The position numbers and the translations under genes are program-made. Below are positions 1-64,000 of a stretch of 64,000 bases of DNA, in pieces; position 1 is the stretch's first letter, and each line of letters starts with the position of its first letter. Origin of the DNA: Haliotis asinina (Eukaryota > Mollusca > Gastropoda > Lepetellida > Haliotidae); the NCBI RefSeq assembly GCF_037392515.1, contig NC_090282.1, positions 56,072,843-56,136,842 on the forward strand, read 5' to 3'. The notes below the pieces were generated by a model, which saw only the letters and a list, made by a program, of their open reading frames with translations, made no database searches and was not told where the DNA came from.

Positions 1-528
1 TGTTGGGAAACCATTATTCGATTTATCTAAGTTGTCCTTCATCCCTCATTGATGTCACTTGTCATCAATGTCTGAATTGTAATTGTTTCCATAGTTTATG
101 GAAAGGCATGTTACATTACATATGTATTTCAAAATGTACATATGAGCATAAAAAGTATACGTGTAGATTCACGATTAGTGTCTTTTTATCAGCATCTAAC
201 GATCCCTGTTTGAAATGGTATCCAGCAGATTATTAGCTTGTCGTGAGAGATGACCAACGGGATCGGGTGCACAGGCTCGCTGACTAGGTTAATGCATGTC
301 GTATTTCAAATGGCCAGGCCGATGCTCAGTATTGTCTGGACCTTACGCTTTTACTTACAGGCTACCGTCATATAGCTGAAAGAGTGTCGCATGTGGCACT
401 AAGCAAAATATAAATGCAAGGAATCCCTTCTCAAATTGAAAATGAACTCTATTTGAAATCGTTTATAAGCAATTATACAGGGAAAGAGTTGATGCCATTG
501 TGCGTTATTTAGGTGTACGTTATTTTAG
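1..528. other. Left edge: intron or upstream DNA of paralog A, no coding exon seen
   Basis: No splice-flanked segment resembling the family's linker or vWA exons is visible. A degenerate copy of the abundant interspersed repeat occupies about 234-403. Position 521-528 is the pyrimidine/AG acceptor of the first visible exon of paralog A. Confidence 0.5.
234..403 (+). repeat. Abalone-type interspersed repeat, degenerate copy
   Basis: Matches the family core seen better at 6598-6866: ggatcggg, caggctcgctgac, then gtcatatagctga. About 170 bp, heavily diverged, lacks the 5' ggtcccggggtag segment. Confidence 0.7.
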
Positions 529-2940
529 GCTTTCGTCATCAAAGCAGTGACAGAAAAGATAGAGAAGAAAGATGACATACACCCTGATGATGGTCCCTGC
601 GATTTTGACATTGTCCTCGAACGAAAGGGGTTACCTGCACTTGGGTCCAGAGTGATACGAGGCCCTGACTGGAAGTATGGAGACCAGGATGTTTTAGGAC
701 CTGGAACCATTGTCAATCATGCTAATGATCACCGTGAGAAACATTTATTACTTGGGACAGAATACGCCTTTGTTACTTGTTATCATTTGTTACTTGTTAT
801 CATTTGTTACTTGTTATCATTTGTTACTTGATACTGATTCATTAACACATGCCCATGATATAGTCTGAATAATACTATCGACTTTAGCTCTCAGTAGTTT
901 AGTAGGATTTCTGTTGCTGAGAGTTTTGTAGGACGATGATGAGCAATTACATACAATAATGTTGTTATACGTAGTAGCTTATAACCACTCACGTCATCAG
1001 GACATGTGTAAACTCAACCTGGTCAGGTACAGCATCCAAGATACACCAGTGACAATACGTAAATTCCAACAATGAGAATGTTCCAGAAGTGATGCTATAT
1101 GTATTCATCTTTTCAGAGTTTTTGTGGGTACGTTGGGACCTTAACGACAGCAACTGCAGGTATAGATATGGATATGAAGAACAATTCGATGTTCTCCTAG
1201 TCGACAACTCCCGACACCTGGCAGCAAATGAACTGATTGAGATTGGTGTCAAGGTCAAGAGGGGTATGTCCTATATGGCTTGCGTTGTTCATGTCTTAGC
1301 ATATCGTGATACTTTTTGGATGTATTTTGTCGTGAATACCCCTGACGCAGGTAAGACGGTAAATACACGACCGAGAATGTGTAGTATTAATGCCTTGGTG
1401 GGCGTATTCTCAGAGTCATAAGTCATACGGATCCAGACATTTACGAATCTTGTAGGGTCTCTTGTGATGTCCTGTTGACAACCGTTGTCTTACATTTTAG
1501 TCTATTTGCAGGAACTGACTGGTCATATGGAAATCAAGATGGTGGTCCTGGTGGCTCTGGGGTGGTCATACGAAAACGGAAGGACGGGAGAGTGAAAGTA
1601 AAATATAACACCGATGAATGATAAAATATAACCGAATTTTCCTGCACACAAAAAAAACATTGATAAGTATTACACTTTCACCGTAAGAGGATTATCTGGT
1701 ATACTGAAAGAGAATTTCCCATGATTTGACAGTTTGACAGTTATGTACTTTCAGGTGAGATGGGACAACGGTCACATCAACTCCTACAATTTCGGATGCC
1801 ATGGGAAATTTGATCTCGAAATCAAGTAAGGCCCGTGATGACACAAAGTCAGTATTTTGGTGCAGAATACTATTTACTACCAACCTTGGTTGTTTGCCGA
1901 GACAGATTACACGGAACAGAAAAAGCAAAATGAGTGACAAGTGATGAAAGTCAGATCAGTGGATCATATTTACTTAGTGATAGCGTGCACACACGTGATT
2001 AAAAAATCTTATCACAGTGCATGATAGGGTAGCCATACACAGATGTGCATCTAATGCATTTAGCTCGGACCTGTTCCAGTTTTCATTGTCTCTCCTCTTT
2101 TCTCATCATCCACATGTTAACATTCTTTACAGTTCGGAAGAAGACGAATTATTTGCGGTTTTAGCAGCATCATTGGAAGAAACAACATCTCCTTCGGGCG
2201 TTCGAGGTGAGTTATGAATATTTGATCGTACGATTTGGATGTTTTTATAGTGATATTTGGGTGATGAACAAACGTGTTTTTTTATAGATGAAGAAGTCAA
2301 GGGAACCGTGCAGACAGAAGACAGACCACACATAGTCTGGCAATGGAGAGACGATAGTGGCATCTGGAGACTGTACACACAGAAGCAGATAGATAAGCTA
2401 GAGAGGGATTACAGTCGAACAAATGCCAGGTCTTGCGTTCTTCAGAAAGGGGATCAGAGGTAAATATGAAATTATTGCGGAAAACACATTGGAAAAGAAT
2501 CTTCTGTAAATAATTCAATGATTGTTAGTGCACCTGTTCAGCTATTTCGGAAACGCGCTTCCATGCGTCTTCTAAAAGTGCGGAAACGTTTCTGTAAATA
2601 ACAGTAAATGTGCTTCTGTACATATGTAATCATATGTAATTTTCATTTTCAGTTTTCGTATCACATTCAAAGAACCGATGTCACAGAAGTCATCCAACGA
2701 TGGAAGAAGATGTGATGTTCAAAGACTCGGTGAGCAGTTTTATTCCACATAAGAAATCTTAGACAAATAACTCATAGAATGGCTTCTATTCCTTGAAAAC
2801 TGTTTTGATTTCATGATTAATTTTCTTGTTTACATTTCTGTGCAGCTGTGAGTACCGAGGACCTAGACCAGCTAATCTCTCAAACATCAGCTGCAGAAGA
2901 CGTGGGATGGATGTGGGCGGACAAGTACTATGTACATTAG
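529..2940 (+). CDS. Paralog A, 3' part: MIB/HERC2 x2 + WWE protein
   Basis: Seen: exons 529-733, 1117-1263, 1512-1597, 1755-1825, 2133-2206, 2288-2459, 2653-2729 and 2846-2940 join in frame (309 codons including the TAG stop). The first exon holds the MIB/HERC2 signature LGSRVIRGPDWKYGDQD, completed by FLWVRWD and YRYGYEEQFDV in the next. Exons 3-4 (TDWSYGNQDGGPG, VRWDNGHINSYNFG) form the second MIB/HERC2 domain. Exon 6 (VWQWRDDSGIWRLYTQ, KLERDY) plus exon 7 (SFRITFKE) form a WWE domain. Exon 8 adds a 31-residue acidic tail rich in Asp/Glu/Trp that B, D and E lack. The N-terminal domain, coiled coil and vWA exons should lie left of position 1; none is visible in 1-528. Exon phases match paralogs B to E. 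Known: MIB/HERC2 domains occur in Mind bomb and HERC2; WWE domains bind ADP-ribose chains in E3 ligases and PARPs. Inferred role: adaptor in ubiquitin/ADP-ribose signalling. Confidence 0.88.
772..833 (+). repeat. 17-bp tandem repeat, about 3.5 copies
   Basis: The unit ttacttgttatcatttg is repeated head to tail inside the first visible intron of paralog A. Near-perfect copies suggest recent slippage. Confidence 0.85.
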
Positions 2941-3017
2941 AGGCTGTTGAGAATGTGCATATCGTGAACTAAAGAGCAGCTGTATATAGTATATTTATAT
3001 ATTTGTATCAGTGGTGA

Positions 3018-3180
3018 CTATGTTCTGAATTGTGCAGTAACTTTATACTGATTGGATACGTACATGCTCGGAATTGTACAGTAGTTGTATACTGAATGGA
3101 TATGTATCTTTTTAGAACTGTACAGTAGTTGTATACTGACTGGGTACACACAAGTTCGGAATTGTATAGAGACTGTATAC
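3018..3180 (+). repeat. About 55-bp tandem repeat, 3-4 copies, in the presumed 3' UTR of A
   Basis: Repeated pattern of gaattgtacagtagttgtat, actgaatgg, then atacgtac or similar, just after the stop of paralog A and before a polyadenylation signal. Copies are imperfect. Confidence 0.7.
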
Positions 3181-3230
3181 GTCGTCAGCTGAAGAGTAGT
3201 TTTACTCACACTTCTTCTGAACATGTTCTG

Positions 3231-3236
3231 AATAAA
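3231..3236 (+). terminator. Candidate polyadenylation signal AATAAA for paralog A
   Basis: AATAAA lies 290 nt after the TAG stop at 2938-2940. A second AATAAA is near 3429. Placement fits a short 3' UTR; transcript data would decide. Confidence 0.5.
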
Positions 3237-4550
3237 ATATAATAATAACAAATAATAACAAGTCTTACAAAGCACTAAGTCTCCACGCACCAAAGCTTGC
3301 TCAAAGTGCTAACACCCTGATTATTATTACCGGGATACACAGTCTCTGTACAGGTGGTAAACTGAAAAATATTTTTATACTGGCTGTATTTGTACGTTTT
3401 GTCATCATTTTGTGTTCTTTTTCCATGTGAATAAACACGGATGTTGTGTACGCAACTTTTTAGTCACATTAACACAGGAAAGAATAAGGACACAAGAACT
3501 GACGCATGTACAAACGAACGCCTTAACCCCTAAAACCAAGGCAGATATATGCACAGCGCGTAAGGCAGTTCCGAATCACTAACGAAACACCGACTGCATG
3601 CGCCTCTGCAAGCGTCCAAAGGCAATTTCTGTCTGAGCAATGTTTCACGTTACTCACACCAAAATATGAAATTTAATCGGTCCTGATTGACTTTAGAAAT
3701 ATCGCAAAAAGAGACGCTCCGCCATTACGGCAGTTCCGAATCATTTCAGGGTATACCTGATCACGTGACATAACGAGGCAGTGTTCGATTAATGATGCTC
3801 GTTTGGGGAAACAGGGGTATGTGTCAAACAGTAACACGCCTTTAATTAAATAGATGCCTTAACAATATTCATAATGTTTGAGAAACGAATAATCAACAAA
3901 CATTGCAGTTGATAACAACATCCGCTTGGTAGATAGGTCATTTGCTGCTCATAACAACACATTCCAGAATCATTATTCCAGGCACCAGTGTGAGCTGAAA
4001 ATATTCTCTTGGGTTTAATTATACATACATGGTTTATGGTACTGATCTCTTCAGTATTGATATATCATATTTTAATATGAAGATTTTTGACATCACATAA
4101 TCAGTTACTGATTGTAAAGCAAACGAGCATAATCTATTAAAACCAGCACATTTGAACTCTTTATAGGTGTGTATCTTCGTATGTCTAAAAATGAAACAAA
4201 CTGTAGCTCGTGTCTAATAACGTAATGACATGGTATGACCATGCCTCCTCCTTTCTCCGCCGGTGCAGCAGGCCAAGGGGGAAAAGTTGGAACAGGTTCT
4301 CCAACTGGCTCAGCAAACACACTGCCACCTACATCAAGAATTTGCCTGAATGACCCTGCAAGACTGCTTGGCACTTGTAGTGAGTCGTGCCTTACTTAAA
4401 TGCATCAAGTTATTTAAAAAAGAATAATATGACTTGAAAAAACAAAAAAAAAACAATTTCTACCCCAAAGCATTGCCACGTTGGTTATTTCCAGTATTCA
4501 TAACCCTTGACCTGACACACTGTTCTGTACCGCAAATTACGTTTTGGTGA

Positions 4551-4823
4551 AATGAGTGAGTAAGTGAGTGAGGTTAGCTTTACGCCGCAATCAGCAATAT
4601 CACAGCTATATGGTGGCGGTCTGTAAATAATCGAGTCTGGACCAGACGATCCATTGATCAACAACATTAGCACCGATCTGCGCAATTGGGAACCGATGAC
4701 ATGTGTCAACCAAGTCAATGAGCCTGACCACCCGATCCCGTCAGTCGCCTCTTACGACAAGCATAGTCGCCTTTTATGGCAAGCATGGGTTGCTGAAGGC
4801 CTATTATATCCCGGGACTTTCAC
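4551..4823 (-). repeat. Abalone-type interspersed repeat, near full length
   Basis: Starts with a gagtgagtaagtgagtgag tail and ends at cccgggacttt, the reverse of the copy at 6598-6866. About 273 bp. Confidence 0.88.
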
Positions 4824-6059
4824 ATTTTATGTATCTACCTTGTGCAAAGAACATCTAAGACAGACCCTTGAGAGAGTATATATTTTAAATACAGGGAAAC
4901 GAAGTAACATCGTGAAACTAATTACTTTATTTCAACAGTAATCAACATTTTTTCGGCGGTTGACAGATTTGAGGTGATCCTTATTTTATGGTGATCCGGA
5001 ACTGACTTAACCATGTGGTTCCATAAATTGCTCATTTCTCCCAAAATATGGCAGTTATAGAGAAGAGTTTTGTCGCTTTTTTACAGATGAAAAGTATGTG
5101 CATGCAATGGAGATGTTAACATGAAGCAACTCGATACTAGTCTTATTTGAGACGGGCCGTCCCGAATGAGTTACCTTTTCCTGACGTGGCGCCAACGACA
5201 AATTACGCGATGACAGGTATCCTCGTTACAGGGTACGCAAGTAAACGTGTGGTTCAGATCAAGTAAAACAAAATATATCACCTTAAAGAGCATGTCTCGG
5301 CTTTAAAATGAGAGATTGGGTGAAGAAATCCATCGAGATTTACAGTTTCTAGGGATTAATGTACGTGGCAGTGATCCGGAATAGCCGTGATCCGGAATAC
5401 CCTTCCCACTGTATGTATGTAGTGTTACTTATTGTGTTCAAGTATGAACAGTTGATTTTTCCTTCAGATTTATTATACCCTTTGAAAAGTAAGGGAACCT
5501 GAACTTTCAGTTTGGATATGAAGTATCAGCGTTAACAAACTTTTCAAAGACAGACATCAACTGAATGTACCAATGTTTCCCTTTATCTCCACTCCTAAGA
5601 ACAGCATGTTGTCCACGTGCACAACGTTTTTACCCAAGACATGTGCATAGGGTGGCATTCTTCATTTTGACGGTTTTCAAGAAGGTTGATAAATCACCGT
5701 GGTCCATTAATTTTGACAATCATCTTATATCACATAGTTGTCACTGTTTGTTTCTAGCCAGGGGTTTTTGTCTGTTTGAAAATGAAAATCGTACACATGC
5801 AAACTTCAAGTCATACATCAGCCATCTTTCAAGAGCGAATACTGTACCAGCCTGGTTCCCTGGGTCTGATGCGCCTGCGCTAACGCTCCAACACTGACCC
5901 AGGCAACCACTGCCGCATGGCGGCGTTCACTGCAGGGAGACGCGCCATACATTTACTATAGAAAAATCCGAGGACGGGTGGTTAGAAGTTTTTCATAGCA
6001 TTTTCATCGGTACTATGGCAAAGTGTACGGCACCAGAACAACGCCCATTGTTACTTTCA

Positions 6060-8738
6060 GTGTTGGAAAACGTTATTTAAGCAGTTTCGAGACACGAAAA
6101 TCGTCGTTACATAGGCGATATGTAAACAATGACACACCTCCTACTTTCATCACCGACATGTGCTTTGATATTTCGTGTCAGCTCGCTATTACCACGAAAT
6201 CGTACACATGAAGCATACATCTGAACGACCACACTGACTGGAAATAGTTAGCATCTTTTATTTTAGCATATTTGATGACGAAAATATCGCCCATTACGTC
6301 CCGTGTCATCCATCGCGTCAGGGTAAGTTTAGCGGATATATATTTCGACGGCCTTGTGAAATTACAAGGTAAAGCGCTTAGATTGATATGAATGAGGTTA
6401 ACAGCAGCTAGGGTTTGGCATTCTGATATTCAGCCTCTACAAAAGAAAATGAAACAGTTAACGTATATGCCAGTATCATTCAGAAATGTTTATGATTATT
6501 ATAGACATAGTCAATCAAATTATCAATCTACAAAAATACACACACATCTACTGCTCAAAAAATTAATTTGGTACTTTATGTTCCTAAACTGAATAGACCC
6601 GTGAAGGTCCCGGGGTAGAATAGGCCTTCAGCAACCCACGCTTGCCATAAAAGGTGACTATGCTTGTCGTAAGAGGCGACTAACGGGATCGGGTGGTCAG
6701 ACTAGCTGACTTGGTTGACACATGTCATCGGTTCCCCATTGCGCAGATCGATGCTCATGTTGTTGATCACTGGATTGTCTGGTCCAGACTCGATTATTTA
6801 CAGACCGTCGCCATATAGCTGGAATATTGCTAAGTGCGACGTAAAGCTAAACTCACTCACTCACTCCTAAACTGAATAATAATGGTATGATTAGTATGTT
6901 AATACAATGGCATACATATAAGGGAAGAACTTATAAGATATAGATAAACATTCCAATGTTTCTGAACTGTTGAATTAAGGGTGATTTTTACCTATGAAAC
7001 CTGTCATGAGAACTGTATTGTTGTGACTTGAAAAGAGTATCAGTGTACTGTACTTTGATTATTTTGAGCATGATAACCCTGGTGTTCTTAGAGTACATCT
7101 GATACAAATCATCTGATATCAGCAATTATTCAGATAGATATCAGTTAATAAATAAAATAATAAAGTTAAAGGCTGATCTGGACTTTTGCTTTACTTTCTT
7201 ATACTTTACATCAGTGCATGCATACATAAATTACTCACCATCAGTGATTTTGCTTTTGAATTTTGAGTATTTTGCTCAGTACTTGTTGACCAGTTCATTA
7301 TTGTGATTTTATTTTTTTTACATCTTAATTTTATGGTGTGTATCTAGAAATTATATCTTGATATAGATATTGAGTACTATGTTAACACCTAAACTTATTT
7401 GTACTAAAGCACTAACTACTCTTGGTGCACACAGTAAAAAGGATGTTATGGCATTGTACACATGTCAAAAGTAAGTTGAAAATATAATAACCTCAAGATT
7501 AATATGATATGTAATGCTATGATTGTTCCTATGGTGTGTAGGTGAGCAGAAGTATAGAGGACCTCATGCTGTAAAATTATTGAAGATGTACAGCAACAAT
7601 GTCTGAAAGGTTTCTCAAAACTGCAAACAATGCTGTTGTTTGAGGAGAATGTGGCAGAACCCCTCTCCAAGTTAAAAAGCTTGTGCACACCACAAGGGCT
7701 ATAAGGTATTGGTGCAGACTACTGTAACTGGATGAACATTTTTTAGAGCCGAGTGCAGCCTTAAACAACGAACCAACCAACATCTTTTATCTGACATGCT
7801 TGTGTCATGCAATTCAGCATTGTCTGTATTAAACTGTTTATTGTGATTTTAATGACAAGAGATATCATAATTGAATGTATCCCTCTCCCCACCCCTCCCC
7901 AACCCCAGATATAGCCACAGTGTTTTAATGTAATAGGAAATGGACACATTATGAGATATCAATGACTGTTTTCTTACTTAACATGTCTTCAACAAACATG
8001 AGCCCCACCTTGGAGTGTTGTGTATCAGTGTCTTTTAGACAAGCACACTTTCCTTTTATGAATGAGCTAATACACTCACAATTATGAATATTTCATGATG
8101 TGTCTCTTTTCCTATTGTATACAAAACTGTAGGTATATATGGGTTGGGGAATTGGGTATATTCAATGTTATATATAATGCTCCAATATGTAATCAATCTC
8201 CCAGTAGCATCACCAAGATATTGCCATACCATGAGTACTGTTAAACTTTTGAAGATCAATGCCACTATGATGTGGCCCAGTGTTATACTGAAATGATATA
8301 TAGCAAATGAATACCAATAATATACCAAATGAATACAAATAATAAATGCAGAAACATTGTTGAGTGAATCATTTATGTGTTTCAAAAGTGTTAGATCTAA
8401 TTATTATTACTTATAATAATGTAACGTAAAAACCATTTTCTAGTTACAGTGACAGGGCTTTCAGTTTGTTTCCAACACACATAACAGGAGAAAATAGGGC
8501 CATATCAACGAATTACACTTCATCAAATTCCCCAAAAATGAAGATGCTAACCATTTCCAATCAGTGTGGTCGTTCAGATGTATGTTTTATGTGTACGATT
8601 TCGTGGAAATAGCGGGGTGACACGAAATATCAAAGCACATGTCGGTGATGAAAGTAGGAGGTGTGTCATTGTTTACATATCGCCTATGTAACGACGATTT
8701 TCGTGTCTCGAAACTGCATAAATAACGTTTTCCAACAC
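6060..8738. mobile_element. About 2.7 kb element with ~200 bp inverted terminal repeats
   Basis: The left arm (6060 to about 6253, perhaps 6285) reappears inverted at about 8517-8738. Both arms share the outer edge tgttggaaaacgtta, then cgagacacgaaaatcg, catgtgctttgatatttcgt and cgaccacactgactggaaa in order. The outer 10 bases (gtgttggaaa) are identical. The interior has no recognisable transposase, so this looks like a non-autonomous or foldback DNA element. It carries a full abalone-type repeat at 6598-6866, so it predates that insertion. No target duplication was identified. Confidence 0.75.
6598..6866 (+). repeat. Abalone-type interspersed repeat, full-length reference copy
   Basis: Runs from gtgaaggtcccggggtagaa through ggcgactaacgggatcgggt, gatcactggattgtctggtc and ccatatagctggaatattgc to a cactcactcactc tail. 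Used here as the family reference. No clear A or B box was found, so the SINE label for this family is tentative. Confidence 0.9.
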
Positions 8739-8819
8739 GTTGTTAAAGGTGGAGCAAACGATACTGACTGATGTATCGACACACGCCCCACTTCACCTGT
8801 CCCCTTCCCTTTGTTAAAA

Positions 8820-8825
8820 TTTAAT
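8820..8825 (-). terminator. Candidate polyadenylation signal (ATTAAA) for paralog B
   Basis: ATTAAA on the minus strand, about 330 nt past the TAA stop of B. No AATAAA is closer. Weak evidence without cDNA. Confidence 0.3.
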
Positions 8826-9151
8826 CTTTGACAGTATACTTCATTACAGATACTTATCTAATGTTTTCACATTTTGCATTATACGATTGCATTCAAAATA
8901 TGCCTGTGAAATATTCCCTCGACCGTGAACACTTCAAATCATATATCCAAATCCTGCATCTTCTTTAAGAATCACTTATCTGAAAAGAAAAACACGTTAG
9001 CAATTAGTGAGTGGGTATATGGACGGTTTGACCTGTGTCGTATTGTTCTTGTGACGGAATATCGAATCTATACGGTATCTACCCAGGTTACATTACAAGG
9101 TACTGTTTGAAAATAAAGATCGCATTCTGCTACTGCTAGTTTTATGTGTTA

Positions 9152-12100
9152 TTATGTTTTATAATACTCATAATATGTACGTTTACTGCCATGACAGGAG
9201 GATTCAGGAATCGTACCCAGATATCGTTTTCTGATATGTGCTGTCCTCTTCTTGCTCACTGATCTCTCGGTGTTTGTTTTGAAGGAAACTCGGAAGCTAT
9301 AAAGAACATGGACACAGAGATATATGTCAGTAGGTGAGTTTAATCTTACGCTGAATTCAGCAATATTCCAGCTATATGGTGGCGGGGTGTAAATAAACGA
9401 GTCTGGACCAGACAATCCAGTGATCAACACCATGAGCATCGGTCTGCGCAATTGGGAACCGATGCCATGTGACAATCAAATCACCGAGCCTGACCACCCA
9501 ATTCTGTTACGACAAACTGAAGGCCAATATTCTAATCCGGACCTACACGGGTCTCCAAGATAGAGGTGTTAAGGGATGTGTTTGTCAAGAGCGGATTGAA
9601 ACTGGATTAGTGTTTATTACACTTGGTGCTGTTGGTGAAATATATTCCTCAGTCGCTTTTACCGAAACACTTATTGTACTTAACGTACATTATGCATTTT
9701 CCCGATGTATCCTAAAACATGTTCCATATTTGGTTTCGTCTAAATATTACACATATCAGTAATTACAGGTTCCAAGAGGGTCTGCTTGTTTAATACCTTT
9801 CACCATTTCTTGTTAGTAGACATGAACCAGTTCTCCGTTTCTCATACTCCTTCTTTAACGTGCTGTCTTCCTCCTCCGAGTAATTGTGCCATGTGGCCCC
9901 ATCATCACTTCTCTGCCACACATATTGTGTAGTCGGTTTATCTTCATCCCCTCCGTTTACTGAAACATCGTGACGTCAACACTACCACACTCATTTTTGG
10001 CTCTCGTCTTGTATTAAACGATCATGACATGAAAGTTAATATTCGTTACTATGATAAACGTGACACACGCTTAAAACGACCAGACAACCTCGTCGAAATA
10101 CACATGATATGGACAAAAGATCGAATATAACGTTTCATAGCTGACCCATTTTCTATCGTGTAAGTTTGCAGGGGTAAATAGTTAAAACCAAGAATAGTTT
10201 TCACAGTTTTACTCCGGCATGACAAGCTAATACTGCAAACGGTAGGTGCCCTTGTCATGCGCACATGTGTGGCGCTTATGACCGCTTGATAAACGTAATA
10301 CAACCTTGCTTAGCTAGAAAATGACAAATGTTGATCAACTGCCACTGAATACTGCTTACCTTGACCAGTGGAACACGGAGGACCGTTCGTTTCCGGAACC
10401 TGCACTGTCTGGCATGAGAATGGGTCTCTGAAAGGATCATTTTACCAGTCAGTGTTGTTAGAAGAAAAACAAAATGTATTATTTGTTTCATTAAGAGCAG
10501 TGTGGTTACGCTGTCACTGTAGCCAGTCCCATGATTCCCTACCTTTGCTTCAGTTCGAATTTGTTGTTTTCCCCATAGTTGTAGTCAAACGTATCCCCAT
10601 TTTCCCAACGAACCTGTGAAAAAAGAGAACGGATACTGTGTGCAACCATGTTAAGTGAAATATTAAATATCGAAATTGAACATGACATTTGTATTTGGTC
10701 GATCCAGATATACATTCATATATTTGTAAATAGAGTAGGTTTTACCTTCACTTTGTGGCCTCTCTTACGTATGACGGTACCCACACTTCCGGGTCCACCA
10801 TCTTGATCTTGATAGGCGTCCTGCCAGTGCGGTCCTGAAACAGTTCGATTGCAGCTGTATCATTGTTTTTCTCAGTATAATGGAGAAACGGGAAATAACG
10901 TGGAATTCAAAATTATTGCAAAGAGAGATTTTTCGTGCGCTCTTTCGTGTTATTGATGGAATATGTAATTGCTTAAAGCGGACTAAAACCATACTCACAC
11001 AGTCATAGATCGATTCACTGCCAGATGGTCTATCAACTAGGCCACGGAGGAGGTTGAATATACAAATATGCCAAGCTCTGGCTTGGTTCACCTGCTACAC
11101 ACCTCTTTCTACCTGGACACCGATTGTGATTTGTCCATACTCCATTACACGCGGTAGATAGTCTGCTATTAGGACATCAAAGCCATTTTCCCCGCCGTAC
11201 CTGTAAACATTTCTGCCCCCATTGTCCCACTGGACCCACAGAGAATCTGCAAAGCATGAAACATTTATTCTACATTACACTATTGTAAACTAAGAAGGTT
11301 TACACGGATTCTTTGAAAAGACCTCAAAGAATCCAAAGTTATAATATGTCATACACCCTTGCCTGTCTCATGAGATATTTTAATTTCACGTCCTTATTCA
11401 CACTAACGCACTTAAATAACCGGCGAAAATGTACAAACATTCCTACAGTAATCTGCGCACCTGCTGATTGTCCATGGTTGATCACAGTTCCCGGACCGTC
11501 AGCGTCTTGATTTCCCCATTTCCAATCAGGACCCCGTTCTACCCTTGTTCCAAGAGGCGGAAGATTACCGCATTCGATGACGTTGCTGAAGTCGTCTGTG
11601 GCACCTAAATCAACCTCCACACTGCAGAGTTGTTCTCTAACAATGGCTTCAACCTCGTCCTTGAAAATTACAAACACACGTATAATGTTCGCAGCTACCT
11701 TGAACGTAGTGTCAAACATTCCCGGTAACATTACGTCAAAATTGCTGTCAAAGATGGAAAATGGTTACCTTATCTTCTGCTGATATATCATGAGTCATGG
11801 CATCAATGATGGCATCAACTTTGTTGTGCAACGTGGACGGATCAATATCTTCACTTTTCACAATCGTGAGTACACTGCCGCTGAGTCTCTGTGAACCGAA
11901 CCAGGATATATAAATCTCACAGACATCCGATTTCCAGTGTATGAGTGTATCTACCATGTGTGTTGCTGCAAGGTTAATCCATATAGGTGGAATATTGCTG
12001 AGTGGGGAGGAAAACTAACCTCATTCTCTCACCATGTTGAATAGGTATCCACAAAACAACCAAGAAATATCCTCAGCACCTTATGAGATTGTTTGTTCAC

Positions 12101-15100
12101 ATTGCCAACCCTTCTTGTTGGAATCATCGACTTACCCTGATATGTTGGTATCTACAGAGTCTTTTCACATCGGTCTTTTCCACAAATTCGCCTTTGCAAA
12201 GTGCGGAAATGGATTCAAGGAAATTCTGCAATATTAAGAGCATACACATGTACCCAGTGTGAATATTAAGACAGTAATGTTTGTAAAGAACAATAGCATA
12301 TCAAACATAACACAGGAAGGGTACACTGACCTCTCAGACAACTCTCTTCCATTGGGTAAACAACCCGAACTACGTTCAAATGGATGACAGAATGCAGAAA
12401 GTAAAAACCTTACCCTATCCGCATTCCCTACAGGAATCCACACGATCGGTCCGGCCACAGCACATTTGAAACCTTCATTTCCTAAGTCACTAATTGAGGA
12501 TATCACACATATCTTGGCCTGTCGTGAGAAAAAAACATAAATGCAATCACGATAAGCACATTGTTTCAAAAAATTCTGTCTTAAAATGTTAAAAGATGAT
12601 AGCTGTGATATGGTCTTTGAGCGTGTAATGAGCCCTGCTTCATGATCTGAACTAAACGACTGTTCAGTTATTTATGAAATATATAACCCGTATGTCAGTG
12701 TATACCTGCTCAGATGGACGCGTTCCGTCTTCTGCGTACCCCTGGCCTTCTACTGTAGCCAAACCATCAGTGAGGAAAATTATTCTTGGAGTCGTTTTTA
12801 TTCCGCCAAAATTGCAAATTCCACCTTTAAGAAACATAAAAGTTTAGTACATTACTGTCCAATGTCATTTAGACCAGATAACAGTTCTACAAGTGCACGT
12901 TCTTATGGCAGACGATGACAAGAGTAAAGCATACTAGTGAGTGCTCTGATCTGTATGTGATCCTAACATGAACAAAGTGCATGCAACTGCTCGCATTCCC
13001 ATGAGGAGGGAAGCAGTAGAATTGATCATCAGCAACCCACGTTGAGTCTATTAACGCGTCGGGTGGTCAGGCCCTCTGACTTGGGTGATCACATATCGTA
13101 TTCCAAATGCAAAGATCGAAGCTTACGCTGTTAATCACTAGATTGTCTGACCCAGACCGCCTCCATATAGCTGGAGCATTGCTGGTATTGGCGGTAAACA
13201 ACTACAAAAACTGAGGGAGGACATATCAATCATTGCTCCCATTACTGTACAATACAGCTATTAGCGGATGCTTTCTATGGGGAGACGAGCCGGTGTCACT
13301 TACTCCTGATAAGACAAGACAAGGCTACAACGAGACCTTGGAGAAGAGGAGTTGTCCCGTGTGCTTCCAGTCCGTCTGTAAAGTATAACAAACGACACGT
13401 TCTTTCAGAGAGAGTAGAGCATGCAGGTTATAAAATCTCAGTGAAGTTAAATGTACTGAATTATGACCTCAATGACCTCAGTGACGAGAAACGTTATTGG
13501 TGTTACTTGTCACATTACCAGATAAATGATAGCAGTTGCAGTATGTAAAAGCAGTAAATTGCCTAATGCATTCTATCTGACAGTGTAGAGATTGTTACAC
13601 TGTTTTCGTTTGTTCTGATATATGCCATAAACCATATCCCATTAACATATCGCACTGACGTTCACGTACCTATACATTCCCGCAAAGATTCATAGTCATT
13701 TGTCAGGTGATGGGCAATTCTTGCCGTGCCTCCAAATGTAACAAGAGCTACGTTTTCCTCAATGGAGTGTTGTTCTGCTATGTCCTCAATTCCTGTTTCA
13801 AAATATACAAGATTTAGATGATTTAGACACCTACCTGTTAAAATGCCACAACGATATGAAATCTCATTATCTTTCTTATATGTATTCATATATGACTACA
13901 TTTGTGTTAAATGTGTAGGGATGAGTTTTCTGTTGATAAATTCCAGTCACATCAAAACTTTTATATGCATACCATCGATGAGTTCTCGAGCAGTTTTCTT
14001 AAGTTCTTTTATTGCATCCCCGCTCATACTGCCGGACGTGTCGAGGCAAAGAACAGTATCTAACCCAAGAGCTTTTGGAATGCCTTCAGAATCACCTGCT
14101 GTAATGAACAACATACACGACCAGTGCAGCTCACTAAAGTCCGCAGTTCATATTGATGTAATACGGTTCGAATACACACAAAAACCTGTTGTAAGAAATA
14201 GCCATGCAAAGTATCACTTAACGCATTTACAAGTGATTATAATGAGCTACAATAGTTATTTCATCACAGACGTTCATAACGTGAATAAACTAGATAGAAT
14301 ATTTAAGGGGACTCCGAAACATAACATGTAAACACAGCATTGTAAAGTCAACCTACTCGGTAACTACCACGTATCTTGAGAATAATGTATTACATATTTT
14401 ACATCACTGACATCAAAATAACAGGGTTCCTGAAATAAGAGCATGATCTCACACATACCACTAGCCACTGCCTCTTCATATGCACCCATCATTCCATCCC
14501 AAAATGCAGTTGCGCCAGGAATGTTTTCAAGGATACTCCGATATTCTGTCATCTGTCGCATGTTCTCGGTGACGAGATCCATTACAGATGTCCCTTCCTT
14601 AGTCACGGAAGTACTAAATCTTCCCCTGGATATAGTCAGAAACAAGTTTATGACACTCAGAATAAGCTACTAGCCGCATGGAAATGGAAAGTTTTGACTT
14701 AAACAGACATATAGATTATCTACTAATTTACACTAATACTTTCACGTTATACACAGTCCAGAATTATGTCACAGTTATTATTTCAATGTACACACCCCTT
14801 GGCCAATTTCGACAACTGCTCCCTAAAATCGCGTCTCATTGTGGTTGTCATTCTCTGCAAATCAGTAACATCATGGACATTCAAAGATGCCAGTCCTGGG
14901 ATTAGATTCCGCATTTCTTGACAAGACAGTCCAGAACTGGAATTGCTCCCTTGGGGGTATTTCTTAGCATGTTGTTTAACGTTTGTCGGTTTCTTTCGAC
15001 TGTTCTCAGCTGAAGTGCCATTCGCAAACGTATCCGTTTCTAGTTGCCTTTTCATACCACCGTCTTTCCCTACTGATGGTGTGTGTGTCTGAGCATTTTC

Positions 15101-16943
15101 AGTAGGCCTGCATGCTATTTCAGGTTTTGGTTCCGTATTTGTATCCCTGAGATTGCCTTGTGGAAGTTTTGATGCTACACCATGTTCTTTGGGTCTGACA
15201 GATCTGTCAAGATTCAACAATTCTTCTTGATTATCTGTGTCTCTGGTGTCGTCGTCATCTTCGTGTTCGTTGTCTGCTGATAAAGTACCCATGTGTATGA
15301 TGCTCCCCATTCCTCCTGCGGGGCCAGACCCAGGACTCATGTCTCTTTCACTACAGTTCAGACCAAGAACGCTGTCGTGCTTTGTGACATTGTGATTCAC
15401 TGCGCCACCGCGGTTTTCACCCCCTTCATGAGCCATCTCCTCAACGGACGACGTGCTACCTTCGATAAAGTCTAAGACACGTGCTAATGTGGCTTTAATG
15501 TGATTGATTTGCTCCCTGTGAGCAGAGTCATGCTTTTTCAATAGTTGTCTCTGGCGTGATATTTCCTTCTCTATCAATGCAAATCTTTCTGGAAATGATT
15601 GTAGTTGTGCCAATGGAGTACCCGGTGAACTACAGAATCAGATATACATCAGTATTAGTATAACAAGCGCCAAACACCACAAGTGTTAACATTATTGATA
15701 CAAAATAGTATATGTTGTCCTGAAAAACAAATAGTGTAACTTGCTATATGTCACATACATAGCTATACGAAGTAGATAAAGATTCTTTGATATAGGGTCA
15801 ACCTTAAAGGATGCATCATTTACAAATGACCATCACAATAATATATATGGCATACTGGTCTAATGGGCAAAAGCCCGGGATATTCACTCACAACACTTAC
15901 CTTTCAGCTAGTCCATGACGTTTATCTTCACTCTGATTGAAACCGTGAAAGAATGTGTTACAGGGCACCGTGTACTGACCTTCTGATTTCAATGTTACGT
16001 TGATGTCTGACTTCAATGATGAAACACAGCTAGATACAAACTTTCCTAGCAGTCTGACAAAGTCATCTGACCTCTCGAGAAAAGGTGTTCCTCTCGGATG
16101 CCGAAAAGTAAAATGCATGGGCGAGGACCTCACTGCAACCAGTCTAACTTTCATTGTTTCATAAACTTCACTGACAAAAGTGTACAGATATTCCTTTTCC
16201 TGAATGACTCGTCTGCAGAACTCGTCTTCAACAGAACTGTTGTTTCTCGTTTGTTTTAACTCAACTGTTGACATCACCAATTCCTCAGGCTCCTCCCAGT
16301 GCAGACATGCTAGTAGTGTCCCTGTTCAGAAGGATCACATGAGAGTACAAGCACCAAATTGCCGTGTTTGCAGAAACGTGAGAAAACAGGATGACAGTGA
16401 TTGTGATTAACGCTCAAATGTCACATTATATAACACGTTGTCAATTAGGGGACATGTAAAACACAATTTCTTATGTTTGTTTGTTGTTTAACTCCACTTT
16501 CAGCAATATTCTGGTAATGGCAGTTGTCTGAAAATAATCCACAGTATTTGTTCATCATGTTGACAGTCATGTCTTATTTATACCTGCAGTTTTATTTACT
16601 TTCTTTCCCATCTAATTAACAGCACAACGACAGCTGATTAATTCTCATACGTTTCAGTAATGTATTTGTCAATTTCTTATGCTTTTGTTAAAAGAAAGCG
16701 TTACATTAAAAAGCGACACTACTAAATGCTATTTTCAGTGAAATAAGGGTTCACACATATTTTTATTCATTAAAATGAACTGGGATTGATGAAAAGCGTT
16801 ATAGCTTATCTAAGCACCGCTCCAGTACAACATATAATACAACTCCATGACTGTGCACGACTGTATGTGATATGTGATACACCAACATGTACCTCGTTAT
16901 CTCATACATCTTATCTCTATCTCTCTATCTCTCCCTCCCGCTT

Positions 16944-16977
<34 letters not shown>

Positions 16978-17735
16978 ATGTTACATGTGTAAGGGATCAT
17001 GTATTAGGGCAAATGTGAGGATCGACATGAAACATGGCAATATTTTTGTTGCTTTCATTTGCAGACACATATAGTATATACCAGCACAGTGAATTCCCAG
17101 TAGACAATAGAGGACGGTGTATACTAAGCACAGACTGTTGCCATGTGTCACCATTTTCACAATAATATAGGATTTTTTCCTTCTGTATGTAGGCACTTAA
17201 TAGTGCAGGTTAATAATCATAATTAACATATTTTCGTCAGCGCCTTACTGCAAAAGAAACAAGAAATTATGTTGCCAAATCTTCATTATGTAAGATTCAT
17301 TTCAGTGTGTGTAAGACATGTGTACTGACTGACTACATCAGTAAACTTTGAACTTTACTTTGGTGGAAAATTATAGTAAATCTCATCATCTTTCCACATC
17401 AAGTAATTTCCGTCAAGAATGTTAACGTCAGAATCACACAGTTTCAGTGTGTGTCCTTCAGTCCCCACTTTCACTTTGAGTTGTGATCAGGACGTTAATG
17501 AGTTCAGTGTGTTTACACGGCGAAGAATTAAATTTGTTTACACGACTAAGTGTTACATGTGTTTTCAAGAGTAACCCTTCACAATACCTGCATGGAAGGC
17601 ATGTGGCGTGTCCGTACCTGTTTGACCTGCGTCTTGTTCGTGAAAACCTTCGTTAAAGAAGGCATCCACCACAATATGTGAGGGGTCGTCTGTCCACTGT
17701 CCACTTAGACAGCATCGAATATGTAGATCCCCCAT
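9152..17735 (-). CDS. Paralog B: NTD - coiled coil - vWA - MIB/HERC2 x2 - WWE, complete
   Basis: Eighteen coding exons from ATG 17735: 17735-17618, 16321-15901, 15629-14796, 14625-14459, 14098-13973, 13792-13670, 13375-13304, 12824-12706, 12518-12414, 12225-12136, 11888-11769, 11659-11461, 11246-11103, 10834-10746, 10613-10543, 10427-10360, 9959-9797, 9296-9152. They total 3174 nt, an exact open frame of 1057 residues. Domains in order: N-terminal domain (exons 1-2, LLACLHWEE); coiled coil (RFALIEKEISRQRQLLKK) and polar disordered tract (exon 3); helical exon (FWDGMMGAYEEA); vWA (exons 5-9) with MIDAS LDTSGSM, Thr loop HGTTPL and LTDG; helical linker (exons 10-11); MIB/HERC2 one (GTRVERGPDWKWGNQD, VQWDNGGRNVYRYG) and two (YQDQDGGPG, VRWENGDTFDYNYG); WWE (YVWQRSDDGATWHNYSEEED, SFRVSFK). 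An AG before the ATG suggests a 5' non-coding exon. Inferred intracellular adaptor; no signal peptide or membrane segment seen. Confidence 0.92.
9331..9515 (-). repeat. Abalone-type interspersed repeat, truncated, in the last intron of B
   Basis: Has the reverse core agcaatattccagctatatg, then gtctggaccagacaatccag, and stops early after cctgaccacccaatt. It separates the WWE exon (9797-9959) from the terminal exon (9152-9296). Confidence 0.85.
11973..12030 (+). repeat. Abalone-type interspersed repeat, 3' fragment
   Basis: Only the tail is present: ccatataggtggaatattgc followed by an aaactaacctcattctctc variant. It lies in a B intron. Confidence 0.5.
13026..13200 (+). repeat. Abalone-type interspersed repeat, degenerate, in a B intron
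   Basis: Words gggtggtcaggccctctgac, cactagattgtctgaccca and ccatatagctggagcattgc appear in family order. Confidence 0.75.
16475..16545 (-). repeat. Abalone-type interspersed repeat, short fragment
   Basis: A ttgtttaactccactttcag / caatattctgg / ctgaaaataatcc string matches the reversed 3' end of the family. In the first coding intron of B. Confidence 0.4.
16913..16980 (+). repeat. (TCTC)n then (GC)n microsatellite
   Basis: A pyrimidine tract of ctctctctct runs into cgcgcgcgcgcg and gcatg, inside the first coding intron of B. The alternating CG tract could adopt Z-DNA; that is inference only. Confidence 0.85.
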
Positions 17736-17860
17736 GGCAATCTACAAACAATTATTTGCGACCATGAACACAAGATTATAAATATGTATGCATACATACA
17801 TACATACATACATACGTACGTACGTACGTACGTACGTACATACATACATACATACATACA

Positions 17861-17894
<34 letters not shown>

Positions 17895-18640
17895 CATACA
17901 TACGTATAATTCTTTATTCGACACAAGTGTAGATGCTATAGAGATGGGACTATGAACACATTAATGTGCATGCTAGACCTATCGCTTGGGCAAGAAGGCC
18001 CCGACTTACTATCACGTGATCAACCGGGGAAGTCTTTGTCATATGTTACTAAATATAGATTTAGGCACAATTAAACCGAGCTTATCAAACATGTGATTGT
18101 TAAGATCGATATGTTTGACTATCAAGAAACAAGGGTAGAAGGCGTACTTATCTGCACGTATTCATAGAGTTTACACTCTTCCTGCACACTTGTCAGTGGC
18201 ACTCGTATCCCAGATCGAACTAAATATAGACATGACCTGGCATAACAGCCCATAAATAATGTACACAGCGACGTGCCAAAGGGTTATGTCCCTTTAGTTG
18301 AATGTCACATGATCACTCGGCTCAGACTATTCAATTTCCACTCAAGTGTGAACATGTGTGAGTTGGTAATGGAATTCAAGATTTATGTTCACAGTCCAGA
18401 GTATTTGACAAGGACACGCGTGGGTCCTACATTTGTTTCCTGACATGTAAATGCTGTGGTACTGTTAATTATGTTGATAGTCACAATTCATGTATATCAA
18501 CGACCTCCCATCACACACATTATCAACATGAGAACTGACGTTATATGAGACAGATTGCACTATTCAAGTCACAAAGTTATTATGTAAATATACTTCTACA
18601 TAAAATATATTATTCTATCTGTATTATTGTTTAGGACGGT
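17736..18640. other. Upstream region of paralog B
   Basis: The presumed 5' non-coding exon and promoter of B should lie here or further right. Apart from the tetranucleotide array at 17779-17902 I see no coding exon, TATA box placement I would trust, or mobile element. Confidence 0.4.
17779..17902 (+). repeat. (CATA)/(CGTA) tetranucleotide microsatellite, ~120 bp
   Basis: A cataca array is interrupted in the middle by a cgta-unit block (about 17812-17838), then resumes. It sits about 45 bp upstream of the ATG of B, in the intron or UTR next to it. Confidence 0.95.
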
Positions 18641-18642
18641 AT

Positions 18643-20055
18643 GTTTTAGTGTGAGGTGTACTGTCTGTGTCTTCCGTCTGGGATACAGTGTTTTAGTGTG
18701 AGGTGTACTGTCTGTGTCTTCCGTCTGGGATACAGCGTTTTAGTACCCCGTGTACTGTGTCTTCCGTCTGGGATACATAGTGTTAGTACCACGTGTACTG
18801 TCCGTGTCTTCCGTCTGGGATACAGTGTTTTAGTACCACGTGTACTGCCTGTGTCATCCGTCTGGGATACAGTGTTTTAGTACCACATGTACTGATTGTG
18901 TCTCACCTCTTGGACACTGTGTTTTAGTACCACGTGTATTGGCTGTGTCTTCCGCCTGGGACACTGTGTTTTAGGACCACGTGTATTGTCTGTGTCTTCC
19001 GTCTGGGATACAGTGTTTTAGTACCACGTGTACTGACTGTGTCTCACGTCTTGGACACTGTGTTTTAGTGCCATGTGTACTGACTGTGTTTCTCACGTCT
19101 TGGACACTGTGTTTTAGTGCCAGGTGTACACTGTTTTAATGCAAGGCGTATTTGCTGTGTCTCCCGCCTGGGACATCGGGTTTTAGTGTAAAGTTTACTG
19201 GTTGTGTCTCCCGTCTTGAACACTGTTTTAGTACCAAGTGTACTGGCTGTGTCTCACGTCTTGGACACTGTACTTTACTGCCACGTGTAGTGGCTGTGTC
19301 TCTCACCTGGTACACTGTGTTTTAGTGCCAGGTGTACACTGGTTTAGTGCAAGGAGTACTGGCTGTGTCTCCCGTCTTGGACACCGAGTTTTAGTGCCGG
19401 GTTTGCTGGTTGTGTCCCCCGTCTGGGACACTGTTTTAATGCCAGGTGTACTTGCTGTGTCTCCCGTCTGGGACACCGAGTTTTAGTGTAAAGTTTACTG
19501 GTTGTGTCTCCCGTCTTGAACACTGTTTTAGTACCAAGTGTACTGGCTGTGTCTCACGTCTTGGACACTGTACTTTACTGCCACGTGTTCTGGCTGTGTC
19601 TCTCACCTGGTACACTGTGTTTTAGTGCCAGGTGTACACTGGTTTAGTGCAAGGAGTACTGGCTGTGTCTCCCATCTGGGACACCGAGTTTTAGTGCCGG
19701 GTTTGCTGGTTGTGTCCCCCGTCTGGGACACTGAATTTTAGTGCCAGGTTTGCTGGTTGTGCCCCCGTCTGGGACACCGGGTTTTAGTGTCAGGTTTACT
19801 GGTTGTGTCACCCGTCTTGAACACTGTTTTAGTACCGCGTGTACTGGCTGTGTCTCACGTCTTGGACACTGTGTTTTAGTGTCATGTGTACTGACTGTGT
19901 CTCTCATCTGGGACACTGTGTTTTAGTACCAGGTTTAGTAGTTGTGTCTCCCGTCTTGGACACTGTGTTTTAGTGTCCGGTTCCGTCTGGGACACTGTGT
20001 TTTAGTGCCAGGTTTACTGGTTTTGTCTTCTGTGACACTGTGGTATACTACCAGG
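18643..20055 (+). repeat. 1.4 kb minisatellite, ~47-bp unit
   Basis: About 30 copies of a unit built from ttttagtaccacgtgtactg, then tctgtgtcttccgtctggg, then acactgtg. A 300-bp block (about 19188-19487) is repeated almost exactly at about 19488-19787, which indicates a recent higher-order duplication. It lies in the spacer between the 5' end of B and the 3' end of C. Reading frames in it (for example 19238-19486) come from the repeat and are not genes. Confidence 0.95.
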
Positions 20056-21092
20056 TACACTGCCTGAATGTCTCGCGGCACTGAGACTACTATTCCCACG
20101 ACGGAAAAAGTATAAGGCAAGAAGTAAGCCAATATTTATTCTCTATGAACATCTCCCATACTGAACAAAATAGTCAACCCATATGCAAGTTTAAGTTATA
20201 CATATATCGACGCCTGCTCTTCTATGGCAGTTAAATAAACATTTTGCATGTACGAAACAACCAGAAATATTTCATGGAAGAAAATCCATGATGAGATTGT
20301 AAATTCGGTTGAACTCTGGTTGTAAACGGTACTCCACTTACAATACGGCGTTTCAGCATAATGGGAAGGACAGTCAACGTGATGACGGTTTCATGGATTT
20401 ACAACTTCTGAGACCCACTGGTGTGCTCTAGACACGTGTACTAACATAATCACGGAGAACCGCGATTCGAACTCGTGATCATTATGGCGTTTAGGAATGT
20501 TTTAGGAGATAACTAACTTGTCAAGTCTTGCAGATTTTAGGACTTTTAGAAAGCATGGAATAATGAAGTAGTTTATTCTTCCCTACAGATTTGTTTAGTG
20601 AGAGATTCGAATGCAAATGTCATCTCCGTATTTAAAAAAAGAAATTCTAGAATGTTCGTGTAATTCACGTTCTGTATTAGTATCGACTACCAATCAGATC
20701 TTGCCTAGGATTAACACCTATATACCTGTCTGGTATACACATTGCACAATATCAGTACTTACGCAGGTAAATAATTAAATCAAAACAACGTGATTCAAAA
20801 TTTACTGCTGAATATACTTATCAATATTATAACGCTACACATCTGAATGAAATCTTAACGGCTTATATACCGGTTCACAAGAGGACAAACTTATGACTTT
20901 GTCAAGACCAGATATATTTGTGATTTCAGTGATCATCGTCTTAACGTTTTTAGTTCTAAATGTATTCGTGCTTATATTCGTGACATTTAATTTTGATATG
21001 TTCATCATCTGACAAGTTTGTATTTTTAACGTTAGTACTGAACTAGAAACATTGAAATATATTCTTGAGTCCAAGAGTACATCTCTCTAGTC
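20056..21092. other. Spacer 3' of paralog C, nothing recognised
   Basis: AT-rich unique sequence. Minus-strand ATTAAA at 20986-20991, 102 nt past the TAG stop of C, is a candidate polyadenylation signal. No other feature was found. Confidence 0.4.
20986..20991 (-). terminator. Candidate polyadenylation signal (ATTAAA) for paralog C
   Basis: ATTAAA on the minus strand, about 100 nt downstream of the proposed four-codon terminal exon of C. Confidence 0.35.
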
Positions 21093-24000
21093 CTAGTGCC
21101 TTGTACCTGCAAAAAAGGTTCAGTAAGATTACTGTACTCAACATACTTTATTACATACTTTAGTAGAAATAAATGTAGTAACCGTTGCCTGAGGGAGACG
21201 CCCGGCCCTTAAAACATTTCCAGGTCTTAATGTTGCCTTTGCCAAAGCAATAAAATTGGCCTTTTTCGAGGCAGTTGTTACTGCGTATCTAACTAATATC
21301 CTTTATCATCAAACCATAAGGTTTAATAACGATTCTCTTATAAAATCTGTGATCCACTCACGTATTCTTCGCACTCGTCGCTTTGAGGGTCCATCAATTC
21401 TTTTTTCGAGCCAGTCCTTGAAGAGTACTCTGAAACTGTAAGATATTCATAAGCAATGACAATGTCAAATACACGTAGCGTTGTTACTTTTGATAGAAAA
21501 ATAGAGAAAAGATATTCACAGTTATACTTTTTTAATATCATGGTATTTTATATATAAATCGTGTGTTCAATGCTGGGCAGACTATCTGCAATGCTCTTTT
21601 TTCCTGCGATGAAGACACAGAAGACTCAGGGCCAGCTTTAATGCCGTCATAGCGTTTCACTAAATACTTGGCCACACATAAATCTTTGAAGTATCTATCC
21701 ATACCAATAACTTGCAATATCTGGAAAACTGATTATTCCGTTTCTTGTTAATGGTTTCAAATCTGCATTCCAAAACGTTCTTCCACAACATACACACATC
21801 CTACGAAACAATCTTACATATGGAGTCTTGGTCTCGATCCGCAATGCGTTCGTAGCATTACGATCTGTCGTAACTCTGTAATTTGTCATAATCTCAACAA
21901 TGTCGTCGCTATGAATGTTTTGAGGATCGGGTCCCTGGTTATGCGGGTTTTTTTATTACCTTGTGTTGTCTTTCTGTATCACACACGACCCGGTAGGACG
22001 TCTCTGATATTCCCTCTCCAGTTTCTGCATCTCTCGATCGCCATACAACTGCCATTCACCTGACCCAACCTCCCACTGCCACACCCACTGTGACTGCCCC
22101 AGACCAGGTGCCTCTGCAGCAACTGTTTATTAGAGATGAAATTGTCTTAAGTTTACACCGGAAAAATATAAAAAAAACCCAAAAACTATTAACGTCGTTA
22201 TGACAAAGCTTCTTAAAAAACCCCAAAAGGTAATTTCAAATAGGCAATCGTTACCCACTTCGTGTATATAATTTTTGTGTCATGTCCATAACAATCTGTA
22301 AATATCCATCAATATATATGTGGTTATGACAATGAACTATTTACGGCCATCTTGTAACGGTTGGTCAGGAGCGGCATCAGGTTCAGGGGAATTCATTTCA
22401 GTCTGAGTAAGCACCATCAAACAGTCTGCCGGATCCCTGGTCAGATAGACAGAAACAAATATCGTATTTTATCCCACCTCACATGTAATTTTTTTCTCAT
22501 CGGCTAAGAGCTCTTCAGTTATTTTCAATGTACCCCATTTACAAGCGAGGTACATTTTAATGTACCCAGCTGCCAACGGCAACTCACTTGGTACTACGCG
22601 GTCGTTACTTCGGGGTTATCTCGAATGGCATTGGATCACGCATGATGGACGCTGGACGGAAATTACCGACGTTTTGCGAATGCAAGTCGATGAAAGGGAG
22701 ATTTGTTTGGTTTTTATTGCGTCGTCTACAAAATCTAGCTTGGTGCTTGGTAAGATAAATACGTTTTTCACCAGTCCCATGAGATCCATGAGTTACCCTC
22801 GATGTTTGTTTATGTTCGAGGGTACATCAACACATGGTCCGCACCCCCACCCCCTCTCGTAATGTGTTCAGTATGTCATCCATTGGAACACATTGATCTT
22901 GTGATTAATGGATGAATGGACTCGTGGACCGGTAGAGAATATTGTTTGGAAAGTTGACAGTTTAAGCATTATGAAGTCTTCTTGTACCTGATAGACAAAT
23001 CTAACTTGTCATCCTTCCCAAATCTGTATTCGTTGATGTGACCGTTTAGATGCCATCGGACCTACAGAAGAGTATTGTTTCACTCATTAATAAGGTCTAT
23101 AGATGTATATAGATACACCAAGACGTTCATAATTTTCGCATTTATTTCAACAAGTTTCATATGAAACGTTTCTGCATGTTTAAAATATTTACAAGAATTT
23201 TGATTTACCTTTACTTTGCCCCGGTTGTTTTTGCGGATGACAACCCCTATGCCTCCTTTGCCTCCATCCTGGTCCAAATATTTTTCCTTCCAGTCCGACC
23301 CTGTGATTGGACATTGTGCGGACTCATTGAAGTGTAGAGTAGTACAAATGTCTAACTTGTCTTAATCTCACACAGCAACAGTGTTCTACGATACAGCCGG
23401 TTCCTACTAACAACGTGAAAACTGATGCTAGTGAACCTACATTTAATTACAGGTTATACTGAAAGGTGTGTCAAACTCAAGTCATTCGAAGTATTTATGT
23501 AAGTCCATTCGACTTCGACACAACTGTGTTTGACTGTATGTATTATATATGCAAAGTGTATAATTAATTATTGAGAAATGCCTTACACTTTGTAAAACTT
23601 CGAAGAGTGAGGATCAAACTGTGTGGACATTGACACTCATTGTCACACGGAAATACCAACGGGGTCAAGACATGACGTCAAGCACAGAGTGTGAATGACT
23701 TTGGGTTTACGCCGCTTTTAGCAACACCAAGGCCGGGGACACCAGAAATGGGCTTGACATGTTGTATCCATGAGGGGAATCGAACCCGGGCCTTCGGCGT
23801 GATGAGCGAACCCTTTAATCTAGTCTACCCAACCGCCCCTACAATCAGTATATGAAGATGATATTTTAAGCTCGAATGTTTAGCTGATAATAGAGATGTA
23901 TCAAGAATACAGATTTGCATTAAAATTATGTAATTTCTTATGTTAATCTGTATTTCTTTACCTCTTGTAACCTCACAACCGATCTCTATCACCAGTTCCG

Positions 24001-27000
24001 ATGGAGTTACTCTTGGTTGGTCGTGCACTACGATCACATCCCTTGCGTTCTGATAACCATACCGATACTGCTGACAATTGCCATTGTCCCATGCAACCCA
24101 CAGCAGCTCTGTTGCAACAAACATATACACAGATGACAACTTTCAAATATGAAATGGAACAAACTCGTGATTTACATTTTTAACCATGCTATATCGATGG
24201 AATGTATAGTATTGTAATGCCTTACATTACTCTGACATTCATGATAGATTTAAAATTCACTTTTGTCATCGTCGTCCCCCTCAGTGTGATTGATGACCGT
24301 CCCTGGACCACCCGAGTCCTGGTTTCCCCATTTCCACTGGGGACCACGGACAACTCGAGATCCAAGTCGGGGCAGGCTCTCATCTTTGAATTCCACCACG
24401 TTTCGAAAGTTTTGGGTAAGACTCTCTGTAGAAAAGGCATGTCTGGCCAGTCTCTGCTCAATCTTTTCTTCAATTGCGGTAACAATTGATTCCTGAAGAA
24501 GCAATTAAGGTAAAGATACGTTCATCTGCTACCTTGAGACGATCGTTAAAGCCACAGTGTCACAGATTTTCGACAACAGTTTGGCCTATGTTACATATAT
24601 TGGGGCATATGCATTCACTTTAGTTTCCTGTTGAGGCAATACAAGACCTGATTTTTCTTACGACCTGAAATGGATAATCGAAATTTGCCTACATGGAATG
24701 TAAACAATCGCTCGAACCCTCTAATGTAAAATGGTAATTTAAATACATAATTGTTTGGAATATACTTGCCTAAGAGCTAAAAGTTAGAATTATTAAAAGA
24801 ATTTCATTATATATTTTTAGAGAAGAATCTGCGACATATTTCCTTTAAATGCTTGTTAAGAAAAAAGACACCGAATTGTGTAATGATTTGACAAATATAC
24901 CTTGTCATCAGCGTCCAAGTGTTTATCTATTCCGTTTACTACGGCACTGATGTCATCAGAATCAACTTCGGTTTCGTCCTCAGATATCATCTTTTTCTTG
25001 ATGACTGCATAGGATTGTCCAATAAGAACCTGCAAGTAAGTCCACACAAGTAGCATTAAGTGTTACATATACGAGTTAATCGACATAATACCGGTTTCCG
25101 ACATTAAAAACTTACTGAATCTAACTTGTCACTTGTATGGGTTAAATAGAATGGCCGTGACAATTTACAGGTAAATACTTGATGGTTTTGTGAACAAGTA
25201 TATATCAAAACATTTAATCATACTGCAAGAAATACCTGAATACGCTGGTACTTGCAAAGATGCCTAACGTCTTCACGTTCAACAAGCTTGCCGTTATCCA
25301 TGCTTCCTAGAGTTTCCAGAAAGTCCTGAACATAACGAATTATACGTAACACATGAGACAATTTCATCATGTTACACATCTTCAATTGATTTAAAACTTT
25401 CTTGGTTTCAGGAATGTATGCAAAGTTTAAAGTATTGAGGCATATGTAAGTTTATTTCTTCGCCCGTGAAGGTCCCGGGGTAGAGTAGGCCTTCAGCAAA
25501 ACATGCTTGCCATAAAAGGTGACTATGCTTATCGTAAGAGGCGACTACCGGGATTGGGTGGTCAGGCTCGCTGACTTGGCTGACAAATGTCATCGGTTCC
25601 CAATTGCGCAGATCGATGCTCATGTTTTTGGTCACTGGATTGTCTGGTCCAGACTCGATTATTTACAGACCGCCACCATATAGCTGGAATATTGCTGAAT
25701 GCGGCGTAAAACTAAACTCACTAACTAAACAACTCACTAGTATATTTCTTAACATACATTTTCATCGTGCTTTTGCAGTTCCCGCCTTAAGGTCTCTGAT
25801 GGATGGAAATCGAGACTAATTATTCACTGGCTGTGACGGTTTCAGTTTGCATTAGTTTAAAATGTAAAACAAACATAAATTAACTGTACCCTGTTTGTGT
25901 TGCCAATAGGAACCCAGACAAATGGATTAGGGAATGCGGTCTCGCTTTTCCTTTCATCGAATTCTTCCATCAGTCTGACAACCCGACGTTCTTCCTGTAA
26001 TTCAATTCTTATTACGTTTTGGTTTACCATCAACAAAGTCAAAGATACAAATTAAGCGGACAAAAAAAACACACTCATAAGTCTATTTAGTTCAGTACCT
26101 GAATATGTCGTTTGCACTCAGTTGTAAAATTGATGTTGCAACGATAAATGAAGAAGTAAAATGGTTTTTATAGTGTCACGAATTTACCGCATGTGCCCAC
26201 TGAAGTCGTGACCCAGATCCTTAAACATTTGGAATGCGACTCACGCTCTCCATATCCCCATCGTGTTCAGCACTTCCAAGCTCATCAACGGTACTTCCAT
26301 CCGTAATGACGATTACTCTGGGTTGAACTCGATGAACACCCTTTATGTCTAGATCACCACCTGCACATTATACACAATATCTACAAAGCGGGATTGTTAG
26401 AGTTAGCATATACGAGGTTAGACGCCAGTCCGTTCCATAACCTAAGACAGATTTTAGTGTTGTGGTATAAGAAAGAAAGGTATAAGCAGCCTACCTCTTC
26501 CTAGAATGGTGCAAAGGCACACTAAAAGAGTTTCGAACATCCAAGAGCGTCCTCCAATTTGTAAGTTCTCTGGAAAAGTAAATTCACTTAAAACGTTGAG
26601 CATTGTAGAACTAATCAGAATGGTGAATCACGTGAATAAATCAGTTCTTTACGTGATCGTACATCATTTTATAGGAGAGAAACTGACTAACCTATGACAG
26701 CCCTGAGACTTGTGTAGTCATTACTGAGGTGATGAACGATGCGGGCGGGCCCTCCACAGGACACGATGGCTATGTTCTCCTCCATGTCATACTCGGCGGC
26801 AGCATCCTCAACTCCTGTACATGGACAAGACACGCACAGATTTAACTAAAGGTATGTTTCATTATATGCAGAATATTAAGGCGAAATTCCTGTTGTGGAG
26901 TCAAGAAACATCCGGCCTGATTGTAGTTACTCACCGTCTATAAACCTAAATGCGGTTTCTTTCATCTTTTTTATTCCTCGCTCGTTCATTGTGCTCGACG

Positions 27001-29382
27001 TGTCTAGACACAAGATGGTATGAAGGCCCATGGCAGTTGGAGGCATTGGAAGATCTATACATACCGAAACGAAACACAAATAATTTAGTTATACAGACAT
27101 AGCATCAACTGTCACCTTGACAAATAATATACAGTTCAGATAAAACAAGCAATTTTGACGCCTACCATCCTTCATTGCAGATTCCACAGTGGACACCAAT
27201 CTCTGGACCCCAGCTGACGTTCCTTGGACACCATAGCGACTGAGGAAATTTCTTGCCTTACCTAAGAATTTGAAAAGTATTAAACGTAATTACAACAACG
27301 TTTTTTTTAAGCCCCTAAGGCTATCAGCAACACACTTTGTTGAATATGAGATAAACTACACACCATTCTAGTGATCGTAATGGTGATGAAATAGCCTTAT
27401 TTGAAAGGCTGGTTATTCTGGTAGAGTGGAATATGCCTACCCAATTAGCGAACACCTGCTGTTGTCACTGTTTTTTGGTGATCCATTCATCTAATTTTCA
27501 CCTGTCATGTTAAACTCGTATCTGTTTCGTCGGACAATAGAGACTGAATATTCCTAGTGTTTGTGGAATATTGTTTAATCACGGTTTCGTTGTAGGTATG
27601 GATCTGTAACATTTCACTTACCACCAGTATTGCCCTCTAGTACCGAAGAATGCACGGGAAATGTTCCAACAGGTAAACTGGTTCGACAAAACATTAATAA
27701 TGTTAAGAGTGAACACATATTTATGAATTACATAAACAATACGTTGCCCTTATGACCAACAAAAACATTTACAGAAGCTCCAACAGTGTTGTTTTGCAAA
27801 GGTAAATGATTTGATGATGATGGTATTACAGTGAATATACATGGAATAAGTGTTCAGCGACCTACCCAGAAGAATCATCTTCAGAGTGACTTTCCAGTGA
27901 CGAGAATTCTAGACAAGTTTCATTTCTTGAAGTGCCGGATGACTTGAGGACAGGTTGGGCGACTGATGGTGAATGGTCTTTTCCCGTGTCCTCCTCTGAC
28001 GACAGTGTTGGGGCAGACTGGTGTTCGGAATACATCTCAGATTGGGAATAGTTCGCCTGACTCTGTGTAGTTTCTTCGTCGCCTGAGAAGCAGTTTTCGT
28101 TTTGAGACAATTCCGACGTCGTCGATAGGGTGGTAAAAGAGTTTTCTAGTTGAGGTTGCCCCATCCCTGACTTTCCTTCAGACAAACCCGGCAATATGTG
28201 CTCTCCTTCATATTCAGTGTTCTCTTCTTCTTGTTCGACGCCTACGTCCGTGATGTTATCATTGCTATTTTGTGTCTTGTGCAAAGTAGTGCCATGGAGG
28301 GACACTAGCATATCATGCTGGCATGCTCTAATTTCATCAGAGATACCAATGCTCCTTCCATTCTTAGTTTGGTCGACTAACTGATGAACAGAGAGAGCCA
28401 GCTGCTCGACAGAGTGCCTTAGTTCCTTGTTGAATGCCTTCTGTTCATCAAACCGCTGCATAACATCGATCTTTTGACGGTGTATATCTTCTTCTAATAA
28501 GCCGAAACGAACATCAATCTCAGAATCTGAAAGCATATTAATTCCTGTCATTGTCAGCTGAAGGCTGATACAGTTAACAGGCAAGACAGGTACCAACCTG
28601 GTTAGTTACAGTGTTACCTGGTTAGTTACAGTTATATGATACATTCAGTGCAAGTTGTGATATTTTTACCGTTGAGTGAAGTGTCCAGAGTCTGTGACCC
28701 TCCCAGCTTGGAGCTGTTTGAACAAAAGTAAATCACACATTAAAGAAATACCAATGTAAGATATTTCTTCAGTTAACATCTATACAATCAAAACACAACA
28801 CAGACGAAGTCACCAGGCAGTTCACCTTTACTATTACGTGATATTAAATTCACAAAATGAATACGAACAGGAAACAAATCCATTTGGAAGAGAAGGTATG
28901 ATGTACTTACATCGTGCCCCCCTCTCGCGCAGTTACGACAGGTACATCTTCACTTTCAGTCTCCGATCCATATATGGTCATAGTAAATTCCATGCCTTCA
29001 GCTACGAAATCCTGCTCTTGGTCCTGTGCATGCAGAGTAACATCAAGTGAAATATTTGTGCTTGTGGACTCTGAAAACGCACATATCAAGATATGTTCCA
29101 GCTCACCAATACGGGATGCTAAGTTGTCAAATCCACCAGGACTGCGATGAAGGAGTTCTAGAGCAAACGGCTGACTTTGTACTCTAGTTATTTTAACTTG
29201 ACATTCTTTCAGTAATGTCGCCGCAAGTCGTCTTAGTGACTCGAATCTGTTTTCACACAGCCTAAGGATAACGTCGATGAAAGAATCTTCTCGTTCTTCG
29301 CGAAGACATATCTCTGCAGTGTAGGTACAGGCATCATCTTGTGGGTGTTCCTCCCACGCAAGCGTGATGACAGTTTGATCAA
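21093..29382 (-). CDS. Paralog C: NTD - coiled coil - vWA - MIB/HERC2 x2 - WWE, 5' end unresolved
   Basis: Twenty exons stay in phase: 29382-28911, 28713-28670, 28526-27866, 27677-27622, 27261-27166, 27054-26935, 26814-26692, 26569-26495, 26360-26245, 25994-25890, 25325-25236, 25029-24901, 24492-24261, 24108-23962, 23300-23209, 23061-22988, 22436-22345, 22122-21960, 21435-21362, 21106-21093 (about 991 residues plus an upstream start). Domains: N-terminal domain (ITLAWEE; GMEFTMTIYG); coiled coil (RFGLLEEDIHRQKIDVMQRF); acidic Ser-rich tract; vWA with LDTSSTM and ITDG; MIB/HERC2 pair (LGSRVVRGPQWKWGNQD, VAWDNGNCQQYRYG; LDQDGGKGGIG, VRWHLNGHINEYRFG); WWE (WVWQWEVGSGEWQLYGDRE, SFRVLFK). It differs from B, D and E by extra small exons around the coiled coil and by a GTGAGT donor after RRVRRI leading to a four-codon last exon (RTRH, stop). 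The MIDAS ends in Thr instead of Ser. The first exon begins in phase 1, so a preceding coding exon is needed. Confidence 0.88.
22511..22590 (-). repeat. 76-bp segment shared with paralog E (60692-60767)
   Basis: On the minus strand this reads gagttgccgttggcagctgg, then tacctcgcttgtaaatgggg, closely matching the plus strand at 60692-60767. It sits just upstream of the exon before the WWE exon in C. It is open on the sense strand (ELPLAAGYIKMYLACKWGT...). It may be an exon relic or a mobile fragment. Confidence 0.6.
23698..23845 (-). repeat. tRNA-derived SINE, copy 1
   Basis: Minus strand contains a B-box-like ggttcgattcccc preceded by a tRNA-like head ending at the poly-C side, and a distal gcggcgtaaa end. 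It matches the copies at 35972-36118 and 59383-59523. In an intron of C. Confidence 0.75.
25463..25738 (+). repeat. Abalone-type interspersed repeat, near full length, in a C intron
   Basis: From cccgtgaaggtcccggggta to aaactcactaactaaac. Very close to the 6598-6866 copy, so a fairly young insertion. It lies between the last vWA exon and the first linker exon. Confidence 0.9.
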
Positions 29383-29526
29383 CTGAAAATATATTTATAT
29401 ATTAATGTATAGCATTAACAGAGAGGGTTCTCATTGTACTGTATTGGCATATTCACAAAAACTGTTTATGACAGCTGGAATGGGAATACACACCTCATAA
29501 ACCATTCACTTATATTATTATCTTAC

Positions 29527-29813
29527 ATGAATTCTGGTATTAGTAAATGCATTGCCTGTTGTTTTTCTGTGATCTCGTAGTTGTTTCATTCCAGATTCAT
29601 CTAGAGAAATCTGTACTGTCTGAAAATCTTCACTTAAGGCCATGGATCTGGTTCCTTTTAGTTCACTAAATACCAGGGTCACGTTGGGATCCCAGGTGTC
29701 ACGAGCAGAGGTGTAACTCGTCTCCATCAGTTGTTGCAGCCGTTGTTGACTCTCCTTCTCATCTCGTTCCTTGTTTACGTCCATTTCACTGAGGTGATCA
29801 TTCAGAGTATACG
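29527..29813 (-). CDS. Candidate extra 5' exon upstream of paralog C, phase mismatch
   Basis: An open frame with acceptor-like CGATAG at its start and a strong donor (CAT|GTAAGA) at its end. It contains EMDVNKERDEKESQQRLQQL and a strand-like section VTLVFSELKG, both plausible protein. The start ...SEM at 29784 resembles the EMADIYLRKYK start of D. However, the donor is phase 0 while the next exon (29382) needs phase 1, so direct joining breaks the frame. It could be a real first exon using another donor, an alternative exon, or a decaying duplicate of the N-terminal exon. Confidence 0.4.
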
Positions 29814-29859
29814 CTATCGAAAAACAAAATATGTCGACATATAGAAACTTTACAAATTG

Positions 29860-29960
29860 TCATAAGCGTTCGTTCGTTACGGTGAAGACCCAGGCTCGAT
29901 TCTTAACGTGTGGAGCCCCCAACGTTATAACAATGTATTTTTACTAAAAGCGGCGTAAAA
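29860..29960 (+). repeat. tRNA-derived SINE fragment
   Basis: Segments gacccaggctcgattctta and aaaagcggcgtaaaac match the ends of the SINE at 35972-36118, in opposite orientation. Confidence 0.5.
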
Positions 29961-30439
29961 CAATACACCCTGTGTTAGACAATTAGAAAAGTATAACATG
30001 CCTTTAAGATAAACAGTAATGTGAACAGACCAACAATAATTCAAATCATTTATGACACACAAATAATTATGAATCATTTTTCGCATGGTTGATGGTATTG
30101 TTTTCTGTGCGTTGTGGAAACGCATTCATGCGAGGCCTTTGCCACAACAGTGAAATGGCATGCATTTGCCATGTCTTTTCGGAACTCACAAGACATCCCG
30201 AGTTGTGTCCCTTTATTTGTCATGTAATGAATGAAGCTTTGATGTGAGTGACACTGATACGACTGCAGATCAACTGTGATTGCTTTAAAACGTTAGAATG
30301 ATTCTTGGATTCTACCTAGGAAAATTTTCTTTGATAAAACAAATTGAAACCAAGTATAATGAACCTACTCACACCGCCATGTTTGCGTCTCTTTGTAGTT
30401 TCTGTTTGTGTCGTATTTTCCAGCTGGTGCTAATTTTAG

Positions 30440-30545
30440 ACATGAAGTGGCAAACGGCAAACTGGGTGGCAGATACTACAGATATGGAATTCCCAGGGAT
30501 CATAGCTGAGTTCGAGGAAAGATATAATGTCATATTGACCTGGAC
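30440..30545 (+). pseudogene. Possible decayed MIB/HERC2 exon
   Basis: The stretch gatactacagatatggaatt followed by gaggaaagatataatgtcat aligns with the second exon of MIB/HERC2 in paralog E (NYYRYG...GKYDV, 59180-59220). The frame reads GGRYYRYGI, then breaks with stops. An acceptor-like ttttccag lies shortly upstream. It suggests a fragment of another family member on the plus strand; a chance match cannot be excluded over this length. Confidence 0.35.
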
Positions 30546-30944
30546 CATGGTTATATGACGAAAGAGGAAGCAAAATCGAAACGGCTATTCCTCGGGAAGA
30601 CCTAGTTCTGGTCTTGTCTGGTTGTTTTATGCAACAGACTTGTGTCGGATCTATTCCTGTTATGTGTTTACACGTATTTGTTTCTAATAAATGTACAATT
30701 CAAAGTTATTATTAAGTTTAAGTGATATGCTTGAAGAGAAAATGGAGTGATATTGTGAATGATATTGGAATATAAACAATGGAAACGAGTCAACAGCTAT
30801 ATAATGAATAACTGATCATTTTAAAATATTACAGAATATAATATTGCCTCTTGTTATCATTTTATTCCTGGATTAACACACCCAGTTAGTCCCATGCAAG
30901 GTACCTTTGTAAACATCTAAAGATAATAAAGATGGGCCATGATG

Positions 30945-32505
30945 GTGTTCTTTGCTGGTGCACAATGATGGTGTATTAATTATGATGATGTACACTGCTG
31001 GTGTACAATGCTGCTGCACTGTGCCCCTGTACAATTGTGGCGTACTATGCTGATGTACTAGGCTAGTGTACAATGCTGTGTATATCCTGGTGCACTATCC
31101 TAATATACTGTGACGGTGTACTAGTCTCATGTACTATGCTGTGTACTATCCTGGTGTACTATGCTGATGTACTGTGCAGGTGTACTATGCTGATGTACTG
31201 GTATACAATGTTGGCGTACTACGCTGGTGTACTATGCTGATGTACTTTGCTGTGTACTATGCTGATGTTCTATGTTGATGTACTGTGCTGGTGTACTGTG
31301 CTGGTGCACTATGTTGGCGTACTATGATGATATACTATGATGATATATTATGATGATATACTACGCTGGTGCATTGTGTTGGTGTGTGATGCTGGCATGC
31401 TATGCTGGTGTACTATGATGGTGTTGTATGCTGATGTCATGTGTTGGTGTACTATGCTTGTGTACTATGCAGATATACTGTGCTGGCCTACTATGATGGT
31501 GTTGTATGCTGATGTCATGTGTTGGTGTACTATGCTTGTGTACTATGCAGATATACTGTGCTGGCCTACTATGATGGTGTTGTATGCTGATGTCATGTGT
31601 TGGTGTACTATGCTTGTGTACTATGCAGATATACTGTGCTGGCCTACTATGATGGTGTTGTATGCTGGTGTCATGTGTTGGTGTACGTACTATGCTGGTG
31701 TACTATGCAGATATACTGTGCTGGCCTACTATGATGGTGTTGTATGCTGATGTCATGTGTTGGTGTACTATGCTTGTGTACTATGCAGATATACTGTGCT
31801 GGCCTACTATGATGGTGTTGTATGCTGATGTCATGTGTTGGTGTACTATGCTCGTGTACTATGCTGGTGTACTATGGTGGTGTTGTATGCTGATGTCATG
31901 TGTTGGTGTACTATGCTTGTGTACTATGCAGATATACTGTGCTGGTGTACTATGATGGTGTTGTATGCTGATGTCATGTGTTGGTGTATTTTGCTTGTGT
32001 ACTATGCAGATATACTGTGCTGGTGTACTATGATGGCGTTGTATGCTGATGTCATGTGTTGGTGTATTTTGCTTGTGTACTACGCAGATATACTGTGCTG
32101 GCGTACTATGATGGTGTTGTATGCTGATGTCATGTGTTGGTGTACTATGCTGGTGTACTATGCTGGTATACTGTGCTCGTGTACTATGATGGTGTTGTAT
32201 GCTGATGTCATGTGTTGGTGTACTATGCTCGTGTACTGTGATGGTGTACTGGGCTTGTGTACTATGCTGGCGTACTATGCTCGTGTACTATGCTGATGTA
32301 CTATGTTGGTGTACTATGCTGGTGTACAAAGCTGATGTACTATGCTGGTGTACTATGCTGATGTACTATGTTAGTGTGCTTTTCTGATGTACTGTGCTGG
32401 TTTAGTATGCTGATGTACTGTGCAGACGTAGCAAGCTAGTGTACTATACTGGTGTACTATGTTAATGTACTGTGCTGGTGTACCATGCTTGTGTACTGTG
32501 GATTG
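30945..32505 (+). repeat. 1.56 kb minisatellite, 12-bp base unit with 78-bp higher-order unit
   Basis: Built from tgtactatgctgg words. From about 31400 to 32240 a 78-bp unit (ctactatgatggtgttgtat, gctgatgtcatgtgttggtg, tactatgcttgtgtactatg, cagatatactgtgctgg) is repeated about ten times. Because 78 is divisible by three it leaves long frames (31337-31750, 31835-32296) encoding Cys/Trp/Met-rich repeats; these are by-products. Confidence 0.95.
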
Positions 32506-32664
32506 TGTCCACATTTTAAGTTAGACACATTACATATACAGTCATACTACTGCACCGTTATTTTAATGTTTAAATGTGTGGGGTATGGGTAGTTGAAAGC
32601 AGTGCAAGGAAGTTATGACACTTGTGCACCCAGTGCTATACCTGGGCTCGTGGAGACCACTTGT

Positions 32665-32765
32665 AACCTAGTCTAGTGCTTAAGGCGGTCGCTACTCCGG
32701 GTTCCATTCCCCACGTGGGTGGTACTAATGCATTCATTTATTAGTATTAGTGACTGAATCAAAGC
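32665..32765 (+). repeat. tRNA-derived SINE head
   Basis: taacctagtctagtgcttaa ggcgg resembles an A box region, and gggttccattccccac a B box. The cloverleaf is not maintained, so this is not a tRNA gene. Confidence 0.5.
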
Positions 32766-33270
32766 AAGTTGATACTCAATAAAAATGGAGAAAATAGTTT
32801 ATTGCATCAGATTTACCTTTTGTATACACCGTCAACGAATCAATCATATGGAGAAATGCAATCAATATATGGCATAAGTACACACGATTCATGGAGTAAT
32901 AATATAGTAGGGCCACATTGGCATTTCCTGTAATTACAAGCATCTACAATGTCAGGTCTGTTTCACTGACATAGAGGACCCAGCTAGTTTAACATTGGCA
33001 CTCTATTCCGAAGGATTTGTCCTTTCGTAGGACCCCCTTACGCCAGAAGGTCGTCACTACGGAACACATATAGGAGGTAGGGGTGAGCATTTGCATAGAA
33101 TAGTCCGTTTGGCTTAAAAGCGGACTGATAAATTGCAATCTTACCCGAAATCTCATAAACATACTCAACTCATGTCATACTTAACGAAACAGTTATCATA
33201 ATTACAACATACCAACTCTGTGAGGTTTCGCTGAATTTTTGTCTTGAAAATAAAAAAAGTTGTTTAATCG

Positions 33271-33495
33271 TCTATCATTACAACATTGACACAGTTCACT
33301 GTTTGTTAAGAGGGAGGATTGCAGGGGAAAGCATAGCCTGGTATGCGTGAAAGGATGGCGACGGCAGGGCACAGGTTAATGAATATATAACCTTGTCGGC
33401 ACTTGTGCCAATGCTTCTCAAACACCTGGCAGTCCGTTTCTCTGCACTCTTTCCCCTAAACAAACAGTGAACTGTGTCAACATTTTAATGATAGT
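33271..33495. mobile_element. MITE, ~225 bp, ~40-bp inverted ends
   Basis: The left end (ctatcattacaacattgac, then acagttcactgtttgtt) is repeated inverted at the right end (aacaaacagtgaactgtgtc, then aacattttaatgatag) with few mismatches. No coding capacity. A short non-autonomous DNA transposon is the simplest reading; target duplication unclear. Confidence 0.85.
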
Positions 33496-34059
33496 TTGGT
33501 AAGTATCTGTGCTCTCAGGTAATAGTCGGACGGCGATTCTTCATCGTTGACGTAGTCGTTAGAGAGGCGCCGACCTGTTGACCCCCACTAGCAGCTCAAT
33601 CCGTCCACTTCTATCGATGGTCTGGGCCCGACTCCTTGAATCGTCACCCTGACTGCTCTCCCCGATTAGTGTCCCCGAATGTTCTCCCTGGCTGATCACG
33701 TCAGTCTGAATGTTATACACAGGGACATTACGCCACCTTCTCCAAAGTCACTAACTTAAGCACATGTACATGTCCACCGACATAGAGAGGTGTTATCATT
33801 GATAGCATTCAGAATCAAGGACCCTGCCCGGAGGGATTTTATGATAGGAAGGGCTACATCGTATGATTGCTGAATACTTTAAACAGGGAAAAGGAATAGA
33901 ATTTTGGTGCACGTTGGACATACATTTCAGTGGTCCCTTGTAGTTCGTTATAAAAGTATTTTACTGTATAAGGAAACAAATGGATCGTATAAATATATAA
34001 AGTTTTGAAAAAAACCTATTGCAATGGCTTCGTCTATGACAAAAACAACAATGAAGAAA

Positions 34060-34065
34060 TTTATT
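34060..34065 (-). terminator. Candidate polyadenylation signal AATAAA for paralog D
   Basis: AATAAA on the minus strand, about 345 nt downstream of the TAA at 34407-34409. Confidence 0.4.
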
Positions 34066-34406
34066 AAAAGATTTCAAATCATTAGAAACTAGTAACAGTT
34101 TCGTAACATCTGATTTCTGTCATTAATTTCCGTTTCTGAGAGCGTCCTCTGTCGATTTCCAGAGCGACTTATTGCATCTGAAAGGACACATGACACATTT
34201 CTGAGTGAATGACTGTCGCACCTGAACACATATATCGCTGAAATAGATGTGCTAATATGCTAAGATCTACATCTGTATAAGTAATGGTTAGGAAACCAAG
34301 TGTGTGTGATTAAGATATATATATCGACTGTCGACTGACACATATCAAACCCGGATATAAATGTCATGTTAACGGGACATTTATAACCTATTTGAACCAT
34401 GAGCAC

Positions 34407-37400
34407 TTACCATATTCGTCTTACTTGTGTGACTGTGTGATCATCAACAGATTTCTCCGTCTGATTCCTGAACGACACTCTGAAGCTGTACAATAGCATC
34501 ACAATGAACGTAAAGTTAGAGCGGTAACACAAAAAAACACTGAAAAATATTAATGTATTTTCCCATGAATACATACGCGTGTCTCCATTCAGCACATGAC
34601 ATGACACTAATATCACCATTGGCAAATTTGACTAAAAAAATTGTAAACAGTTACACATATCCAACACGTACATCGGAAAATGTTAAATATATTACAGTGT
34701 CATGTGAAAAGTGTATATTTTTGTACTTAAAACGAATTGTGTTTCTCAGATCACAACACCAGTTCACAACATGATGATCCGAGGTAGAACTGACCTTCAA
34801 TAATCCGTGCTTGTCATGAGAGGCGACAAACTGGATCGTGTGGTCAGGCTCGCTGACTTGGTTCACACATGTCATTGTATCCCATTGGCTGATCACTGAA
34901 TTGTCTAGTCCAGACTCGATTGTATACAGACAGACGCCATATGGCTGGATTATTGTTGAGTGCGGCATAGGAAATGAACTCCCTCACTCACTCGTTCAAA
35001 TCAAAAGAATCTTAAATTCAGATTCATGAACGGAATGTCTTTTACCATCAGCGCATGTCTCAGATCTAAGCCTGTAATTACCTCTTTCCATTCTTTTGCA
35101 CTAAGCATGACCCATCTCGACGTTTGGAGTATGTCTGCGAGAGTTTGTCACATTGTTCTAGTGAATATGTCTGCCAAACACCTTGAGGATCCAACCACTG
35201 CCAAGTGTACGAAGACGGTGTACCCAATAATTGCTGGTCTGTTTCGTCTGAAAAGCGTCATCAACAATCACTCATCGTTAGATTTCGTTAGGTTTGGCTT
35301 TAGATTTCCAGTGCAGCGACGTCACAGCTCTATGATGATTTATGACGTCACAGAATTTCGTCATATAATTAGGAGATTGTAATTTCGTTAAATACATTCT
35401 GATTTTCCAACACAGTCTATTCATTTCCATTCTATCATAACCGCGTTATTAAGATTTCAAGAAAATATTGTGTTGGAAAATCAGAGATATGTAACTTAAT
35501 TATATGCATCTAAATGACTTTCATTAACCAATCACAATCCAGTATTTACTGAAGTCATGGAAGAATTGATTATGCTAAAGCAACATGTGACTCATGTATA
35601 TCATATAGAAAATCAACCATACCGATGTCCACAAGGATATATCGTCAGATCTCACACACGTAAAAGTATCAGTGTAAAATATATTGTGATAAGCACACGC
35701 GTTGATTTCAGTATAGGCATAAATGTGCACGGATATTAACACTGGCGGTGACATTGTCATAGTGATAATTACATATTAAGATTCGTAGGATTACAGGTCC
35801 CTGGGCTGTAGTCACTGGCACTAAAAGTGGCACTTTACTGACGCTCTGATCAGTATTCACTTTCTCAGTTTCTCTAACACGATACTCTTTTGGCGATTAA
35901 TGGTGTATCTAAGAGATTCGCGAAACGAATCGTTGAGTGTAAACGTGGGTAAGACGTCATCTGAGTGAAGAAGTCGCTTTCACGCCGCTTTTAGCAATAT
36001 TCCAGCAATATTACGGCGGGAGATACCAGAAAAGGGCTTCACACATTGTGCCCATGTTGGGAATCAAACCCCGAGTCTTCGGCGTGACGAGCCAACGGTT
36101 TAACCACAAGACTACCCCACAGTTCCCACATTTCCTGGTCACAGTTTCTGGGCACATTTCCTGGCAGTTGTATAACTATATCAGTATGCAGCATATCTAG
36201 GCATGACAATTTCTCCGTACTTATACCCACATGATCGCTTCTCGTGCTTCACTGTTGATTTCTCACCATCCGGTTTACTTTTCTTTGAATCCATCAGCAG
36301 TTCTGCTGGGTCCCTACAAAAAGAAAAGTATTGATAAATAGGGGTGGACTTCCACATTGTCGGAGATTATAACATTCTAAATATACTGCATTAAACTGTT
36401 ACAAAAACTCACCTCGCTGTCAAATCGTACTTCCCGTTTTCACCAAATCTATATTCAAATATATCTCCGTTTTTCCAAAGCACCTGTGAAGTAAAGATAT
36501 ATGTTTAACTAGCGACATTTCGTTTATTGGATGATACTTTCTTGTAGAACAGTGCAAAAGTCATGAAAACTGTTGTAATTCGTATTTTTACAGGTGACTG
36601 TTTTGTTGTTGTATTTATTGTTTATTACAATTAGATATATTACAATGCCATTTTCAACACTCACATCACAATCCTATGCACCAAATACATAAGAATCCTA
36701 TACTCTGGACACTAACACCAACACTTATATTACCAGAGTTTTTAAGTAAACTCTGAATATTAACGGGAAGACTTACATTACCAAACACTTTTACTCTGAA
36801 CATTAACGGGAACACTTACATTACCAAACACTTTTACTCTGAACATTAACGGGAAGACTTACATTACCAAACACTTTTACTCTGATCATTAACGGGAACA
36901 CTTACATTACCAAACACTTTTACTCTGAACATTAACGGGAACACTTACATTACCAAACACTTTTACTCTGAACATTAACGGGAAGACTTACATTACCAAA
37001 CACTTTTACTCTGATCATTAACGGGAACACTTACATTACCAAACACTTTTACTCTGAACATTAACGGGAACACTTACATTACCAAACACTTTTACTCTGA
37101 ACATTAACGGGAAGACTTACATTACCAAACACTTTTACTCTGAACATAAACAACAACAATTACATTACCAGACAGGTTTACTCTGAACATAAACAGCAAC
37201 ACTTACATTACCAGACAGGTTTACTCTGAACACTAACAGCAACACTTACATTTCCAGACACTTTTACTCTGAACATTAACGGGAACACTTACATGACGAG
37301 ACCGTTTTACACTACCAGACAGTTTTACTCTGAACACTAACAGCAACACTTACATTATCAGACAGTTTTACTCTTAAACATAAATAGCGACACTTACATT

Positions 37401-40400
37401 ACCAAACGCTTTTACTCTGAACATAAACAGCAACTCTTACATTACCAAACACTTTTACTCTGAACATAAACAGCAACTCTTACATTACCAAACACTTTTA
37501 CTCTGAACATAAACAGCAACTCTTACATTACCAAACACTTTTACTCTGAACATAAACAGCAACTCTTACATTACCAAACACTTTTACTCTGAACATAAAC
37601 AGCAACTCTTACATTACCAAACACTTTTACTCTGAACATAAACAGCAACTCTTACATTACCAAACACTTTTACTCTGAACATAAACAGCAAATATACTGA
37701 CACTTTTGAAATGCTCGTCGTCTTTTCTTGAGCTCTCTCCAGATATATCACTATTTCACCTCAAAACTAACTGCATTAACAATAATGTGTGTTGGCCCAT
37801 ATAGCGGGATTATAGTTGATTCTAAAACTATGTGTGAACAAACACATTCACGTACGCACGCACGCAAGCACGCAAGCATGCACACATACACATACCATAA
37901 CGCGACCGCCTCTCTTTCGTATGACAGTTCCATGCGACGTTGGCCCGCCATCCTGATCGGTGTAGCTTTCTAGCCAATCAGGACCTGGAAATACACGATG
38001 GACTAGCATATAACAATTTAAACAAACTCTATTATGAGTATCTATTTCACAGAATAATCCTCGAATAGTATGTGTATTGAATACTCCGCAAATGCCCAAG
38101 TAAACATTGTGATATTACTCGGTGCCGACAATCCCAGCCTTAACAGGTGGATCATAGTTGGTTTATCACGTAACATAAAATGCCACAGCCTGCGATTACA
38201 GCTGTGAATTATTTCTCACCAGGCTCATGTGATCACGTGGTTTTGTGAAAAACGGATTTTCTTTATAATCCCTTTGGTATTTGTTTTTAACTCTGCGACG
38301 TCATCCCAAGCGATTATACTATAGCACCTCTTTCAACTTGAACACCGATGTCAATATCACCATCTTCACCAAGCAATCTAGGTCGGTCTTCCACCGGCCA
38401 CACATCATAGCTGCCGTAGTAGCCATATCTGTAGGTGTTGCTCAAGTCGTTATCCCACAGCACCCACAGCATCCCTACAGAAATATATTGAAATACCAAA
38501 AACTCTCTTGTACATGCATTTATTACATTATACTATAGAATCTAATAGACGAGTCGCTCTAGTTGTTCATCAATGTATCGACGCGAATTAGGATCTGTTT
38601 CGACGGAGACAGCCTTTTCTGTAGGGCTCCTGTTTTGTATCTACAAAAAGTACTGATGAATCTACACTCTTTGTACAAAAGGCCAACAAATTGTCTGGAA
38701 CTACAAACCATGTTCAGGTCCATGGTTAATGACAGTTCCCGGACAGTCGGAGTCCTCGTTTTCCCACTTCCAGTCAGGGCCTCTGGCGACTCTCGTACCA
38801 ATCTGAAGAAGGATATGGCAGCAGGAACTCTCTTGAATGTTGTTGAACAACGTTGTATCGCCAGCATTCTTTTCCTCAAGATCCAGATGGTCTCTTACAA
38901 TAGACCTGATTTTGCTCTACAAGACACAAACATACACAGGAGTCAGATTCTTTCATACCCTATAGCAAACTACACACGGAATCACATAGGCGGCACGAGA
39001 GCTGGGTGCAGGGGTGCACACAACCCGTTTTGTCCTGAAAGGGGGTGGGGTGGAGTGTAGGGCGGCATTGTGGTGGTGTTTCTTGATTTTCGGTGAAAAT
39101 GACCTGTGCAGCCTGTTTCTCAAAAAACTGTATCCGCCCGTGTCAGTCCTTAATACGGAGTGTGTATCTGCAGGTACGTCTGTTATTAACAATTATGTAG
39201 ATGTAGGTGACACAGGAATGATTATGATCTAGTCACCTTTTCCTCGGCGGTGAAGTCTGCAGATAGGCAGTCAAGGATGATATCCACATTTGCTGCGGTG
39301 CTTGTCTTCAGTCCGCATTGACTTTTCACATATCGGATGACTTGGGCGCAGAATTTCTACAACAATAGTGCAATCATGTACGTTCACACTTCAACAAAGT
39401 CATACACTGCTTTCGTCCGGTTCATGATAGTATCTAGTTGATTCTTGTAGCCTAGGACTATGTGTGGGATATGTCGCAAGGCTACGTATGGGTATGCTTT
39501 GTTATGTATTCATAGAGAAGATTACCTGCATTCTTTGATGGCTGCATGCGCTTTTAATGTCATACACAATTTCTCCTTTGCAGAAGCTCACCATTGTCCT
39601 GAAGTAATCCTGAAACAAGATAGTTTGACAACATATCTTCCTATGAACCTTGATAGATAGATCCATGCAATCGCCCAAACCCTTTATATAATCATCTAAT
39701 ATCAACCTGTGAAGATTCAGTTTAAAATCAACCTTTGGCAACCATTTCTTGTCTGAGAGTGACGAGAGAGGGTTGTCAGGCTCGCTGATTCGGTTCACAC
39801 ATGTCACTGTATCCCTGTGACCTGGGTAGATCAAAGCTCACGATGTCAGTTACACAAATGTTGGCTCAGATTCACTTGTTCACAGATCAGATAGCTGAAG
39901 TATTGCTCAGTGTGGCGTGTAACAACAAACAAGCATAGGAATTCTCTCCCTACATCGCACGAGTCCAGTTATATTACCGGGTAAAAGAAAGTTATCAGGT
40001 ACTTCACTTGACCCAAATATAGACACAGAGACGTACGTTAGTCTTAATTCATTGCAATGCTGGCCATCCATCTGAAGCACTTAATTTAGAAAGGGGTCGG
40101 GCGACCTGTATTAGTGTATTACATTCATGTACTGGCACAGGTACATTCATAGATAAACGCAACGCCAAATATACTCACACAGCTTTTGCTCTGTCTCAGT
40201 CAATCTCTCTAAATACAGCTTCACCAAACGACAAGGTTTTCGAACCACATGGGAAAACTGAGTGGCGTAGACTGACTTCTGACACTAAAAAGCGCGTATC
40301 ACTCGCTCAGTGTTCTGTCTCTCTTTCCAGGGCCTACGGCTGATCGCCATTCTCTCGCGACTTTCTTTCTCCATACCGTACCTAACCGTTATGACTCAGG

Positions 40401-43400
40401 AGCAAACCTGAAAATCTAAATACCCAATCTGATCTAATTTTAGGGATACATTTTTATCTTGTTACAGCACCAGAAAACGTTTCAACACTGGTATCGCTGG
40501 ACATTACTTCAGATTTCCTTGTTGTTCTCTATCCTCCCCATCGCCACGACACATCCTCCATTGAAGGATGGACATCATGAACGTGGTTAGGCGCCAGTCA
40601 CTCTCCTCTACATCTCCAACTCTGAACTGAACTTTTCACTTTCTGAACTGACTTTTCATCTGTAAAGAACACACTCTCCTTGTCTCGTCCCAGTCATTGT
40701 ACAGTTCGTGCCTACTGCAGTCAATCTAATCCACGGAAGTTGCGTCACTAGGGTCGTGTACAAGTCGTTGATGTACTGTCCGTCGGCTGACGGCGCGTCC
40801 AGTTCTATCCTCGTCACTAATCTATACCAGAGCTACATCTGACCTATGTAGCGGTCGTCGGCATGTCTTCCCGATCTTTTAAAAATCACGTTGTTTGTCT
40901 GGCTGTTCACACCATCGGCATGCGTTGATAAATCACTAAAGATGAATGCAATAACATAAGGCATAGGAAAACAATCAGGTAAGAAAAATGTCGTACAGTT
41001 ACCACAACGCCGGGGTTTCCATGAGGGACAACCAGAATGGGACTGACCACATTGCTCCTCACAAACTCGCTCCCCATTTCCAGGAGTGCCTGTTTGAGGC
41101 GTCGTTTGTCCTACAAATGACCATATTTTTTATATACAAGTTCCTTTCATTCGGAAAGCAATTTCAGAGTATTAGCAACACAAATCTTCAAGTCTCATAT
41201 GTAACATTTACACGTACACGCCAAGCAGTAGATCCGTAATACACATTCATATATAATGTTTATCGTGAACACAAACATACCTCTAACTTCCGGCATTGGT
41301 ACATTTTTTCTGGTGTTAGACCATCTGTTACAACAATGAGTCGCGGGGGTACTCGAACACATCCCCCAAAGTTGCACACTCCACCTGTGGCAGAGCACCC
41401 AGATGAAGTTCTACAGAAGTACATACACGTTTGTATATAAATTCACGGCCGAAAGAAAACAGAAAACTATAACCATGCATTCTACATCGAGGAGACATCA
41501 ACCAGTCACATCACATACACGGCTGCATCATATTCGATAAGGGCATGTAAGATACGATGTAAATTAATGTGAGCATGTCAAATAGTACCTTTAGTAAGAG
41601 CTGCAAGACAAACGAGAATGCCTTCCAGATAGTTTGTTGAAGCACGAGCGCAACACTTCATCCTCTCTACAAATATATAACAAAAATATTATATGTTAAC
41701 GGATCAATGATCAGCAGTGAGTGGTGATTGATACAGGTTGGCATTTAGTAGTATTTCCTTTGTATCAAGACGCTGCATCCGACTTGAATATCGGATTAAT
41801 ATACGACTAAGGCACACAGCAAAGCTAATAACGAATTGCCTTGTGATATACCTATGTCCTGTGATAACAAAGTGACTTTAAGCACGATAAGTAAATCAAA
41901 ACGTGCATAAAGCATATTTCAGTGAAGTAATATACAGAGGTTCCTATTAGAACACAATTTGTTATTGCCTTGCTTTGCCAGTGGGATGTTCCATATCTTA
42001 TCATGAAGCTATCCGAAAACTTTGAACTTATTTACCTATGGCGTCTCTGAGACTTTCATAGTCATTGGTCAAGTGGTGCACAATTTCAGCTTTGTGTCCG
42101 AGGGTAACAATGGCTATATTTTCTTCAACACCAAGTTCTTCTGCCATGTCTTCAACACCTAAACAAACATAATGTTTCAATTATATGCCATCCTGCTCTT
42201 GAAAACTTGAAGGTTGTCTCCCCAAACCCCTAAAGTCCAGTACCAGTACAATTAGTTAAAACAACACGCGGCAATGGTGCAAATGTGGTGCTCTCTGGTG
42301 CAGCTATGAGAAGTAGCAAGAGGCTGTACAGAGAGACTGAGTAAGACGTATTGTCTCAAGGAACAGCTTGATCATGGAATGAAAACACGTCCCCAGAAGA
42401 CATGTATCCGTCAATAACCATGTATCTAGAATGTGAGTTGTTGAAGCTTTTGTTCAGGAATACCCAACGAGGCCAGTCAGAATGGACTTAACACACTTTA
42501 CCCATGTTGGGAATTAAACCTGAACCTTAAGTGTTTCGTGGTCCAAGCTACTCCCATGCCTCCATGTGTATATCTACTGGTGAGAGAGCAGACATAACGT
42601 TCTGTTTATCTGGGACAGACATAAAATGATTAAGTAACAAACCACTGATAAAGCTGAGAACCGTTGTTTTTAACTGATGATATGATTCCGGCGACGTACT
42701 GCTGGAGACGTCCAAACAAAGAAGTGTATCCATGGCGTTTTGCACTCGTGGAACAGGACACGTTTCTGAAACAATAAACAAAGCGTTAATTTTCTTTATA
42801 AGAATTTCTGTGATGAACGTGATCAAAACAATTCTGTAAATACAATCGCTTGTTTACAGAGACGTATACATATGAAATAATGTATCGCAACATCAATTAT
42901 TTTCGGCTATAGCTATTTATATTGGTCTTTTTGAATGATTACTCCGACCCTTCGGATGCATCATACATTGATTTTAGATGTCCATGTGCAACTATGTAAG
43001 GCGAGCATCACGCGTAGTGCTCGTGCCCGTTATTAAGCAAATATCAACTTTCCAAATACATTGATGATTTCTTAGGCGATAGCAATTCCACCTTGGTCCA
43101 CGAGAATCACTTAACCCTAAGTGTAAAGTCCTGATGTATTGGAACTAGTCCATCACCATGATTGGGTTTCAACAGGTCAACGTCAAATTAAACGTTTGGT
43201 ACAGTTAGGAGTCATGTAATGTTACTGCAGCTTCTAGGGCTTACACTGGACATTGGCTCAGTTATTCATACTTATGCGATGTCTTGAGGATTGCATTCAG
43301 GAATCTTGAAAATGATCGCACTTGCTAACAGTAAACGACCACTGAGGTTGGACAAATTGTTTTCCTTTGGTTAATGCTAGCATACTGATACTATGGAAAT

Positions 43401-46400
43401 ATGGAATGTTGTGAAGTGTATAGCTTAATGAATCATGACAGTTCGATGCGTTCAAAGAGGCGCCAACCTGACTGGAGAGCCTCTTCAGCACTTTCCCAGA
43501 CAGAGTCACCATCACCTAGAAGTTCCCTCAGGTAGTTTAGTGTACAGACTGGGCTCTTTTCCTTTTGTCCCTTTGGGGTTTCGTCCTTGGAAACAGCAAT
43601 GTCCATCCTAAAAGGTAGATGCATGGAGCTGAAGACATGTAGATGTATATACAAACCAGCCTCATTATTAATACTACTTCTGCCTTGACCGACCATATTA
43701 CACGTGAATGAATTATCCATTTTTTACCTCTTTCTAGCGTTTTTTATTACAATGTTCAGTTGTTTGCACCCCTACACACACACACACACACAACACAGCA
43801 CACACACACCCCACACACACCCTCCCAGGACTATACCCAATAATATATATCGGCGAGAAATTAAGCTCACCTGACCAGAAGCTTTTCAATGTCACTATAA
43901 CTTTCCGATAAACCAGGCAGTGCATAAGAATATCTTGGGGAAGACACAGGCACTACACTATATGGGAGATTGTCAGTGATACTTGGTTCTGGGTAACCTT
44001 TCCTATATCGGACAAGCTTCGTCCATTTCTCTTCGCCTGCTGCTGTATATAATGTGTAATCAGTCTGTCGGATGGTAACGTAAAACCCGTCATTCGGACT
44101 ATACTCTGTATAGTATCTGGAACTATGATACAGTTGCGGTACAAACCCGTCATTTGATGGGTTGTAATATCCTTTCCCAGCATTGTTGCCGTAGGTATTG
44201 TTATTCTCTTGGGGATAGGTATAAGAGGTAGTACAATAATCTTTAGTATTCGAGTTCTGTTGTGTTGCATATGTCTTGTTAATCTGTGAACTCTTTTTCG
44301 GCTGTTCATATAGTGCGTTAGTTCCTGGTGGAGGAGGTTTCTTGAAGACACCACCATCTGATGTCTGAGGTCCGTCATCTGTATTTATGGGACTGAAAGT
44401 TTTTGACGTATTTCCAAGCTGAGCTGTTATCTTGCCTGTTGCCACAGACCGTTTGTCTGGCATCTCATTTCTCCTGGTAGTAATGTTTTCCATTCCCAAG
44501 CCGTCCTTTAGAATGTCCTCCACACCAGACGAGTCATATTTTGAGTTCTCTTTTGTTACGGAGGCAGGCTCGACCTTTGCATTTGTCTGTTTCCTCTGAT
44601 CACGTTTTGCGACATCTGAACTTCCAGACACTGAGTTGACTGTTCCATGTTCAAGTAGCATCGGCCTCTCTTCTTCAACTGCACCTACCTCAGTGTCTTT
44701 GCCTTCATTCAGATACTGCCGTGATCCGTCAGTACCTGTAGGTGTGGATGTCGATGCAAGGGTATCCATTACAGGCTTATCTGATTCGGATACTGTTTGG
44801 GATTTCCCCACAGAATCGAATTCTACTTCTGTTGCTGATGCAGGAGCAGAAAACTGGTTTGGGCGTCCAATAGTGTTACCATCTGCTTCACGTCTGTCGT
44901 CGTCAATAGACACAAGTAATCCTTCCTTTGTTTGTGGATGAAGCTGTAAGTTAATTCTTGACAAAATTTCTCGACAAGCTTTGCTTTGTTGTTTCTGTCT
45001 TTTCATATTCTTTTCCAAGAATTGCTTTTGCTTAACAACTTCTTCATAGATGCGGCTGAATCTCTTCTCAATCAAGACGTTGCTAGGATCAGACATTTCA
45101 TGAGTTACCGTCTCCGTGGAGCTAGAACAAATAGCACAGAACAAGTTATTAGATTTGATGGCATTCACTTCTACAAGTACTTACCCATTACTAATACTGA
45201 AAGGTCATTGTATATGGGGCAGGAGTGATTTGGAGTGGGGGAGGTAGGTGAAGTATCGGTCAATGGCGACATTGACCGATCCCTAAATGGTAGCCATTGT
45301 CTGATTGGTTAAATCTACTTTACCGTCTCGAGTTTGATTGGACGGCCATAGGTCGCTCAGAGGTTACCTCACGCAACCTTCTACTAGGGTGTGGTGGAGT
45401 GTAACGACTGACACTGAGACTAGGTTTACTTAAACCGGTCGCCTCTTCTGACAAGCATGGCTTACTGAAGATCAGTTCTATCCCGGGTCTTGACAGCACT
45501 CTTGTCTAAAGAGATGAAGTACTATTACGATGACAGTTTTGCTGCAGATGCGGCTTAGAGGCTCACTGATGGGAACAAAACCTCCAAGCATTACTTAAAC
45601 ATAGTAACTGTCGCGTCGCATCATCAGTCGAGGGAAATTTGCCAGCCTGTATGATAGTTTAGGTTTCGTGGGCACTGAACAGTTACAACACCTCATGGAT
45701 ACGTTAGTCAGTTATAGCTTCGAGATGCGATTACAGCTTCATTTAAAACAAAATTAAGATGGGGTGGTCAGGATAAACCCAGTCCAAACACTGTTGCTGA
45801 GCTACGACGCTATTATTGTTGCTACTCCGCCATCTTTGTTGCTACTCCGCCACCTTTGTTTGGCTTAGCAACAAAATAGGTTGGAAGGCCATCGTGCTTG
45901 GCGGCCATGCAAGGCCGTCGTTACTAACTTCCTTCGAAATCTTTGTTGCGCTAGCAACAAACTACAGTGTGGTTGGGTCAGAAACGGACCGATGAATTGC
46001 AAATTGTATCACTGTACAAAACAGCCGCCATTTCGTCGTGCACGGGATACACATGCGTGATGAAAAATGAAGTTGAATGCTGACGTGAAACAGTTGATGA
46101 TTAAAGTGTACGATTTATTCCGTGCTGAAGCCGAAAGAGGCAAACCATTTTATGCCATTAATAAATTCCGTAAGCGGCTATCAAAAGCTTTAGGAGTATC
46201 AGCAAAGGTACTGCCAAATATTCTGGAACACAAACACTGTGAGGGTGATGTGATGCGATTAAAACATGTGCACAACCTTCAAAAGAGCCTTCTAAGACAG
46301 TCTGTCAATAAGCTCTATTCTGAAAACAAATACAAGTCGCTGAAAAGTCTTTAAAAGCGTTTGAATCAAGAACACAACGTCATAGTAACAAAGTACACAC

Positions 46401-49400
46401 TCTGGCGACTCTTACACTCTTTCGGGTATCGTTATAAGAACTTTTCGGGTAAGAGTAGGTCAGTACTCTGTAACCCCCTGATATCGTTCCCTTGAGAAAT
46501 AAGTTCCTCAGGGTAACAAAGAAGAAGAGAGAGGAAGGGTTGGAGCCAGAGTAGTGGGACGAGACGTGGGTCAATCCTCGCACACTGCCAGTTGTCAGTT
46601 GGTTCCCGGTTCGGAGTTATAAGGGGTCACGTAGAAAGCTGTCTCTATGGAAAGGAGAGAGACTAATCATCCCAAGCTGGTTGCTCCAGTAAAGGCTGCG
46701 ACTTGGTATTCTGGCCTAAGTCCATAGATAACATAGACTACTATTCCGAGAGGAACAGTGCGGTTTTCCTCGATTGGGTTAAAAACAAGTTGGTACCAGT
46801 CCTCCCAGAGATGTCTTTCATCGTAATGGACAATGCCACATACCACAGCGTGCAGGACCCCGACAGTATAGCCCCGACAGTGAACAGTCGACACGGTGAT
46901 ATGATATCATGGCTGGACAATTTCAGATCGTACGGCCTTCAAAGGCAACGAAGCCTCAGCTGAAAACCCACACACCTTTCTACAAAGTTACATAAAAAGT
47001 AAGAGTCACGATATTCTGCGACTTCCACACTATCACCGTGACCTTAAACCCATCAACTGATATGGGGCATTGTCAAAGGATATGTAACCAGATCAAACAC
47101 AACTTTTAGATTACGTGACGTAGAGGTTTTGGTTAAGGAATCCCTTGACAAGATCATTCCTGAAACTTGGCAAAACTGTGTCAACAAGGTAGTTAATGTT
47201 ACTGGTCTCGGGATGGCTTACAACAGGCAACTGTGGCACCACTTGCCATCCCTTTAAGTCGTGACACTAGGACAGAAGAGGAACCGACAGGTCTCCCGGA
47301 ATTTGAGATGTTCCCCAGCCATGACTGGCTGTTCCGTTTCTGCGACAGATTACAACTTTTGCGTTTTCAATGCTAGCTTCTTAAACGTTTTTCATGGAGT
47401 TCGGAAAATGTTCAAATATCAGAAAGCTGGTGCGTATTAGTAAATGATAAACATGTGTACTATTTATATGTACGTGGCAAGTTTGTACGATGATAAAATT
47501 GCAGTTCATCGGTCCGTTTCTGACCCAACTAGGCTGTAGCTTGGACGGCCTTCTTGCTTGGCTCCGTCACCATCTTTGTTTCGCCTAGCTACGCCTTGCA
47601 GCTTGGCTTTAAAACATATTGCCGGTACTCCGTCTCGACTTCGCGTCGCTGGTTTAAAGTCCTATGCTCTACCATCACACCACCGAGACTGCTGATGTCT
47701 GTTATGTCTCAGTGCTCGGAACTTTGGGTCTAGGCTGGCCAGCTCAGTGGGACGTCGAAGGATGTCTCTGGCGCGACTCTTGCTATGTTTAAGAGATGCT
47801 GGCCGGGAGGCGTTTTTCCCATCAATAAGTTAACCGTATTTGTGGCAAAACCGTCATCGTAATACTACTGATGACTAAAGTGATCGGGTTCTCATGCTAG
47901 CTGACTTGGTCGATGCATCTCATCGTAATCCAAATGCATACACATAGATGTATGCTCATGATGTCAATCACTGTATTATTTGGTCCAGTCTCAGTGACTG
48001 TTGTCATATACCTGAGGCCCGTTTTAGACAGTTAACAAACGAAAATAATGAAACCGAAATATTACCGAAAACAGCTAAACTCAGTCATTTACCGAACTTC
48101 AAAGTGATAATGCACAGACTAACCTCAACCTCAGTAACGATGGTTTGTGAGATTCACATCCCTCGTGCGTTGGTGGGTCCGGCAAATGCGACAGTAACTT
48201 GATTTTGATATCGAGTTTCCCTGGGCCATGTTGCTCTGACATAAGTTGCCTGAACACACTCCTCAGTTGTAAGCCATTATTTAACATGGACTTAAAGTCT
48301 TCACGAGTAGCATGTCTCATGACGAAGGTGACGGGACACAAAGTCACTGACAGCACTCTTGCCCGAAACACCTTCAACATGTTCGTCACGAAATGAGACA
48401 TAGTTCCATTCGCTGATTTCAAGATGTGCGTGATTCTGCCTATAGTGGCCGCCACGTTATCAGAATCATGTGTTGAGAGTGTAATAGCGGAGAACACACT
48501 TTTACCACGGGCGTCAGTTTCCCAGTTGACCCACAAAAGGGTTTCCTGTTCTGAAACACATAATAATTTTCACGTGTTTATATTTTCACATGAATCCAAA
48601 AGCTGTCAACGTCTACACGGCTACTAGATAGATTTTCATGCATCTGTATGGATCTATGCCTAGAATGGGTTGTGAATGTGATTACAGTGGAATCTGTAAA
48701 ATCTGCACTTTTCTATATAATCTAGATATTATAATATAGAATTATTTTCTGAGTCCGCGCAAAACTGCTTTTCATTTATCATGAAAGTGTGTTTTATAAT
48801 CCGGACTCTCTCAATTACGGAATACAGACTTAAATACAGACAGTCCCGGCAATCAATTTGCTGTGAGAACAATGCTTTGTCATCCGGACGTAGCTGACGA
48901 AAACAACATTCTCGACAGTCAGCTTGCTTTGAGAACAATGCTTTGTAATCCGGTTGCAGCTTACTAAAAAAACAATGCCGACTATCAACTTGCAACGAAC
49001 AATGCTTTGTAATCCGGACGTAGCTGACTGAAATAAGAGTCCGTTCATTAAACATCTCTGTTACGTCTGTTCACAGTGGTTACTGGCTGAAAAGATACGT
49101 GGAAATTTACAGAGGCAGAAGGAAATCGTGTTGACAGACTCTGGCAATGAACGTTAACATAGTGTATTGAGAATATTTTTTTTTAAAAAAAGAAAAAAAA
49201 TTGCTGGTTGTAAAAAAGGGAGGTAATTCATCGTAGAGGTGTCTTCAGTAATGGACAAAAGAGTCGCTCCAAGGCCAGTTCGTAAAGGACAGATGCTACT
49301 GTATTTTCAAAGGTCAGTTCTTGAGACGACAACGCATATAGTTAATTCTGTCAAAGAGGTCATAGACCCATAGGACAATGCAGTTGAAAATATAAAAAAA

Positions 49401-49776
49401 ATGTTTTACAATAAACACTAGTCCAGAAACAGAACAGATATGCATGTTGATATGCACAAGGCATATTAATGAATACAGTTTACTACTGTTACAATTGTGT
49501 ATGTTATGTACCATAAAGTTTAAAAGCAAACACATATATTCCACTTACAAATACTTCTATTTATCTACTTATATTCACTCTTACTGGTCTATATATTAAA
49601 CCCTAAAGTATGGAGACTTACATAGAATGTCGATCTTGATAGTTACCTTTGGGGGTTTCTCCACGTTCAGTTCGTTGGACTAAATCTTCATTGAAAATGA
49701 TATCAACCACTTCTCGATTGTCACTTGAATGAACCATCTTCCCAGCCTTGTACTTTCGTAGGTAAATGTCTGCCAT
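34407..49776 (-). CDS. Paralog D: NTD - coiled coil - vWA - MIB/HERC2 x2 - WWE, complete
   Basis: Eighteen exons from ATG 49776: 49776-49647, 48550-48124, 45121-43871, 43607-43468, 42765-42643, 42158-42036, 41666-41589, 41384-41281, 41110-41003, 39609-39526, 39356-39237, 38916-38709, 38474-38328, 37984-37896, 36483-36413, 36313-36267, 35247-35082, 34485-34407. Exact open frame, 1164 residues. N-terminal domain (MADIYLRKYKAGK; LLWVNWETD); exon 3 has a coiled coil (KRFSRIYEEVVKQKQFLEK) and a long polar region whose end is rich in Tyr/Asn/Pro/Ser and looks prion-like; helical exon with SVWESAEEAL; vWA with LDVSSST and VTDG; MIB/HERC2 pair (GTRVARGPDWKWENED, VLWDNDLSNTYRYG; YTDQDGGP, VLWKNGDIFEYRFG); WWE (YTWQWLDPQGVWQTYSLEQ, SFRVSFR). 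The stop codon lies inside a consensus donor (TG|GTAAGT), so a longer splice form is possible. It is divergent from E, with 2.2 kb between starts. Confidence 0.91.
34777..34994 (+). repeat. Abalone-type interspersed repeat, moderately diverged, in the last intron of D
   Basis: Has ggtcaggctcgctgacttgg, gtccagactcgattgta and a ccctcactcactcg tail. Confidence 0.85.
35399..35484. mobile_element. 86-bp MITE-like palindrome with perfect 16-bp inverted ends
   Basis: ctgattttccaacaca at the left is exactly inverted at the right (tgtgttggaaaatcag). It lies in the D intron before the WWE exon. The tgttggaaaa core also begins the long inverted-repeat element at 6060-8738, so the two may share a transposase source. 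Confidence 0.7.
35972..36118 (-). repeat. tRNA-derived SINE, best copy
   Basis: Minus strand has tgtggttaaaccgttggc (A-box position) and ggggtttgattccc (B-box-like), then a body ending gctaaaagcggcgtgaaag. This polymerase III promoter layout is typical of tRNA-derived SINEs. In an intron of D. Confidence 0.78.
36706..37692 (-). repeat. 1 kb minisatellite, 43-bp unit, in a D intron
   Basis: About 22 copies of a unit reading (plus strand) acttacattaccaaacactt, ttactctgaacattaacggg, aac. The first half shows a three-unit (129 bp) higher-order pattern set by aacatt/atcatt and gggaac/gggaag variants; the second half is a homogeneous variant with aacagcaac. On the gene's sense strand most units carry GTAAGT or GTAAGA, the core of a splice donor. 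It separates the two exons of the second MIB/HERC2 domain (37896-37984 and 36413-36483). Confidence 0.95.
37846..37890 (+). repeat. Short (ACGC/AAGC) low-complexity tract
   Basis: cgtacgcacgcacgcaagca with similar following units, directly after (5' of, on the plus strand) the donor side of the D exon 37896-37984. Confidence 0.7.
39750..39925 (+). repeat. Abalone-type interspersed repeat, degenerate, in a D intron
   Basis: gttgtcaggctcgctgattc, acacatgtcactgtatccc and gatagctgaagtattgctc occur in family order. Confidence 0.7.
42480..42555 (-). repeat. tRNA-derived SINE fragment
   Basis: cccatgttgggaattaaacc tgaacctt matches the B-box side of the SINE at 35972-36118. In a D intron. Confidence 0.45.
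43771..43823 (+). repeat. (CA)n microsatellite
   Basis: Imperfect cacacacaca tract of about 50 bp in the D intron after the coiled-coil exon. Confidence 0.9.
45430..45500 (-). repeat. Abalone-type interspersed repeat, 5' fragment
   Basis: ggtcgcctcttctgacaagc followed by tgaagatcag and tcccgggtcttg match the reversed 5' end of the family. Located in the D intron upstream of the coiled-coil exon. Confidence 0.6.
45972..47530 (+). mobile_element. Decayed Tc1/mariner-superfamily DNA transposon (DDE_3-type)
   Basis: Inverted ends of about 30 bp (ggttgggtcagaaacggacc gatgaa, 45972-46002) recur inverted at 47499-47530. Inside, 46067-46351 encodes an N-terminal helix-turn-helix-like segment (VKQLMIKVYDLFRAE). 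About 46630-46680 has a GKGERLII-like string, 46703-46963 holds the catalytic DDE motif region VMDNATYHS, and about 47020-47200 matches the ILRLPHYHRDLKPIN / PETWQNCVN region. The pieces lie in different frames with internal stops, so the copy is dead. GC-rich flanks outside the inverted ends (about 45800-45970 and 47530-47610) also resemble each other in inverted orientation, so true ends may lie further out. It sits in the D intron between the N-terminal domain and the coiled-coil exon. Confidence 0.82.
47874..48015 (+). repeat. Abalone-type interspersed repeat fragment
   Basis: gatcgggttctcatgctagc tgacttgg and a later tatttggtccag match the family. In the same D intron as the Tc1/mariner relic. 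Confidence 0.5.
48835..49035 (-). repeat. ~60-bp tandem repeat, 3 copies, in the first coding intron of D
   Basis: gaacaatgctttgtaatccg followed by gacgtagctgac recurs three times with drift. Open frames across it are repeat artefacts. Confidence 0.8.
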
Positions 49777-49878
49777 TTCCTGTAAAATACATAACAACCT
49801 TTATGACCGGCTATTTTAGCATACCCGTCTCGTTAATTTTCGATATATAATGAGTTTTCAAGAAAATAAGTAAGTCAT

Positions 49879-50273
49879 GGTCGACCATTTTGAAGTGAGG
49901 AGAGGCGAAATGGGGTTTAACGTCGCACTTAAGAATATTTCGCTCATTATGAGTCATATGACGACGTGCATGGGTGTGTATGTCTGGCTGCTTGTACTTG
50001 CCAAGAATCATATGTTTCTGTAGTGAAACTAAATCACTGGGATAGCACGCGGCAGTTATGCATGAGTATCCCACTCAGAGTCACTATACTGACCCCGAGC
50101 CGACCAGTCCTTGCTGTACCCATTAATGAAGGGCGCCAGGCATTGACCAACAAGCACCATACTTTCACGTCTAACAGTATGACAAATTAAGCCGGGAGTC
50201 GAACCCGCGACCTTCTTTTCTCAGGGCGGACGCGCTAACAACTATACCACCAAGGCGGTCGACCATCTTGAAG
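49879..50273 (-). mobile_element. tRNA-derived SINE, ~395 bp, with target-site duplication
   Basis: Flanks ggtcgaccattttgaag (49879-49895) and ggtcgaccatcttgaag (50257-50273) are a 17-bp duplication with one mismatch. On the minus strand the element starts with a tRNA-like head (cttggtggtatagttgttag, B box gggttcgactccc) and ends with aagtgcgacgttaaacccc, a tail I associate with molluscan SINEs. The anticodon arm does not fold properly, so it is not a working tRNA. Confidence 0.85.
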
Positions 50274-51311
50274 GTAGAGCCGATATAAGTTTTGCTTGTC
50301 CCAATCTATTTTCTGTGTATTTCGCTTTCAACACGACACGGCGTCATGAGTAACTGTGCAATGATCGTTGATATCGTTCTAAACACAATATGGTCACAAG
50401 AGTTAGTTCCCTTTAGTGGAGCGCACTTACGGAAATATTTCTATCCATACAATGTTGGTTTTTTTCAGTAAAACGTATGGTAGCATATACTTTGAAATAT
50501 GCACTGCATTTGTGCCACATTTTCCATTTGACATACTATGTAAGGATACCGCATATCGTGACTAATGAACAAATATTAACGGAATTACCCAAACTGAAAG
50601 TAGTATCACAATGACAAATGCGATTTGTTGTTTGGTTTGCGAACAAAATATACAGATGTGAAATTACGAGTGTATACAATCTGAAAGTGTGTTTTGGAGG
50701 CATTACCTTCTGTGGTTCAGCGTCAGTCACTTATACACCTGTTCTTTGTTGTCAACTTCAAGTCGCCATGTTGGCCTTTCCAGTGTGCCTATTTATAGCG
50801 CCATGGTGGCCGGGTTAAGAGTACTTCCTTATGACAGTGCTGATTTCTCTCTTATAGAGAGTATAACGTCAGCATTTTTATAAGGCTGGGTTTAATGTTA
50901 ATGGCCCAAATGTTTTTTGCAGAAGTAATGTGTGTTAAATATCCCAGGTCCTGTTATTGTTTGAGATATGACGTGCAGTGACCATTCGCCATGTTTTATT
51001 TTCGACAGTTTCTGACAATTGTGTCTGTAATCAAACGCTATATAGGCATGCAACCACTCTTACCGTTACAACCCGCAAAACAACTCAAACACTGTAACAC
51101 AAGGAAGTTATCCTAACCACACTAACTCGTAGTCTCTGAATGTATATAATTTGGATAGTAACGAACCCATTTATATTGAAAAGGCGCCAGGGGGGACCAG
51201 AGAATTCTGAACATAGAAAATCTAGACTTGCTGCCTTTAGGGCTTTAGCATTGCAGAGAGGGCTTAAGTAGCAGCAGGGAAAATAATGTCTTTCAGGGAC
51301 TGTTAGACAGA

Positions 51312-51557
51312 CTATCCGTTATCCTGACCACGACGATACACTTCAGGTCTATAAATAGTCATGGAAAAACCTTGATATGGAAAGTAGCAGTATCGGCAGG
51401 CCTCTGGTTGCAGGACTGACGGTAGGTATTGTACATTTACTTCATAGAAGTTTGTTAAATGTCTGACTACAATGTCGGATAAACACCTCTGAACGGCTTG
51501 TAAAATAGTCATTGCTTCTTTGTCCTGGACGTAATAAGTACTAGTTAAACTATCCAT
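51312..51557 (-). pseudogene. Orphan N-terminal-domain fragment of a lost sixth paralog
   Basis: Open on the minus strand, with a pattern like the N-terminal domain of B to E: a helix (ILQAVQRCLSDIVVRHLTNF) then a strand (YEVNVQYLP) then GFSMTIYRP, close to EGMEFTMTIYG in C. It ends at a stop with no donor, and no neighbouring family exon was found on this strand between 49780 and 51967. Best read as a relic of a duplicated gene between D and E; a short expressed gene is less likely. Confidence 0.6.
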
Positions 51558-51978
51558 ACGTTTGTTGTTTAACTAAATAAAGATGTGCAAGAGGTACGAC
51601 AGTGGACTGTAAGCAAATCGCGTCTAGACCAGAGAATCCGTTACTTGACATCGCGGGCATGAATATGCACAATCGAGAGCTACATGAACTATAAAGGCCC
51701 ATAACTCGAGATAGACTAAACCCAACATCCCAGAATACCTCACAACTGCACGAATCAGGTGATGTTTTCTCAGTTGTTGGTTTGGTTCCACTGGTGATTT
51801 TAATAGAAAAATTGTATTATTTCTGTGCCCTGTTTGTGTCCCATTAATATCCTGTTTATGTGTAAGTCATAACATATTTTGCTATCATTAAACAATCTCA
51901 ATGTATGACAGCCCTAACATATACACTTGTATATCTGCTCTGTCTTACGACCTGGATTTCGTTACAGAATTGACGGAC

Positions 51979-54900
51979 ATGGAGGAACCCAGTGATGTTG
52001 TCTCTACTCTACATTTCCGTCACTTTGGACCAGACAATGTCTATAATGGAAGCAGGAACTGCTGTTCAGTCGTTGACATCTGCACAAACAATGACGTTGC
52101 CTTACAACACAATGGTAGGCGCCACATCCCTCATGTTGCTACAACCCCGTGAAGATTCGGGTTAGAATTGATATTCAGTAACCCGGCCTGTCGTAGGAGG
52201 CTACAAACAGGAGTGGGTAGACAGCCTCGCTGGCTTCATAGACACGTGACACCATATCCTAACTGCGTATGCTGTTGATCACTGGATTGTCTGCACCAGA
52301 GTAGATCGTTTACAGTCAGTCGACATATAGCTGAAATTTTGCGGCGTAGAACTAAATTCATTCTCTCGTGTTGCTACTCTGTATACAAACACCAATGGCA
52401 AAATGAATATTAATTGCTGAATATTAATTGCTGAATAGTAATTGCTGAATATTAATTGCTGAATAGTAATTGCTGAATAGTAATTGCTGAATAGTAATTG
52501 CTGAATAGTAATTGCTGAATAGTAATTACATGAAAAGGAACAAGTTATATACATCGACGACTTAAAAAAGCTTACTGTAGTTAATGTCTCTGCAACTGGA
52601 CGTTGCCAGTCCATGTAACAGATCATACCAACTTCTAAAATGCCAGCTACTGTATACTACAAGCAAAAAAACGGGAACACCCGAAACTGTGATAGTCCTA
52701 TATAATATATTTATACTCATGGATATATGCAACTTTTTAAGTGTTTGATGGGCACTTTAAGCGAACAGGCAGTGAAGCAACTGATTCAATATTCGTTGTG
52801 TTTGAGTGAAACGTAACATTGTCAAAATCTTTCATATGTCTATTTTCTGTTGTATCCTACCAGCGCTTACCTAGGGCTAATGACGAAAATGTGCGTACAC
52901 AAACACATGCAGTTTGTAATACTTCATAATGTTTCAGAATGCATGCAGCTCCTTCACTTGCACTGGGAGGACACCGATATTAAGAGTGAGGTGTCCAGTA
53001 TTACAGTGTCAGAAGCAAATGCTGACCAGAAATCAACAGTCATAACCCCCGACCGTGTTAACAACCTCCTCAAGGATCAGACAGCGTTACATGACTTTAT
53101 CAGAAAGATGCTTACGGCACACCAGGTTCAGCTGATCCACATGGAATACGCGCCACTTGTTCTGACCTTCCAACACTGTGGGGGTTCAGACAGGAACATG
53201 CTCTTGCGTGAGAAGTTCAAGGTTTTCATAATCGTGAAAGAATTCGTTCTGAAGGCCACAGGGTTACAGGATTTAAAGGGATTGCACATCGGTATTCATA
53301 AATCAAAAAGTGTTTCAATGGAGACCAGTCTTTGGTGTCGGTATTTCCACAGGGTTTATAGGGATGTTTCAGCACAAAGAAGGTGGAAGTCAGCTAGGTA
53401 AGCGATATGATAGGTCAGTGACCAAGTTAGTAAGATGGGGAACGCCGCGCCCACGTCGTGTCATTTTAACGTCGAAGGAAGTCCCAAAGTACTGAGGTCG
53501 AAAGTAGTTGATTACCCACGAGCAGGGATATTACACTGTTTACTGAACAGGGTTTTTAGTCAGGATGAATTGTCTTGTCATGACAAATAATGTTTATGCC
53601 TTTGTATTCATACGTGTGAGACATATACATTGTAAGATATAGGTCCAAGCAAATTCATATGTAACTGTACAAAAATAACTCAAATGCGAATACACATTTA
53701 TGAAAACGCCACATTATGTAAGGTCCTTAACATGTGTATCCACACAACCCTCACTAATGAGTATATTCGTTTACGTACACGAACAGGTCTTCATCAGAAG
53801 ATGATGCTACTTCGATCGCCATGCCTCCCCGAATAGACAGGAGATTTATCAGTATTGAAGACGAACTGTTTAAACAAAGGCAGTTCATGGAGTCACAGTT
53901 CATCGATCAGGACCAGCAATATGAAAATATACGTGCCTCACTTATGAAAATCTCACAGGCCTTCACAAACGACAGAAGGCAACCTCTCGAACCTTTGGCC
54001 TCAGAGGATAATAATGAGCTTAATCCAGTCAGAAATCTCATTGAATTTGATCTGGACCCCCTTGAAGATGCTTCGTCGCTTCATTCGGCCAAAGGAACAG
54101 CATACCGTCCAGAAATAGAAATACTTAGCGATGATGATGATGAGGAGGAGGGGGAAGAGAAGGAGGAAGAAGAGGAGGAGGAGGGGGAGGAGAAGGCGGA
54201 GGAGGAGAAGCAGGAGGGGGAGGAGAAGGAGGGGGAGGTGATGGGGAAGGAGAAGGAAGAGGACCATGATGGCGATGATCGGAAGGTGGGGAAAGATGAG
54301 GAAAAGCTACAGGCGAGATGTTCGGCGGCTAGGGAAATAGGTGACGTAAGTATTGGAAGTAAAGAGGAAAGAGAACATAGAAAAATAGAATCAGACCAGG
54401 ACCTCCGTGATGACGTATTGCCTAATGCATCGGATGCTGCAGGATCAAACCACACTGAGGATGAGCATGACGAGTTGGAGTACAGGCAAAATAGACCAAC
54501 TGGAGAAAGACCTGTTCTTCAACAAAAACGACAGTTTACCGATTTCAGAAGTGACACCAATGTTTATAATCAAAATCGTGACTCGCTGGTCAGAAGCACA
54601 GAGAACAATGAATTTCCGGAAACAGTGGGTGACATGTATGCCGTCAGGAAGCAAACATACGAAAGGTCATATTCCCACAAGACATCTTACCAGACCACCG
54701 GAAACAGAAGTCGATCTGCACATGGACATGCTTCCATTGCACAGTGCAGATCAGTTTACAGAGAACAACAAGCAAGACGGCAGCCGAAAAGTGGGGTTGC
54801 AGATGCCTCTGATGAAGCAATGAATTATCTTGAGGACTTGCTATATAGCTATTACTACACCCCTTCACAACAGAATGCTTATTCTGATATGCAATCAGAT

Positions 54901-57900
54901 GCAGTAAATATCCAGCCCCCATACGCACCAACACCTCTCACGTGGTAAGGGTTGACTGAAATGTACCACTATATACGAAATACATCACTTTCCTAAAAAA
55001 GTAGGCATCTTAAGTTACAATTATTAATACGTATATTTCTTGCATATTCATTCATTATCGAAATTGAGAACATTTATCCCTGAATGTCATGCAAGTCCTG
55101 AACCAGACGAAGCATGACCTTATTCAGTGCTTGACCAAACCTGTTATATTACTTGTCAGCGAAGAACCGAAAAAGGAGAAGATCGAAGGAAATGAAACGA
55201 AACGACAAGCTTTGCGTTTAATGATTGAATGTGCGATTGGAATCAGCCCACACTCGAGCAGAATATGGGAAAGTGCTGAAGAAGCATTGCTAGAAGGTAA
55301 GTTCTGCTGTTGAGGTGAAATTGTATTGTCAGTTATATTTTATATGAATCAAGGTTTGTATCTGCAACAAGCTACAGTTCTGTCAGTGTATTAGGATGTG
55401 ATCATATTATTATCTGTATCACTTCGTTTACTGCATGCGTTGCTTCATACATAGTACAACAAGATAAATTAAAAATTAAATTAAAAATGTCAGGTCACCT
55501 GCAGCTGCTACTAGTGAATTAGTCCGAAAGTCCAGCTTGGCGAAATCCGCTTTGGATTAAATCCTTCCTCTTGGATATGTTGTCGTAGGTCTGGATAATC
55601 CATTGCGCAAGTAGTGGTTTGACAATACTGGTACACGTGCACAGAGCTTTCTGAGTAGCTGACTGGCCGAGCGCGTCACGGGTCGAGGTCACATAGGTCA
55701 ATGATTTCTTACGCAAATCTCAACATGGATTCTTCAGTGCTCCATTGCGTGTCTCAATGTAGCGGAAGGCCCATGTTTCCCCAGCTAATTAGGCAGGTGA
55801 CAGGACGACAGCTAGGGTCAGTGTTTTCTGTACAGTTTACAGTTACCTGTGTTATACTCTCGTGATTTCTGTACTTTGATGATGCGCGAAAATTAAACCG
55901 CGCGAATAAGTCAAATTTTCTGTTTCCGCAAAAATTAAGCCGCGCGAAAATAAATGATTTTACAGTACATGGATGCATTGAAGGGGTAATTGTTTCAGAG
56001 AAATGTCCTGCTCCAAGACATGATCTTGCCCTCGATACTGTCATATGCTTGGACACATCTGGTAGCATGCGCGGGGAAGCCTTCCAAGAAATGAAGAAAA
56101 TCACTCTTGATTTTATAAATGGTAATATCTTCAACATATTTTATCATGTGCATGTAATAGCTGCTATCAGACCATTGTTTTGAAGGCGTGCATACATTGT
56201 CAAGAAGATACCAGGGACACGTAGATGCTAATAATGACACACTGTGAGGGCATAACTATTTTTGACAATAGTAAAAACTGATGTCAGTGTTACTCTTCAA
56301 TCATTACGGTATTTTAACAAGGAAGACACAGTTGTAGAAGGTGCTATGCTTATTGTGTTTTCAACTGTCTTTCTTACTGTTTTGAATCTGTAACAAATTG
56401 CTTGTCTGGAACTATATGCACTGTGGGGCAAGAATGTTGAAGTCACAAATATCATTTCCATATTCCCAGGAATCGAGGACATTGCAGAACAACATGACGT
56501 TGAAGAGAATATTGCCCTCGTCATTTTCGGAGGTCGGGCCAAAGTGATCCATCATTTATCCAATGACTATGGAAGCCTCCGAGACACTCTAGGTATATCC
56601 TGTTATGCATCTTGCATCATATATTACCGTCATTTCAGCTCGAAATCTATAAACATTGTATGTGTTGGACTTAATCATGTTTATGTTTGAATGTATTCTT
56701 TATGAACCTGGTTTAAGGCTGACATCATGATTTGTCTGCATTGTGTCCATAGAGAAAATCACGCCGGGAGGTCCCTCACCGATACATGAAGGCCTTGTTG
56801 TCTCCATGGCAGCACTTGCGAAAGGTATGTCATTTCCCCCGTTCTTATTTCATCTGTGTCTCTGGCACTTGTAACTGCACTGTTTAATTAGAACGGCTGA
56901 ATCTCCGTGATGATTCCATGTAATGACTTAGTTTGTCGTAAGACCAGACAAGTGCAGTCTAGCTGGTTTCATATGTTACCTAGGTGATTGTGTACCATCG
57001 TGTCCCGACTGAGACACCAGTATCGGTTTTGTTTAGCCAGGACAGGAGGAGGATTATGTAAGATTACATACCTACCTACCTACCTACCTACCTACCTACC
57101 TACCTACCTACCTACCTACCTACCTACCTACCTACCTACCAAACTTCGACATAGTTTGTGAAGAATTTCACTGTAGGTCCGTTGGAGAAAGATGTAGGTA
57201 AATGCAGTATTAATTTGAGATGGTTTCATGTTGTAAAAGGTGGCACCTACAGAGTGAACAATCGAATGGAGCTTCGACCGCGAATGATATTCCTGACCGA
57301 CGGCAAGCCTACAGCTGAGTTGCCTGAAACTGCCAATGACAGCCACTGGCTCAGTATTCAGGTGCAAAAACAACGTTTTCAAACCGTCACAGTCCTTTCC
57401 ATACGGATGGCATATGTTTACTTGATTAACTATGATCCTTATAGGAAATGAATACTTAATGTGATACTCAAACAGCCCTATATGTTCTGATTACATTGTA
57501 AACTTCACGTTGGCATATATGAATACGCCTAACGCTATCCATTCCACAGGAACAAACTAGGATTATACTGGCGTTCAGAGAGATCAGAAGTAGACAGCCA
57601 AGTGACGATCTACCTGATGAAATTATTTTTGTTCCAGTAGGGCACTCCTGTGATAGGGTAAATGTTCCATCATCAACTCTACATTTGTTTAATACTATTG
57701 TATCCATATCCGTGTGATGTAGCCGATATTCATAGTGGAACGACTATATTCATGCTGGAAAGTCTGTGATATGTCATCTTTTGTCGATTGTTGATATTTC
57801 AAATCCAGCAATACATTAACAGGCTATTAAGACTAAATCGAGAGCTAAAATACATCTGTCATAAATACCATAATGTTGTTCATAGACTTATATAGTTCGT

Positions 57901-60900
57901 TTGGTTCCATTTTTAGAACTGCCTTGAAACCCTGGCAGCAGCATGTGATGGCAAAGTGAAAAATGCTGGATCCTTTGCCGAGCTGTCGAAGTTTCATTAC
58001 TTGCGCGTAAGCAATTGTCCTTTGTCCGTTTCCAATGTTGTCTTTGTCTCTAAATATTGAAAGCACACATCCCGTCTCTATTTCAACTTTGTAATACAAT
58101 AGCATCCATGGTGTGAAACAAATACTATACAAGCGATATTGAACCGTGTTAAATGTTCTTTCTGTTTTGTGTTGTGTTGTGTTGTGTTGTTAAAGATGTA
58201 TGTGTATTAGTGATTTGATTTTGTTCTTACTCGCAGAAAGTTGCCGTTCAAGCCATCGAATACGCCAGCCACAAAGGGAATGAGACTGACATATTTGTGG
58301 CAGGGTTGCGTTCTTTGTTTTCGAATCTTGGACCCGGCATCGACAGGGCTAGCACGGTCAGTGTCTCTTTCACATGCATGCAATGTGTATTATTAGGTGA
58401 ATATTTGCCGTACATGTTCGTGTGTTTGTGACAGGTGCCACTGTGGGATTTTGAGACGTTCGCTTTTCGTGGACAATTGGAATCATCAGTATTTGACCTT
58501 GCTTCATCAACACACATTTGACCATGTCGGAAAGGTGCATTGAATATCAGGTCAATTGACGTCGATTTTCTCTGGAGATTTCTCAATATCGAGGATTGGC
58601 ATATATTATGTCTTCCATTTCACTAAACATGCATCGTTTTATGGCCTGTTTCAGATGGAAATTTACAAGGTGATCCAGGCGTATCTGACGTCAGTATGGA
58701 ATGACATCAACGAGGAACCGGGTCTGCCTCCCCTGGGGACAAGAGTGGTCAGAGGACCAGATTGGGAGTGGGGCAATCAGGACACAGAAGGGCCAGGAAC
58801 CATCTACAACCACGCCAAGCAAAGTAATAACAATTATCTAAATTTCATGATTTAATCATGTTTTATTTGTCACAACGTTTATATCTGCAGTTCTGGTTAG
58901 AGTGACTTTTCATATCTAATGCGACAAGATCATAGTTTAGGAGACTAGCAGGGATGATCAATATTAGATCAATAGTAGGGAGTTATCACTAGTTTTAAGA
59001 TGACTATGTTCGCGTCATTGTGTATTTTCGTGTGAAGGTGGAACTGCTGGAGATATTGAGGTTACTCTGAATCAGTACATATGAGTCTAAAGCTTACTGC
59101 AAACAAATACGTATACCTATTATATGTGTTGCTTTTCTTCAGGTATAGTTTCGGTGATCTGGGATAACGGCCATTCCAACTACTACAGATATGGCCATGA
59201 TGGAAAATATGACGTCACTGTGGTGGAAGACCAGCCTCGGGTTCTCAGCGGAAACCTTGTGGCAGTAGGAGTACAGGTCGTAAGAGGTCAGATTTGGCAA
59301 GAAACTTTCCTTATTAATTCTCGTGCCCTCTTGTGATTTCCATGCCCTCAATGCGTTAGGTTAAACAGCTACATGAGGATTGAGTGAGTATGTTGTACAC
59401 CGCCTAGGGCAGTGTTCCAGCAATATTACGGCGGAGGTCATCTGAAGTGTACCCATGTGAAGAATCGCACCCAGACCTTCGTCGTGACGAGTGAACCTTT
59501 AACCACTAGGCTACCCCACAGCCCGCTACATTAGGAGCGTTAGTACCCGTTTTGATCAACTATGCAGTTATTCACAATTTCATCTTACATTCATTTTAAA
59601 CATGTTTGTGATTACATCTATGAAGGTCCTGGGTGGCATCGCCTATACGACAATCAAGATGGTGGACATGGCAGCTATGGTACCGTCATTCGTGTGACAG
59701 AACCTGGGAAAGTCAAGGTGATTCATACTAGTTACTGACAGTGTTTTCAAAAGAATAAATTATTAGCCATACATCTGGTCTTCTGTTGGAAACATTGACA
59801 AAAAGCCAGACTTGCATTTTTTGCTGTTCAGTATATATGAAATCAAACTAATAATTTTTACAGGTTCGATGGCAGAATGGTGAAATCAACGACTACAGAT
59901 ATGGAATATGTGGCATGGTGGATATTGCTATTCGGTGAGTTTGTCGAATGTAACATCACAAAGTGACTTACAGGTGTTAATATTAATATCTATGTAGCAT
60001 AAAAGGCAATATTAATGCATAGGTTTCTGTGGCTCAAGTACACCACCCAGTTCCCTCAAAGATGTTTCCTGCTGTAGAAATAGCAATGGGAGATGAGTAA
60101 GCAAATAAGATGCAAAGTCCGATTGGCATGTCTTTGAAAATATGCAATTTCCATGAAGGAATAACTGTTTTGTAGTGACCCAATTGCTTGTATCCTGGAA
60201 ACAACTGCGAAGACAAATCCTCACATGGATACTTATCAAGGTAAATATGCTTACGTGCTTTGACATGAACATTATCAGTTCTTCATTGGTCACGAGGGGG
60301 CATGAGTTGATGTACCATCGGTGTTTATGTTCCCTGAGCCCGAGGGATCAGGGAACACCTCAATGTTAATTTTGAACTGTTTGAAGCATGGGTATTGGAT
60401 CGCACACTTCAGCCAACCTGAATGTTTCTTTTCCACAAGTATTGTCTCAGTAAAGTCGCTGCGGTGTAATTCCCTTGCTTAATATTCACAGGGACTACAT
60501 TTGAAAGTTTTGTCAAAATTTACGTTTTAGAATGTGAGGCAAATCTTTTCGTAGCCATATTTAAGGCAAGAAAAACAGACTTACAGTTATATCCCTTCCA
60601 TGGATTTGCATTCGCAAAACAACAGTAGTTTCCGTTCATCATGCGTGATTCAATGTTACTTGAGATAAAGAAGTACTAAAGAAGTAGAGAATGAGTTGCC
60701 ATTGGCAGCAGGGTACATTGAAATGTACCTCGCTTGTAAGTGGAGTATATTGAAAATAATAGAAGAGGCAATCAGAAGACGGCATTTATGTGTGAGGTAA
60801 GATAAGATGCAGTATAGATTAGTTGGTTTGGCATTTATTTCACATTTGACAACCAACTTTAAGCATCTAGCTGTCGTGGCAGGCAGCTATTTATGGCATT

Positions 60901-61270
60901 ATACAAAGAATGTGTTATGTTCGTATCATTCAATTGATTAGACACTGCAGAGGCCAAGTCAAGCAAAGATGGAGACAGACCCTACATATGGCAGAGGGAG
61001 GACAAACAGAATGGCTGGGAGCCATATTCTGAAGCCAATGATGCCAAACTGAAGAAGGCCTATGGTAAAAATCCCACGGGTTCATGTCTGGTCCAAAGAA
61101 ATAAAGAGAGGTATGTGACATACTTCGATTCAGTTTCAACTGTAGTTGATTAACCCTCGCTACACTTATATGCATGCGTTTGCTACAGTTTCAGGGTGTC
61201 TTTCAAGTCTCTACAGGAACGGTCATTGGCTGATAAATCATGGGTTCCAGTACGAAAATATTTTCAGTAA
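51979..61270 (+). CDS. Paralog E: NTD - coiled coil - vWA - MIB/HERC2 x2 - WWE, complete
   Basis: Eighteen exons from ATG 51979: 51979-52114, 52938-53397, 53787-54944, 55160-55296, 55999-56121, 56470-56592, 56753-56824, 57240-57361, 57550-57657, 57917-58006, 58237-58356, 58655-58823, 59143-59286, 59626-59717, 59864-59934, 60176-60240, 60942-61110, 61189-61270. Exact open frame, 1146 residues. N-terminal domain (LLHLHWED; HMEYAPLVLTFQH); exon 3 has a coiled coil (RRFISIEDELFKQRQFMES) then about 55 residues of nearly pure Glu/Lys/Asp (54125-54300); helical exon IWESAEEALLEG; vWA with LDTSGSM, a PGGPSP loop and LTDG; VIFVPVG-type end; helical linker; MIB/HERC2 pair (GTRVVRGPDWEWGNQD, VIWDNGHSNYYRYG; YDNQDGGHG, VRWQNGEINDYRYG); WWE (YIWQREDKQNGWEPYSEAND, SFRVSFK). 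Intron phases equal those of B and D at all 17 positions. The start follows an acceptor, so a 5' non-coding exon is likely. No signal peptide or membrane segment. Confidence 0.92.
52145..52365 (+). repeat. Abalone-type interspersed repeat, diverged, in the first coding intron of E
   Basis: ccccgtgaagattcgggtta, gttgatcactggattgtctg and cgacatatagctgaaat follow family order. Confidence 0.8.
52407..52527 (+). repeat. 14-bp tandem repeat, ~9 copies
   Basis: Unit attaattgctgaat and its variant agtaattgctgaat, head to tail, in the first coding intron of E. Confidence 0.95.
55850..55975. repeat. Short cgcgaaaattaa repeat, possible MITE
   Basis: Two related blocks, gcgcgaaaattaaaccgcgc g and cgcaaaaattaagccgcgcg, just upstream of the first vWA exon of E. 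Similar cgcgaa-type short repeats are common in molluscs (from memory); ends not resolved. Confidence 0.4.
57068..57139 (+). repeat. (CCTA)18 tetranucleotide microsatellite
   Basis: Perfect cctacctacc array, about 72 bp, in an E intron within the vWA-coding region. Confidence 0.97.
58165..58190 (+). repeat. (GTGTT)n short tandem
   Basis: tgtgttgtgttgtgttgtgt in an E intron. Confidence 0.8.
59383..59523 (-). repeat. tRNA-derived SINE, diverged copy
   Basis: gcaatattacggcgga near its distal end and ttaaccactaggctacccc at the tRNA-like head match the copy at 35972-36118. In an E intron between the two MIB/HERC2 domains. Confidence 0.75.
60692..60767 (+). repeat. 76-bp segment shared with paralog C (22511-22590)
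   Basis: gagttgccattggcagcagg then tacctcgcttgtaagtggag, the same orientation relative to the gene as in C. It lies in the intron before the WWE exon. It is open on the sense strand (ELPLAAGYIEMYLACKW). Confidence 0.6.
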
Positions 61271-61929
61271 CATGGTAAGTGTCCCTGTATGTTTACCTCA
61301 CGCTGAACAGAAAACTGTAGTTAATTTACACTATTGTGACTATTGTGATATTATCCTTCCGGCAACATATTAGCTGTTTCCTATGTCGGTGTCAGTTTAG
61401 TAACTGTTACCAAGAACTTTATGCGAAAGTATAAAAACCATAGGTAGTTACAGGTTTCAACTCAAGCGGAAAACACACGCCCAAACGCAGCGTGGTCCCC
61501 ATAACAACGCAGCTGTCAGAAAACAAATCGTAGATTGTTTTTCAAAATGTGAAAATCCTAAATGTGGGACATTGGTCCAAAAACATGTGCATGATTATGC
61601 CATAAATGCCATAAATTATTATATCACATACGTCTTTGTCCTATATTTGCTCCAGTGAAGTCGGCGATAACTTTCTTTTGTCTGGTAGTTTCATTTCACC
61701 GGGTTTGATCATTGGTTGTTCTGTTGTAGAAAGTCTCACAGAAGAGGACAGTGCAGCCTCGACGTTCCAGATGACCCCTTTTCATGTCAAATCACATAGC
61801 CTCACAGTTATATTTTTATATGTTTAGTATGTCTGAGTTCATTAGGTGATCTTTATATACCCAATCCCATCAACGAATATGACGTCGTTTGTAAATATCT
61901 ATCCATGCATTCAAATCACATCCATTTGT

Positions 61930-62115
61930 CAGTGCGTTTAGTTTTTTGTCGCACTCGGCATATTCCAGTTATATTGCGGCGGCTCGTAAATTATCGAGTC
62001 TGGACAAGACATTCCGGTGATCAACAGCATGAGCATCGGTCTATGCAACTGGGCTACGATGACACGTGTCAACCAAGAGAGTCTGTCGGTTCAATCCCAC
62101 TAGTCGCATCTTAAA
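61930..62115 (-). repeat. Abalone-type interspersed repeat, truncated
   Basis: gtttagttttttgtcgcact, catattccagttatattgc and gatcaacagcatgagcatcg match the reversed family. Confidence 0.85.
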
Positions 62116-62389
62116 TGTATGGGTTACCGATGATGTATTATAACCAAACTCTTTACGGATCCCATCACATAAGAGTGAATGTAACACACAAATGCAAAAG
62201 ATGCATTTTTATCCTGTGTGTTTAAACTATATGTTTGGCCTCTCGATACAATGTAAACACTGACTGTATCGATACTATTTCATGGTTCTAATATTTACTT
62301 GTTAGTGTTTGTGTTGTCATATTTTCCTATGTCAAAAATGTTATTCGGTGTGTGCCCTGCATTGGACTGTTGTTCTCTTTTCTTCTGGC

Positions 62390-62655
62390 GCTAGAAAACA
62401 AACAGCCAGGAACCATCTAAAACTAGAAATTATGCTTCCTTTAAAAGTACCTTTGGAATGGAATTATACCTGGAACGATTGATAATTGCAAAATTCTAAA
62501 ACTAGACATTATACTTTTTTAAAGGTACCTTTGGAACGGAATTACACCTCTAACGATTTAATAATTGCAAAATTCCAAAAGTAGAAGTTATACATTCTTT
62601 AAAGGCACGTTTGGAACGGAACTATACTTTAAACCTTTAACTTTTGCAACATTCC
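62390..62655 (+). repeat. ~85-bp tandem repeat, 3 copies
   Basis: Each copy runs aaactagaaattatgc, tttaaaagtacctttggaa, ggaattatacc, aacgatt, aattgcaaaattc with drift. Confidence 0.85.
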
Positions 62656-63349
62656 GCGCGGCCATAGTAGTTTTGTTGCAGTTCCCATGGATCAAAACAC
62701 AAAGAGGCACAGGTGTTACTACACCCATGGTTTTAAAAAGTCCGTCGTACTGTGTGTAATGAAGACTGCATCGAAGATGACTACCATGGTTTAATGATTT
62801 GTGTCCGTTATAAGTAAATGAAAATCGAGTCCCGACAAAATATTTACATTTGTCCTACACATAACTTGCAGTTTTTTCCCGGGGAAGTAAAGTGATGATA
62901 TTATGGTTAGGGCAACACAAAAGGATATTGCCGCACTTATCACATATTACGACAGATCGGTCAATGTTTATTGTTTTTACTTTTCTTATAACGTTGGTTT
63001 TGAATCTTCAAGGTATGAGAAGGTTTACGAAACTTCGTGAGAACATCTTCTAAATATTTATCTATAGAATTTGATAATAAAACAATTAGAACTATAGTGT
63101 CAAAGACATGTTGTACTATTGATTTTGTACACCAATTCTAAATCTACGCATCGATGTTCAGTCTTACAAAATATTTCATATCTCCACTAAGTGGATACTT
63201 AGTTTGTACTGCTGTGATCTTCCATCATGGTATAACAGATTCATTAAATGTTGACTGACAACCTGTATAAACATGTGCTGGAGGCTTACATTCTCTATGA
63301 ATAAAGATATACCCATACTCACCCCAGTTCCATCTTACTTAGCTTTTTG

Positions 63350-64000
63350 CTGTACCTCATGGCCGAGTTAATGGGGTGGCGCCACTAGCGAGTGCTCCTA
63401 TACATATCGCTTGGGTCCCAAGCAGGTGATGTTAAACAACGTTGGGAGGGGAGAGTCAATGCATAGGTGACTCCTGAGAGGTTTTAGGACTTCAGTCCTG
63501 CCCTACAACGAAGCACGTGTGATAATGTCTTCTCACCTTATGCAGGTGAGTTGTCTTCAAAACTGCCTCTATTGACCCCGCAGGAAATGTCTACCAAGTG
63601 AAATAAGTCGCGAGACTATTAACCAACAGCCGATTAGACAGCTTGGGTTCTCAGGGGTAATCATGACCAGGCCCCACTTTCTCCAAACAAACTTAAGTCT
63701 GAGTTTTGACTTAAGCTCGAGTTTTTACTCAAATTTGAGAAAATACATGTCCCAGAATGTACTGAAGTTGATATTAAACTCAAAAACAGTAGACAGTTTG
63801 AGTTTTGTGAATACATTGCTTAAGGTGTTTGAGCATTTGAATTAAAAATAAAGCAGTTTCAAATTGCCAATTGAAATCTGAGCAAAAACTATAGCTTAAG
63901 TTTCGAGAAATCGGGGCCTGGTTGTTGCTCTTTGAGCAGGATATCTAGCCTGGGAAAGGCGCGTTATAGATAATATCATTATTACTCCTATTACTATCTC
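63350..64000 (+). repeat. Possible 5S-derived SINE, running off the window
   Basis: gtcccaagcaggtgatgtta aacaacgttggg and a later ataggtgac string recall the internal region of 5S rRNA. The right end ggaaaggcgcgttatagata followed by attattactcc is a tail type seen in Deu-like SINEs (from memory). It is split by the MITE at 63666-63922. Confidence 0.4.
63666..63922. mobile_element. MITE, ~257 bp, inserted in the SINE at the right edge
   Basis: Inverted ends: accaggccccactttctcca at the left and cgagaaatcggggcctggt at the right, extended inward by aaacttaag on both sides. AT-rich interior with no coding. Younger than the SINE it interrupts. Confidence 0.85.

Follow-up and report, generated by a model that had tools for sequence, protein, structure and literature searches.

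A single-locus array of vWA, MIB/HERC2 and WWE genes in Haliotis asinina, with a possible role in ADP-ribose reading

Repeated exons crowd one stretch of the genome of the gastropod Haliotis asinina (1.143 Gb in 159 contigs), and they raise the question of whether they form a genuine gene family and, if so, what proteins combining von Willebrand A (vWA), MIB/HERC2 and WWE domains might do. The window, meaning the whole 64,000 nucleotides analysed, is C3:56072843-56136842 (contig NC_090282.1 of assembly GCF_037392515.1); coordinates given without a contig are positions within it.

Extent of the array and its gene models

Self-comparison of the window's open frames by tblastn recovers the five paralogous regions with a common exon order that had originally been predicted: A on the forward strand, truncated by the window start, B, C and D on the reverse strand, and E on the forward strand. 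The predicted tandem expansion with diverging middles was likewise borne out, with E and the outside paralog G4 being 70% identical in the N-terminal domain (NTD), 66% in the vWA and 26% in the middle. A family size of five, however, describes only the window's share. Searches with four gene models (tblastn) identify 16 gene regions, named G1-G7, A-E and H-K, in the 256 kb of C3:55970001-56226000; a further copy, at C3:56346001-56356000, was read from the vWA to the second MIB domain. A whole-genome tblastn search with the MIB-MIB-WWE part of E returns at least 100 matches, making its counts lower bounds; among the matches listed, those on C3 run from 55902028 to 56355617 (~454 kb), with four copies by eye upstream of the 256 kb and three to four downstream, the latter including the copy at 56346001-56356000 and one that is a single weak exon match. 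Seventeen of the 100 matches listed lie outside C3 and none of these passes query residue 134, i.e. all stop before the WWE part, so that matches to the family's WWE part are confined to the C3 array among the matches listed. Genome profile searches place 8 of 25 WWE matches and 6 of 31 MIB_HERC2 matches on C3, all inside the array stretch, the remainder being other WWE and MIB genes elsewhere in the genome. The array is a single-locus expansion of a real gene family, with an estimated total of about 23-24 copies in ~454 kb of one chromosome among the matches listed.

Two other groups of matches were observed. C16:12440865-44315859 holds 17 of the 31 MIB_HERC2 matches, and those opened look MIB2-type by eye, perhaps a second expansion (eight other MIB loci were fetched and six of them opened). 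C14:26671878-26918244 carries six Egg_lysin matches, two with internal stops; egg lysin is known from abalones and a few related vetigastropods.

Exons of A, C, D and E were placed with a purpose-written splice-aware aligner. Gene E (51979..61270, forward strand) reads from ATG to stop in 18 inferred exons encoding 1051 aa: a first coding exon with the ATG (51979..52114), the NTD exon (52938..53382), a variable acidic middle with a coiled-coil-like segment (53787..54665), the vWA (55984..58006; exons 55984-56121, 56470-56592, 56753-56824, 57240-57361, 57550-57657 and 57917-58006), two MIB/HERC2 domains (58594..59934; exons 58594-58823, 59143-59286, 59626-59717 and 59864-59934), the WWE exon (60942-61110) and a last exon (61189-61270). 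Its least secure linker exons are 58304-58356 and 60176-60240. Gene B (9152..16321, reverse strand) runs from the NTD (15901..16321), predicted to be ferredoxin/RRM-like, through a variable middle opening with a conserved coiled-coil-like segment (14796..15629), the vWA (12136..14095; exons 14095-13973, 13792-13670, 13375-13304, 12824-12706, 12518-12414 and 12225-12136), the first MIB/HERC2 (11103..11659; exons 11659-11461 and 11246-11103) and the second (10543..10834; exons 10834-10746 and 10613-10543) to the WWE exon (9797..9959), with the last WWE strand and the C-terminus in 9296-9152. The exon bearing the Thr of the vWA metal site (MIDAS) was located between neighbouring vWA exons. Adding a short linker exon between the second MIB and the WWE (10427-10360, with a weak acceptor) repairs the phases of B, so that its joins are in frame and its reading frame runs unbroken from NTD to stop; when this exon is omitted the frame breaks before the WWE. 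A and D offer good candidates for the short linker; those of B and E have a poor acceptor, and none in C is convincing. Between the vWA and the first MIB, E and G4 have one linker unlike that of other copies.

Gene C (21309..29374, reverse strand), in which some linker exons and the first exon were not placed, comprises the NTD (29374-28911, its start being the alignment start), middle (28564-27866), vWA (27054-25236), a linker (25029-24901), first MIB (24492-24261 and 24108-23962), second MIB (23300-23209 and 23061-22988), WWE (22122-21960) and C-terminus (21435-21309). Gene D (34407..49776, reverse strand) has insecure splices from NTD to vWA and comprises a first exon (49776-49647), an NTD from 48550, a middle in the open frame 45180-43867, vWA (42765-39526), a linker (39356-39237), first MIB (38916-38709 and 38474-38328), second MIB (37984-37896 and 36483-36413), the short linker (36313-36267), WWE (35247-35082) and C-terminus (34485-34407). 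The part of gene A inside the window (545..2752, forward strand), with NTD and vWA lying upstream of it, comprises the first MIB (545-733 and 1117-1263), second MIB (1512-1597 and 1755-1825), linker (2133-2206), WWE (2288-2459) and C-terminus (2653-2752). The window also holds tandem repeats at 18642-19982, 30981-32497 and 36750-37686 (units of ~47, 78 and 43 bases), the last in an intron of D, and a dispersed repeat in both orientations (~4557-4751, 6588-6867, 9329-9508, 25465-25780, 34798-35017 and 61941-62090), perhaps a short mobile element.

Several copies have a separate first coding exon ahead of the NTD, and the open frames upstream have a short motif in common. A profile trained on six first-exon sequences finds the untrained copies G7 (6.6e-7) and I (2.7e-5). 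Among seven genes examined, six (E, D, J, G4, G5 and G6) have a phase-1 donor and a mutually compatible phase-2 NTD acceptor, several offering alternative candidate splice sites too, and G7 has no donor scoring above 0. Start-codon assignment is less certain for G5 and G6, and no first exon was found for B or C.

Domain content of the encoded proteins

Spliced models of B, E and G4, taken without the first exon, were scanned against Pfam at curated cut-offs, and values are given in that order. All three exceed the cut-offs for MIB_HERC2 (4.6e-23, 1e-26 and 5.3e-29, in two stretches each), VWA_2 (5.5e-14, 1.6e-12 and 3.2e-11), VWA, and WWE (1.3e-6, 2.7e-6 and 2.8e-5). Unspliced exon pieces match VWA, MIB_HERC2 and WWE nearly always below the cut-offs, because introns cut the domains. 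The original prediction of vWA, MIB/HERC2 and WWE in that order behind a shared N-terminal domain is thus supported by the spliced models and by their passing all three Pfam models; where it had a single MIB/HERC2 domain, B, E and G4 have two. Its expectation of no RING or HECT also holds, none appearing at E-value ≤ 0.01 in the three models. At the same threshold they yield no ZZ finger, and so neither the ZZ between MIB domains nor the C-terminal RING of a Mind bomb ligase, and Pfam gives no match to a catalytic domain. A sub-threshold SH3-C_UBE2O match overlies the second MIB domain of E.

Exon order is kept in the regions read, except for the vWA of K: the models of 15 of the 16 copies contain this domain. 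The G6 model lacks a WWE because its query ended early, yet a WWE match from the genome search is located at G6; WWE letters were added separately to the models of C and D. By eye, the MIDAS DxSxS is exact in 12 of the 15 vWA domains, the Thr position holds Thr in two, Ser in 11 and neither in two (G2 and J), and 14 domains retain the last Asp; H, the exception, has a model that is doubtful at this site. By this reading the metal-site motif is mostly kept. The vWA of B has a single solved match, the magnesium chelatase vWA (2.4e-4), which is of intracellular type.

The NTD is predicted to have a ferredoxin/RRM-like fold with its first helix in two parts. AlphaFold2 models built with four sequences gave pLDDT 77 and pTM 0.71 for B, and pLDDT 71 and pTM 0.63 for D, with the same order of elements. 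An NTD profile finds 12 of the 16 copies (not G1, G2, H or K) and a truncated copy, seven of the 12 having trained it, and one Trp and one His are invariant across the 12. The segment opening the middle exon resembles a coiled coil in its pattern; besides five training genes it is found in G2 (1.7e-9) and H (1e-7), with a weak match in G6 (0.0085) and a non-significant one in J.

Proposed role and competing explanations

We propose, tentatively and at a little under an even chance, that the array proteins are intracellular adaptors that read ADP-ribose in defence or stress. Such proteins would be ~1000 residues long, with a short first exon, NTD, coiled-coil-like segment and variable middle, vWA, two MIB/HERC2 domains and WWE, and would act inside cells, given their domain types. 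The coiled coil and NTD may assemble them into oligomers, the vWA and MIB pair may hold protein or peptide ligands, and the WWE, as a domain of its type, would bind ADP-ribose marks; the marked proteins would then be delivered to a partner, for example a separate ubiquitin ligase or some defence pathway. Because no RING or HECT was found, they would be readers and not ligases. The available text of PMC9404506 describes WWE domains as readers of ADP-ribose, and also reports that not every WWE binds PAR, that of DDHD2 being a case in point; that of PMC11887331 describes ligand tails binding to the MIB-ZZ-MIB region of MIB1. By analogy, expansion with divergent middles is what a family of innate immune or stress sensors might show.

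A rather unlikely alternative is that the proteins are competitors or substrate adaptors for Mind bomb/Deltex-type ligases, regulating the ubiquitination of Notch ligands or other targets, and not sensors. It gains from the closest solved relatives by sequence, which for the MIB pair are MIB1 (6.3e-20) and HECTD1 (1.9e-11; profile of five of the 16 copies) and for the WWE are DTX1 (3.7e-8), TRIP12 (1.4e-4) and HUWE1 (0.019; profile of 11 of the 16), and from the lack of a RING or HECT match in B, E and G4. In our judgement, however, the size of the array and its divergence (35-71% MIB-WWE identity among 16 copies) would be unusual for a core developmental regulator.

It is quite improbable that the array is a gastropod equivalent of the TRADD-N expansions linked to immunity in marine invertebrates (Kaur et al. 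2021), its NTD being a TRADD-N domain that has diverged strongly. Judged by layout alone, kinship of the predicted domain with TRADD-N is plausible, but tests of the NTD gave no sequence-profile match to the superfamily: the family is absent among Pfam matches of 12 NTDs at E-value ≤ 10, and TRADD-N models match other loci in the genome and not the array. When the NTD was compared by hhalign with three local TRADD-N-like sequences, a thin set, the E-value was 0.13 across 12 columns; three control domains gave 0.23-0.63 and eight shuffles 0.53-0.90. No match stands out in fold comparison of the NTD models; that of one model to 1f3v tied with many unrelated folds and was absent among the best 50 rows for the second. 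No DED was noticed upstream of the NTD, where no DED model was applied. A more elaborate version, in which an undescribed gastropod innate-defence family senses ADP-ribosylation of host or invader proteins, with the WWE reader and MIDAS vWA jointly gating an oligomeric, extremely diverged TRADD-N, is a long shot.

Scarcely credible is the reading of the exons as several separate genes, or of the array as largely pseudogenes: decay is evident in some copies and some genome tblastn matches of the E query contain stops, for which introns can account, but the exon order is constant, splice phases are compatible, joins are in frame and dN/dS is well below 1. The exons are, on rough ratios, under purifying selection. 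Finite dS was obtained in six of 12 comparisons, the other six being saturated, and dN/dS across the six is 0.12-0.38. Most of these ratios are rough because dS is high, four of the five for vWA and MIB-WWE using dS of 1.4-3.0, near saturation: vWA ratios are 0.12 for E/G4 (dS 1.98), 0.12 for A/G3 (dS 2.31) and 0.17 for D/J (dS 3.01), and MIB-WWE ratios 0.21 for A/G3 (dS 1.36) and 0.38 for G1/K (dS 0.52). The G1/K vWA comparison is meaningless, K having no vWA model. For the NTD of E/G4, dN is 0.21, dS 0.69 and dN/dS ~0.30.

At least two copies look damaged. Gene K (C3:56219090-56222590) has retroelement-like letters, by eye, at the position of the vWA exons. In the truncated copy (C3:56195853-56198999), the larger DNA matches are with 5' and 3' portions of G7, at 64-91% identity, and no vWA-MIB match was seen. 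Between E (52938-53382) and G4, dS is lower in the NTD (0.69) than in the vWA (1.98), which could reflect conversion or exchange; five DNA alignments of at least 60 bases join the two genes, all at exons and overrunning them by at most ~13 bases.

Comparison with known systems

No description of an architecture with vWA, a MIB/HERC2 pair and WWE was found in the literature searched, which takes in few subscription papers, and we know of no described protein joining the three domain types. If new, the domain order would sit within a familiar kind of tandem expansion, with a mechanism that is a proposal, and would add a non-catalytic mollusc family coupling ADP-ribose reading to Mind-bomb-type peptide binding. 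The array lets two questions be put directly: whether the WWE reads ADP-ribose, and whether the genes are induced by infection or stress.

Four known systems invite comparison. Firstly, the bivalve Mib-herc2 orthogroup OG314 is also a mollusc expansion of Mib-herc2 genes, numbering 15.1 genes per bivalve and 0.4 in other molluscs (PMC8382680); it carries the annotation Mib-herc2 / protein ubiquitination, and the main text of the paper mentions neither 'WWE' nor 'von Willebrand'. Secondly, the TRADD-N expansions, as the available text of PMC8195603 presents them, similarly pair a constant N-terminal alpha+beta domain with variable regions in a large lineage-specific expansion, and include a vWA fusion in cnidarians, whereas the array NTD is undetected by TRADD-N models; the main text has 'WWE' and 'HERC2' 0 times and 'mib' as a word start three times. 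Thirdly, DTX1, TRIP12, HUWE1 and the WWE-PARPs have the WWE domain in common with the array proteins, but they are ligases or ADP-ribosyltransferases, whereas the array proteins have no catalytic-domain match. Finally, MIB1 and MIB2 share with the array two MIB/HERC2 domains, MIB1 being the best solved match (6.3e-20); MIB1 also carries ankyrins and a RING. A ZZ finger lies between the MIB domains of MIB1 in the account available from PMC11887331, whereas the array proteins, which have no ZZ or RING match, couple their MIB pair to a vWA and a WWE domain.
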